A model generated the notes under the pieces. The model was not told the DNA's origin. It searched no databases and saw nothing but the letters and a program-made list of their open reading frames with translations. The position numbers and the translations under genes are program-made. DNA of 64,000 nt from Antedon mediterranea (lineage: Eukaryota > Echinodermata > Crinoidea > Comatulida > Antedonidae), in assembly GCF_964355755.1 (NCBI RefSeq), contig NC_092673.1, forward strand, positions 813,001 to 877,000, in the 5' to 3' direction. This document shows positions 1 through 64,000 of this stretch, one piece after another (within the stretch, counting starts at the first letter, position 1; every line of letters begins with the position of its first letter).

Positions 1-3000
1 CGATGGATTGTTCAAAATTGTTGTGCTGCATGCAAATGGGAAACAAGCTTTAATAAAGAATATTCCACTCTTGGTTAATCATGTTTTATATTCTGATAAT
101 TAACATGCTTTATATACCTGGCAGGCTGTTTGGAGCTCTCTATGTGCTTTGGGGTCCATGGTGTTCTTGCTCTCAGACAAAACATGGTCGACTTGTACAG
201 AAGCAAACCTTGTAATAAAAAATACAGACCATTAGGAAAAAAGTTTTTTTTCAGTTTCAGTCTTTAATGACATCATCCCTCACCATTGTGAATTTCATCC
301 CTCGTCCATTTTGGTTCCATCCCATACTTCTTAGAAAACATACACATTTTTGCTGTACTCATAGCCCATAGCAAATGAAAATTGGTAGATTTAGGTACTG
401 TAGATATATCTCTATTCTTAGTAGACCATTTCAGATCACCTAAAGTACTAAGGATTTTAACTCAACTAAATCGGTTATTGAGTTGAGTTGACCAATTCGA
501 CACAATTATCACCACAAGGAAACCAATGATAGACTTACTTTGCTAGTAGTTTTCCTTTAATACAGACAAGCTTGCTGGCTTTGTTTGGCCTCTGTAGGAT
601 AAGATCTTCATACACAGCAAGGGCTTTTAGTAACAGTGCTCTGGATTTATTGAATCTTTTAAGATCTTCATCGTCTCCTAATATGGAATCCACCATCAGC
701 AAACAATTCTCCAACCAAAACATTTCATCTCCGTTCAGTTTCTGCAAAGAGTATAAAACAGAAATTTATGTCAAATTTGACCATCTTTCAAATCTATATA
801 TACCTTATGAAAATGTGTGGAAATCTAATAGATTATTAACATGTGAGACACCAACAGTGTAATTAATTACTTTTACATCAGTGTTGGTTTTTAGCTGGTA
901 ACCACAATTGATTCTAGATAATTTGAGGGTTTAAACAATAGATTACATTGTAACATCAGTGGAGAAGAATATTCATAGATTTTGGATCTATGCATTTTAT
1001 GGTTCTATTTCATACATGCATTACAAGCATTTCTTCAATACCTGAATGCATGACATGTAAATAATAGAGGAGCAAACCTGAGCTTCTTGAAGAAGACCAA
1101 TAACCTGAGCATAGTTTGCTTGATGGTAAGCCAGCTGAGCTAATATCTGCAAGATGTCTGCTGTGGTGTCATCGTCATTAAAAGCAGAAGATGCAAGGTA
1201 AGCCTCTTTTAAAAGGTGACCAGCTGCCTCATAATAACTCTATTGATATAAGAAATAAAACATATTGAGATTAGCAAAGAATTCCACCATCATTCTATTA
1301 AAAATATTAAACATTTATCAAAAATAATATAACCCTAAATAGTGTATTTAGCTGGACAGGCGGATTGCTGCATATTGATACAATGACTGCAACAGACACA
1401 GTCCACCTGTAAATAAACAGTAAGTTATTATAAATTTGTAAGGAAATATAATAGCAGAAGGGTATGTATAAACTGCTTTTCCTAAAATTGAAGATCTCAA
1501 ATAGAAAAGCTGATTGTTACATATTATTACAATGACTGCCAGAGACACAGTCCACCTCACAGAGTATTTTGCAAATAAATAAAAGGCGTTTCAAAGGAAA
1601 TATTGCCAATATATTGACTGGTTGTTACCTGCTTAAGTAATATTGCAGCTTGTTCTGTCCACATTCCTCGCAACGTTGCTGCACTCAGGTGTTTGCCAAG
1701 GCCTTCAATTGGTGCTTTAATGTCTGTCTGTTTTAACAAACCAGTAATCATAGTTTTTAAAAAAGTTTTTCTCACTACCTCCTATGGTATCTTACATTAT
1801 TACTTGTGGATACATGTTACATTCCAAGACAAAGTATTGGTATTAGCAGACTAACATGCTTAAAGCTCTGTCTACACTATCAAACTAGTTTGACAAAAAG
1901 AGTGTGATTGTGCCCAAATACGGTAGCGATATGCTTAAATATGGTAGTGATATGACATCATGTCCATATATGGCCACATCACATTTTGTTGTCATGTAAA
2001 TGTTGATAGTGTAGACAGAGCTTTAATCTTGGAAAACAAAAAAGTACAGTACAGTTACAATCTATTACTATCAAAAAGAAATGACAGTGTAGCCATAGTC
2101 CTTCTAGACCACCATCTATTGTGACAGAAATTGAACATTCTTTCTCTTCACTGTCACAAGTATCTTCTGTATTGTGCTATAAATATAAGTAAGTGATCAC
2201 AAGATGTACATTTATTTGCAAATACCTTTTGATCAAGAATGAATTGTTTAGAGGTTGTCTTCTTGGGTGAGTTATCCCCAGCAGTCAGTACTCGTTTGGA
2301 CTCCTTCACTCTGGTTTGTTCCTTCTTCACCTGACGCTGCTTGTCTTGCCAGGAAGATATTGCTTCTCTTGAGCTAAACAGAAATTAAATTAATGTTTAT
2401 TGATTAAAAAAGAAATTCTTCATTAAAAATAATTAGCAAAGATAGGGATATTTTTTTTTACATTTTTCATAAATGACAAAAAGCTTTTTTGAAAATTTAA
2501 AGTGTATATGTTGGTATCTTTACTTATTCAAAACATATAAAATGCAATTATTTAATACAGCAGAGATGAAACTACTAATAGTAGACTAAATTTAAAATTT
2601 CTTTGTGTCACAAAAAGCATTGACATACTTAGCCTGGTCCATGATATTAATTCCAATGGGAGAAACCGATTCCTCATGGAATGTAGCTGCTGCTGTCAGG
2701 TTTAACTCAAGGCAGATATCTAAGGCTCTGAAATAACAATTAAATGGTTGGTTATCATTTATTAATTCATAAAGTACAGTTTCAGTGACCAGTCGTTGCT
2801 TACAATACTATTTCAAGTTCATTCAACATTTATTTAGAAACACTAAATAAAAGCAGCATACATTTACAATAACTTAAATGGTAACATTAAAGAACAATAC
2901 AACAAGAACAATAAGAACAATAGAGAGGTTTCGCAATCTTACGAATACGATAACGAAAACGGATACGTCACGCACACATATTCGTTTTCGTAAGCCATAA

Positions 3001-6000
3001 AAAAATCTGTTTCACATGGCAACGAAATATTGAGGGGCGTCCAAAATATGACTGCGGTAAATTTGAGCGAAGCGCAGGTACGTGTTGCTTGGTGCTTGGC
3101 TGCCTAGGCCTAGCGTAACATCAAAGCGAGTGAGGACTTTAAAAACTGCTATTTATCAAAACTGACTTGGCATTTTAGTAAATTACTTTCAATAAATCTA
3201 TAATTATATTATAATCATGAATCATTCCCGATTCAAATGCAAAATGTGCAAAATAGATCAAAAACTATACTCGTTTTGTAGTTACGAATATGACTGGTGA
3301 TATTCGTCAACACGAATACGCTTTACGAATATGAAATGGGGATCAGCTCAAAAGTTTCACAAATGTATGACGTATCCGTTTTCGTTATCGTATTCGTAAG
3401 GTTGCGAAACCTCCCTAATAAAAACAATAAATAAGAACTGTTTCTGGTATTGGCTGTAGGTTGTATAATACTTTGCTTTTCAAATTAAATTTCTTTTTTT
3501 TATGCTGAATATAATAATGCTTGTGAAGTGATAATAATTATATCATATATATTTGACAATAAATGCTAATTTGGTTGAATTCCTTTTATGAAATGAAACA
3601 AAAACTCAACCCAAGAGCTTGAATTTATCAAAATTCACAACATTTTCACTTTGAAAATGGATATAATGAGAGAGGCGGTCAGAGATCTTTAACCTTGTTT
3701 TTCTTGAAAAAAAATAATTTAAGTATTGATAACTTACCGAAGACGATAATTGGTTCCTTTAATCTGTGACAGGGCTATATCCCGAGCAATCACCTCACCA
3801 AATATAAGAGCTTGAAAGGTCAAGTGTCCATAACTAAGGTCACAAAGCTCAGTAACTAATTGGTCGATATAATACAATGTTAGCATCTAAATACAAACAA
3901 GATTGGCATTAGACTCTTTAAATAAACATACACCATTACATTATTAATAAATTGTCTGTTTTTTATGTGAATGTTTAACTTTGAACAAACGAAAATAATT
4001 TTGAAACATATATTTTGCTGTGTTTGACCATGATTAAATGAATTACAATTAATGAACTACACTAAGAACAATTTTTTTGTTACATGAAATCAACAACCGG
4101 TTAGGGAAGCACAAGCTTAAAAGAATTTTTATTACAAAATAAATTTAAAGAACTCACTGGTTTTAGGATTGTATCACTGTTGATTCCCTCTCCAGTTTTG
4201 TCATATTTGAATGCTTCTCGGATCTAATAAAAAAAAAAATTTACAGTACAAGTAGAAAGTGTATAATGTTAATTAAAAAAATAAGAATTGGCCATTGTAA
4301 GACCACTAGAAAAATAATTTGGCCTACTGGTACTTTGTTTTCATCCTACATTCTTGTGAATGTTTATTATCGCAAGCCATGCTACTGTTCACAAACTGTA
4401 TCATCATCAGGTTTGAACATTAACCTAATATAAACAACAAACATTTTGTTACATAATTAGCCTTATGAATATTCATTACCTCTTCTGGTAAATCATACAT
4501 GGCCCATTCTTGTACATTAGTAGGTATGTAATCAATTGGTCCCTTTTTCTTTGGCTTCTCCTTCAGTGTTTCTTGATCTTTCACTTTTCCTTTTTTACCC
4601 TTGGGTGATAGGCTCTTATGGCCAACTTGCTCTGTTGAGGTAACTTTTACAGTCTCTTTGGGCACTTGACCCGCTGAAGTGACCGCCACCTAAAGAATAG
4701 AAAATATTTACACATTACATCATGTTTTTTACTGTCAAATTTTTTAATGCAGATATAACATGATTTAAAAATGAAATTAGTAATGGTTTGTTATTTTTTA
4801 AAGAAACAAAATACAAAAAAAAACTTTGTAATTTACCTGCAATATACGATTTAAAAAGCCAACAGCAAGTAGACAATGTTGTTTATGATGCTGACTTGCC
4901 CGACCGACCATCAGGGCAAGCATAACATGGACACGGAATAGATACTCTAACTGTTTGATGCTTGTCAGCTCAACTACAGTAAGCAGCAGATTTGCTGTGG
5001 AAAGTCCAATTACTGACTCAGTCTTGACAGGAATAAAGTCTGCTATGTTAATATCTTCCTCACTATCACTGCCAGCATTCATTTTAGTCTCTATTTCTAA
5101 AAAAACAAAACATATTAAACTATTTAACCACGTTATCACTTTTTCTCACAGCATCTTTCATTAATGTTGGAATTGGCATGTTATACATTTCTGCATAAAT
5201 TAATTAGGAAATTGAATATAATATATCTGATGTATTTGGTTAAAATTAATTTTGTCTGAAAAAGTAAAAAATATTTTAAGAAAGAAGAAACAATCAAAAG
5301 TGAAACAAGTAATAATATAAATCATAAACTAACTTTCATTGTCCAGCACCTTGATTCCATCTTCAGATTTCTTGGACTCAGTAGGGGCAGCTGAAGAAAT
5401 TGTTGTTCCTGATTTTTTACCTTTTCTTTTCTTTTTTCCCTTCACTATAAACACATTAAATTGTTATGTAAAATATATATTTAAATACCACTTTCTACTT
5501 TTATTAATCTTATTTGATGGTAGGTATAAATAACAAATTACTCTTACACTCCTAGTGTAAAAATACTATGCTATGTAGAGTAAGGATGACCATCAGGTTC
5601 ATGTAGAGTAAGGATGACCATCAGGTTCTTGTAGAGTAAGGATGACCATCAGGTTCTTGTACATACAATGCTATGTAGAGTAAGGATGACCATCAGGTTC
5701 TTGTAGAGTAAGGATGACCATCAGGTTCTTGTAGAGTAAGGATGACCATCAGGTTCTTGTACGTACAATGCTATGTAGAGTAAGGATGACCATCAGGTTC
5801 TTGTACGTACAATGCTATGTAGAGTAAGGATGACCATCAGGTTCTTGTACGTACAATGCTATGTAGAGTAAGGATGACCATCAGGTTCTTGTACGTACAA
5901 TGCTATGTAGAGTAAGGATGACCATCAGGTTCTTGTAGAGTAAGGATGACCATCAGGTTCTTGTACGTACAATGCTATGTAGAGTAAGGATGACCATCAG

Positions 6001-7775
6001 GTTCTTGTAGAGTAAGGATGACCATCAGGTTCTTGTACGTACAATGCTATGTAGAGTAAGGATGACCATCAGGTTCTTGTACGTAATATGCTATGTAGAG
6101 TAAGGATGACCATCAGGTTCTTGTACGTACAATGCTATGTAGAGTAAGGATGACCATCAGGTTCTTATACATGCTATGTAGAGTAAGGATGACCATCAGG
6201 TTCTTGTAGAGTAAGGATGACCATCAGGTTCTTGTAGAGTAAGGATGACCATCAGGTTCTTATACTGAATGAGAAAAAGAGGTTCTTTAAAAAAATGTAA
6301 AACATACCTTGGTCAGTCTTGGACCGAGTTTCTATCTTCATATTAAGCAGAATATCTGCCGCCCACTGCACTTGATCAATACAATCTTGAATTCCAAATT
6401 CATTTATATAAAGCCATTCACCAAACCCAACTAAGTATTCAACTTTCTGCCAGTCATTAGAAGATGTCTGGAAAATAAATGATTAGATAAACAAATTTAT
6501 GAGAGATAGAGTTATCACAATCAATCAAGTCACATAAATATCATCCTTGTCCTCATACAATCTATGGCTCTGTCTACACTATCAAACTTTATGTGACAAA
6601 AAAAAATGCAATGTGCCCATATATGAACATGATGATGTCATATCTCTACCATAATGGGTATATCACTACCATATTTGGGCACATCACACTTGTTTGATAG
6701 TGTAGACAGAGCTTTTAACTGCTTTTCTTGGATTCCTTATAAATGCAGACTGTTCTTTTATTGAATCATGTTTTTTAATGTTGTCATATTGCTTTTTTTT
6801 TTAAATTTAACCACATTATCAACATTTTATCTCTACATACCTTTAAAGTTTCAATAGCATTCTGGTATGCAGTGAGTTGATCAAGTTGATCTTTTGAACA
6901 AATTGCCACTTTGTGCCACATCAAGGATACATAATCCTCACTCTCATCCTGAAAATGCAAAAAACCTAAAATATAAACTACTACAGTAAAAACACATTTA
7001 ATAACAGTTTGACCTGGAGATACTTCATAACTCCATCATTAGACATTGTTATGGAGAGAAATCTTTTATTTGGATGTTTTATTTCAGTATAAATTCGTGT
7101 TTTTTAGTTGTAAAAATATAATATATACATCATGGGTTAAACAAGATATTTTGTTGTAATACTTATCATACACTGTAATTAAGTTTCCTTGATGAAAACT
7201 GTATAAAGTAGCTACATTATATCTTACCTTAAACTTAGCTAGGTCCATTTCAATATTCTTACAATTTAATTTGGCTTTTGTGATTACACGATGTTTAAAA
7301 ATCAACCTGTAAACATTTGAATAAAAAATAAGGAAAAATTATAAACGTTATAAAATTGTTAGATTTTTTGTTAAAATTTTTAGATAATTAGTATTCAATA
7401 ACAGCAGAGAAATATTAATATGATTTTTTAAATAAATTGTGACTGAACTTACAGTCTATGTCTTGTACGTGGCATATCATTAATGGCTTTATCCATGGCA
7501 GCAAGACCTTCTTCCCAGTTTTCCTGTTGAAGAAAAAAAAAGATTTGAATCAAAAACTGACATGTACATAATTCGGAAATGGTACGACAGTTCTCTATAG
7601 TAACACAACTTTTAGCACAATGTCTCACCTTGTCAGCATAAGCCTGGAACAGCACACCATATATGGCAGCTCTTAAGGTCAGGTCATCATCAGGGTCTTG
7701 TGTTATTGAAGCTGAAGAGTGCTCTCCTTTAGAAAAGGATGCCATGATATTTTCTTTGGATTTTTCATTTTTCTC
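1..7775 (-). CDS. CFAP46: CFAP46-like ciliary central-apparatus protein, partial (16+ exons)
   Basis: Part of a large ciliary protein. Minus-strand exons (plus coordinates, 5' to 3' of the gene): 7629-7775, 7453-7523, 7228-7306, 6841-6948, 6308-6467, 5334-5444, 4837-5090, 4480-4689, 4158-4223, 3738-3886, 2629-2727, 2226-2373, 1629-1727, 1078-1239, 539-741, 118-208, and probably 1-25, running off the window. Each boundary has AG/GT and the reading frame continues across every junction (phases 0, 1 and 2). Recognisable stretches include PRTRHRLLIFKH, DESEDYVSLMWHK, a W-Q-K-V-E-Y-L-V-G-F-G-E-W-L-Y stretch, and TLYYIDQLV followed by FGEVIARDIA. From memory these match the TPR-rich proteins of the C1d projection of the motile cilium. 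I favour CFAP46; CFAP54, a partner in the same projection, is the alternative. A Lys-rich linker (KGKKKRKGKK) lies in exon 5334-5444. Introns carry MITEs and a large minisatellite. I did not find the stop codon; the C-terminus lies left of the window. Confidence 0.75.
1860..2026. mobile_element. MITE with GCTCTGTCTACACTATCAA terminal inverted repeats
   Basis: A 167 bp element in a host-gene intron. Left end TTAAAGCTCTGTCTACACTA and right end TAGTGTAGACAGAGCTTTAA are inverted repeats. The interior carries repeated TATGGTAGTGATATGACATC-like words but no coding potential. Two more copies lie at 6563-6717 and 43391-43513, so this is a dispersed family in this genome. Confidence 0.85.
2922..3416. 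mobile_element. MITE with long (~48 bp) inverted ends
   Basis: A 495 bp element in a host-gene intron. The left arm GAGAGGTTTCGCAATCTTAC (continuing through GATAACGAAAACGG) is repeated inverted at 3367-3415, ending GGTTGCGAAACCTCCC. Arms match over about 48 bases with one or two differences. The interior has CGAATATG/CATATTCG words near both ends and no open frame. It looks non-autonomous. Confidence 0.85.
5567..6266. repeat. Compound minisatellite (AGAGTAAGGATGACCATCAG)
   Basis: About 20 copies of a 28-base core, AGAGTAAGGATGACCATCAG followed by GTTCTTGT, some separated by a 16-base spacer (ACGTACAATGCTATGT), giving alternating 28 and 44 base periods. It lies in a host-gene intron between exons 5334-5444 and 6308-6467. 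Copies are almost identical, indicating recent expansion. There is no unique spacer sequence, so it is not a CRISPR array. Confidence 0.95.
6563..6717. mobile_element. MITE, same family as 1860-2026
   Basis: Ends GGCTCTGTCTACACTATCAA and TTGATAGTGTAGACAGAGC are inverted. The interior repeats the TATCACTACCAT and GGGCACATCACA words seen in the other copies. It lies in a host-gene intron. Confidence 0.85.
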
Positions 7776-7867
7776 CTAAAAAAGACAAAAAAACTTATGG
7801 ATTATATACTCTGCTGGTCTATCACTTGCTCTTTAAGTTTCTGAATTCAGCTTACATTTTTACTCAC

Positions 7868-7915
7868 CTCAATTTTATCTTTTCTTTCAACAAGAGAAGA
7901 GGAAGAACATGATAG
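7868..7915 (-). CDS. Probable small exon of the CFAP46-like gene
   Basis: A 48-base minus-strand stretch between an AG acceptor (7917-7916) and a consensus GTGAGT donor reads in phase 0 as LSCSSSSLVERKDKIE. It would join the next exon (starting EKNEKSKENIMASF) without breaking the frame. Composition is low-complexity and charged, like a linker. The polypyrimidine tract before the acceptor is weak, so the exon is likely but not certain. Confidence 0.45.
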
Positions 7916-8422
7916 CTGTTTTTAGCAGAACATTTTTTTTTAAAATAATTAAAAAACAATACCGTAATATTATGTTATACTGCATTAAACTGCATATTCA
8001 AGGTTTGTATGAGCTAATAACATGCTCTTGATCTTCATGGAAAACACCCTGTACCAACGGGATACAATGCCAATAACAAAATACAATTCAAAGTACCCCC
8101 TCTACATTCTATTTCATCCTATAATTGTCAAGCGGACTGGAATATTTACGACAGAAGCAGCCGGGTGCTCCAAGACAGAAACTGTGGATATTATCCTTTA
8201 AACGAGATTACTTAACTATCATAAACTGGGTATCTATTATTATATACTTATGGTGATATTTTTATACTACTGAACATAGAGGAAAATTCCACAAGTATTT
8301 TTGGGATACACCTATCAATACACATCCAAATCTAGTCTAATAGTATGTACAGTAGGCCTACGGTAGTGAGCAGTCATAAAGTAATTACTTAAATTTAATC
8401 ATTTAACAGATAAGTTGACATT

Positions 8423-11400
8423 ATGGAGTGTGAAGAAAGCTTTGGAACTGAAGAACAATCTGCTACCTCAGTTGATGCAAACATGGCAAATGGTAGGAAT
8501 AAAAAATGTGAAAACAATATGTATATTGAAAGAAAGAAGTACATATGTATTTTATAAAGAATTAAAAATAATTGATTAAACATACACTTTTGTAACAGTG
8601 GTACACAAAAGATGTGTGTTCTACAAACATTTTTAATAAAAACCACATTACGATGCTAACTATAAATAAAAAAATAATAATAACAACCAAACAGTACGAT
8701 ACTCTGATATGGGCAATTTCACTGCAGTAACCTAGGCCGTCAGTAATAACTGAGAAATAAGCAAGCTCTTCATCAGGTTGTATTTGTCTGATTTAGTTTG
8801 TAATTTTTGATAAAGCACCTGATGGGCAAACTACAACAAAAATTTTATTGAGCTACGATGAAAACTTTTGTTACCAGCGGCTAAAAATGTCATGTTTTTG
8901 GACAAAATTGAGTGTCTCATTGCAAAAAATCATTTTTATGAAATGCATTGTTGTTGTTTGTATGTATATATTTATATGAATTATGTACATTTAAATTGGT
9001 TGATCTACCCCAAACGTATAAGGTATAAACAATGAGTGTGAAATGTACACATGATTAAATTTTTTGTTGTTTTCATTATTGTAATTCTGTCCGTCCAAAA
9101 TGTCCACTCCGACACGTTGGCGTGTACACAGAGCAAATAAATAAGCAAGTCTACTGTTTTTCATCTATATACAACACTGATAAGATTGACCATACATTAA
9201 AATTTAAATAATATATTTAACGGACAATTTGGCTGAATGCCGGGGAATTGAAATCTGTCCGTCCAAAAAAATGTCCACTCCGACACCACATAAACTACTA
9301 TTAATTTTTATATTAATAGTATAAAAAGTTGAATATTCATAGCAAAAATTATAAGCTGACATACTACAATTAATATAATGTACATATAATGTTTCTAAAC
9401 TCAAGTAATTCACTGTAATGCACTCTAATAGTAATAATATGGTGTTTACATAATGTCCACTCCGACACACATATTTGATCAAAGTAAAATGGCTGATTTT
9501 TTAACAACTATGAGACAATGTTATTGTTATTTTATTTATATATGTTTGTGTCATTGATATTTAAGTGAAAATAATCTTGTTTAACTGTGTTTTTAGTATT
9601 ATTAACGAGCCACCGGCACCTGCTTCGAGGCGGCATTTTAGCCTCTCAGACAATAATTTTAAACTAGTTGAAGCCACCATGGCAAAAGTTATGAATTACT
9701 AATTAATACTGGTTGTTATATGTGATCAATTTAAGTATTTAATGCAAAAAAAAAAACACAAAAAAAATTTAATATTTTTCATATTGAAGTTTTTCATGTC
9801 CTGTTTAATATCTCCAAAAATTGTCCACTCCGACACGTATTAACAATCCAAACGACATATTTTTATTTAAAGTAGGTACCAAATATGACCACAGTAAATT
9901 TTATAAGTGCCAACTGATGGTTTTATGGTGTTTGGCTATGATAAGACCATTTTTTTTTATATTTGGATAAAACTTTTGTTTAAATTCTCTGACAAATTCA
10001 ATTTTGTTTTACTCATGACCTTGTCCAAAACATCATCTGCAGATGATGTTTTGGACATGGTCATGAGTGTTATGGTTGTACATATTTTTGTGACATGTAC
10101 TAATGCATAAAATAGCAAATTGAATTCATTGAACATTCTTAATAATAACAAGTTTTTAATTATTTATACTGTTTATTCATGTCCAAAAATGTCCACTCCG
10201 ACACAAATTAACAATCCTTGTTAAAAGACAGTTTTTATCATAGTAAAGCTTAAAAAGTACAAAATGTTAACACACTTTAGAAGTGCCAACTGGTTGGCTT
10301 TAATGTGTTTATGGAATAGTAAGATCATTATTTTTTTTCATTTGGATAAAACGTTTGTTAAATTCTCGGAGAAATTTAATTTTGTCTTACTCAGATGATG
10401 TTTTAGGCGTGGTTATGGTTGCACATTTTTGTTTTGTGTCAATTGGTGTCATGTACTTATGCATAAAATTGAATTCATTTAACATGCTTAATATAATAAC
10501 AAGTTTTTAATTTATTTATACTGTTATTCATGTCCAAAAATGTCCACTCCGACACAAATTTTTATCATGGTAAAGCTTAAAAAGTACAAAATGTGGCAAT
10601 TAGTTGGTTTTATGGTGTTTGTAGCTATATAATACCACAATTTTTTTATTTGAGTCTAATGTTTGCTAATTATTCAACATTTATTGTTAAAATTCTCAGA
10701 CAAATTCAATTTTTCCACTCATATGATGTTTATATAAAGCGCGAGTATATTTTTTAAATTGATACTCTGTACTAGTAATTAAATATTAGCCAAATAAGCA
10801 GTGGCTTTTGTGTTATAATAAAAAAATATTGAGATGTTGATTTCCAAATTTTTCAATAAAATTCTTCCAGTTACTGTGAAATTGAAAAATATGTAAAAAA
10901 AAGGACTTTGAATTTTTGACCCTGTGAGACACTTGCGGCCTAGGTTACTGTGAAATTGCCCATATTGTGTGTACAAATTCTTATTGATATTGTATTTGTA
11001 CAGATTTGAGTATAGAGAACAACCCAGCTGAAGAACAATTGCCTACCACAAGCAACAAAGATGCAGCAACAATGGCAAATGGTAAGCATAAAATATCGAA
11101 ATTTAATTATGAAATTAAGGTGAAATCCAATAATTGTACCCCTAAACAAATAGAAATTATTTTTTAAATGTGAATATTGTACATAAGTATTATTTGTCTT
11201 ATATTTCAGTTTAATTCTCTAATTTAAATATTAAAAAAGGAGATAATTAATCATGTACCATATTTAAAAGAAGACTGATATGCATTTATTTGTGTTTACT
11301 AATTCTGATACTTTAATGCTAATGATTTAAAAAATTGACAAAAAGCATTTATATAGATGATGAAAACATGGCAACTTGTAAGGATTATAAAATGAAAATC

Positions 11401-13205
11401 AAGATAGATTCTAATGAAAATGTTTATTGTAACGTAATATTATTTTATATGGGTAACTGAACTAATGTACTAATCATATCACATTTAAATTAAGGAGTAT
11501 TTGTACCATATTTAAAAACTGGCTAAATTTTATTTATATATATATTGTTTTTCCATACGCATCCAACAATGAGTACGGTAACTCAACAATTACAGGATGG
11601 ATTTATAAATTATCATGCTTAAAAACTAAGTCTCATTTGAGGCTTTAGAGTGGAGTTACACTAGGCCCTAGGTCAGGATTGAACCTCGGACCTTGGCATT
11701 GGAAGGCAGCCTATTAATCTAGAAGATTTGTATGTAAAAATTCTTAACGATATTTTAATTTTCAGATGTTGAAGAACAATTGCCTACAAAAATCAATAAA
11801 GTTAAAACCATGGAAACTGGTAAGAATTATAAAATGGAAAATAGATGTACATAATATCTGAAATAGAGCTGAAATTACAATTTTGATATTTTTTAATGTT
11901 TAGATTTGTGTAGAAAAAAAAACTCTGAAGTTGAAGAACATCTTTCTACCACCAGCGACACAGATAATGCAAACATAAAAACTGGTAAGCACAATAACTT
12001 AAATATATGTTATAATATGGAAAAATCTTATTTTTATTACTTTACTTAGAGTGTTACAATTTGATTTTTAAAATTATTACCAAATGAATGATTAATTTAT
12101 TAAGAGAACAACTTAGAAAATGATGAGGAACCTACCACCAGTGTCACCGTTGATATGAATACACAGACTGGTAAGTTCTGACTAAAATGTTTTTATGCTT
12201 ATTGCAGATGCCATTATATGTAAAATATATATATTATATGATCATTCATGGTTGGGTAGGGTCACATGAGTTATTCAATAATACAAAGAAAATCTAAGAT
12301 TGAACTATAGTATTTTTAAATGTTTTACAGAAGCTTCAGCAGAAACTGAAAAAATGTCCAGAGAGATGCTACGATATGAGAAAATTATTCAAAACATTCA
12401 CGCTCAGGATGGGAAAAGGACAAACGAATATGAGGCTATAGTTAAAAAACAAGAAAACCAGACAAAGGTTATTCAAAATCTACTAGCTAAAAATCAAGAA
12501 GTGCTAAGTGAAAACAGGATTTTAACTAACAGTAAAAATGACTATCAGAAAGTAAGGGAAGAAGTAAGAGAAGAACTAAATGACAAAGAAGGTGAAATCA
12601 GAGGAATGAAAAGTGAAATTGAAGACTTAAAGTCGGATTTGAAAAAAGAGTCACAGAGGGTAGAAAACAAATGCAATGAGAATGAAAGATTAACAAAGCA
12701 GATGAATGATATGTCTGAAAAACAGAGTCAACTAGAAAAACAAGTTAGACAGTTGGAAAAAGATAAAGATAAAACAGGGAATGAAGTAGAAATTCTAAGA
12801 GAAGAGAAGAAACAACAAATTAAAGTTATTGAAAAGCAGAGTAAGGAACTACAAGCTCTGAATACACAAATTGGACAATTACGAATAAAAGTAAAGAATA
12901 CTCATGAATCTTTAAAGAAGGCTACTGGGGAGAAAGATGAACATTTGAAGACAAGCTTAAAATTGAACAAATTAGTAAAACAATATGAGGAAAAATTAAA
13001 CCATCTGACGAAAGAAAACGAGGAACACCAAAGAAAATTAAAAGAGGCTAAAATTGAATTTTATTTGAAAAGGTTATCAGACAGTTATTATTATTTTAAA
13101 GTTGTTATAGGTGTAATCATTTTATCAATTATTTTCAATCCCTATTTTATCTTGTGCATAAAACAATTGTATTATCTCATCGTTTATATATTTAAAAAAG
13201 TATAA
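8423..13205 (+). CDS. Tail-anchored coiled-coil protein with six duplicated small exons
   Basis: Proposed seven-exon gene of 414 residues: 8423-8492, 11004-11081, 11357-11377, 11766-11819, 11904-11984, 12105-12170 and 12331-13205. All introns are GT..AG and all are phase 1. The first six exons encode short acidic, Thr/Ser-rich segments (for example EEQSATSVDANMAN, EEQLPTTSNKDAATMAN, EEHLSTTSDTDNANIKT, EEPTTSVTVDMNTQT) that look like copies of one another. The last exon encodes about 250 residues of charged coiled coil, with GEIRGMKSEIEDLKSDLK resembling the signature of the downstream family, then a hydrophobic tail (about 381-412, VVIGVIILSIIF) ending KKV. That predicts a C-terminal membrane anchor with the coiled coil in the cytosol. 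AATAAA at 13248-13253. The 21-base exon is the least certain. No known family is recognised. Confidence 0.7.
9095..10557. repeat. Repeats carrying a conserved TGTCCACTCCGACAC word
   Basis: Six copies of TGTCCACTCCGACAC (near 9100, 9276, 9453, 9820, 10189 and 10540) lie in the first intron of the coiled-coil gene. The last three sit in diverged tandem units of about 355 bases that share GCCAACTG-TGGTTTTATGGTGTTT and TTTGGATAAAAC. Around the earlier copies the flanks are no longer alike, yet the 15-base word is intact. No reading frame explains this. Confidence 0.8.
10012..10067. repeat. 56-base palindrome
   Basis: CTCATGACC-TTGTCCAAAACATCATCTG is followed at once by its reverse complement, with one mismatched pair and centre at CTG/CAG (10039/10040). 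It would form a hairpin with 28-base arms and almost no loop. It lies inside one unit of the 355-base repeat; the neighbouring unit at about 10380 has only a half-site (ACTCAGATGATGTTTT), so the palindrome arose or was kept in one copy only. Confidence 0.9.
11560..11722 (-). mobile_element. tRNA-derived SINE, family 1 (minus orientation)
   Basis: Read on the minus strand it contains TGCCTTCCAATGCCAAGGTC, a box-B-like GAGGTTCAATCC, CCTCAAATGAGACTTAGTTT and TTGTTGGATGCGTATG. The same order occurs in plus orientation at 28486-28625 and 39061-39245. It is in an intron of the coiled-coil gene. Confidence 0.7.
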
Positions 13206-13253
13206 TGTAACATTTCCTGTATTTGAAAGGGTTTATAGGTTATATGCAATAAA

Positions 13254-15595
13254 ACCTGATTGATTTTGTCAGAGTTGATGGATTAGTTTTTGGCCAAGTT
13301 GACTTGAGGCCGAGTTGACTTGAGGCCGAGTTGACTTGAGGCCGAGTTGACTTGGGGCCGACTTGACGTGGGGCCGACTTGACTTGGGGCCAACTTGACG
13401 TGGGGCCGACCTGACTTTGGCCGAGACGGTTTAGGGCCGAGTTGACCTGCACATGTGTATATTTACAGCTATTATACACTTAAAGCAACAGTATAGTACT
13501 AGCCAACAAATGTAAAATAAGGCTTACCGTAACTTAATTTTTGATAATTTTTTTAGGATTTCATTTTGAATATTTGATGATACAATAGTTATCTCTAATA
13601 GATTAACAATCCTAAAATAAAAACTCTGGAAATTTAAAAACCAAAACTTCCGTACCTAACCTACCTCAATGCCATTATATATATTAAAATATTTATTTCA
13701 GTATATAAAAGTTGTACCAGTACCTAATTCAGAGATGATAGTAACATATTAATAAATATGATAAAATACAATATATTTTTATCTATTTATTCCTGGTACA
13801 TTTGTGTAATAAACAAAAGAGAATACAGTTGAATTAGCTGAATTCTCCCACTAGGGTGCACATGCGCAACCATATTCATTGCTGTTTATCGTAGCATTAA
13901 TTGTATTTTGAACACAAAATACTCAAGTTTGTGATATGACATTAAAAATAGAATAAAAAAAAAAAAAATTGAAAATTCAGTACATTACTCACTTATAGCC
14001 TCAGAAAATAATTAAAAATATTCTTCATAAACAATAAGACTAACAGTATGAATATAATCTTCCAGAATTATCAAGAAATAGTTGGACTTATAAAATAGTA
14101 ATATGTTTTCGAAAGAAGATTTTACTTTGAAATTTAAAATTATACATTAAAGAAAAATCCTTGGCTAAAATCTTATCCTCAACAAGTGAGTTAGCTTTTA
14201 CAAGTAGAAGATCTCTTTGTAAACTATTAATTAGGGCTGTCGAAAGTCCATTACAAAAACATTTTTATATCATACATTTCTGCTACAATACATTTTGGTT
14301 CATGGGTTTCGTTTCTGTATTCATATTTAAATTAATATTGATTTTTCTACAAAAAGAAAGGATAATTTGCATTCAAGTGCGATTTCAAACAATAATGTGC
14401 CGACTGAACTTTGATATTGTCAATGTTAAAGGGCGTTTCAATGACAAGAAATTGGTTTTCCCAGGGCAGTTTACCTCACAGGCAACTAACCACAAACCAA
14501 CCAGGAAGCTCACCATACATAATATATTTAACAAGGTACAGTCGTATAGATTTGTCCTGGGACTATCCCACCCAGCAGATTCTTTTTACTGATTTTTGGC
14601 TATATAATTAATATAACAGATATCACCTCAGGTAATAATTGTATGTCATTATTTTAGGGTATAATAATAATATGTTTATACAGTGTAAAACTATATAAAT
14701 TATATCATAGGAAATGTTTTTTAAGTAGGTAACCTTAGCAAATGTCTTGATAGGTCCCCAAATGGCGATAAGGTTCACCATTAGCCGTTTACATATTCAC
14801 AGAATGCAAATAAACTATTCCAATCACAATTGTTCTATGTTTCATTTATCAATTGTTTTATTGAATAAAATATGTGTACATGTACAGTATTTGCCAAGAC
14901 CATAAGGAATATTATGCCTATACATACTCAACGATCAATACATAGAGGTGCACATTTGAGTACATAAACAGTATTAGGTGAACAAATAGGTACACCAATA
15001 AACATTTAAATTAGTATATGCTTCAAGTATTTTGTACAAAAGATCTGGGATTGGTTATTATGTATATAAAACCATAGAGAAATGAATTCTTCTCCTTGAA
15101 AAGGTTTTCCGTCATTACGACATTACACTTTCCATGATTTGTTTCCATGTTTATCTGTTTTGGGCAGGAGTGTTATTGTGCTAAAGTCTACATTTTTTTC
15201 TTTTAAATCTTTTTTGGTTTATCCAGTTTTCTTTTGGTCTACCTGGTGGTCTATTTACTTTTTTTTCAGTTTCCTTCATTCCTTGTTTAATTGGCGAATT
15301 GCCTATGTCAAAACCAAGCTATAAGGTACTACAATTCAACAACTGAAGTGAATTTGGGTGATATAAAGAATTGTTGGCACATCTCATAATTAGTAACCTA
15401 CAGAAATTGTATTAATCAGTAATAAGTTGACATTTTTTATAGCAAAATTTATATATAGAAAAATCTAGTCATGTCGCGGGTAGTATAATTCTGGACAATT
15501 ATTTCACCCCCAGTAGATAATACGATGTCTAGGAACACAGTGTACATTTTAGTAATGGCAAGTAGACTTGAAAAGGAATACATGTTATAACAACA
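13254..15595. other. Intergenic; one minisatellite, otherwise nothing recognised
   Basis: Apart from the GGCCGAGTTGACTTGA repeat at 13285-13452, this AT-rich stretch shows no coding exon I can support. An open frame at 14161-14592 has neither family features nor splice context and is treated as chance. Confidence 0.5.
13285..13452. repeat. Minisatellite, unit about GAGGCCGAGTTGACTT
   Basis: Eight or more degenerate copies of a 19-20 base unit (GAGGCCGAGTTGACTT, GGGGCCGACTTGACGT and similar), just downstream of the coiled-coil gene's poly(A) signal. The same word recurs inverted at 29600-29705, so the unit is dispersed in the region. Confidence 0.85.
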
Positions 15596-15825
15596 TATTA
15601 ACGCCAGGCTAGTGATCTGGAGGTCGTGGGTTCGAGAACTACTTGCGTATTTTTTCGCAAGTATTCTCAAATGTACTTAGTATAAAGTACAAATTACGTC
15701 AGAGTAGGGCAAAACATCCAATTACTCAACTCCCTGACGCAAAGCTACAATGACAATCCTGTTGGTGCAGTACCCGCTGCTTACTTGAGCTCGAATCTAA
15801 CCACTAGCCATTTTTTTCTTTTAAA
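15596..15825 (+). mobile_element. tRNA-derived SINE, family 2 (5'-truncated copy)
   Basis: Carries ACGCCAGGCTAGTGATCTGG, the box-B-like GTGGGTTCGAGAACT, then a body (TCTCAAATGTACTTAGTATA, ACTCCCTGACGCAAAGC). It is nearly the same as the adjoining copy at 15826-16014 but lacks the 5' end and has a small insertion. Confidence 0.75.
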
Positions 15826-16014
15826 TCTCAAGCTCAGTGGTCTAGAGGTATGAACGCCAGGCTAGTGATCTGGAGGTGTGGGTTGGAATCCCACCCGAGA
15901 ACTACTTATTCTAAGTATTCTCAAATGTACTTAGTATAAAGTACAAATTACGTCAGAGTAGGGCAAAACATCTAATTACTCAACTCCCTGACGCAAAGCT
16001 ACAATTACAAACAT
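15826..16014 (+). mobile_element. tRNA-derived SINE, family 2
   Basis: Begins AGCTCAGTGGTCTAGAGGTA (box A type), then GTGTGGGTTGGAATCCCACC (box B with stem), as in a tRNA gene, followed by an unrelated body and a CAAAT-repeat tail (AAATCAAATCAAATC). The tRNA-like part is not a functional tRNA because it runs into the SINE body without an acceptor stem. Confidence 0.8.
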
Positions 16015-16271
16015 ATTAAAAACAAATCAAATCAAATCAATTAACATTTATTTCCAAAATGGTGGCGTCACCAAAAAAGCAAAGCTTGTGTCAAGGACGC
16101 CCAAACAAAACAAATAAATAAGACACAGAAATGAAAATAACAATAAACGCATATCGGTACTTCCAGTTTTAAAATTAGAACAATTATTAATTTCAATGCC
16201 AATAGCTCCCACTCCCTAATAAAAAGGGGGACAATTAGTGCATACATCATAACATTCGCAACTATTTTTCA

Positions 16272-19200
16272 GATAAATATGGATATGGATGGAAGTGAAG
16301 CAGACAAAAAGTTTATAGCCTTAAAAACCAAATTCAGTGAACACTACAATGACCACAAATACCATTGGCTCAAATTTTGCCTTTTTGGTATAGTGCATGT
16401 ATCAGATCTTACTGATGAAACTTGTAAAGCACATAGTTTGCTAAATAAACTGGATGACTTTGGTAAAATCAAAGCTACTAACGTTGACTTCCTGCTAGAG
16501 ATTGCAAATTTATCAGGTTTGCAGAAGGCAAAAGATCTTGTAAATCAATATATGAGTGATAACAAGGTTCAAAACACTTACAAGGAAATATTGTCACCTT
16601 ATCGTAAAGGACTTTACAAAACCATGGAAAATGTTGGACCAGACGACATGCATAAAGTTATTGAGGACTATCAGCTGCAAAAGTCAACTACTATGTGGGA
16701 TGTGGTATTCCAACTAGAAATCCGTACAGAATTAGCAGATCATGAAGACAAAATAAGGATGTTTGCTAGTCTACTTAATCCATTAGCAAGGAACAAACTA
16801 CTTGATATTTGTATGTTTTAAAAAATTCTTTTTGTACCATGTGGATTATTGAATAATGTCTAAATTGTGACTTACAAATTCTTATTTCGTCTTATTGTTC
16901 AGTTAACATGGAAATTCCCCAAGGCTCTTTTCTTACTTTTTACAATCTTTATTAATAACTTTATTGCAAATAGTGTGCGTGATGCATGATGGGAAGGAAA
17001 TGTCAAAATGCGTAATAGGATTTATAGGATTTCATAAATTCATTCATTACAGTAAAACATGGGAGTTTAATAGACTATACTAACAAACTGAAATAGTATT
17101 TTTTAGCTGTCCAGTAGAACCACCGTGGCTTTGGCATATAAATAATACTATTTAAAGTGGCACTCAGAACTAACATTTTTGGAGAGTGATATATACTAAT
17201 TTAGACCAAAAAAATCACTTAAATTTTTATGATTTTGATTAATTAATTATACAAGACGTGGAATCATTTGAAAAAAAAAAATTGGACTAGATCAGTTTCA
17301 GTTGCCTGGCAATTTTTGGTATCTCTAATCTGCTTTTCTAGGCTAGGCCTAGAAATATGTTGTTGACATAATTCACAGTAAATAAATAATGAATGTTTTA
17401 TATTTGTGCAATGGTTCGTCTTATTTCAATTCAATTTAATATAGTGTAACCTTTCATCTTTAAAGATGTATTGTCCCCCTGAAAAAAATTTTTTTTTCAA
17501 TATTTTTGTTGAATAGGCCATTTTAATTGCACATAAAAGTTATTCACTTTGACCTCAATTTGGATTGAAAAAAATAATTTTTTACACGGAAAAATCGCAA
17601 TTTAATGCAAAAATTAACCAACCGGAAGCTATTTGTCTGGAAGACAAATGTGTTCCGGTTTAATTTAACCCTTGACCTGAGTTAGCTCATAAATATTCAT
17701 ATTGTATGGATACATCATGTGGATGATGATGCTTTCCAAATCAACAGCCAACAACGATACAGTCGAGACGCAGAGTGCTCAAATGACCGTTAAATCGCTA
17801 ATTTTCCCCTGCGCATGCGCCATTTTTATACCAGGAAGTAGAAATTGTTTACACTTAGCGACGAACCGCGATGAATTTTTGCATGGAAGAGCCTTCAGAA
17901 ATCCAGTAAAATTTCACCAATCAGGAACCTAATTCACTTGCCAAATATGGTAAAGGCTTACCAAATATAGAAAGAATCTTCCCGCCGACTTTTTTTCGTA
18001 TAAAAGGACGGACATTTAAATCGGCGTCCATTTTTCGAAATCGTAGCTGTCGAGGGCTCAAGTGAGGTAAGTTTTGATTCTGGTTTGTTTTGGTTTGAAA
18101 CAAACCAGCCGATTTTTTCTTCACAAGCCAAAATTAATAACATTCTAGTATGTGTTCAATACACATATAATACATATTCTGAGAAAGATTTGGCTCTGTT
18201 CATTCATGAGAACTATTAAAATTTAGTGCAAGTTGAGCAGTCACTTTTTTCGGGCCGCCGCCATCTTTGTATGTATTCCTTAGCTATATCGTAGATAGCG
18301 CCTGTGCTTTAGCAGATCAATCTTTACCAATCACGGGGCTTTGGTTTGACATATTAGGTTTTGATCGACTATTTATTGATTATCACGCAATTATAATGTT
18401 ATTTGAAGTTATATTTTGGGGAAATTTGTAATTATAAACTGAATAAAATACATTGAGATTTCGGTCTGTATATAGAAATAGGGCCGGCCTACTGTAACTA
18501 GTAGTAGGGCGGATCAACTGTCCACTAGGGCTAGCTAGGCCGATCTGTTTAGAAGTTTCCTATATAGTTATTTCGTACGGATTGAACTATTAGTAATTAC
18601 CCTATGCTATTGGAACTAAATTTGTAATTTTTTTTATTATATGCACCTAGGCCTAGTCCCAGCTGTAGAGCATACTATCTAGGCCTAGCAGCTAGTCAGA
18701 GAAGAGCCAGTCAGCCGGCTCCTGCCCAGGCTATTATGCTGATGCTAGGCCAGCTGGAGTGTTCAACACTCGGCCAGAAATCGATGGTACCAAGCTCACC
18801 AGATGTACTAAAATAAACCTATAAAGGAAGTATACAATGATACTGTAATATTTTCTTTTTATTTTATTTTGCAGGTGTTTGGATGCCAGCGTTTGATCAC
18901 CTCAATTAGTCAGCATACCGTATCAAGCCAGAATGTCTGCTTACTGTTGTGAACCAACTTTCATGTGCATTTACTACGCCAATTTATATCAAGTTTAATA
19001 TGTGTGCTATGTAAATAAGTTATAGAACTATATGATATATTTGATTTTATTTAATAATATTATAATAATTAGATTTGTTTGTCTTAGAATAGTATAAAAA
19101 TAGTATTTTTACATGCAGTATAATTTTGAAAGTATTTATGCCAATACTTTGCCATAATAAAATAAAAACATCTCGTTACATTCTGCATTGTCTAGGATTA

Positions 19201-22200
19201 ATTTCAATAATAATAATATAGGTGCTATTTAAAAACAAAAATTTAAGAAATTTCAGCAGGTGGCTGGTTTCTGTTTTGTTTTTATATTCAATTTCCATTT
19301 TATTGGAAATTACTTAATCCAAACTAATTTAAATAAGTTTATAAACCAGTATTTGTTCCAGTTATATTGCCGTATAGCTTTCATCATGGTAGTGTAAATA
19401 TTGTATAGTGCATAATAATTACAGTATATATATTTATTTATTTTATCAGCATTTAACTTCTATCTAGTCTTTTTAAATGTTATCGTATTTATGTTTAAAT
19501 TCGTGCTGCATAATTGTATTAGGTTACATGTTTCCCAGTTCTCCAAAATATACCAAAGAGATTCATTCAGTTAAAATTACACTTTTAATGTTTTATAACT
19601 CTACCAGAATCATTTTTGTATATTTTAGGATAGTTTGTTAATGATAATTTTTATCATACAACAGTTATGAGTTGAAATAAAATAAAGTACAGTATAAATT
19701 TAAAAAATTCTTCTTTGTGTTTTATTTTTATTATGTAGTTTTTTGAAGAATTTGTGGTGTGATGATTGCAGTGATGCATTGTAAATTAATATTTATTAAT
19801 TAATAACAATAATAAATGGAATTTAAAATTAAATCACATAAATACTGTAATGCAGTCGGACCTTGACAGTTTTTATTAAAAGCAGTCTGGTTCCCCTACG
19901 ACTAATGCCATGACGTCATTTTAAGCCGTCTGGTGCTGTAAGGCTATTGCCATTACGTCATTTCTCTCGTCGGAAAATGGCTGCTATTTCAGAATTCATT
20001 CGCTTCACTCAAACGAATCCAGCCGTTTTTTTCTTCAAGAGAGTTTAACGATTTCCTTTGGTAGAAATGTTTGGAATATATATTTACGTCATATACCTAA
20101 AATCCGTGACTGTTCATACGATTTTCAGTGAGTTATTAAATTTTTTTCGACTAAAGTTACTCATCACTACGCCAGTCGCCGCTAGCCTACGCTAAGGTCG
20201 CCACAAACTTTCACTTGGCTAGGCTAAATATGATCGAATTTTTGAATTCTATACAGGTAAAATCCCTTAAATATTATTTATAAATACAAAATACCCTGTA
20301 AATCGTTAATAAAATCTCATAATTTTACACGGAAATTCAGAACTTTTTTCTCTCGATCGCCGGTAGCAATGGCGGCGATTCAAATTTCGAGATTGTGATA
20401 ATTTCGAGGTCACGCAACTCTGCGTCTCGACTGGATAGCAATGCATGCGTGCGAGAGAGTCGAGTAGTGATGCGAGACGAATCTTGAAGAAAACACGAAA
20501 ACTATAGCTAGCAGAATGCTAAGTTAGAATTACAGTTGGTAACTTTGATGTTGAATCTTATTCATTTAGGTGAGTTTTTGTTTCGCTAACAGGAGAGGCC
20601 TAGCTAGGCCTAGGCCCGAATTTGCTGCTACTGTACTACTAGTCTACTACTACTACTAGCACTGACAGTCTCGAGTAGCCTAACTGCTGCCTACTTCTGT
20701 CTCTAGAAGTAGAGTGTAGTAGGCCTAGGCAGGGTGTCTAGGCAGTACACTGCTAGCTAGGGCTACAGTAGACCACCACCAGAAGGGATGTATTTTTGTT
20801 TTAATCATGATGAATTGGTTTAATTTTTAAAGATTTCAACTATCTATTCGGCAGTGAAAATTAAAAAAAAAAGAAAATCTTAATATTGTTTTGGATGTTT
20901 TACTGATGCAATATTTAAAAAATATTTTCTGTATCAAATGCAATAGGTTCAAATTAACATTCCGCAAATAAACATTTTAATTTTTATGCAGATATTTTGA
21001 CACAAATTTCTTTTTTTTTTTAGGTTGATTGAACAATAAGAGCAGGTAGTGAGAAACATAAAATGTATCGTACAGTGGCAACATTCACAATTTATTGAAA
21101 CGTTTCTTACTATTAAAATGACACTTTGTAATGGATGTGAGCGATCTTAGAAGACTATAGCTGTCGTAATTACTGCCATTAATCAACACATTGATAATTT
21201 AGACAAATTGACACAAAAAACAATACAGGAATTCAATAAGATATACTCTATATATATATTTTATTAACTCCTTTTGAACTGTAATATTTACAGTAAAATT
21301 GTGAAGTGTAAGTAAATTTGAAGAATTTATCCTGTGTACTGAACTGTTGTAATAGGTTTTTTTTTATTTATTGAATGTTATGTTTACAAAATAATGTACT
21401 GTACATATAATACAAAAAAAATTATACAATATTTTACAAGCTGGACAAGAACATATTGGCCGAATGCAGCAGGAGAGTCAGAAATATTTTTCCTGCAATG
21501 CAATCATATTCCAATACCGAGTCTATCATTGTTGTCTTTGGGTGACCTCTGTTCCAGTCTTCATCAGCTCAACGTCTTTAAAAAAAGTAAAAGCAAAGTA
21601 TGAAAATCTGGAAAAAATAGATCATGCATATTTGGTGCAAAATTGGGCTAGTGAAATTGCTTACTTTGACATAGTCAAATAAGTATACTACCTTTCTATG
21701 GTAATTAAAACACATTACTTATAATGTTATAACTTATATAAAGAGAAAATAAATATTTGACTTACTACAGTACAGAGAACATTTGTTGTTTGTGTTGTAA
21801 AATGGCTAAGCTGGCTTTTCCCCTCTGTCTACTTGTACAGTGCTGCTGGAAGGTTCTCAATTTCAGGCTTGTATTGCAACCATTTTCCCTGAAAAATGTT
21901 TGTTTTATTTTTATCATAAAAATTTGTTAAATTAAACAAGCTTCAACTGTAAATATATATGGTACAGCAAGCTGGCTGTATTTTCGGAATGTAGCTAAGA
22001 TTGATGGCATATAGCCTAGGCCAGTCTATGAAGAGTACAATGTATAGGGCCTAGCTGGGCATCTTCTGCAGGTACCCGATTGTCACAGTCTGCTTGCTAC
22101 TAGCCTAGTAATATGCAGCAGCATGTATTAATCTAGGCCTAGCCCTGAACTGAAAAAATCCCAGGCTAAGTTAATTAATTTACCTTCCTGATATTATTGC

Positions 22201-24629
22201 GTTATATATATTATTATATTTAAAATAACCGTCTAGGCCTACTTACCGACAAATTAACAGCTCAGCTTTACATATTTATACGATCAGGCCAGGGAAACCC
22301 GCATAACAGTCGAATCGCGTCGATCTCTGGTGGTGTTGTACATACAACGTGCATCGTCCATTGTTAGATCAGATCTCTGCTGTGTGGATGCTCATTAACA
22401 TATCATGCATATGTATGAGTTAGCTCTACCGGCCTAATTTCTGAGCCGATGAGTTCGAAAAAATGGTAAACTTATTTTGATTTTTTTATAAGCGAAATCA
22501 ATATTTTTTTCGGATTTTTTTTCGGTGGAAGTGAATAACTTTATGTTAACTACAAAACGGTCTATTCAAAATTTGATTTTTTTCATCTTTATTTTTCATT
22601 TTTTGGGGGACAATACATCTTTAACCTCATAAAATTATTTGCCTTATCATATACTTTTGTATACTACTATTATGCTTCCGCATATTGACTGTTGTTCACT
22701 TTGGGATTCAAAAGGTATTAGGACATATGCATCCAACCTTTGCAGAATCATATGCTTTGCGAATAAAATTTAACTGGATACCCTTTCATCTATTTTCCTT
22801 TCCACTTTCAATTTTATAAATGTTTCTAGCAAAATTATTTTCAACTTGGCTGTCTTGCTTTCAAAGCAGCAACTGGTTCTGCATCGGATAACCACATTAC
22901 TTGTGGTATGCATACTCGATCTGTAACTGTTTGTCTCAAAACTGCAGTTCTTCAAAATATCTTTTATATACAGAGTCACTACTTCCTTTCTGAATTCTTT
23001 TCATATGCAATATATCTTATTTTAATGTTATTTTTAATATATATATGAGGCCTGGCATCACAAAAGCGGCGCAGAGTCGCAACCCGAACTTTTGAGATAT
23101 TTAGCCTTGAAGTTCAGAATGTGAAAATCGGCCTAACCTATCCATTTTAAAATTTCAATAAAAAACGATACTATAAACACTTATCTTTAACATATCGAAC
23201 TCTTGTTCATAAAAAAATATCACAAGTATGTGTATTTTGCAATTATTTAAGTCGTTTCCATTGAAAATCATTAGGAAATTGTATTTTTGTTCACTCAAAA
23301 ATCAACTTTCTTTACGGCGCTTTTGTAAACAAACCGCTTACCCGAATGACGTCATGTTTGGTACCTATTTGTTCGAAAATATATCAGCTACCATAATTTA
23401 CCACAACCTAAGGGATTTTTTTTAATCTAGGCAATGGAAATTTGTTTTATTAAGGTGTTAGGTTGCTGAAATTTCTAACAAGAATTTGTGAATCCTTGAC
23501 TGTGATTGGCTATAGAGATTAATTACGCTCTCTGATTGGCTGACGCTTTTGTTTACGATGAAACAGGATGTCTTCCATCGTAGTTTCTCGAATGAACGTT
23601 TCAACATTTAATGAATATTTAGGAAGTTAATCGTTATTTTTATCCATATATTTTTTTTAAATAACAAAAAATATAATATTATGTACCACACAATGATATA
23701 TTTTCGACTAGTTTGCAGTTATTGAAAGGAAAATAGCGAGTTTTGACAGAGAGTCTGGTTGCGTTGATCGACGGGCTAGGCCAAGCTAATCGGTGTCGCT
23801 ACTTCATTGTTGATTTTCTCAAAATGAAGATTTCCTGAGTTAGAAAGTATCTCGTATGTTTTCATTAATAACTCTTCATATAATAAACCAATTTTAATAA
23901 ACAACACCTCATTTTAAAGCTTATTAAATGTAGATTACGAATATATAAAAATCTAAAAAATGATTATTTCCGACACTACGCCTATTTTGTGATGCCATGC
24001 CTCATATATATTTTTAATGGTTTGTTTGAGCCAATTTGTATTATTGTTATTTATCCAAAGTCAACATATTAAAACATAGCAGCAAAAATGCTGAATTGAG
24101 TTCTAATTTACATGAGGCAAAAAACCAAATTCAAATTTTACTTTTGTTCAAGTTTGGCATCATATTGTTAAACCCTAAATTAATTTAGGATATTACTTAA
24201 CTAATGCGTTTTAAAAAGATATCTTTTGCTTTATTGAAGGGACTCGCATACCAATAAACCTAAAGAGACGACATCCTGACTCGATGCAAATAACTTCTCA
24301 ACATTCAAGTGAACATTTGCAAATTATTCGCAATGGAAAACAGGTAGTATCACTAGTTCATGATAAACACAACGACATTGAAATTTTGCTTAAAAAGAAT
24401 GGTTGTACATCTGTTAATTTGATTGAAGGTTCTATAATATTTGATGTGGGTTTATACGATCCTAATGCACTAGAGAAACTATATGAACAACATCTTAATG
24501 GAAAGCTTCTTCAAGATCTAGCAGAAATATTATTTGTTGAGAAATACAGGAAGGCGTTTGAAAAAGCATGGGAACTACACATTAATACAGAAAAGTTCAT
24601 CACTGCACTCAAGGTGCTAACAGGAAAAT
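16272..24629 (+). CDS. Tandem death-effector-domain protein with TRADD-N-like domain
   Basis: Two coding exons are supported. Exon 16272-16810 starts after TTTTTCAG, with the ATG at 16279 (MDMDGSEADKKF). Exon 24240-24629 joins it in phase 1. Residues about 10-93 and 95-176 each show the six-helix death-effector pattern: LLNKLDDFGKIKATNVDFLL then LEIANLSG-type text in the first, LLYK/LYKTMENVGPDDMHKV through FASLLNPLARNKLLDI in the second. The second exon (EGSIIFDVGLYDPNALEKLY, then LLQDLAEILFVEKY and FITALKVL) resembles the TRADD N-terminal-like domain found in invertebrate death-fold proteins. Tandem DEDs are typical of caspase-8/10, FLIP and PEA15-type adaptors, but no caspase domain is seen. 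The exon ends AAAT|GTAAAC, phase 1; it may splice to 24872-25464. If that donor is skipped, the frame ends at a TAA near 24676. The 7.4 kb intron holds the 17460-22624 and 23035-24015 elements. Confidence 0.6.
17460..22624. mobile_element. Composite region bounded by inverted TTAAAGATGTATTGTCCCCC
   Basis: TTAAAGATGTATTGTCCCCC at 17460 is inverted at 22605-22624. Just inside, both ends share A/T-rich text including AAGTGAATAACTTTATGT or its complement. ACTCTGCGTCTCGACTG near 20420 is inverted at about 17760. Between lie CTAGGCCTAG-rich stretches and splice-like and TATA-like words (TATAAAAGG near 18000), but no supported protein. Single ends of the same family occur near 48160-48184 and 34120-34140. 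It could be one large non-autonomous transposon or two facing copies around unrelated DNA. Confidence 0.55.
22640..22992 (+). pseudogene. Decayed LINE reverse-transcriptase C-terminal fragment
   Basis: In plus-strand frames the text reads like the end of a non-LTR retrotransposon polymerase: IMLPHIDCCSLWDS, then SNLCRIICFANKI, then a region rich in hydrophobic and Arg/Lys residues. The PHIDYCS-x-W box and the following LQ..R.RII-type helix are usual in CR1/L2-type LINEs. Stops and frameshifts interrupt it. No other part of the element is visible here. Confidence 0.5.
23035..24015. mobile_element. ~980 bp inverted-repeat element (TGAGGCCTGGCATCACAAAA)
   Basis: Left end ATATATATGAGGCCTGGCATCACAAAA (about 23037) and right end TTTTGTGATGCCATGCCTCA followed by TATATAT (to 24012) are inverted with one base difference. 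It is flanked by TA-rich sequence, fitting a TA target. Short frames inside have no recognisable domain, so it looks non-autonomous. It ends only about 225 bases before the DED gene's second exon. Confidence 0.8.
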
Positions 24630-24679
24630 GTAAACAATATATGTTTTTTACTTGTTTAATTGTTCAAAATAATTAAGTA

Positions 24680-24901
24680 TAAAGTATGACTCTCCCAATA
24701 CCAAACTTTCTGAAAAAATTAAAACTTTGTTGTTTCTTCTTTCCTGCATAAGACGTTTTACTTCATTCTCTTTTTGGCTTTTCTCTATTTTCCTATGACT
24801 AGCTTGCGTCTGCAAGGCATCTATAGTGTTAGTAAAAATCTTGTTCTCATCTAACATTTTCTGACTTTTAGCTTGTAGATCCCGAATGTACCTTGTACAA
24901 G
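24680..24901 (-). pseudogene. Inverted fragment of a coiled-coil family member
   Basis: On the minus strand, 24901 down to about 24680 reads CTRYIRDLQAKSQKMLDENK, then IFTNTIDALQTQASHRKI and further charged helix. This resembles the coiled coil of the first nested gene (IQNLLAKNQEVLSENRILTN) and of the 36281 exon (VCQDLRLERQKLSDENDVL). It sits head-to-head with the plus-strand coiled-coil exon, and the junction is the palindrome CTTGTACAAG (24892-24901). It has no stop for more than 100 codons but also no start or anchor of its own, so it is probably a rearranged gene piece. Confidence 0.55.
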
Positions 24902-25464
24902 ATGCAATAGTCACAGGTGAAACAGGAACCACTGAATATGAGCCAGTAGAAGAAACTGTACTTAGTGATACTGACAATGATACTAAAGATGAAGAGAGTT
25001 CTGAAGAAAACCAAGTTTTGAAATTGCAAATTTACGACTTGCAAAAAGAAAACGAATATTTGTCTGGAGAAGTTAAAGTTTTACAATTGCAAATTTCTGA
25101 TTTGCAGAAAGCCCTTCAAGAAGAAATCTCAACAGAGTTGACTAAAAAGAAAAATAAATATAAAAATATCATACAAGAAAATGAAAGTGAAATTAGAGAT
25201 AAGAAACGTGAAATTGATTCATTAAAAACTGAATTAAACAAACAAGCAATTTGGAGTCAATTTAAAGATAATGAAGTTAAAACTCTAAGAGAAGAGATGG
25301 AAGAGCAACAGCAACAATTAAATGAAAAAATATCCAGGTTGACAAAAGAAAATGAAGATTTAAGTTTACTATGTTTTGGTATTTGCATTATAGGCATTTT
25401 GTTAGTTATATATTATATTATTTGTTTTATATTTGACTGTTTTGGTATTCTTTTCTCATACTGA
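24872..25464 (+). CDS. Coiled-coil, C-terminally membrane-anchored protein or terminal exon
   Basis: Open frame with an ATG at 24886 (MYLVQDAIVTGETGTT), acidic linker (SDTDNDTKDEESSEENQ), coiled coil of about 120 residues with the family signature ESEIRDKKREIDSLKTEL, and a strongly hydrophobic end (LLCFGICIIGILLVIYYII) predicting a tail anchor. It is closely related to 27791-28351 but lacks the MSSEN start of that gene: homology begins at the CTTGTACAAG palindrome. A splice acceptor (CTGACTTTTAG) before 24872 would join it in phase 1 to the DED/TRADD-N exon ending 24629, giving a 504-residue DED-DED-TRADD-N-coiled-coil-anchor protein. Alternatively it stands alone from 24886. Confidence 0.6.
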
Positions 25465-26195
25465 CTACACAGATCTTTACAAATTTATAAAACATTGTAT
25501 TCAATTTGTTCATTGTAGAATGATCATTTTAAGTTTACATATTGTGGAAATATCATTTATTGTGCTTAAACAAAATGTTTTTCCCTTCTCTATAATTAGT
25601 TACTATAATTATTACATCTGTTAAATCCCACAATCAATCAATATTAAACAATGTAGTATAAATACACTCATTTACAAAAGCAAAACGCAGTTACAAAGAA
25701 GACTAAGAGAGAAAGAAATAAATATTTGGCATTTATATCATTTTACTATATATAGTGTAAACAGGTTTAGGCTACAATTAGTAAGTATACAGTTAGACCT
25801 ACTATTATAAAATAATAATAATATTAGCATCTTTTATTTTACCATCAAACTTTAATTTAACAATCCAAGTTCAGGTGTGAATTGGAATTTCCAAAGGACA
25901 TCCGTGAAATAGCCTATGAAGGATACAATGTTTTGATGTACATTTCTTGATTTTTTGAAATTATTTAAAACCAAATAAAATAATTTATGTGTAATTGTAA
26001 ACATATTAAATTTATTAAGATCTTGTGACAAAATCCATTTATTTTTTAGGTTTTATCTGTTAAATTGTATTTTTTATGCATTTTGATTTAAAACATAACA
26101 CAATAAAAATCATACAAATAATCTAGGTACACAATTTTAAATGGCTATTTACATTTTTTTTTTTCCAAACAGTGGATACATTTTTTCTTTTATAG
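25465..26195. other. Intergenic, AT-rich; nothing recognised
   Basis: No exon, transposon end or tandem repeat that I can support. It separates two plus-strand coiled-coil family genes. Confidence 0.5.
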
Positions 26196-26273
26196 ATGAA
26201 AAATTTAATTTGAAGAAAAAGTTCATTTTAAAACAAGAAATTTAGAAGAAGAAAACCAAATCAGATAACAACA

Positions 26274-26906
26274 ATGTCAAGTGAAAATTGTTGTACAAGA
26301 TGTAAAGAAAATCAAGAGAAAATTGAAAAGATGTTGGTAGAAAAAGAAAATTTTAAATTGGAAATCGATAATTTGATAAAAAGAAATAATAAGGAAACCA
26401 CAAAAATTGAAGAAGTTTCAAAAGAGTTAACCAAAACAAAAAATAAATTTAACAATATTCTTTCAGAAAAGGAAAGTGAAATTAGAGATAAGAATCGTGA
26501 AATTTTTGATCTAAAATCTGAATCTAGAAAAGATGAAAATTGGATAAAATACTATGAAATGGAAGTTGCAAGACTAAAAAAGGATGTGAAAGCTAAAGAT
26601 AAGGAATGCAGTGATCAACACAAAGATACAAAGAGTATGGGAAATAAAAAAAATGAAGATTCAACACTAAAGGAAAATATAATTTCTGCTATTATTTTTA
26701 TTGTTATTTTTTGTTTATTATGTAAACAAAATGATATTTTGTTATTTTCAATGGATATTAAAAAGCAAAATATTTCTGGAGAAATTTGCAGCTTGCAGAA
26801 AGGTAAAATCTTTGAACTATTTCAAAGTTACTTCCAAAATGTACAGAAAAGAGAAATCAAAGAAACAATTCATCATCCCCAAGATATATACCGAAATAAT
26901 GACTAA
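26274..26906 (+). CDS. Coiled-coil membrane protein, MSSEN family, intronless
   Basis: Single open frame of 210 residues. The start is chosen at the MSSEN motif (ACAATGTCAAGTGAAAA), which is shared almost base for base with 27791 and 40308. It begins MSSENCCTRCKENQEKIEKM, then Lys/Glu-rich coiled coil with the signature ESEIRDKNREIFDLKSE, then a hydrophobic stretch (ENIISAIIFIVIFCLLC, about residues 136-152) and a 55-residue basic tail. The long tail after the anchor differs from the other members, which end at or soon after it. Could be a single-pass membrane protein of ER, mitochondria or plasma membrane. The family is unknown to me. Confidence 0.65.
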   Translation: MSSENCCTRCKENQEKIEKMLVEKENFKLEIDNLIKRNNKETTKIEEVSKELTKTKNKFNNILSEKESEIRDKNREIFDLKSESRKDENWIKYYEMEVARLKKDVKAKDKECSDQHKDTKSMGNKKNEDSTLKENIISAIIFIVIFCLLCKQNDILLFSMDIKKQNISGEICSLQKGKIFELFQSYFQNVQKREIKETIHHPQDIYRNND

Positions 26907-27790
26907 ACAATGCGTAAATAACACTATAGATATAAAGTCATGAACAGGCAGTTAATTTGGGTGTAGACAAATTATGTACAAGAGTCCAGAAGCAGCAATA
27001 ATACAATCAAATATCAAATACTCTAAATAATATAATAGTAAAGGTCTGTGAAAATCATACGCTGTCAATCTCACACGTGCATCAGACATGCAAAAAATGT
27101 CGGAAAAGTAGACCTATCATTTTGCCGATTGCTGCGCGCCACATGGGAGTGTCACTTCGCTGATTACTAGCTGCATTGTGGGAGTACATTGCATAAGTGT
27201 TTGATCCAAAAATTACTGGAGTAATAATATGTACAGTGCTTAGAGGGTTCACAACATTAGGCGATTTATAAATCTAGGATATTATTATTAATTGCAGCTA
27301 ATTAGAGGTGCCATTTATCATGAATTTTATGTGCGAGAGTACCATTTCTGATCAACTAGGGGTGTAATTTAACTACAGGCCCTTTGTTGGTTTATTCCAC
27401 AATTTTTATTTTAATAAAATATTTTATTTTTCTGACTAAACCACTGATCTCTAGGTGTACATGTTCTTAGATTAGAAGTAAAATAGTATCAGGACAGTAT
27501 CCCAGAAAAGAGATAATTTATTTTAAATGGGGATTGTGGGTTTAAAATTACTATTAAAGAAAATAATATAATAGTTTGTTCTTGAACATATGTACAGTAT
27601 ACTGATGTACTATATACATACATTGTCTTTAAATGTACAATGGAAAAAGGTCTCCTTAGTATTAAGATAAATACGGAATTTTTTGCGCTGCCTTTACCGG
27701 TTACCACAAATTTGTCCTGTTTCTGCTCCCAAGAAGGAAGGATAAAATTGTCATCTTTTAAAAACGAGAGACCAAAAACCGATAATAACA

Positions 27791-28351
27791 ATGTCAAGCG
27801 AAAATCTGGTTGTACAAGATGCAATAGTCACAGGTGAAAAAGGAACCACAGTAGAGCCAGTAGAAGAAACCATACTTAGTGATACTGACAATGATACTGA
27901 AGATGAAGAGAGTTCTGAAGAAAACCAAGTTTTGAAATTGCTAATATACGACTTGCAAAAAGAAAACCAATATTTGTCTGGAGATTTCTAACTTGCAGCA
28001 AATCTAGAAGAAATCAAGGAAAGGGAAAACTTATCAACAGAGTTGACTAAAAATAAAAATAAATATAACAATATCATACATGAAAATGAATATGAAATTA
28101 GAGATAAGAAACGTGAAATTGATTCATTAAAAACTGAATTAATCTCAGAAGGAATGAGGACTCGGCAAAAAGAAGATGAAGTTACAAAACTAAGAGAGGA
28201 GCTGGAAGACCTGCGGAAACAAGTACAGGCAAACAGAAAAGAAAATAAAGTATCATGTTCATGTGTATGCTTTTGTTTACTGGGACTTATTATTGTTATT
28301 ATAATGTTTGTGTATAATTTCTGGAATTTTGCAAAATGGTTAGTGTTATAA
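27791..28351 (+). pseudogene. MSSEN-family coiled-coil membrane gene with one in-frame TAA
   Basis: Starts MSSENLVVQDAIVTGEKGTT and has the acidic linker SDTDNDTEDEESSEENQ. After codon 66 there is a TAA at 27989-27991, and the same frame then continues intact for 120 codons to 28351, with the signature YEIRDKKREIDSLKTELI and a hydrophobic end (CVCFCLLGLIIVIIMFVY). Compared with 24886-25464 there is a deletion of about 28 bases near the stop. Without the stop the protein would be 186 residues. It may be a young pseudogene, a polymorphic null allele, an assembly or sequence error, or a gene making a short 66-residue form. AATAAA overlaps the end of the frame. Confidence 0.6.
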
Positions 28352-28485
28352 ATAAAGGTAAATATATTGGCAACCCATTGATTCATAGATGACATGAATT
28401 AACTGCAGATCTGGCATCATTGCACCTTATAAAGTGTTGTAAGCCTTGTAAGTCTATGTGTTCCAAAATATACAGCTAAAACAGT

Positions 28486-28625
28486 GGAGCTGTGCTGTAG
28501 AGCTTGATGTTTAACATGCCTGCCTTCTAATCACTAAGGGTTCAACCTAGTGTCAAATGAGACTTTAGTTTTAAGCATGATACATTATAAACTACATTAG
28601 TTGCTCACTGTTGGATGTGAATTAA
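28486..28625 (+). mobile_element. tRNA-derived SINE, family 1
   Basis: GTAGAGCTTGATGTTTAACATG, TGCCTTCTAATCACTAAGGG, TTCAACC, then TCAAATGAGACTTTAGTTTT and TTGTTGGATGTGAA-like text, in the same order as the copy at 39061-39245. Confidence 0.65.
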
Positions 28626-29599
28626 ATTAAAAAAATAAACAAACAAATTAGACACAATTAGCCTGGGAAATAGACATTTAAACAAGTGGGTTAAAACAGA
28701 GTCAAATTGTTTCTGTGTGTATGAGCATTAAAGAAACGCAATGTACCTTCAGTTTTGCTTTGTTTAATGAGACTGGGTTTTGAAGAAAGCTATAATTCTT
28801 TACTTTATAATTGAGGGATACAGCACAACATGTTGTAGTATTTTAAAACCACAGCATCGAAAACCAGCAAACTACTACTTGATTTGAAAAACAAAATTTG
28901 AGTTAATCTCCTTGAACAAATACTATGTGTGTGTTGCCATAACAATAAACAATAGTTATGAATGCCCTATTACCTATGTTCACAATGATAAACATAAACT
29001 ATGAGCCATACTTATGGATACAGTTCTGATAGTGCATCAACAGGCAATTGGCAGCAATCATTTTGTTTGCATTTATCTATTGTCTGCAATTGGCAAAAAT
29101 GATCAGTTTAAAAATGTGGGTGGGTTAAGTTAATGGACAAAAAAGACATTTTTTACATTTATTTCTCACTTGTTTAATATTTGATACTACTTCTTCCATA
29201 CAAAAATCAACTTTAAAACTTCCAAGATCAATGGATTTAAGTTGAATTGAAGACACTAGTATACAAACTAGTAACTGTTGGGTAAAATACTCCAAATAAT
29301 GAAACACATGGCATACATGACATAATATTTAAAAGTATACATATATACAATGAAATATTAGTACATGCCATCGTGTTGAGAATTCAATAATTTGCCACAT
29401 TGCTATAGTATAATAAAAGAAAAAAAACATTGCTATAGTTGAAAGACTTGTGTTAAACGTTTATATTTTAGTGTGAAGAATGGCAACAAATTACATTGAC
29501 CAATTAACAAAAATTTGTTTGGCTGTTTGGGCCAACCTGTGTTAACATAATAAATAACAACAAATATGGCTGCCACAGTAAAGAGATAACATAAATTTA

Positions 29600-29705
29600 A
29601 AGGAATTCGATCAAAGTCGGCCCTAAAATGCCTCGGCCAAAGTCAAGTTGGTCCCACGTCAACTTGGCCTCACGTCAACTCACTAATCAGTAAACTCGGC
29701 CTCTA
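29600..29705. repeat. Short tandem copies of the GGCCGAGTTGACGTGA unit, inverted
   Basis: CTCGGCCAAAGTCAAGTTGG, CCCACGTCAACTTGGCCTCA and CGTCAACTCA are reverse complements of the 13285-13452 minisatellite unit. About four degenerate copies. Confidence 0.65.
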
Positions 29706-31463
29706 ATAAAGTATGGAACACAAAAAGTACAAACAAAGCAAATTGATAAAATACTATAAAATATTTTTATAGACTTTCAATGATTAATATTTAGAAAATT
29801 CAAATTGCGCATAACACTAAAGTTACTAATATTTATTAAAAATAGAATATACAGTACACTGTATCACAAATTCAACTAATCAACATATAATTTCTTTAAC
29901 AAAAAGAGCTAACATGTAAATTCTTACTTTCAAATAGTTGTTTAAACTTTAAAACATTTGGGTGTTTATAATACTAATAGTATTTTTAACATATTTTATT
30001 TGAAAGCAGGAAAATATGGTATAAATAAAAATAAAGAGTTATTGTATTTATAAGCCTTTTATCGTATATGTACATATGATAATATTTTTGACTTTGTATT
30101 GTTATTTTACTGTTTTAGTTTAGTTTTAATTTTTATGCATGTTGTTAACCTTTTATTTTCTATAAACAGGACCATATTTAAAACAGGTGCTACATCTATA
30201 CCTGATATGGTTTTATCCTGTATAAATTTGTTTTAATCTATTTATATTTTTATCTTTATTGTTCCAAAGGAGTCTTTTGTTAATAGTAAAATAAATTAGT
30301 TGCAAAGTCTGAAGTTCTTATTAATTACCAACTAATTTACTGAACACTGATATGATAAATTGATTATGTAATGTTCCCTTTTTGCATACAAAGAAAAATA
30401 ATGGTGCAAGTACTGAAATTTTAGTTTTCTGGCATTAGTTCTACTCCCTGTACGCTTATCTGTAAACCTCAGATTTTAGATTTATTAACGTGTTTCTTCA
30501 ACCTGTACTAGAAGCATTGCTACAACAATTTTCACATGGTAAAGTACATGAATGGTGATGTGTTAACAATTCATAATCATAACAATACAATCCAAAGCAA
30601 ACCCTTATTTGATAATAACCAAATTCCACCATATTGTCCTGGGTCAGTGTGTATTGTTATTTAAAATACCCTACTACTTAATACATACATTAACTTTGCA
30701 GGGAAACAAAATATACATTCATGAAGAGTTTAGAAGAATTTAGAGTAATTTTCGTAGACTTTTCAAAATAGAAAATAATACATTTTCCAATAAAATTTAT
30801 GATGTTGATTTTTTCTAATAAATTAAAATTGTTTTGCATAATTTTATATATGTTTGGCTGTTCAATGAACTTAAAAATTAACAAGAAACTGGTTTTTCCA
30901 AAATTTTAAGTCAGAAGTGAGTACACGTCATCCTTGTCGAAACATTTACCAGAACAGAAAAACGAAGACAATTTTGTGAAGCTTCATATATCTTTGCTGA
31001 AACCATTATTTAAAAAGGTATGTTGAACAAAAAAGAAACGTTTAGGTACAATACGACTACAAGGCAATTAGGCATAATTATTGTAAAGCTTTTTTGTCTG
31101 AAAAACCTAAAAATCTGCCGTACTAGTGATACAACTTTGACAAGCCAATACAGGGCGTAACATGTTGGCAAACATTACAAACTAATGATAATGATATTAA
31201 ATTGTGTATGAAAGAAATACTGTATAAACCAAATTTATTTTGCAATATAAACTTTAATTAATATAATTTCATACATGCTGAGAGACAGCACACTGACACA
31301 AGATTTTAACATTAAGGGAGCTTAATAGGCATGTTTTCTATGCTCTCTGAGAATCACAAGTCACAAAGTGTTGAAATGAGAGGTCAAAATAAACGATAAA
31401 ATGATTATTCTAATTCAAAGTATGTTTTCAGACAAAGAATCAATTCAATGAGACATCATAATA

Positions 31464-31612
31464 AAGAGGGTCGGAAGAGAGAGAGAGAGAGGGGTGGGAA
31501 GAGAGAGAGAGAGAGGGGTGGGAAGAGAGAGAGAGAGGGGGATGGGAGGGGAGAGAGAGGGGTGGGAAGAGAGAGAGAGGGTGGGAAGAGAGAGGGGTGG
31601 GGGAGAGAGCAA
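31464..31612. repeat. Purine-rich GAGAGAGAGGGGTGGGAA tandem repeat
   Basis: Eight or so copies of an 18-25 base GA/GGGTGGG unit lie directly upstream of the heptad-repeat gene. All-purine mirror-like tracts of this kind can form triplex or G-rich structures. The minus-strand Pro/Leu/Ser frames over it are shadows. Confidence 0.9.
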
Positions 31613-31679
31613 TAACAGAGGTGAGTTTGTAATTTACGCAATTTTGCATTCATCTATTTCTGTTTCTTAGATTTTCCAA

Positions 31680-32627
31680 ATGGAAAAAAACAGGAGAGAA
31701 AAGGAAATAAAAGATATTGAGAAGAAACAAGAATTGGAAGAAAAAGAAAGAGAATTGAAGAAAAAAGAAGAAAAATTAGATAAAAGAGAAAGTGAAATGG
31801 ATAAACGAGAAAATGAAATGACTAAACGAGAAAGTAAAATGACTAAACGAGAAAGTGAAATGGATAAGCGAGAAAGAGAAATGGAGGAAACACAAGACGA
31901 ATTGGAAGACGCAAAGAAAGAATTGGAGGAAAAAGCAGAGGAATTGAAGGAAAAAGAAGAAAAATTAGATAAAAGAGAAAGTGAAATGGATAAACGAGAA
32001 AATGAAATGACTAAACGACAAAGTAAAATGACTAAACGAGAAAGTGAAATGGATAAGCGAGAAAGAGAAATGGAGGAAACACAAGACGAATTGGAAGACG
32101 CAAAGAAAGAATTGGAGGAAAAAGCAGAGGAATTGAAGGAAAAAGAAGAAAAATTAGATAAAAGAGAAAGTGAAATGGATAAACGAGAAAATGAAATGAC
32201 TAAACGACAAAGTAAAATGACTAAACGAGAAAGTGAAATGGATAAGCGAGAAAGAGAAATGGAGGAAACACAAGACGAATTGGAAGACGCAAAGAAAGAA
32301 TTAGAGGAAAAAGCAGAGGAATTGAAGGAAAAAGAAATCGAGTTGGGGGATAACGAAGGATTTGTGGACCATGATTATGATGATGATGACTATCAAAGAG
32401 AAATAACAGAAAGAGAACTGGAGGAAAAAGAAGAAGAACTGGAGGAAAAAGAAGAAGAACTGGAGGAAAAAGAAGAAGAACTGGAGGAAAAAGAAGAACT
32501 GGCAATAAAAGAAGATGAATTGGAGGAAAAAGAAGAACTGGTGAAAAAAGAAGAAAAAGTTGGAGGAAAAAGAAGACGAATTGGAGAACAGAGAAAGAAG
32601 AATTGGAGAACAGAGGAAGAGAAATAG
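31680..32627 (+). CDS. Heptad-repeat, highly charged helical protein
   Basis: Single frame of 315 residues, preceded by an acceptor-like TTTCTTAG ending at 31670; ATG at 31680 (MEKNRREKEIKDIEKKQEL). Residues 30-92, 93-155 and 156-216 are three nearly identical 63-residue units (nine heptads each: EEKLDKR, ESEMDKR, ENEMTKR and so on). Then come an acidic break (DHDYDDDDY) and four ELEEKEE repeats. Glu, Lys, Arg and Met dominate; the pattern suits a long coiled coil or single alpha-helix. From about 32548 the frame leaves the heptad pattern (VGGKRRRIGEQRKKNW) although heptad-like Glu/Leu text continues in the other frames to 32659, suggesting small frameshifts. No membrane segment. It could be structural, or a low-complexity decoy frame made by repeat expansion. 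Confidence 0.55.
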   Translation: MEKNRREKEIKDIEKKQELEEKERELKKKEEKLDKRESEMDKRENEMTKRESKMTKRESEMDKREREMEETQDELEDAKKELEEKAEELKEKEEKLDKRESEMDKRENEMTKRQSKMTKRESEMDKREREMEETQDELEDAKKELEEKAEELKEKEEKLDKRESEMDKRENEMTKRQSKMTKRESEMDKREREMEETQDELEDAKKELEEKAEELKEKEIELGDNEGFVDHDYDDDDYQREITERELEEKEEELEEKEEELEEKEEELEEKEELAIKEDELEEKEELVKKEEKVGGKRRRIGEQRKKNWRTEEEK

Positions 32628-32849
32628 AAGAAAAAGAAATGGCAAAACAGGAAATTGAATAAGATGGAAATAAAATTACCATTTTGCATAACTAGAAATT
32701 TGATTTCCAGTAGTTTGTCACACATTAGGAATATTATTCACTTAACCACAAACATCTTAGTATTTATAGTTTTGTTTTATAGTTGCTGTATAAGCCTAGT
32801 TTTAAGTTGCTGTAGTTTAATTCACTACATTTCATTCCTTTTCTTTATA

Positions 32850-33095
32850 TGATTGACAATGAACAGAGAAATATTTTCATTGATGTGTCATTGATGTGTC
32901 CTTGATTGATAGCATTGATTCATCATGGAAGGCTAGAAGAAGCTAGGCCATTAAAAGAGGCAAGGCTTCAGTTTTTGATGTGGAGTAGAATAATATTGAT
33001 GGCATGTACTACAGGTTGCCTCGTGTAGCAGAAAAGTATTAACATTTTACAAAATGCTCAGAATGTGCGTTAGTGTTAGAATTAGAATTTTTCAT
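32850..33095. other. Short intergenic stretch; nothing recognised
   Basis: Sequence downstream of the heptad-repeat frame with no exon or transposon end I can support. Confidence 0.4.
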
Positions 33096-33097
33096 TG

Positions 33098-33338
33098 GTA
33101 CATGTGGTAACCGAGTGGTTAGGACACTTGATTGTCATACAGAGAGACCTGGGTTCAATTCCCGACAACTCCCAGTCTACTCAGCTGTAAATGAGTACTG
33201 TAGCTGGTTGAAAAGACTATAGGGAGGATAAGGCAGCATGGAAAGGAACTGCCACATTACAACATAAAGCTGAGGCTTAGTACAATGAACTCCCCTACAT
33301 TAAGAATGAACACGGGACTCACCTTTACCTTTACATGT
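33098..33338 (+). mobile_element. tRNA-derived SINE, family 3
   Basis: GTGGTAACCGAGTGGTTAGG (box A) and CCTGGGTTCAATTCCCGAC (box B) form a tRNA-like head. The body contains GGATAAGGCAGCATGGAAAG and GAACTCCCCTACATTAAG, and the end is CCTTTACCTTTACA, a typical short-repeat SINE tail. Confidence 0.85.
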
Positions 33339-33585
33339 AGAACTAATACCATATGGCACATGATGCGTAATTAACCAATCAAATGGGAGGAATTGGATGT
33401 GTTATAATAAAAAATTAATGTCAAGGATTGATATAAACTAATGTTAAATTATATATATATTAATAATATAAAATTACAAAATAGACAGCTAATGTAATAG
33501 TAATGCCAGTAATTATGTACTAACAATACAACAAATTAAATATATATAGCACAAAATAAAACCGATTTTTGTTTATCGTGTGGTA

Positions 33586-34203
33586 TTTTCACGCTGCTGC
33601 TCTAGCCCGCTACGTCACAAGAGATGACTCATTGATTAACTGAAAGCAAGCAGCAGTTATAGTACTAGACACTGACGTTTTTGCTAAAAAAGATTCTCGA
33701 CTATAATTTATAGGTACCAGCTGCTGGACCCAAAAAAATGTTTGGGTCAAAGGTTGAACGACAAATCCCAAAGCATTTCTAAACACTAATCCATGAATGT
33801 TTTTGTTTGTAATAGGATTTTTCACACTTGAAGTATCTAGGCGTGACGAAGTGACCCCCAGACTTGACCTTAGCAATAAAATAAACTAAAGTGACTGATA
33901 TGAAACACAGACTCAATTTATTTATTTATTCACTTCTGTAACAAAAAAATAATATTTGTTCACATATAAAAAGAGAAAAGAAACGTTAATTATAACTCAA
34001 AAACCATTGTCTGACAGACAATTTAAGTATTTTTTGCTTTAAATTAGATTTTTTTCAGGTAAAATAACTATTATGTGACAATAAAATGACACATTCAAAA
34101 ACAAATTTGAAATAAAAAATATTTTTAAGAGGGACAATATATCTTTAAAACTGTTACGTCAATAAGCGAGCAGCGTTATTTGTAAGAAATATTTCTTGTT
34201 TAT
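33586..34203. mobile_element. Dispersed repeat, copy 1 (CACGCTGCTGCTCTAGCCCG)
   Basis: TTTTCACGCTGCTGCTCTAG, GCAAGCAGCAGTTATAGT, CAGCTGCT-GACCCAAAAAA, AATATCTAGG-GTGA-GAAGTGACCCCCAGA, CCATTGTCTGACAGACAATT and GCGAGCAGCGTT-AGAAATATTTCTTGTTT occur in this order here and again at 35362-35843. The ends CGCTGCTGCTC and GAGCAGCG are loosely inverted. Copy 1 is longer, with an extra insertion near 34050-34150. Confidence 0.7.
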
Positions 34204-35325
34204 TGTTAAATTTGGATACATTGAAGTCAGTATTCTTTTATTTTGTCGACTAGTTTACTAAATTTCAGATGGATTAATATGCTTTGAATTGATATTTATA
34301 ACACATATGCTCTCAGCTGACTTGGATAGGTAAGGACCTGATGCAATACTAAAGTATAACATACTCCAAGAACTGAACCATACATGAGCTGTTATGTACG
34401 ATAGAAAGTACTTTCAAAAAATATAAAACACACAATTAAAGTAATATACAGCATTCAGATTAATAAATTCAATAATTGAAAGAACCCCCTCTATATATTT
34501 ACAGTACACATTCCATTCACATAATGTACAATTTTGCTAACATAAACAATAAATAGTGAATTCCAGGAATTTTCTAACTTTTGAATCTGATGATTTGACA
34601 AAGGTAAGTATTCTTACTTTTCTAAGGTGAAAAAATTATTGTAATATTCACAATGCCATTGTCATTATACGTGTTTTTGATATTCATATGGTGAAAAGGG
34701 GGAATTCCAGGAGGTAGGATATGGGGTTCAGCAGGAACAGGCTTCTTAACCTATAATATAAGGTATTATGATTAAACACTAAATCTACATCCATTTGTGG
34801 TGGATTCATTAAATGTTTTTTGTTAGGCCTAAATTGAATTTACTAAATATCTATTTTAAGGCAAAGATATAGATACAAAATGAAAATATGTTTTATTAAA
34901 TTGAACATTTAGTACACAAGGGTGATATCATGTCTGAAAGCTCTGAAATTGAGGAACACTCTTCAACCACTACCAGCAACACAGTGGATATAAATACGCA
35001 GACTGGTAAGAATTATATAAATAATTGTACAATTTTGTTTTTAAAAACCTCTACATAAGTTTATACCCACCTTTCAATTTGTTTATGACTTATTATTGTC
35101 ATCAGCTGTTTTAAAAGAAGTCTTAATTCTTATATTAATTCATTTAAATTTAAGTAAAATTTTACCGTAATTTGTTATAAATGTAATTTTATGTTTTAAA
35201 ATCTAATTTAATATAGATTTGTATATTTTATTATTAAAAAGGGACCCTGGATATCAGCTGGCCTGTGGGGTCAGCTGGAAGGGTTAACCTCTATAAATAA
35301 ATCAAGGGTACCATATATTAACTCA

Positions 35326-36225
35326 TACCCCTTTCACACCAAAGCTCTGCAACACCAGGTTTTTCACGCTGCTGCTCTAGCCCGCTACGTCCCATTAGGT
35401 CTACTCAATCAGAAGCTAAAGCAAGCAGCAGTTATAGTTCTAAGGACAGACAGTTTTGTGAAAATGGAAATTCCACTATGATTTATTGATTCCAGCTGCT
35501 ACAGTAGACCCAAAAAACGGCTGGGAAAGAGTCTATTAGGACATGCTAAAATTACAATTCATTGAATTATTATCGAAACAGTCCATTAAAGTTTGTGTTT
35601 GTAATAGGATACTTCACAATTGAAATATCTAGGGTGATGAAGTGACCCCCAGATTTGACCTTAGCAATAAAATTAACTAAAGTGACAGAAATTGAGTATT
35701 CACTTCTGTAACAAAAAAGTAATATTTATTCACATATAAAAAATGAAAAGAAACCCAAAAACCATTGTCTGACAGACAATTTAAGTATTTGTTGCTTTAA
35801 ATTACAAGCGAGCAGCGTTTTTTTAAAGAAATATTTCTTGTTTAAATCTATTTTGTTTGTGATAATATTTATTTTATATTAATTTAATAATGATTTTAAA
35901 AAGTTTCAAAAGACATATAATGTTTTATTTATACTTTTTATTATTTTTTAGACATATATTTTGTACAAATACAAAAAGTATTTTGAAATAAAACTAAAGC
36001 AATTATTGATCATGTGAGGATGACCTTTTGACCTAAAACTCTGGTTGGTACCTTTCACACCAAAACACTGGTGTGTCCCCACAATTCGTTCTCCGGAGAA
36101 CGTTCAGCTGCTCAACCTCAGTCTTTTGAACTCCAGAGTTGTTTTGATTTTACCTTTCACACCAAAATACCGGGGCATCAATTCCGGATTGTCTCCTAAG
36201 TTTTGTGTTTGGTGTGAAAGGGGTA
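35326..36225. mobile_element. MITE with TACCCCTTTCACACCAAA ends, carrying a nested insertion
   Basis: TACCCCTTTCACACCAAA at 35326 is inverted at 36208-36225 (TTTGGTGTGAAAGGGGTA). Further copies of CCTTTCACACCAAAA lie inside near 36050 and 36155. A second copy of the 33586-34203 repeat (35362-35843) sits within it. All of this lies in the single intron of the coiled-coil gene, ending 55 bases before its second exon. Confidence 0.75.
35362..35843. mobile_element. Dispersed repeat, copy 2, nested
   Basis: Same ordered blocks as 33586-34203, with about 130 bases missing from the right half. Nested in the TACCCCTTTCACACC element. Confidence 0.7.
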
Positions 36226-37131
36226 TAAAGACTTATCAATTTTGTTATTTTCACAAATGTTTTGGTATTTATTTTTTTAGATAACCATGAACATGCAACA
36301 GAGAAAAAATATTTGTCTTGTGAAAATAATGTCAGCAACACCATAAAAGAATTAATAGCCAAGGTTGAAAAAAGCACAAGTGAATATGATGCAGTTGAAG
36401 AAAACCTTAAGAAAGTGTGTCAAGATCTCCGATTAGAAAGACAGAAACTATCAGATGAAAATGATGTTTTGAAATCAAAAATTGATGACATGCAGGTAGC
36501 ACAGGATAAAGAAATTAACAGAATGGAACAAATATCAACGGAGTTAACTGCGACGAATAACAGTGTTAGCCAAGAAAAAGACACCAAGATTACAGAAAAG
36601 AACCGTGAAATTCGAGATAAGGACCGTGAAATTCATGCATTAAAATCGGATTTAAAGCTAGAAGCAAAGAGGATGCAAAATCTAGAAGAATCAAGAAAAG
36701 AGCTGAATGACAGATGTGGAAATCTAGAAGTAGATTTACATAAATCAAAAGACCAGATAAAAACTCAGGACAAAAAAATTGGAGATCTACAAAACAAAGG
36801 GAAGAAGACAGATGCCTCTTTAAAGAAGATGACAGAGGAAAGAGATAGACTAAATCTAAGTAATTTAAAAATAAGGAAATCTGAAAAACAACTCAGGGAA
36901 CAATAAAAAAAACTAAAAGAAGAAAATGAGGAGAAGAATAGAGAAGAAACAATTTTGAAAGAAAAACTGAAAAGAGAAATTGAGGAAAGGAACAGAACAG
37001 AAACAACGTTGAAAGACAAAGATTCTCAAAGTGGTCTCCTTTTCAAATGTATAATATGTTTGATCATTCTTTTATTCTTCATTTTGTTTATTACTGTATT
37101 AACTTTTGTATTATTGTTCACCAATAAATAG

Positions 37132-39060
37132 ATGCATAAACATGTACAATCTTAAAACTTGATACTAAATTGTGCATCACATCAAACAAATAAATTTTAC
37201 GAAAGCCCAAAGACAAAATTTAACTTCAATATTTATATTTATTGTAACCTCCCTTTCACTGCGTGTACCCAGTATTACCGGATATAAACAATGTTGTTGA
37301 ACTGAGCATACCTGGTATTACTGGATATAGCAAAAACAATTATTTAATCGTATTTGCCTATAATATACAGCATCCTCTATATATTTCGACAAACTGGAAT
37401 ACATTGCAATTCATTAAAAATCAAAGTTTCCAGCACAACATGTGCCCTCTATAGTTTTGAATACCGTCTTACAATTTTGATTTTAATTTGCGACCCTTTT
37501 ATAGTTATCTATCAGTGATTTTTCTTTCAAAATAGCTGTAATGACATCACATGACGTCATTATTATGCAAAATACCTTTTTTTTTAACTCATCCCAACCA
37601 TAGACCAAACTTTTATATCAAAAAAACATGTTACACACAGAGGTGGGACTAACACTGTGCAAAGGGTTAATTGACGATCATCCTATGATACATTTTAGCT
37701 ACACATTTCTTTGTTTATAAGAATTTTAGGTTTTTATATTTGTTTTTAAATTTTTATATCTTGATAAATTATATGTTTTAAATTGTACAATTAATAGATT
37801 TTTACAATTGATTGTATTCAAAATGTTCGGTACATAAACGGGAAAAATTGAGCTCAGGACAAATCTGTGGACTTCCTTAAAATTTTTAAGTATGTGTACA
37901 ATATTTTGGTGCTAATGCTATATATAAAGATGCAAAGATAAATAAATTAATATGCTAGCTAAATGGCAGAATATGTAGGCGAGAATGAAGGGGAAGATTG
38001 CATAGATTTAAATTTTATAAAAATTGGATTATAATATTCCATATATTTTCTTACATGTAATATGTTCAGAACATATAGCATTCCTAGTATAGTTCTATTC
38101 TCTATACTCTTGTGTATTCACAAAACATTCATTTTGACCAAATTGTAGAGCAAATTACTATTAATAGTAATTTTATTTTAAAAATTACTAGTAAAAAGTA
38201 AACTTTAACTTTTTGAGTTTCTAATTGCACATTACATACGTATATATAACAATAATGTTAGGTACATTATTGTATATAGTATTAAATTACCTTAATTATG
38301 ATCATGTTAAGATTAAAAAATATTTTTTTTAGTTGATACTAGTCACAATTAATATAAATGGAATGTTAAGTACCAGTATGATACAATTATATATACCTCA
38401 TTTTGCATCAAATTTATCTAACCTTTTCAGGGTATAAAAATATTTTTATTATTATTATAAGGTTTATTTGTTGTTAATAAATATACAAAAAAAAAAGAAG
38501 AAAAGAGAGAAAACATTAATAATCTTATGAAATTTAAAATAAAAGAATAATGATTTGTTTTTTTTATATATATTTATATTTATCAAATGAATTATTTGAA
38601 ATTCTATACTTACCCTTATTTAAGTACCTTATTAATTTATATTATTGTAATAGCTTATAAAAGAAAAAAATGTTTACGTTGAATTGAATATATTTTGTAT
38701 TTAAGCTTTAAAATTTCCTCAGCTTCTTATAGGATGCATGAGACATTGTAATAGGTGCAAACAAATAAACGATTATAATTATAATAATTTAAAAACATTA
38801 CACCAAGAGTAATATTCTAAATATGAATCTATAATATATAATAACAAATAGGATCAATATTCTATTAGTCTATAATAGAACTTATTTTGTTATTATAAAA
38901 CACTGTTGGAGTTAATAAAATATAACGTTTTGTATACAGTCTAGACTAAAGGCTGCGTTTATAAACGGTGTAAATAAATGAATTCTATAAAGAGTTTACT
39001 CAGTTTGAATGAATTAAAATTTTAATCCATGCCAACAAAAAAAACCTAATTATAGCTATA
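37132..39060. other. Intergenic, very AT-rich; nothing recognised
   Basis: Long A/T runs with no exon, transposon end or tandem array I can support on either strand. Confidence 0.5.
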
Positions 39061-39245
39061 GCTCGTAGTGAAGCTGTAGCTTGGTGGTTAACATGCTTGC
39101 CTTCCAATCCCAAGGTCCAGGGTTTAAGCCTGACCTAATGCTTGGGTTGTAACTCACAACTCCACTCCCTAAGCCTCAAATGACAGTGAGACTTAGTTTA
39201 AAAGCATGATAATTTATAATTGGCGAGTCTGTGCTCACTGTTGGA
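39061..39245 (+). mobile_element. tRNA-derived SINE, family 1
   Basis: TGTAGCTTGGTGGTTAACATG (box A), TTGCCTTCCAATCCCAAGGTC, CAGGGTTTAAGCCTGACC (box B), then CCTCAAATGACAGTGAGACTTA and CACTGTTGGAGATGCGTATG. This is the fullest of the three family-1 copies. Confidence 0.75.
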
Positions 39246-39610
39246 GATGCGTATGAAATTTTAAAAACAATATGAAGGAGACAAAGTTTTGCACCAGAGT
39301 ATGATCTAATACTTTGGTGAAATATAGTAGTCCTGTATTTTTGGGAGATAAATATAAGAGGATGACCTAGTGTTAGTTTTAACATTAAATTTAAACATAT
39401 CGTAAAATCTATGAGGATAATAAATTTAACTGTAAAAGAAGATTTTGAAATTATACGCATGATTCTTTTTTGGAGCAATGTTAATTTAGTAAGATTTGAT
39501 TGAAAAGTATAAGGAAGAACAAGGTACGATTTGGACAGATTCAAAGCCTTTGAAGAAATCACAATCCTGGAATTTGCAATACTCTGACGTAAATTGTACA
39601 TCTGTTCGGA
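39246..39610 (-). pseudogene. LINE reverse-transcriptase 3' fragment (minus)
   Basis: The minus strand reads SNLTKLTLLQKRIMRIISKS followed by a leucine-rich region and RSYSGAKLCLLHIVFK. The kl..LQ+R..RII motif and the distal R-x-Y-S/N block are typical of the C-terminal end of jockey/CR1-type LINE polymerases. The frame stays open but diverges from the family, and the catalytic part is absent, so it is a 5'-truncated, decayed insertion. A SINE abuts its 3' end. Confidence 0.55.
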
Positions 39611-40307
39611 AATAAATCAATATTAAATCAATATTACACCAATCAATAAACTAATTAATATACTCATTTACTGTATGTACAAATCAGCACGAAGTATAAC
39701 TGGTGGAAGAATTTTGTACCATTAAACTATTGTGAGCAGGTTTACACAGTAAAGTAAGTATACAGTACTATACTATATACACAGTATAATTAAATAAAAA
39801 CAAAGATGTGATATTCATTATTTAATTTAACTGTTATTTTATCATTAATAAACTAGGTTCATGCATTCATGCTTGGGAAATTTCCACAACAATAGGGTTG
39901 TTCCAGGAATAGCCTTACAGTTTCTATTCTGAGAGACTGCATTAAAAGTTAATCAATGAGATACTAAACCTAAATGACTAGGTGCATTTTTTGTTTCAGC
40001 CTTCTGTCATTATTGTAGAAAGTTATAAGACTCAACAGAGCCACAGGTGATTGATTCACACACAAACTTGCAAGAAAAATAAAGGGAAATTGACAGAGCA
40101 TTTGTTCATATTATTTCTTACCAGTTGAAATTTTCCTTGTGATTTTTAAAGTAGAAATATACAATAAAAACAAATTATCTTTTAATGGTTAGTGCTTAAC
40201 GTAAGAAATAAATTTGCATACATAAAAACCAAATAATTGATGGAGTGGTTGATCTTCTAAAAAATCAGATATTACTTAAGAGGCAACCAAAAACAGAAAC
40301 AAAAACA

Positions 40308-40862
40308 ATGTCAAGTGAAAATGTGGATGTCAAGAATGAACTTAGAACTCAAAATGAGCAAGATTTGAAATTGCACAATTATGACCTACATAAAGCGCTG
40401 CAAAAAGAAATCAAAGAAAGTAACAAATTATCATTGCAGTGTCTTGAAAACAAAAATGAATTTAACATTGTCCTACATGAGAAGGACAAGGTAAGTAGAG
40501 ATAAGGACCGTGAAATTGATGATTTGAAATCTGAAAAAAAGAGAAATCAAATTTGGCTTCTAAACAAAGAAAAGGAAGTTACAAGACTAAACGAGGAGGG
40601 ACAAGCTAAGGATGAGAAAATCAGGGATCAAAAGAAAATTATCTTTAAGTTAATTGTTACTATTAGTATTATTATTGGTTTGCTTTGTACGCTTCTTATA
40701 ATTATATTCTTATTCGGTATAAACCAATTAATTGAGCTCCTTCCAACCGGGATAACGGATATTGAAGAATCAACAGATAACCATGTACAATTTACTACTG
40801 ATGAACTAAAAAACTTAACAATTAAATTGTTGTCATTTTTATTTTCTTGTCCAATCATATAG
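40308..40862 (+). CDS. Coiled-coil membrane protein, MSSEN family, intronless
   Basis: 184 residues from the conserved start (ACAATGTCAAGTGAAAA; MSSENVDVKNELRTQNEQDL). The frame is open upstream to 40245, but the shared start motif with 26274 and 27791 decides for 40308. Coiled coil with the signature SRDKDREIDDLKSEKKRNQ, then a hydrophobic segment (LIVTISIIIGLLCTLLIIIF, about residues 116-138) and a 46-residue Asp/Glu/Thr-containing tail with TDIEESTDN. Predicted single-pass membrane protein. Upstream text CAACCAAAAACAGAAACAAA resembles the 5' leaders of the other MSSEN genes. No known family. Confidence 0.65.
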   Translation: MSSENVDVKNELRTQNEQDLKLHNYDLHKALQKEIKESNKLSLQCLENKNEFNIVLHEKDKVSRDKDREIDDLKSEKKRNQIWLLNKEKEVTRLNEEGQAKDEKIRDQKKIIFKLIVTISIIIGLLCTLLIIIFLFGINQLIELLPTGITDIEESTDNHVQFTTDELKNLTIKLLSFLFSCPII

Positions 40863-42640
40863 TTCTCAGGGTTTCTACTGATCAGTTGGATGGACTCTTT
40901 AAATAAGTAAAAATTAAAACATTAAAATTAAATTATTATAAGTTTCAATAATTTTTAAATACAATTTAATTACTAACTAAAAATAATTTGAAAATATGAA
41001 TAGTTGAATTAATGAATTGTAATTTAATATGATTAGTTATTCCCATCCCATTGGGACATCTCTATGTGGTTTCAATAACAAAATGATTGAACTGGTAGGG
41101 TCTATTAGCCCAATCCAGTCCTTTCTTAACGGCTCAGCAGCTTGACTAACAAAAAACTAATTTGAAAATGTAGTAGCTGCTTTTAAATAATAGAAAATCT
41201 GTAAAAATTGTATATTTAAGGGAAAAAACATTCACACATTCCAGAGTGAATACTGTTAATTAATTAGTAGATTGTTACATTCTAGAAAGAAAATCTAATA
41301 TTTCAATCATTTTTAGTTGTATTTAAATGATAACATTTATAATACCATTTTATTTATAAATAAGCCTCTATAAAAATGTTTAATTATTTTAATTATTTTT
41401 GCTTCTAATTGTTCTTAATTATAAGGAGGTATAATATTAAAACAAGTAACTTCAAACAGAGCCATATTTTGTCTTTGTCATCATACAATTAAACATGAAT
41501 GTGGAATGTAATTTGAATTGTATCTTTTGTTTTTACAGTATTTGATGAGGGAAACTTTTTATAATCTATCACATCCATATATTACATACTGAATTGAGGG
41601 ATATGACAGAAAAATTAAATATATTTGTGTACTTATCAATTAATAATTTGTATTTCAATACAACATTTTATTGATTGCCTCGGTATTTTGAGCTAATCCC
41701 TTTGAACAAACATTGTTCCTATGACAACAAACAACATGAAATAGATCATTCACTATAATATCTGTTTATTACTGGCCTAATATGTTTGGTCACAGATTTC
41801 TAGTATTGCTTCTAAATGTGTTTTTAATGATAAAAAAATCAATCATATTTACAAAATAGGAATAGCATACAACATTTTTAGGGCTTGATGAAATCAAGAA
41901 GTTTAAATTAAAGTATATGCAAATAACAAACATTGTTATCATGGGCCCTACAGTAGTGTCTCACTAGAACCTAATAGTGTTTTGTATTAAACAAACAAAT
42001 GGATGATGGGAAATATGATGTCACCTGAAAATGATGTATAGATTATTAATAGTTCTATTCATTCATTGATCCATACCAATACAAACAATTATCATGTGAC
42101 ATGCTGTGGCGTATTTGTAAACACTGTAGTAAAAAAGGTAAATATTAGATTTGCACCTTCCATTGACTATTTTATACAGTATAAATTGCAATTAATGTTT
42201 GATAGATTAATAAGGCATAGTAACGTTAAAAGCTGCAGTAGAAAGAGTTGTTCAATTCGCAGTTTAGCAGACTTGTACAAGGTAAGGTATCTAAAATCAA
42301 TTGTACCTGTAGATTTCATAAAGATATGTAAGAACATACATTTTTTGGGCTTTGAGTTGGCCCGATGCAAATGACTGTTGTTATATCATTAGATGATATA
42401 CATTCATTATGTCGGCCTAAATATAAAAAAAATATAGTATTGTTTAATGAAATATTAAGATTGATAAGATAAGTGGTTAAGGTTAACTTCCCTGTCTGTT
42501 CTTCTTTCTGAGTGCATTGACGCAAACTACACAATAATACAGGAAAAAAATGAGGAGAATAAACATTAAAATATGATAGTAACTACTAACTCTATCAAAA
42601 ATATTAAAATACTAATTAATTCCAACTAATTTATTTACAT
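40863..42640. other. Intergenic, AT-rich; nothing recognised
   Basis: No defensible exon or element. The short frame at 42066-42374 has no family resemblance. Confidence 0.5.
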
Positions 42641-42682
42641 AGTTTCCTATCGAGTGTCTTGTCTCACTGTCTGACATGAAAT

Positions 42683-44173
42683 ATGGAGGAGGAAGGAAGT
42701 ACTGTGGTGATGAACCTGGATAAAATACAAGATGAAAATACCGCTCTCAAAAAGAAAATTGTTGACCTAGAATTGTATAAAAAGGAAACTCAAATAGAAA
42801 TAGACTACATGAATCAACACGGTATGGTAGACAAAGAAGAAATTGAGGAGAGCAAAAGAATCATAGATGAACTACACAATGAAATAAACAGCTTGACAAA
42901 GCAAAATCAGGAAATTAAACAAGAATTACGAAAGATAAACCTACTACTACAACATGATCAGATCGACATACAACGTCTTATTAAAAGAAATTGCCAATGT
43001 AAGTAAAATATATTTATTGTTTATACGACTGTTTGTTGTCCGCTTTCCTCGTTTTTTATCATGCTAATTACTGCCTCATTTAAATACAACCTCCTGTGTT
43101 ATTGGCATTGATTTCAGTTCTGATGATAATAGTTTTCCCAAAACATGCCAAGACATTTTAAGGCAGTTTGCCTATTAGTATCAAATGCCTAGCAATCATG
43201 ATTTTAACTCAAATGTTTGGTGGTGTCATACATGATATATCTATTGTGTTGTCTATTAGCGAGGACTTTTGCTGCAAAATTCTTTAAATAAGAAAAATAA
43301 AACTAGACATAATGAAAGCCTTTTAAATGACTTGTTTAAACAATTAATTTTATAAAGTACCAATTACACATTGTTCTGATATTAATCTATCTAAAGCCTT
43401 GTCTGCACTATATTTATGTGTTAAACAATGATGATGTCATATCACTACCATCATATATAGGCACATCAAACTTTTTTGACAAATAAAGTTTAATAGTGTA
43501 GACAAGGCTTTAGTTGACAGTTTATAATAAATTAATTACAGTAATTAATATATATTTGAATTAAAATAAAATAAAAATACATTATTTATTAACAGTTATA
43601 ATTCAAGAATTGGAAACTCATGAAGCAAAATCTGTTGAAGAAAAAGTGTTACCCAAAGATGATAATCACACAACAAAGGCATACACTCAAGACAAACATG
43701 AAATGAAGGCATACACTCAAGACAAACATGAAATGAAGGCATACACTCAAGACAAACATGAAATGAAGGCATACACTCAAGACAAACATGAAATGAAGGC
43801 ATACACTCAAGACAAACATGAAATGAAGGCATACAGTCAAGACAAACATGAAATGAAGGCATACACTCAAGACAAACATGAAATGAAGGCATACACTCAA
43901 GACAAACATGAAATGAAGGCATACAGTCAAGACGAACATGAAGTGAAGGCATACACTCAAGACAAACATGAAATGAAGGCGTGCAGTCAAGACGAACATG
44001 AAGTGAAGGCATACAGTCAAGAAAATGAGATAAATGATTCAAAAATCCTAATGATATTAAAATGGCTGTTGGGAGACAAATATGTTAATGCCAGTGAAAA
44101 CATCATTAAAAAAGTTAAACAAATAATTGGTTATTTTGAGAAATGGAGAGAAACAGGACAGAAAACAACTTAG
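42683..44173 (+). CDS. Coiled-coil protein with 10-residue tandem repeat
   Basis: Two exons, 42683-42998 and 43596-44173, joined in phase 1 (CAAT|GTAAGT ... TTAACAG), give 297 residues. Exon 1 begins MEEEGSTVVMNLDKIQDENT and is a coiled coil throughout (TKQNQEIKQELRKINLLLQ). Exon 2 starts FIIQELETHEAKSVEEK, then eleven full copies of KAYTQDKHEM (variants KAYSQDEHEV, KACSQDEHEV), then a helical end (ILMILKWLLGDKYVNASEN, QIIGYFEKW). No membrane segment. The stop codon TAG at 44171-44173 falls at the left end of a MITE, so the original C-terminus may have been longer. The MITE at 43391-43513 lies in the intron. Function unknown. Confidence 0.6.
43391..43513. mobile_element. MITE, same family as 1860-2026 (short copy)
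   Basis: Ends TAAAGCCTTGTCTGCACTAT and ATAGTGTAGACAAGGCTTTA are inverted. Interior words TGATGATGTCATATCACTAC match the other copies. Confidence 0.8.
43677..44021 (+). repeat. 30-base coding minisatellite
   Basis: Eleven full units and one partial unit of AAGGCATACACTCAAGACAA followed by ACATGAAATG. All differences between units are single bases and none breaks the frame, although the minus strand is open too, as expected for a repeat whose period is a multiple of three. Confidence 0.95.
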
Positions 44174-44542
44174 GGTATGTTCAGATCTATGGAGTTAAGC
44201 TTTCGTATCGCAAGCAATGTCATTATTATAATTAGCGTCGTAACAGACAAGTGTTCAGATTTGCCTAACTAACACTTTCGTTTCAAACTGAAGTGTTACC
44301 GATTTGGGCGAACATGTGGTATGCAAGAGTAATTTTGATTGGTTAGAGGTCAAAATCGTTGATGCATGACTTTCGTATTGTAAGCGGCGTCCACCAATCT
44401 TGTACCTTGAGCTGTCGTAACGAACGAAAGATCAGTGTCGTACGAGGTGGCTTCCACTAATCTTTCCCTGGTTCAGACCTATGGAGTTGTACGCCGCGTA
44501 CAATACGAAAGCATAACTCTGTAGGTCTGAACAGGCCCTTAA
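44171..44542. mobile_element. MITE with GGGTATGTTCAGATCTATGG ends
   Basis: Left GGGTATGTTCAGATCTATGGAG and right CTCTGTAGGTCTGAACAGGCCC are inverted with a few differences; a second internal inverted copy (GTTCAGACCTATGGAGTTGT) begins near 44471. TTA on both sides (CTTAGGG, CCCTTAA) is a likely target duplication. The element abuts the stop codon of the preceding gene. Confidence 0.8.
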
Positions 44543-44599
44543 AAGACTATCTAAAATTGTTTTGATGTATTTGTGCACAGTCAGGCACTTGATCAGGGT

Positions 44600-44715
44600 A
44601 GGCTTTGTATCATCACCCACTAATAATAAAACAATCAACCACTAATTTAACAAAAATCAACCACTAATGTAACAATTCATTAACCACTAACAATATATCA
44701 ACAGTTTAACCACTA
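44600..44715. repeat. AACCACTAA-type short tandem repeat, split by a transposon
   Basis: Copies of about 22 bases (CAACCACTAATTTAACAAAA and similar) run up to the left end of the 44717-45540 element and resume at 45555-45590 (AAACCACTAACAAAATTTAA), so the element inserted into the array. Confidence 0.7.
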
Positions 44716-44716
44716 T

Positions 44717-45540
44717 GGGCCTGTTTCTGCTGCAACTGCTCAAAATATGGTATAAAAATACGGTATAAAATACGGTATTTTTTATACCGTATTTTTTAGT
44801 ACCCCGTTTCTGCTAACAATACTTCTTGGGTGGTCGTGTTAAATTTCATCTTTTTTACCCAAATTGCCATTCATTTATTTGATCGATAATTAAAAGTCGC
44901 AATAAAGGAAGTTTTACGTCTCACTTTCAACAGCCTAGCCCTAGTGATAGAGATGTTGTGAGAGCACAGAAAACATCGTAATGGGGACAATTAATTCGTT
45001 CCCTCCCCGAGTTATTGTATTTTGCAATGTTGTACTGCTTTCGCAGGTTCTTCAGCTTTGAGTTTACTTGCTTTGGAGACAAGTCTATTCCATACTCCTG
45101 CTTTATTTTTTTAGAAATGTCTTTATAAATGTGGTTGTCCCTTTTATTCCCTTTTAGTTGGCCAGACATTTTAGCTTCCCCACACAAATTTATTTAGTAA
45201 AACTGTGACGTCTTCGCTCCACATTTTCGCCGAATATATATATACACGTGTGTAAAACAGCTGACAGCGACAGAAAATAAAAATACGAATGTTGACCTTT
45301 TGTCATGTAAAAAAAAAATACGGTATTTTTTATTGGCAGCAGAAACGGGTACAAAAAATACGGTATAAATTTGTAAATACCGTATTTTATCCACAAATTT
45401 TGTGGGGAAAATACGGTATACAAAATACGGTATATTTTTTATGAGCGCAGTTTCTGCTGCCAAAAATATACCGTATATATACGGTATTCAAAAAATACCG
45501 TATAATATACGGTATTTAGTTGGCAGCAGAAACAGGGCCT
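44717..45540. mobile_element. DNA transposon remnant with GGGCCTGTTTCTGCTGC ends
   Basis: GGGCCTGTTTCTGCTGC at the left is inverted as GCAGCAGAAACAGGGCC at the right. Both subterminal regions are filled with ATACGGTAT / ATACCGTAT words. The minus strand at 44927-45187 encodes a MADF/Myb-like DNA-binding remnant. This structure recalls PIF/Harbinger-like elements, which carry such a protein beside the transposase; no transposase is present here. Confidence 0.75.
44927..45187 (-). pseudogene. MADF/Myb-SANT-like DNA-binding protein remnant in transposon
   Basis: 86 codons: MCGEAKMSGQLKGNKRDNHI, then YKDISKKIKQEYGIDLSPKQ, VNSKLKNLRKQYNIAKYNNS and GRERINCPHYDVFCAL. The order (xDI..KI...G, QV..KLKNL+K.Y, then N.SG+.R..CP.YD) is that of Myb/SANT-like or MADF domains linked to Harbinger-type transposons. 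The N-terminal tryptophan helix is missing or degenerate and the frame ends shortly after, so it is a fragment. Located between the ends of the 44717-45540 element. Confidence 0.55.
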
Positions 45541-46464
45541 ATGTTACAAATTTCATAAACCACTAACAAAATTTAACCACTAAAACGTAACAATAGAAAA
45601 TAGAAATTGTAGACATTGTTTGTCATATTTTTTTGTTTTAAAAGGCTTATCAGGGTACATCCATGTACACAGGTTCATGGTACATCAAAGCAAAACACAA
45701 AATAAGACTACATTAAATTCAAGTTTATTAATTCAAGATTGATTTGTAGAAATTTTAGGGAAAAAAGTTTTCAAAAGTATAGCTTCCATATTTTATGGTC
45801 CATCAGCTGCAAATACAGTTGTGAAAATAGAACACTATTCGATAGTCTAGCACATTTCAATTTACTGTACACAGCCAATGTAAACTTTTAATACTTATAA
45901 TTTAAGTCATCGTCTTAAACGCTAAACGTTGTTAGGCATTGCGCGTCTCACTTGTGTTCGCCACTCTGTACGTTTTTTAGTAAGCATGTGTATAGGTTCG
46001 CATGTGAAAATGTCCGTTTCTTTTTTTATGTTTGCCATCAATGTTGTTTTCGGTCTTTTGAGCCTCTATGAGTGCGATCTTAGTGGGTAAATCTTAATTT
46101 AAGTATAAATACCTAAGTGTAAATATCATTGTTTTATTCCTGAAAGGCATTATATTTGGATTTATAACAAAGAATATGTAAAAAATAGTTTTATTTAATT
46201 TTTTAGCACATTTCAATGCAAAACATGTGATAGCTAGATTCATGCAATGGATAGGGATGTGATTGGTTTACAAAACCATTGCATTATATAGATTCACAGC
46301 TTATGAGTACATAACTCTACAGTTTACGATGCGGGTCAGAACTTAGGTCAGAACGTCAGGTCAGGGTTCGTTTTGTTGAGCTGAAAATATCAACTTGTAA
46401 GAAAGTGACTGTAAAGTGTTTATATTTTATTTTATCTCATTTTTTTTACTTTTGTATTTTTTTA
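45541..46464. other. Intergenic; nothing recognised beyond repeat edge
   Basis: After the tail of the AACCACTAA repeat, no exon or element I can support. Confidence 0.4.
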
Positions 46465-46934
46465 AGTAGATACAATAAATCATATTAAGTAGGTACTGTA
46501 CAATAAATCATATTAAGTAGGTACTGTACAATAAATCATATTAAGTAGGTACTGTACAATAAATCATATTAAGTAGGTACTGTACAATAAATCATATTAA
46601 GTAGGTACTGTACAATAAATCATATTAAGTAGGTACTGTACAATAAATCATATTAAGTAGGTACTGTACAATAAATCATATTAAGTAGGTACTGTACAAT
46701 AAATCATATTAAGTAGGTACTGTATAATAAATCATATTAAGTAGGTACTGTACAATAAATCATATTAAGTAGGTACTGTACAATAAATCATATTAAGTAG
46801 GTACTGTACAATAAATCATATTAAGTAGGTACTGTACAATAAATCATATTAAGTAGGTACTGTACAATAAATCATATTAAGTAGGTACTGTACAATAAAT
46901 CATATTAAGTAGGTACTGTATAATAAATCATATT
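46465..46934. repeat. 28-base minisatellite (GTAGGTACTGTACAATAAAT)
   Basis: About 16 almost identical 28-base units, GTAGGTACTGTACAATAAAT followed by CATATTAA; two units have TATAAT for TACAAT. There are no unique spacers. Each unit carries an AATAAA word and the palindromic GTACTGTAC. Confidence 0.95.
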
Positions 46935-47134
46935 TAGAATAAAATTTACATTGAGTCTTTTGTTTTATTGATACAATATTTCTTGCAATATAATATTGAT
47001 TTTGTTAAAATTACTTGATGTTTTAATGTTCATGGTTTTTAAATGAATGATTAAATTATGATTATACAGACCATGTGGATTTGCTATACAGACCACAGAT
47101 GTAAAAAATCATAGTTTTCTGTTCAATCTCACTA

Positions 47135-47302
47135 TAGCTTGGTTCCCACTAGAACGTAATGCAAGGACGTAAATGCAACGCAAGCGTTTTAACCAATGAC
47201 AAGCGAAGTTATAGACAGTTAGCAATCACAAGCGAATAAGCCATCGCTTGTGATTGGTCAATTCACTTGCGTTGCGTTGCGTCGCTAGTGGCAACCACGC
47301 TT
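47135..47302. mobile_element. MITE with AGCTTGGTTCCCACTAG ends
   Basis: AGCTTGGTTCCCACTAGAACG at the left and CGCTAGTGGCAACCACGCT at the right are inverted with mismatches. GCAACGCAAGCG and CGCTTGTGATTGG near the middle form a second inverted pair. Confidence 0.6.
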
Positions 47303-48724
47303 AACCGTTTTGATATTCTATACATGTAATGGAAACAGATTGTAATCTTGCAACAATGCAACATTTCTTTTAAAATTGAGATAACAGAATGACGATTTAC
47401 TAAGGTGGAACGGGAGAATTAAGTTCAGGCCCTTAATACCCCTTCCACCACCACACTTCCCACTACCTCACAATCCTGTAATCACCATTGTACCTGTCTT
47501 ATAAAATAGATATAGGTAGGTTCTCATTTATGCTTATAGGTCTTATTCTATAAAAATTGTTACACATTTACCTATTTTGTTGTTGTCCTACAAGATGAGA
47601 TGAAGAGGATCCAATTTGTATGCATGAGTTTAATTAGAATATCCAATATGATAGTATAAACATCCCCTCCATGCCAACAGAGTAAGACATATTTTCATAT
47701 CAAATTTGCCGCCAACTTATCAACCACAAACTGCTTTTGTATTCAAATTCACTGTGCACATAATATTTGTTCAACTGTTCAACTGTTCAACCATTCAACA
47801 AATGGAATTTGGAATTTTTAGGGGAATTCCCTTCCTTATTACTGTATAAGCCTACATATGTAAGTAACAAGGTATTTATTCTAGACCTCCTCTCCTGCTT
47901 TTGGATGAAGATTCAAGTCTGTTTAGTTGATATGATGATACTTTTTAAAATATTAAGTATATAAATTATTTACCTGAAAAAAATGTAATTTAAAATTAAA
48001 GAAAAAAATACTTAAATTGTCAGTCAGACAATGGTTTTTAGTTAAAATTAACCGTTTCTTTTGACTTTTTATATTAAGTGAAATAATTTTTTTTACAGAA
48101 GTGAATAACTTTATAAAAACTGCAAAATTGCCTATTTAAATTTATTAATCTTCATTTTTTGGGGGGACAATACATCTGTAAGACTGGAGGAGGATGTAAA
48201 AATTCAACAGAATCATAAACTAATACAAACAACAGACCACCTAGTTAATTTTAATTAATACTATTCTATGAATGTTACTGTACCTTGCTGGCAACAGTCC
48301 TGATGATCAAACCAGCCAAACAAAAATAATTATATTCATTGTTTAGCAACGCAACCATTTTATTTTAATAGTGGAAGAGAAAGTATGAAATGACAATGAC
48401 ATCCTGTTTTATTGGTCAATTGAGATTTGAACATGACTACAGGAAATATCAATACATTAACCCTTTAAGTGTTATGCTAATTAAATTGATTCTTATAAGA
48501 TCTAATCTATAGGGAACATAGTTCATTATTATTAGCTACTGTGTACTTGGATGTATACAAGGAAAAGGTAGGTTTTAATATTATTTGTGCGTAACATCTT
48601 AAATCTAAATCTCCTTCCTTCATGTTAAACATCTAAAATAATTGAAATAAATATAAAACTACTTTTTAATGTAAAGTAAAACAAGAAAATCAGTAAAAAG
48701 GTTCATCTGGATCACTGTATAGTA
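47303..48724. other. Intergenic; only a solo MITE end recognised
   Basis: GGGGGGACAATACATCT at 48162-48178 and the AAGTGAATAACTTTATAAAA upstream of it match the right end of the 17460-22624 element. Otherwise AT-rich with nothing supported. Confidence 0.45.
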
Positions 48725-49608
48725 TTTTTAAGTAAATTTTCTTTTGGATGATCCAAAGTCGAATAAAATTCGTAAACTTACGTTTTTTACTCTAGCTTTC
48801 GCTGGTCAACGACGCAACTTAATCATGAGTGAGTCTCTGTGACTTGGACTTGTTACCATCAGATCTCGTATATGGCACAGCGCCACCCACAGATCGCCCA
48901 GGCTTTCCCAAACGGGACCGCCGGGCCCCCCCCCCCCCTCAGCAAGCCGTTGCACAACCCCGGGAGCTCCAAACCGCCGCCGCCTCCGTTCACAGTGTCA
49001 CCACGCTTTCTTATCCTTACCGATTCCCTCATCTTCCCGTCCCTCCACGATGACTCTGCGCCAAGCATCTCCACGTCCCAACCTGGCAAATGAGTGCGAG
49101 TGGCCACGCGATCGGCGATGGCCGAGTCGCGAACAACCTCTGAAGCCGAATCCCTGGCCGAACGCGCCAGGACCCCTGCACAACGCGAAGCGACACCCGC
49201 CCCGCGCTCCTCAAGGCTCCCGCCGCCTCTCCCACATATGCTTTATCGCAGTTGTTGCAATTCACTTGGTACATCACACCAGACCCGTCATCACCTCTTA
49301 TTTCGCCCCTTGGGTGAACCAAAAGACTTCCCAACTTGTCTCGTGTTTTACTCCACGAGGTTTGGAGCCCCCGGGGTTGTGCAACGGCTTGCTGAGGGGG
49401 GGGGGGGCCGGCGGTCCCGTTTGGGAAAGCCTGGGCGATCTGTGGGTGGCGCTGTGCTATATACGAGATCTGATGGTAACAAGTCCAAGTCACAGAGACT
49501 CACTCATGAATTAAGCTGCGTCGTTGACCAGCGAAAGCTAGAGTAAAAAACTTAAGTTTACGAATTTTATTCGACTTTGGATCATCCAAAAGAAAATTTA
49601 CTTAAAAA
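48725..49608. mobile_element. Foldback element with ~245 bp near-perfect inverted arms
   Basis: Left arm 48725-48974 (from TTTTTAAGTAAATTTTC through GGATGATCCAAAGTCG, GACTTGGACTTGTTACC and a poly-C tract) is repeated inverted at 49361-49608. Arms agree at nearly every base. The arms and core are far richer in G and C than their surroundings. The core carries a fragment of a Penelope-like GIY-YIG domain on the minus strand. The open frames on both strands over it are compositional shadows. Confidence 0.85.
49210..49358 (-). pseudogene. Penelope-like retroelement GIY-YIG endonuclease fragment
   Basis: The minus strand reads RDKLGSLLVHPRGEIRGDDG, then GVMYQVNCNNCDKAYVGEAA. The order LGSLLVHP, a G-V-x-Y-Q/x-x-C-x-x-C-x-x-x-Y-V-G-E block is that of the GIY-YIG nuclease at the C-terminus of Penelope-like elements. 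Frame is lost immediately after, so only about 50 codons survive, between the arms of the foldback. Confidence 0.55.
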
Positions 49609-49812
49609 CAAGAATATCATTTTGGAATAATGATGTATTGATGTATTGGTAAAGCCTAGCGATATTGTTTTGAGTGAATGTTATTGTTATATAGATATAA
49701 TGAACAATTTAATTCCAATAAATTAATCTGGGCAAAATGAAAGAAAAATGTATATAACAATAGATAGATAGAAATTTAAAGTTTCCTATAAGTTGTTTGT
49801 TACGATACAGGT

Positions 49813-52427
49813 ATGGATTGCAGAAATAAAGACATTCTTCGGAGCTGTAGAGTTCAGCTTTCTCAAGATCTGACAATTGAGGAACTGTGGAATCCTTTAG
49901 TAGAAGTTGGTCTGTTTACACCACCCGAACTTCAACGGATAAATCGGCCAAGCAGTGGGATTGAAGATGCAATGACTCGCCTACTAGATGCTCTTGAACA
50001 AAAAGGACCACTGGCCTTGAAGGACTTTAAAACTGCCCTGACGAAAGGTGTTAATAAACCGCATTTGCTTGATTTACTCAACCAAAATGTTGAACAGAAA
50101 GGTAGGACACAGTGGCAGTAGTAATGAGTGAGTAAATGTGAGTGGCGGTGGGGTCTGAAGGACAGACAGATTTATTTGCAGTGCAGATTTTGGGTTGAGC
50201 TTCTAGAATTAAATCTAGCACCTCATAATAATTATTATTCTCATTATTATGATTCTGATCCCATACCATCATTATGATGATGACAATGTTGACAATGGTG
50301 ATAATGATGACAATGGGCCCGTTCGGACGGGACTGAAACTACCGTGTACTTCCAACTGTGAGGTCGCGTGTGGCAATTAACTTACGCCTCCGGCTATAAA
50401 AAATTAGAAAACCATCTGGACGAAAAATCCACCAACTTTACTGGTTATCTCAATCCCATTCCAATTACACGCTGCCTCGGGGTATAAATAATCAAGCGTT
50501 AACGGGGTCATGTCAAATCGCGACCTCAAATAAGCTTTCTGATTGTTTAACAATTATTGTTTAAAATGTTCTTTTTCGTTAATGCGAATGTATATCTATT
50601 GTTTTGTAAAATTATATATAAATAATCAACTTGTTGGTTTTTTTCCGGTGACCTGAACTTGCGAATCGGTGGCTTATAATGTACATGTAACGGCAGGGAG
50701 TTCTGTATTGTGGTAGCCTGGTGTCTGTGAATTACCACATCAACCGTTCGGCTCGCACGATAAGAGGGGTACAGTGCGTGTTCAATGGAATTTTTACAAC
50801 AATAGTTCGGCTCGCACGATGAATACACGTGTTAATTTTTACAAGAGGGGTACAGTGCGTGTACATTAAATGGAATTTTCACAATAGTTCGGCTCGCACG
50901 ATAAATACACGTGGTGATTTTTACAAGAGGGGTACAGTGCGTGTACATTAAATGGAATTTCCACAACAATAGTTCGGCTCGCACGATAAATACATGTGGT
51001 GATTTTTACAAGAGGGGTACAGTGCGTGTACATTAAATGGAATTTCCACAACAATAGTTCGGCTCGCACGATAAATACACGTGGTCAACAAACAACATAC
51101 GTTAGCAGGATTTACGATCATTATTTATTTAAAAAGTAAATTGTATTCGATGTATTATAAATATATAGGTCTGGTTGTCGATTGAAAAATAATAATTGAA
51201 CGATTCGCGCGCGAAACGACATGCAATATCCAGTTGAATTTGTCAACACGCCATGTCAATTGATATGGGTCGACGCACAGAGGGCGCTTTTTGACCTAAG
51301 AATTCCGATCTTAATTGGTTTCGTGTCAGCTTACCGGTACTTTGTTTATTCGTACGAACGTCGTATGGGTTTTACCCCAAGGGTAAAAACCAAATAAACG
51401 TGTATTTCAATCGCTGTACGAAGAATGTTGACAATGGTGATAATGATGACATTGATACATGACAACACTCCCGTTTTGGCCAGGAGACTGTCATATTTTA
51501 GACTTGTTTCCCGGCCTAATATTGTGCTCCCGGTTTTCCACATTTTTGTCCGAATGAATTTTGATGTATATGTGTTTTTTTCTGCATTCAAATATAACAA
51601 AAAGGCTTATAGTTTACACACAAGCAAATTTATGATATTTATAATATAATTTTTTGCTGATTTTGTCCTCAACGGAAAGGGGGTTCCCCTTACATAGCCA
51701 CCATGGGATATCACTGCACTCCTTACCTCTCGATAATAGACAGAGGGGGTTGTTGACATATGAAAGGGGATAGCCACCATGGGATATCATGCACTCCTTA
51801 CCTCTCGATAATAGACAGAGGGGGCTGTTGACATAAAAAACACCACCTTCAGATGTTGGCATGTATGCAATGATGATGATTATGATGTTGATGATAAGAA
51901 GTATTCCGATAATAATTAGGCTGATTGACATAATCAAAATGATGATAATTCATTCTTATCTTTCAGAAAGAAAGGTTGAAATATATGAAAGTGAGTTATC
52001 CTTACTAGTTAAACTAGACCAGAGGACAAAGGATAAGAAAATGGAACTTAAAGACTTTTTAAACGCTACATGCCTAGAACAAGATGATGGAAGTTTTAAG
52101 ATCACAAAAGAAGATAGAAACACATTTTTGGAAGAACTTGACAATCTAGACAAAATAAATGATGATGGTACCACCATATTTTGTGGAGTATGTGTATGTA
52201 CTGGTGACAACCCACCATTGTGCTCTACAAGTAATCGGTTACAAGTAGAGCTGGATAAAGTAAAAGCAAAAAGTACGACCATGCTATCAGACATTCAAAA
52301 AGTAGTTTCAAATATGTTAATCTCTTCAGGAGGTGATGATACTGAAGAAACAATAAGTGGTGAAATTAAAATGGATTTGAACAAGCTTGTTTTTGATATA
52401 GAAAATGATAAAGAAAGTTTTGCTTGA
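49813..52427 (+). CDS. CARD protein with novel helical C-terminal region
   Basis: Two exons: 49811-50101 (ATG at 49813, just after an ACAG acceptor) and 51967-52427, joined in phase 1, giving 249 residues. Residues about 4-92 form a caspase-recruitment domain: DILRSCRVQLSQDLTIEELW, VGLFTPPELQRI, TRLLDALEQKGPLALKDFK, KPHLLDLL. The R-C-R-x-x-L, x-L-W-x-x-L and LLD-x-L-E-x-K-G-P pattern is that of caspase-9-type CARDs. The rest is helical and acidic (YESELSLLVKLDQRTKDKKM, RNTFLEELDNLDKI) with a Cys cluster (CGVCVCTGDNPPLC) and no caspase, NACHT or other catalytic domain. The upstream acceptor implies an untranslated 5' exon not found. AATAAA at 52777-52782. Likely a cytosolic adaptor or decoy. 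The intron holds a minisatellite and direct repeats. Confidence 0.7.
50287..51451. repeat. 26-base direct repeats flanking a 1.1 kb insertion-like segment
   Basis: ATGTTGACAATGGTGATAATGATGACA occurs at about 50287-50313 and again at 51425-51451. Between the copies base composition and repeats differ from the flanks and include the 50745-51087 minisatellite. The sequence just inside the left copy is GGGCCCGTTCGGACGGG; no inverted partner is visible at the right. Confidence 0.6.
50745..51087. repeat. ~84-base minisatellite in CARD gene intron
   Basis: GTTCGGCTCGCACGATAAATA recurs near 50745, 50808, 50887, 50971 and 51056, each followed by TTTTTACAAGAGGGGTACAG and GCGTGTACATTAAATGGAAT. Later copies are nearly identical; the first two are shorter. 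Confidence 0.9.
51690..51838. repeat. Two tandem ~74-base units
   Basis: ATAGCCACCATGGGATATCA, GCACTCCTTACCTCTCGATA and GACAGAGGGGG-TGTTGACAT occur twice in order, 74 bases apart, with two or three differences. They lie in the CARD gene intron, about 130 bases before its second exon. Confidence 0.85.
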
Positions 52428-53979
52428 ACAGCAGTGTGCCTAGATACAATTGTAAGTCACAACCATTTGTAGGTTCAAAAAATCTTTTTCTTAGAAAGTT
52501 GGTAGATAAATGCACTAGGAACAGAATTAGCTGATAAATTAAGAAAGTTAAAAACATACACATATTTTAATGGCTTTAATTATATATTCTGTAACTGAAG
52601 CTACATATTTGAACAAAACCAAATTTAATAGTGTCAATATACCAACTAATACTATTATTTAATTGTACTATCATTTGACCAAATTTGACAAAATAGAAAA
52701 AATGAGTAAGGTAAAAATACTGTTGTACAGATTACATTTTGTAAAAGTTTTAGATATTTGTATCATTACTTCATAAAATAAACTCTGAAATAAACATGAT
52801 TTGTGGTTTCTTTTTTCTATAAATATAAAAAAATACTAGTGAACCTATTTTTGAAATACCAGCTTTTTAAAGCTAATGTATGTTAATATAAAGATATGAG
52901 TATGGTGCCCTCTACAGAATTAATTGTGAAATGGTTTAGTTTCTCCCAGGTAAATATTGGTATTTTTCTGATTATTCAAGTTTTTAAGAAAACATTTTTA
53001 AAAGTTGATTTTCAAAAACATGTTTTGATTTCTTCCATCCACAAAAAATCTAATCATAGTATTATATATATTAATTATAATAATACAAAATCATTAGAAA
53101 ATAAAATACCAACTACGTATTTACTGGTAATCCCCCAGGTAATAAAAATAGAATTGGCAGCCATTTTAGACAACAATAAGAGTACAATTACACACCGCCA
53201 GGTACGTAGTCTTGATTACTTTCATATTAAAAAGCTTTAAATAAAACATGTTGATTTGATACATCATCAGCATTAGTTCATCATTTATCAGTGGTCTAAT
53301 GAACAATATATATTCAATATTATAATCATTTTTAACGTCTAAGTTAAATTTTATGATGTTCAAATGTTATGACGTTAAACAGTAGCTGTTTAACTAAACA
53401 CTAAGTACAGGGTACTCTGTCTTCAGGAAGTGGTTAGTGCCTGGCTTTGGTATTACAATTACATATTGACAGAAAAAGTTGCCTAAGGTTATAAACGTAC
53501 TATATGTGTTTACATATAAAAAACAACTAATATTGATTAACAAGGTATAATGTATAAATGCATAAATTATCACTTTATATCATGTTAATGTTGAACGACA
53601 GTGATTCTGTTTTTTAAATTTTAAAATACTATTGAAATGTTTTTAACTTATATATTTTTACCTAGAACGCAACAAATTATTCTTTAAAAAAAGTGTAGGC
53701 CTACACCTTTCATGACACACAAAATACACATTTCTGGGAGATTTTTGGCGTTATTCTATAAATGTTATACTATTAAACAAAAGTGGCGTGTCATTAAATT
53801 TTTTTTTATCTAAAAATGTTATGGAATAGATCCTAAGCTTGATGATAGTTTTAGTTCAAATACAAACAAAATAAAATATCTTTTGAATATAATGATATAA
53901 TTCTTAGAGACTTATAATTTTAAAAAGGTCTACAAAAAGCGACACCAATTAGTCATTAAGTTTAAATCTATTTTTCCAG
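52428..53979. other. Intergenic; nothing recognised
   Basis: Between two CARD genes. AT-rich, with a poly(A) signal for the left gene and no exon for the missing 5' end of the right gene that I can identify. Confidence 0.4.
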
Positions 53980-53989
53980 ACCTGTTGAA

Positions 53990-55376
53990 ATGAATTCTGA
54001 AGACAAAAGAAGACTGCGGCAATGTAGAGTTCCGCTCTGTCGTGATTTGAGGGTTGGTGAAATACGGGACGCCTTAATTCAAGTCAGTTTGTTCACACCA
54101 ATGGAACTTGAAAATCTTGAACAACATGAATCACCGATGTCCCATTTATTAGATGACATAGAAAGAAAAGGACCAGATGCAATACAGCTTTTTATAAAAG
54201 CTTTGGAATTTGTTGATAAGCCTCATTTAATTGAGATAATCAATGAAAATACTACAATGAAAGGTAAGTTTAAGTTATGTTGCAAATATGACTATTTCTT
54301 CTGAAATTCCAAAATAAAATGTTGAACAATTATTCAATAATCAACCTGCTATGAAAAGTCTTATTATACTGTAAACAATTATGGAAGATCAACACGAAAT
54401 GATTATAACCATAATAACACAGTGGCAGATCAAAAATTGTGGAAAAAAAACAAAATACAGGGCCTAAAATAGTAAATTGTATTGTTGTATTAACTTTTGC
54501 ATTGTAAATTAAAAAATTTAGGGAAGGGGAGATTAGACCGCTGAACAAACAATCCTCCTCCCCTCCCCTGAATCCGCCTATGCAACAGAACTGTAGAGTA
54601 AACAAATAATTTGATATTACATTAACAATTTTTTCACAGGTGGACAGAAGAAAATATTGCAACTTGACCTGCCAATGGATTACAAAGATTGTACATTGAA
54701 AGAGAAGGAAGGTATTATATAATATAATATAATATAATATGTTTCGCATACATATATATTCACTTAAAGACTACTGTATAACCAAATATACTGTAACTTG
54801 AATACTTCATAAAGAAACCATATGAACAGAATGCAATAGAACTAAACAATATTAACATGTTTTTTTTATCCAGAGGATCCCAACATAGAAGGTGCAAGTT
54901 TACTGGAAAAACACCTTAATGATGTTCATGACAACATAACAGAACTCCAAACTAAATTAGAAAAGTGTGAATCAGAATACGAAGAGTCAAAAACGAATGA
55001 AGAAAAATTAAGATTGAAAGTTGGTATTTTACAGAGAACTCAAAAGGATTTGAATGCACAAATTTTGTACTTAAATGGGTATGTACATTTTCTGGCAGAA
55101 ATGCACAAAAATTCACAAGCACATGTCTACACAATTATCAGCAGTTTGGTAGAGAAAATAAAACTGTTAACAATACAGCAGGAACATTTTAAGATGGGGC
55201 AGACATACCTATTTGATCAAAACACAATTCTGTTGAATGAAAAACAAATTCTGATGACGGAAAATGCAGATCTGAAGATTGAAAACACACTGCTAAGAAA
55301 GGAATTGGAGAAACGAAAACAGGTTGCTGAAAATAATGAGGGTGAATCCTCTAAAAGAAAAAAATTGAACTTGTAA
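53990..55376 (+). CDS. CARD-coiled-coil adaptor, 282 residues
   Basis: Three exons, 53980-54263 (ATG at 53990), 54640-54711 and 54874-55376, all joined in phase 1. Residues about 3-90 are a CARD: KRRLRQCRVPLCRDLRVGEI, RDALIQVSLFTPMELENLE, HLLDDIERKGPDAIQLFIKA, DKPHLIEIINEN. It belongs to the caspase-9-like type. The middle exon is a 24-residue linker. The last exon is a coiled coil (EKHLNDVHDNITELQTKLEK, LLNEKQILMTENADLKIENT) ending SSKRKKLNL, a basic tail. Architecture recalls CARD9/CARD11-type or BCL10-partner adaptors in outline only; no membrane segment or enzyme. It is the closest relative of 59158-60698, of identical length. AATAAA at 55609-55614. Confidence 0.75.
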
Positions 55377-58300
55377 CTTGTTTTGCTGGTAAGACTTTGC
55401 ATTCACTCCACATAAATGGTCAATTGTGGGTTAAATGTGTGCAAGATTTTCTTAATCTACAACACAGGGGTGCTATTCACGAAATGTGCAAAATAAATGC
55501 AATACAACATTCAGCCTATTTTTAAAAAAACAGACAACAGTAATTTTTTTTTAATCCTACATAGATCACAATGAATCAACAGAAGCTACAGTAATTAATT
55601 CCTAAGCCAATAAAAATAAATAAATCTTTAGAAGTTTGCAGCAGGCTGCAACATAATTTATATATTTATGACATAAATATATTGTAAATAAAACTTATAT
55701 ATTTAATATTAAATGTAAACTTAATTTTATTTTAAATGGTTATTAGTTATTACTCTCCATTCAGACATTTAAAAAAAAATTGAATTATTGACCACCAGAG
55801 GGGGACAAATACGTACCATTTTAATATTGTATTTACTATGTAACAATTCAAACAATACCTTACAGGTAATAATTATTCACAAATTTTGTATTTAATGATT
55901 TTCTAGAATAGGCTGATTAAAATCATTTGCATACATGTGTATATGAGTTTTTAAGGTATACCTTTGTGTACTACAATGATGCACATGTTTGGTATTGAAT
56001 GAGGTTTTCTACACTTATGTTTAGTGGTTAGCTCAAAGAAGTATTCATTTGCATACATGTGTATATGAGTTCTGTGCCTTTGTAGAACGATGCACATGTT
56101 TTGTATTTAATGGGGTTTAAACACTAAACGCAGGTTAATTACTGAATTATTCATTTGCATACATGTGTATATGAGTTCTGTGCCTTTGTAGAACGATGCA
56201 CATGTTTTGTATTTAATGGGGTTTAAACACTAAACGCAGGTTAATTACTGAATTATTCATTTGCATACATGTGTATATGAGTTCAAACAGCACCTTTGTG
56301 TACTACTGTAGAACGATGTTTTGTATTTAATGGGTTTTTAATAATAAACGCAGAAAATTATTCATTTGCATATATGTGCCTTCTAGAATGATGGAAAGCT
56401 TTTGTATACACTATATAAGTGGGTAATTACAGAAATTTACATACATGTGTACATGAGTTTAAACAGTCTCTTATTGTACTGGAATGATGCACATTTTGTT
56501 GTATTTCATGATGTTTTTATACCACTGTATGTCAATGGCTACCAGATGTCTCTATGTAGATGTAATATAGGTGTAATTTATTATTCATTTCAACGTCACC
56601 ATGAATATAAAAAAAAGGATATAAACAGTTACAGATTTTTAGATTACACAATTTGTCCAGTATGTATTATGCCAATTGGTGTAAATTTGCTTTTTATTTT
56701 CTCTATGAAAAAAAATGGATGCAAGTTTGATGTGATATAAAGATATTTTTCTAATAAACTTTATATTTAATTTAATAAAATGGAATCGGATCTTTCTGTG
56801 AGTTTTTAGCACCATGTTTTTTTCAGTTATTATATTATTTTTGCATTTTTTTTTCTTCCCACAAAATGACAAATAATCTTAAAGGAAAAAAGCGTACAGG
56901 AAGTAAATGATAACCATGAGGCCATAATTTTTTAATTTTTTTTTCAGAATGAAATTTTATATATAACATAAATAGTAGTTTTTTTATATCCTTAAATGGG
57001 AGCTTCACCAAGAAAATGTCTATTTTCCATACATTTCAGTTATTAAAAGAAATTCTCTATCTTATTTCATATTGGCATGAAAATTACACCTATTCACTAC
57101 CTTGAGGATATCACCTTGCATACATTTCTTTAAAAACGAAAGTTACTATAATATCACTTATTATGGTATTAAAAAAAATTGCTTGCTAAAAAATCCCAAT
57201 TTATTTTTCCAGATCTTTCTACCATATTTTTATTTACAGTAGCTTACAAATTGTTGTACATGTACAATGTATTTTTGCAGTCAGGGTAGGCTCATCATTG
57301 TATCACAGCAAATAACCAATATTGGTTTATTTCTCCTTTTTCTGTATTTTGTATCAGGCTCGCGTGTCGAAATACAAAGATTTCTCTTCTTGATTAGAAT
57401 TTAAGTTCATTAATTAAATCTTGATTTTTTGTTTTTGGAGAAAAAAGACCATTTGATCATAAAGGGTCAATAGTGATGTACATTTTGTAATTAACTTCAT
57501 TGAAAGGGATTAACTTAACTTTGTATTATAAAGAAAATGTAAAAAAATAGTTGCATTTAATTGCTTAAAAGCTTCCCACTTGGATGTCACGCAAGAGCAA
57601 GTCAAGATATTTTACCAATCCGATGTTTCAACGCAGTATATGGCCGTATAATCACCTGTATTGTAAAATGAATATATGTTCTCATTTTTGCTTCATGTTC
57701 TTGTGGTATACCTGTACTAGTGTGAGAAGATAATGAAATATTTTAAAAAAATACCTATTTTTAGTTAATTTAGATAGAAAAATCATTAAAATGTTGAGTA
57801 TATTTTTGTAGCACCATGATAATGAAGATGCTGATGAATGCTGAAGAAGAGAATGCTAAAATTAACATCAATAAAGATAGGACTATAAAACAAGAACATA
57901 CTAGGATATGCAGAAACTAACATGTGATATGTCGTAAAGTTTATGTGCACTGAATATTCATGATGTCCAATTTTAAAGTTTTGTTTAAATGCAAGCATGT
58001 TACAATTGCTACAGCTTATACTTTATATTTATAACAAAATAAATAATAATATACTAATAACATATTATAGTTGATTTTCAAAAGTAAAACACCCCTATTG
58101 AAAATATACTATAATCTAATCCTATGCCCGACTAGCAATTTTATGCTTGCAGTTTGTTTATAAGTCTTCCACCTAGTTTGCACTACAGTAATATTTTAAT
58201 TCCACAATTTAAGAGCTGTTGAAATCAACTTTTAGTACAGTAAAATAATAAAAAAAAAAAAAAGAAAATGCCGGAATTGACAAAAATGACCATTGTATGG

Positions 58301-59149
58301 CACACGTACACCATGCTTTATTTATTCAAGCAATAGAGATATCTTAGTTTTAAATAGAGATACCTCTATTAATAAAGATATCTCAGTTTAAAACTAGATA
58401 TCTTTATTTCCGAACTAATGACAGCTTGGCGCACCATACCATTGCTATGGCAACTGGGTCAGACGACATACTTACAGTAGCATGATACTATTAATAGGTT
58501 TTCTGGAAAACACCTTGATAATAGATAGCCATTTTAAGTTCAACACTATTGGTTTATTTTTGCTTATTATTAGCTGTCATTTTAGTACAATTTTCAGTTT
58601 AATAGTTAATGTAATTAGCATTCTTGTACTTCTCAATCAGTGCTGTATAACATACTACCAGTTATGATAGTATTCTGGGTGGTAATTTAACTACTTGTTG
58701 GATGATTCCTAGGCTACTACTAACTAGGCCACACGGGTTACAGTACTGACTGGGCTCTCCAGGGGCTGAGTGTGGTATTCTGAAAAGATAGGCTCATCAG
58801 GATTTGTTTTCATTAACATTATATATGAGGAATGGTGGTATATATGTAGGTATATATTTGATCCAATACTAAAAAGTTTGTTTCTTTAATTATTTAAATC
58901 AATATCATTAGTAGCGGATGGTTGAAAAATATGCCTCCTCTAGTGTAATATGGTTTAAAACCATTTAGAATGACAATTTTTATTGAATAATTCTGAAAAA
59001 TAATGCTGATGAAGACCATCTTTTAAGAAAGGGCTTGTTGTAGATTGTTAGGAAAGGAGGCGAGAGGGGGGAGGTGTATGAAACAGCTACAGTATATCCC
59101 TCCTTATCCCATCTAGAAGCTAACACACTGATGACACCTTTTTCCCCAG
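55377..59149. other. Intergenic; one tandem array, otherwise nothing supported
   Basis: Contains the 55920-56480 array and a hairpin-like stretch of AGATATCTT words near 58336-58409. No exon that I can defend. Confidence 0.5.
55920..56480. repeat. ~107-base tandem array (TCATTTGCATACATGTGTAT)
   Basis: Five units, starting near 55925, 56045, 56152, 56262 and 56361, with a further degenerate partial. Each begins TCATTTGCATACATGTGTAT and contains CACATGTTTTGTATTTAATG; the second and third are nearly identical and the outer ones are diverged. Confidence 0.9.
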
Positions 59150-59157
59150 ATTCAGTT

Positions 59158-60698
59158 ATGAACGACAAAGACAAAGAAACACTTAGGAGATGTAGAGTTC
59201 CGCTTTCCAGAGACCTGAAAATCTGTGAAATATGGGATGCCTTAGTTCAAGTTGGATTGTTTGAACCAACCGAACTTGAAATCCTAGAACGCAATGATGC
59301 ACCGATGACCCGTTTGATGGATGCCATTGAAAAAAAGGGTCCGCATGCTTTACAACAATTTAAAGATGCCTTGAAGCTTCTACCCTGCAAGCCTCATTTA
59401 CTTGAGCTTCTTGATTCAGTTAAGGGTAAGTCACACTGTAATCATCTGTAGTAAGGGTTTTGCACAGAAAAACCTTAATTTTAATGGGTAGGTTGGTGAA
59501 ATAGGATTATGATTATATTTTTATGAATTTATGTTTATTTTTTTGCAGAAAATAAATTTGAGAAAAACCTACCTGTGGATAGCTCTGAATTCAAAGTAAA
59601 GAAAGGTATGAAATATAGAAATATTTTTACAAGCACAAATTTCTGTTATTTTAATTCCAAGTACAGAAATATAATAAATAATCCGAGTTTACATCTTTCT
59701 CCCAGCTCTGTAAACTTTGTAGGCTATGGTAGTCAACTACATTTTTTACACAAGTTTTGAAATTGTATTCATAACCTAACTCGGCCTTAAGTAACTTTTT
59801 CTTTGCAATAAATGAAAAATTGTGACTGAGCCCTTGTATTATTTGTTAAATAATGAGAAGCATTTAGACATTTGGTGGCTTGGCAGTACAATATATCTGT
59901 TTGGTCTTTTTTGTATCGTATAACACCACTATTTATGTCTCTATTAACGAACACCTTAGTAGGCTTTTTTGGGCTCGAACGTAGAAGAGGAGGATCCACA
60001 AAAAAGCATGGTTTATTTGAATCACAAAAATAATTTGGGGAACATTTGTATGTCCAAACTTACATTACAATCATTCCTGAAGATGAACACATAAAGTTTG
60101 AATTATAGATAATAATCTGTTATCAAAATTTACGTACCCAATTTGTTTATAAAAAAAATGTTACACTTCACCAGAGCCAATGGATGAGCCTGATGCAGAA
60201 AGTCTACCAATATCAGACATGGCGATAATATCAAACCTTATGGAGACTATAACAGAACTGCTGAACAAATTAGAGAAGCGTGATATAGAATTGGAGGAAG
60301 AAAGGGCTTTTAAAGAAAACTTTCAGAAAGTAGTAGAAGATCTAAAAATTGAAGTTGATGTTTTAATGCAAAATCGGTCACATTTAACTAACCAAAATTT
60401 TCGTCTCACACAATGTGTAAATGTCCTAACCGATATGCAATTTTTTACCCAAAGAAACGATTCCGCAATATACAGAAATTTCATTGAAAAAATTCAATAC
60501 CAGACAGCACAATTAAATAATTTTCGAAATTTGCACACACAGCTATTCAAAGACAATGTAATTCTAATGAGTGAAAACAAAAATTTGATGAAAGAAAATT
60601 CAACACTTAAAAATAAAGCAAAGAACAGAAAAAGAGTTTCAGAAAATAGTAATGAAAGTTGCTGTTCGCAATGCAAGAGAAATTATATTTTGGATTAA
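59158..60698 (+). CDS. CARD-coiled-coil adaptor, 282 residues (paralogue)
   Basis: Three exons: 59150-59425 (ATG at 59158), 59549-59605 and 60175-60698, all phase 1. CARD at about residues 3-88: KETLRRCRVPLSRDLKICEI, WDALVQVGLFEPTELEILER, RLMDAIEKKGPHALQQFKDA, CKPHLLELL. The 19-residue middle exon (NKFEKNLPVDSSEFKVKK) corresponds to the 24-residue linker of the neighbour. The last exon starts EPMDEPDAESLPISDMAI and forms a coiled coil (ELLNKLEKRDIELEEERAFK, LMSENKNLMKENSTLKNKAK) ending SCCSQCKRNYILD. Total 282 residues, same as 53990-55376. The frame is open above the ATG to 59074, but the AG acceptor at 59148-59149 makes that an intron or UTR. AATAAA at 60758-60763. Probably a cytosolic death-fold adaptor. 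Confidence 0.75.
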
Positions 60699-60863
60699 AC
60701 TAATCTTTCTGTGGTTGTTTCACTCATTGAATCTGCATATAAGATGTGTGTTAAAAGAATAAACTATTTGATCATGTTCTTCAATCCAAATTATAGGCTT
60801 AAAGTTAGTTTAACTTATTTATTAATTTAAGTCTTCACTACATATTGTAGTATTTTCAAGTCC

Positions 60864-61026
60864 TTTAATGCAAAATCGGAAAGATTTGACTTACCAAAAT
60901 TGTCGTCTAAGACAGTATGTGAATGTTCTATACAAAATGCAAAAAAACTTAGCACAGAAGAAAGATAACACTATATTCATTGATTTAATTGAAAAAATTA
61001 AACAGCAGACAACACAATTAACGTAA
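60864..61026 (+). pseudogene. Duplicated fragment of the CARD gene's coiled-coil exon
   Basis: The text TTTAATGCAAAATCGG...TTGACTTACCAAAATTG and AATTGAAAAAATTAAACAGC parallels the 60361-60520 part of the last exon of the gene just upstream (LMQNR-HLTNQN-RL-QCVNVL). It translates as LMQNRKDLTYQNCRLRQYVN, VLYKMQKNLAQ and so on, ending in a stop. There is no CARD and no splice acceptor, so it is a local partial duplication. Confidence 0.75.
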
Positions 61027-61345
61027 CCTTTTCTGTTGTGTACCGCAATGGCCGGATCTACAAATTCCATGCCAGGACGGCAAATTAAAACAGTTTTAGT
61101 CTCGACTGATCGCAGCGTTGGAGTTTCAATTAATTACACATATACCTGGAACATAATGTATTTCGTAAATCACAGTTGGCGCAGTGAGTAATCAATTGAT
61201 ATCAATGCTCAGTCCACTCGAGTTCGAATCCGCGAAATGTGTAAATAATAAGTTGTTTTTTTTATTCGATTTATGTCCACTTTTTTTTTTATCTATAGGT
61301 AAATGTGACCCATTGCATACACATCACTATTTCTCAGCATAATTT
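61027..61345 (+). mobile_element. Possible tRNA-derived SINE
   Basis: CAGTTGGCGCAGTGAGTAAT (61173) and CGAGTTCGAATCCGCGAAA (to 61236) have the spacing and words of tRNA box A and box B but the acceptor stem does not close. The limits of the element are uncertain. Confidence 0.4.
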
Positions 61346-61639
61346 AAGACAAGCTCCCACAAAAAACAAAATGTAAAATAATACACCACAACAAACACCC
61401 AAATATATAGTTTGGTTTCGTTATTACAATTTGTTTTTTAATCATTTGTCAGAGTACTTTTATCAGGGAAGATTGCACTTGTATTATACTTACTCCTCCC
61501 AATTAGTATATAACCACATATTAAGGCAGAAAATACTGTGCGGAGCACAGGTAACTGCTAGTGATTAATAATTTATGTTGGTGTTTTAATTGTAAAGTAA
61601 GTGCTATACTTATGAATTCTTTCTTTCTTGATTCATATT

Positions 61640-61845
61640 TTAATTACTTCTGTAGCTTTAAGGTATCCACTACAACAATATATAAATAATAAATCAGCTT
61701 TAGGGGTCTTTATAGACCTGAAACCTTTGATACAATCAACCATGTACTACCCTATTAGGAAGATCAAACCTAGGACCGAGGAATTACAAAAAATTCATAT
61801 GACTGAATTTGGAAACAAAGATAAAGTTTTGATGGTATAGATTTA
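61640..61845 (+). pseudogene. LINE reverse-transcriptase fragment
   Basis: SALGVFIDLK followed, one frame over, by FDTINHVL: together this is the polymerase motif A region of a non-LTR retrotransposon, broken by a frameshift near 61722. About 60 codons remain. Catalytic motif C is not present. Confidence 0.55.
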
Positions 61846-61899
61846 TCTACCTATGTGCAAAGAATCCTGTATTATCAGAAGAATGAGCAATCCACGGTT

Positions 61900-62640
61900 T
61901 CCAGTAATGTTTCCATGCAGTAGGGTGCGTCATATGTATAAGATGTACATATAACTTAACTAAGCCTGGACAAATTTAATTATTCGTTTTATGCAATTAA
62001 TTTAGTAAAACACTGCTAAATAGACAGTTCGTATCAATTACCAGGTGCGTTGTTGTTGATGATATTAAAAATGATAGTTTAACAATATTTAACTTGTTTC
62101 TGGTAAAAAAAATAAATTCTTAATGCGTCCTCCTCACACAATTGTATTTATTAATTTATGTTCTGTATTATATTGTATATTATATCCACTGAAACAGTAA
62201 TGTTTCCATGCAGTAGGGCGCATCATATGTATATAAGAATTATAACTTAACTAAGCCTGGACAACCAGTAGGTTTTACATGATAAAAAAACTACTACTAA
62301 AAAATCAACTACAGGCTAACATCATGCTATTTGGATATTTAATTGTTCGTTTTATGCAATTAATTTAGTAAAAAAAACTGCTAAATAGACAGTTCGTATC
62401 AATTACCAGGTGCGTTGTTGTTGATGATATTAAAAATGATAGTTTAACAATATTTCAATATTTAACTTGTTTCTGGTAGAAAAAATAAATAGTATTAATA
62501 AATTTAAGCTATTAATTTAAATTAAATATATATTAATTTATCTGGAGGACCAAACTAAAAGCTTAATGCGTCCTCCTCAAACAATTATATTTATTAATTT
62601 ATGTTCTGTATTATATTGTATATTATAAATCATTACTTGA
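61900..62640. repeat. Diverged tandem duplication (~290 and ~440 bases)
   Basis: AATGTTTCCATGCAGTAGGG, ACTTAACTAAGCCTGGACAA, AGACAGTTCGTATCAATTAC, CAGGTGCGTTGTTGTTGATG, TTAATGCGTCCTCCTCA and TTAATTTATGTTCTGTATTA occur in order at 61905-62184 and 62200-62630. The second copy carries extra segments at about 62261-62338 and 62490-62560. Confidence 0.85.
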
Positions 62641-63566
62641 TTGTAGGTTAGTAGGCGGCAATGGCAAAGAATAGGTCATGCCAGGTAATGCTTGGTTGAT
62701 TTTTGTTGTTGCTCTTAAGCCTTTCTTTGTGCACTAATTTAGCATGGTAGTAACAAACTTTTTTTAAACTATGAGTTTAAAGGAAAAGGGAGAAAAATCA
62801 GAAAAACAAAGAAAAGAATAAGGAGAGTACAACTAACTGTAAATTTGAATAAATCCACTAATATAAAGTTTAGATATTATGGATTTAACTATGAGTTGTT
62901 CTAGAATATTCAGTTTGGTACCTTTCGAAATAATTAATTTTTTGTAGAAATTATAAATAATAAAATGAACACATGGTATTACTGAATATATGCATTTGGA
63001 TTAAAAACTGAAGAAGAAGTGTTTAAAAAAAAACCAGAAAGATTAAGAAAAGATTATGTAAACAAAATTAATTATAAAAGTGTAAAAAACAATTGTTAGA
63101 AATTAAGGAAAAATCAGAAATAAAAGAACATTTTATTTAAGGTAATCTCTCAATTCTAATTCTGAAATTTATTTATATAAGGGTTTTTGAGGGAAAAAAA
63201 AATTATGAATTTATTATGAAATTTAAAAGAATTTTGATTTAATTATATGTTTTTTGTTGTAGTTGAAATGAAACAAATAAAGCAAAAAAGAAGCAATATT
63301 TGTTATTGTTTATTGTGAATAAGTAACTATTACTTTATTGTGGTATTAATATGGAATTGTGTATAAAAATGCCGGTGTTAAGGTTAGGGTTAGGTGGTTT
63401 ATATAAGATAAACATTTTAATGACTGTACCACATCAATCTCTTTTTCAGTTTATTTTACTTTTCTTCCACACCTTATGGACATAAAGAAATAAAACAAGA
63501 GTATTTGAGCTCCTGTCATTACTGCATGGACCAATACGATTGCTAAAAGAAACATGTTAAACTTAC
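62641..63566. other. Intron or intergenic; nothing recognised
   Basis: AT-rich, with long A and T runs. No exon or element supported up to the minus-strand exon at 63567. Confidence 0.45.
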
Positions 63567-63732
63567 CATACTCCTTGTCTGATATGTAGCAGTTATACAA
63601 TCTAACAGAATGTAGAGTGGTTCCATAAGCAGTTCTCTTTCAATGACTTCACACACCAAAGGCAAACATGTATTCCAGTAGTGTCTAGCTGCACTGATTA
63701 CCAAGGCGTAATTGTCAGCCCGTCGCCCATAC
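63567..63732 (-). CDS. CFAP46: Upstream exon of the CFAP46-like gene
   Basis: A 166-base minus-strand exon with an AG acceptor and a GTAAGT donor. It reads RADNYALVISAARHYWN, then a leucine-rich helical segment ending YQTRSM. Helix-rich text of this kind fits the TPR region that precedes the LRAAIYGVLFQAYADK exon of the CFAP46/CFAP54-type protein. Its 3' end is phase 0, matching the phase-0 start of the exons at 7915 and 7775. If it is the same gene, a 55.6 kb intron separates it from the 7.9 kb cluster, with about ten opposite-strand genes inside. The link rests on family resemblance, strand and phase, not on a transcript. Confidence 0.6.
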
Positions 63733-64000
63733 CTAATAATATGCATATACAAATCTTGTCAAATTTTCTTCAGTCAAATTAATTTAGAGGTATTGATAAA
63801 AATTGCAGTTCTCTATCAAATGAAAGAAAGTTTTGGCATGGATTTTAATAGTAAAGATTAGCTTGTATTAATCTTTATGATCGAAATAAGACCAATGAAT
63901 TAATTAATACAGTCATAAGGTGTATCGCAAATAGCTTGATTTTGCGAGGAACGTCATTGCACAATGCATGATGGGAAGGGTTTGAGAGCAATACCGTATA

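Follow-up and report, generated by a model that had tools for sequence, protein, structure and literature searches.

Six related coiled-coil open reading frames or genes, all on the plus strand, lie in a 64-kb stretch of DNA from the crinoid Antedon mediterranea (the window: positions 813001-877000 of its contig). We tentatively interpret them, at a little short of an even chance, as copies of an Antedon-restricted, fast-diverging coil/membrane module, one copy of which would supply a DED-TRADD-N adaptor with its variable C-terminus, with the products making membrane oligomers that have a role in signalling. Within this proposal the gene model of the composite is better founded than the signalling role. 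Coordinates of the genes and of the domain exons discussed below are given in Table 1; the genome searched comprised 354.4 Mb in 18 contigs.

Table 1. Genes, exons and fragments in the window (position 1 is its first nucleotide).
Feature	Position	Strand	Description
Gene 1	8423-13205	+	Modelled as six exons (407 aa): repeats of acidic Thr-rich mini-exons, then a long coiled coil and a hydrophobic segment at the C-terminus
Gene 1 exons	8423-8492, 11004-11081, 11766-11819, 11904-11984, 12105-12170, 12331-13205	+	
Tandem death-effector-domain (DED)-like exon	16279-16810	+	Proposed N-terminus of composite gene 2; Pfam DED sub-threshold
TRADD-like N-terminal domain (TRADD-N) exon	24240-24629	+	Composite gene 2; genome matches, and PF20694 in relatives
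Antisense coiled-coil fragment	24687-24893	-	Relative of the gene 1 coil; lies largely in the intron preceding the gene 2 coil exon
Gene 2 coil exon	24872-25464	+	Encodes a coiled coil and, C-terminally, a hydrophobic segment; proposed to form the C-terminal part of composite gene 2
Gene 3	26274-26906	+	ATG-started coil, hydrophobic segment, then 60 residues
Gene 4	27791-28351	+	Closely similar to the coil exon of gene 2; frame interrupted by a TAA at 27989-27991
Gene 5	34930-37131	+	Two exons, 34930-35005 and 36281-37131; frame interrupted by a TAA at 36904-36906, ahead of hydrophobic segment
Gene 6	40308-40862	+	ATG-started coil, hydrophobic segment, then 51 residues
Three CARD exons	49792-50121, 53966-54304, 59044-59451		Above Pfam cut-off

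Measured from stop to stop, four of the coil ORFs were 199-225 aa long and one was 307 aa. In 40 simulated sequences of 64 kb, by comparison, the longest ORF averaged 135 aa and never exceeded 181 aa. Gene 4 was the exception, with halves of 81 and 119 aa, and an in-frame stop was found in two of the six genes (4 and 5). For gene 1 we modelled five mini-exons and a coil exon, joined throughout by phase-1 GT-AG junctions into a single open frame; this model excludes a possible further mini-exon near 11358. An earlier note on this DNA, made from the sequence alone, had overlooked the stops, as well as the three CARD exons further downstream and the DED-like and TRADD-N exons, to which the exon at 24872 can be joined by splicing.

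That note had described a signature in the coiled coils of five genes, and a search of the six-frame translation of the window bore this out: RDK.RE[IL] occurred five times, always on the plus strand (25195, 26484, 28100, 36613 and 40497), and the looser version that it reported for gene 1 was present in exon 12331-13205 as GEIRGMKSEIEDLKSDL. The motif was retained in five of the six genes though much else had diverged. A start context said to be common to three genes turned out to be exact only in two, genes 3 and 6: ACAATGTCAAGTGAAAA was found at 26271 and 40305 and nowhere else in either the window or the whole genome, and the copy at 27788 (gene 4) has AGC instead of AGT. At the DNA level, matches of 71-82% connected genes 2, 3, 4 and 6, the highest being between 27810-28233 (gene 4) and 24893-25328 (gene 2). 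For the coils we compared 10 of the 15 possible gene pairs in the right frame, each against 60 heptad-block shuffles, and nine pairs scored above all of their shuffles (G2-G3, G2-G6, G3-G6, G1-G2, G4b-G6, G1-G5, G2-G5, G3-G5 and G6-G5, the last of them barely, at 38.5 versus 38.1); the pair G1-G3 failed, with 4 of 60 shuffles reaching its score. A permutation test found a significant heptad period in every gene except gene 6 (p 0.21).

Every gene had one hydrophobic segment towards its end (best 19-residue mean 2.28-3.31), and a hydrophobicity scan saw no strongly hydrophobic N-terminus. Tail-anchored proteins have no signal peptide and only one hydrophobic segment, which lies no more than about 30 residues from the C-terminus; they are inserted into the membrane post-translationally with the N-terminus in the cytosol. 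Beyond the best segment there were 14, 13, 60, 12, 4 and 51 residues in genes 1 to 6, respectively, so that the description of all six as ending in or near a hydrophobic segment stands for four (4-14 residues after) and fails for genes 3 and 6; the term tail-anchored is too strong for the whole set. Two of the four, genes 4 and 5, have their in-frame stop ahead of the segment.

When the DED-like, TRADD-N and coil exons were joined through phase-1 GT-AG introns, the frame stayed open over 504 residues, and its only hydrophobic region was at the C-terminal end. From this exon structure we infer that gene 2 may be transcribed as a single DED-TRADD-N-coil unit; a point against this is that its first intron would be 7.4 kb, compared with a gap of a few hundred bases in several related loci. 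The DED-like exon matched Pfam DED with an E-value of 7.5e-4 (20.1 bits, under the cut-off of 35.9), ended in a phase-1 donor (T|GTATGT) and was the single DED-like ORF among the 536 ORFs of at least 40 aa in the window, where a CARD exon scored 0.042. The TRADD-N exon had at least 29 genome matches including itself, 27 of which we aligned, leaving out a near copy of another match (L019, a copy of L018) and a partial match with a stop (L033). Ten of the 27 aligned members matched PF20694 (TRADD-like_N) at E<=1 and one of them, L009, exceeded the curated cut-off (24.8 bits versus 23.7); L009 matched the window exon at an E-value of 8.9e-19. The window exon itself had no Pfam match to PF20694, and the TRADD-like N-terminal domain of gene 2 is thus recognised indirectly, by way of L009. 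L018 and L019 are nearly identical DED-TRADD-N loci on two chromosome-sized contigs (C9 and C8, respectively), and their likeness suggests a recent duplication.

Of the 28 other TRADD-N matches, 21 had a relative of the DED-like exon on their upstream side (86 upstream ORFs were compared, giving 14 direct matches at E<=1e-3 and 21 after one profile round), and the other 7 loci had no DED-like exon within 1.5 kb upstream. When six of these related exons were scanned with Pfam, four gave sub-threshold DED matches (the best, in L016, with an E-value of 3.3e-5) and two gave none. A phase-1 donor was present at the end of the DED-like exon in 10 of 18 loci scanned, the others being the window's own TRADD-N locus, its DED exon being out of range, and seven with no clear end. 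A profile made from the TRADD-N alignment gave chance-like matches only when searched against the PDB (the best to adiponectin, E 0.0071 over 44 positions), a PDB search with the DED-like exon found nothing better than E 0.27, and single-sequence AlphaFold models of the TRADD-N and DED exons were too poor for use (pLDDT 40.8 and 37.3). Downstream of four DED/TRADD-N loci there were same-strand ORFs for NACHT (~8 kb past the TRADD-N exon, L008), a URGCP-type GTPase (~10 kb, L033), a protein kinase (~5 kb, L009) and a B-box (~0.3 kb, L024); these are candidate C-termini, which agrees with the picture of variable C-termini published in PMC8195603, as far as the available text of that paper goes. 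The window has one TRADD-N match and one DED-like ORF, and genes 1, 3, 4, 5 and 6 have no DED and TRADD-N exons of their own there; the database protein corresponding to gene 5 (below) is likewise without these domains.

The junction between the TRADD-N and coil exons contains the antisense fragment, which is related to the gene 1 coil (35.8 bits, reached by none of 60 block shuffles); against gene 5, 2 of 60 shuffles reached the score. Because coil-coding DNA in the window is 64-69% purine, its antisense is pyrimidine-rich, and the plus strand at 24687-24871 is 64% pyrimidine, a value attained by 0.4% of same-sized windows. The gene 2 acceptor ends at 24871, inside the fragment, and was rated moderate by a crude scoring under which 4.6% of all AGs do as well. 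Gene 2 does not have the MSSEN start that gene 4 has, and an inversion may have both removed an old start of this type from gene 2 and supplied the acceptor. The same fragment interrupts the region between the two exons, and the TRADD-N exon can read through to a stop of its own (ORF end 24676), features also expected if the coil/membrane ORFs were independent small genes and the DED-TRADD-N exons belonged to another gene, either ending in the TRADD-N exon or continuing elsewhere. We consider that arrangement rather unlikely. It would account for the similar ATG context in which genes 3, 4 and 6 begin and for the presence of only one DED-like and one TRADD-N exon in the window, but not for a gene 2 that is missing the start seen in gene 4 and possesses a correctly phased acceptor; in addition, among entries of matching length the protein database, which includes at least one Antedon protein, yielded neither gene 2 as a protein by itself nor a tandem-DED protein.

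Searches of a large protein database (5.77 billion proteins, candidates of similar length only) yielded nothing from the gene 2 single sequence and, from a profile of all six genes, one protein, P0001 (233 aa), so that no relative was found in these searches besides gene 5 itself. P0001 is an uncharacterized NCBI protein of Antedon mediterranea, in keeping with the earlier guess that the DNA came from an echinoderm. As far as the TAA it matches our model of gene 5 at every residue. This annotated protein agrees with the phase-1 splice from mini-exon to coil and terminates ahead of the hydrophobic segment. Genes 3 and 6 were not among the database proteins of 108-343 aa, though they match the profile by construction. 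This absence, together with the in-frame stops in two of the six genes and the antisense fragment, could indicate that the cluster is mainly debris, i.e., duplicated and decaying remnants of one ancestral coiled-coil gene without a joint function. Genes 2 and 4 share 80% DNA identity over 146 aligned coil codons with dN of 0.242 and dS of 0.202, and a dN/dS of about 1 is what such debris would give; the ratio fits relaxed and diversifying selection alike, the two being inseparable on these data. Against decay, however, genes 1, 2, 3 and 6 hold open frames beyond the chance maximum, NCBI lists gene 5 as a protein, and the motif is kept in five of six genes despite wide divergence; we regard this reading as rather improbable, though not negligible.

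The genome protein searches (E<=0.01) placed gene 2 at four sites and genes 1 and 5 at one each, all inside the window, with no match outside it for any of these three queries. The assertion that no named family has this layout held at the sensitivity used, as no Pfam match of the six genes reached its curated cut-off; the nearest was DUF4407 for gene 2 (27.7 bits versus a cut-off of 31.3, E 2.1e-6). Membership in the golgin, tropomyosin or GIMAP families was unsupported at this sensitivity (Golgin_A5 9.4-10.5 versus 31.7, Tropomyosin 12.9 versus 38.6, and no GIMAP/AIG1 family among the Pfam matches of the six genes at E<=1). That the genes are fragments of such a known coiled-coil family, as the weak Golgin_A5, Tropomyosin and DUF4407 matches might hint, is very improbable, since these fall under their cut-offs (the first two far under) and vary by gene, a PDB search with gene 2 gave nothing at E<=0.1, and the large database, among proteins of similar length, returned only gene 5. 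For the members searched, the coil/membrane family as found so far thus appears to be restricted to this Antedon mediterranea locus.

The interpretation we prefer, that of an Antedon-restricted coil/membrane module with one copy at the end of an adaptor, would work as follows. The genes form a small tandem family. They have in common a unit made of a coiled coil and, after it, one membrane helix, and the N-terminus attached to this unit differs between genes: in gene 2 the unit would be the variable C-terminus of a 504-residue DED-DED-TRADD-N adaptor, in genes 1 and 5 it would be preceded by short acidic Thr-rich mini-exons joined through phase-1 junctions, and genes 3, 4 and 6 would use their own ATG starts. 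The coil, predicted to be cytosolic, may assemble homo- and hetero-oligomers on the membrane. Oligomers of gene 2 would then cluster the DED and TRADD-N domains and might nucleate the recruitment of caspases or adaptors, creating a membrane-anchored signalling platform, which the short paralogues, including anchor-less ones, could modulate through coil pairing. The proposal also includes a possible role in cell death or immunity. A more specific version, which we think unlikely in its entirety, would have a membrane-anchored DED-DED-TRADD-N adaptor arise by capture of the lineage-specific coil/membrane exon, with an inverted coil fragment providing the phase-1 acceptor, the short coil genes acting as oligomerising modulators, and the whole forming a local parallel of MAVS-like adaptors. 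If the composite transcript is real, a coiled-coil membrane anchor joins the known C-termini of marine-invertebrate DED-TRADD-N modules, and phase-1 exons plus an acceptor-creating inversion within a local cluster are a possible route to such architectures. If it is not, the locus still illustrates, in a crinoid, a coiled-coil family of narrow taxonomic range and rapid turnover.

Further along the window, the three CARD exons have phase-1 donor-like ends, and those at 53966 and 59044 each precede one of two mutually related coiled-coil ORFs (54846 and 60153) with phase-1 acceptor-like starts, a pattern in favour of the preferred interpretation. A link between the 60153 coil and the region upstream of gene 3 was dismissed as too weak (E 3e-4 without composition correction). 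Another ORF, at 31680-32852, encodes a highly charged coiled coil containing a 189-bp repeat (3.2 copies, 98% match) and has an in-frame stop ahead of a hydrophobic stretch; pieces of coil occur in other frames towards its end, so its frame looks broken. Part of it (31671-32624) passes the cut-off for Pfam RNase_Y_N (36.1 versus 32 bits), perhaps through coil composition. Repeats are found elsewhere too: an ORF at 43565-44173 contains 11.6 nearly identical 30-bp repeats encoding the decapeptide KAYTQDKHEM, well-conserved minisatellites occupy 46471-46934 (28-bp unit, 16.6 copies, 99% match) and 5573-6265 (a 28/44-bp composite array), and inverted arms of ~250 bases with 97% identity are found at 48725-49608, in the window's highest-GC stretch (0.40). 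A minus-strand ORF at 44927-45193 encodes a Myb/SANT-like DNA-binding domain above the Pfam cut-off and is possibly derived from a transposable element.

The closest published counterpart of the composite is the DED-TRADD-N expansion described in eLife in 2021, reportedly by the Aravind group. In its available text, PMC8195603 describes a unit of death-fold and TRADD-N domains with variable C-termini in marine invertebrates and large lineage-specific DED-TRADD-N expansions, naming starfishes and echinoderms. A C-terminus made of a coiled coil and a membrane helix, as proposed for gene 2, differs from those adaptors in not being among the C-termini listed in that text, where the sole mention of a coiled coil concerns RNA polymerase. 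PMC8195603 was also the only open-licence paper found to treat TRADD-N, DED, coiled-coil, transmembrane and invertebrate together. No open-licence paper was found combining crinoid, genome, death domain, immune and expansion, and none combining exon shuffling, phase 1, death domain and echinoderm.

Among better-known systems, CARD9 and CARD11 exemplify CARD-coiled-coil adaptors. The window resembles them in its three downstream CARD exons, two of which are followed by related coiled-coil ORFs, and departs from them in that the CARD at 49813 is nearest to caspase-9 and RAIDD among solved structures; Pfam found no CARD in the ORFs of the six genes. BAP31 is an ER protein with a coiled-coil/DED-like region. 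Like it, the gene 2 composite would unite a membrane segment, a coiled coil and a DED-like region in one protein; unlike it, judging by description, the composite would not be a multi-spanning protein with its membrane part at the N-terminus. MAVS is a CARD adaptor anchored in the membrane by its C-terminus. Set side by side with it by description, gene 2 has DED-TRADD-N in place of the CARD, and by analogy with MAVS the composite would use its anchor to cluster a death-fold domain on a membrane.
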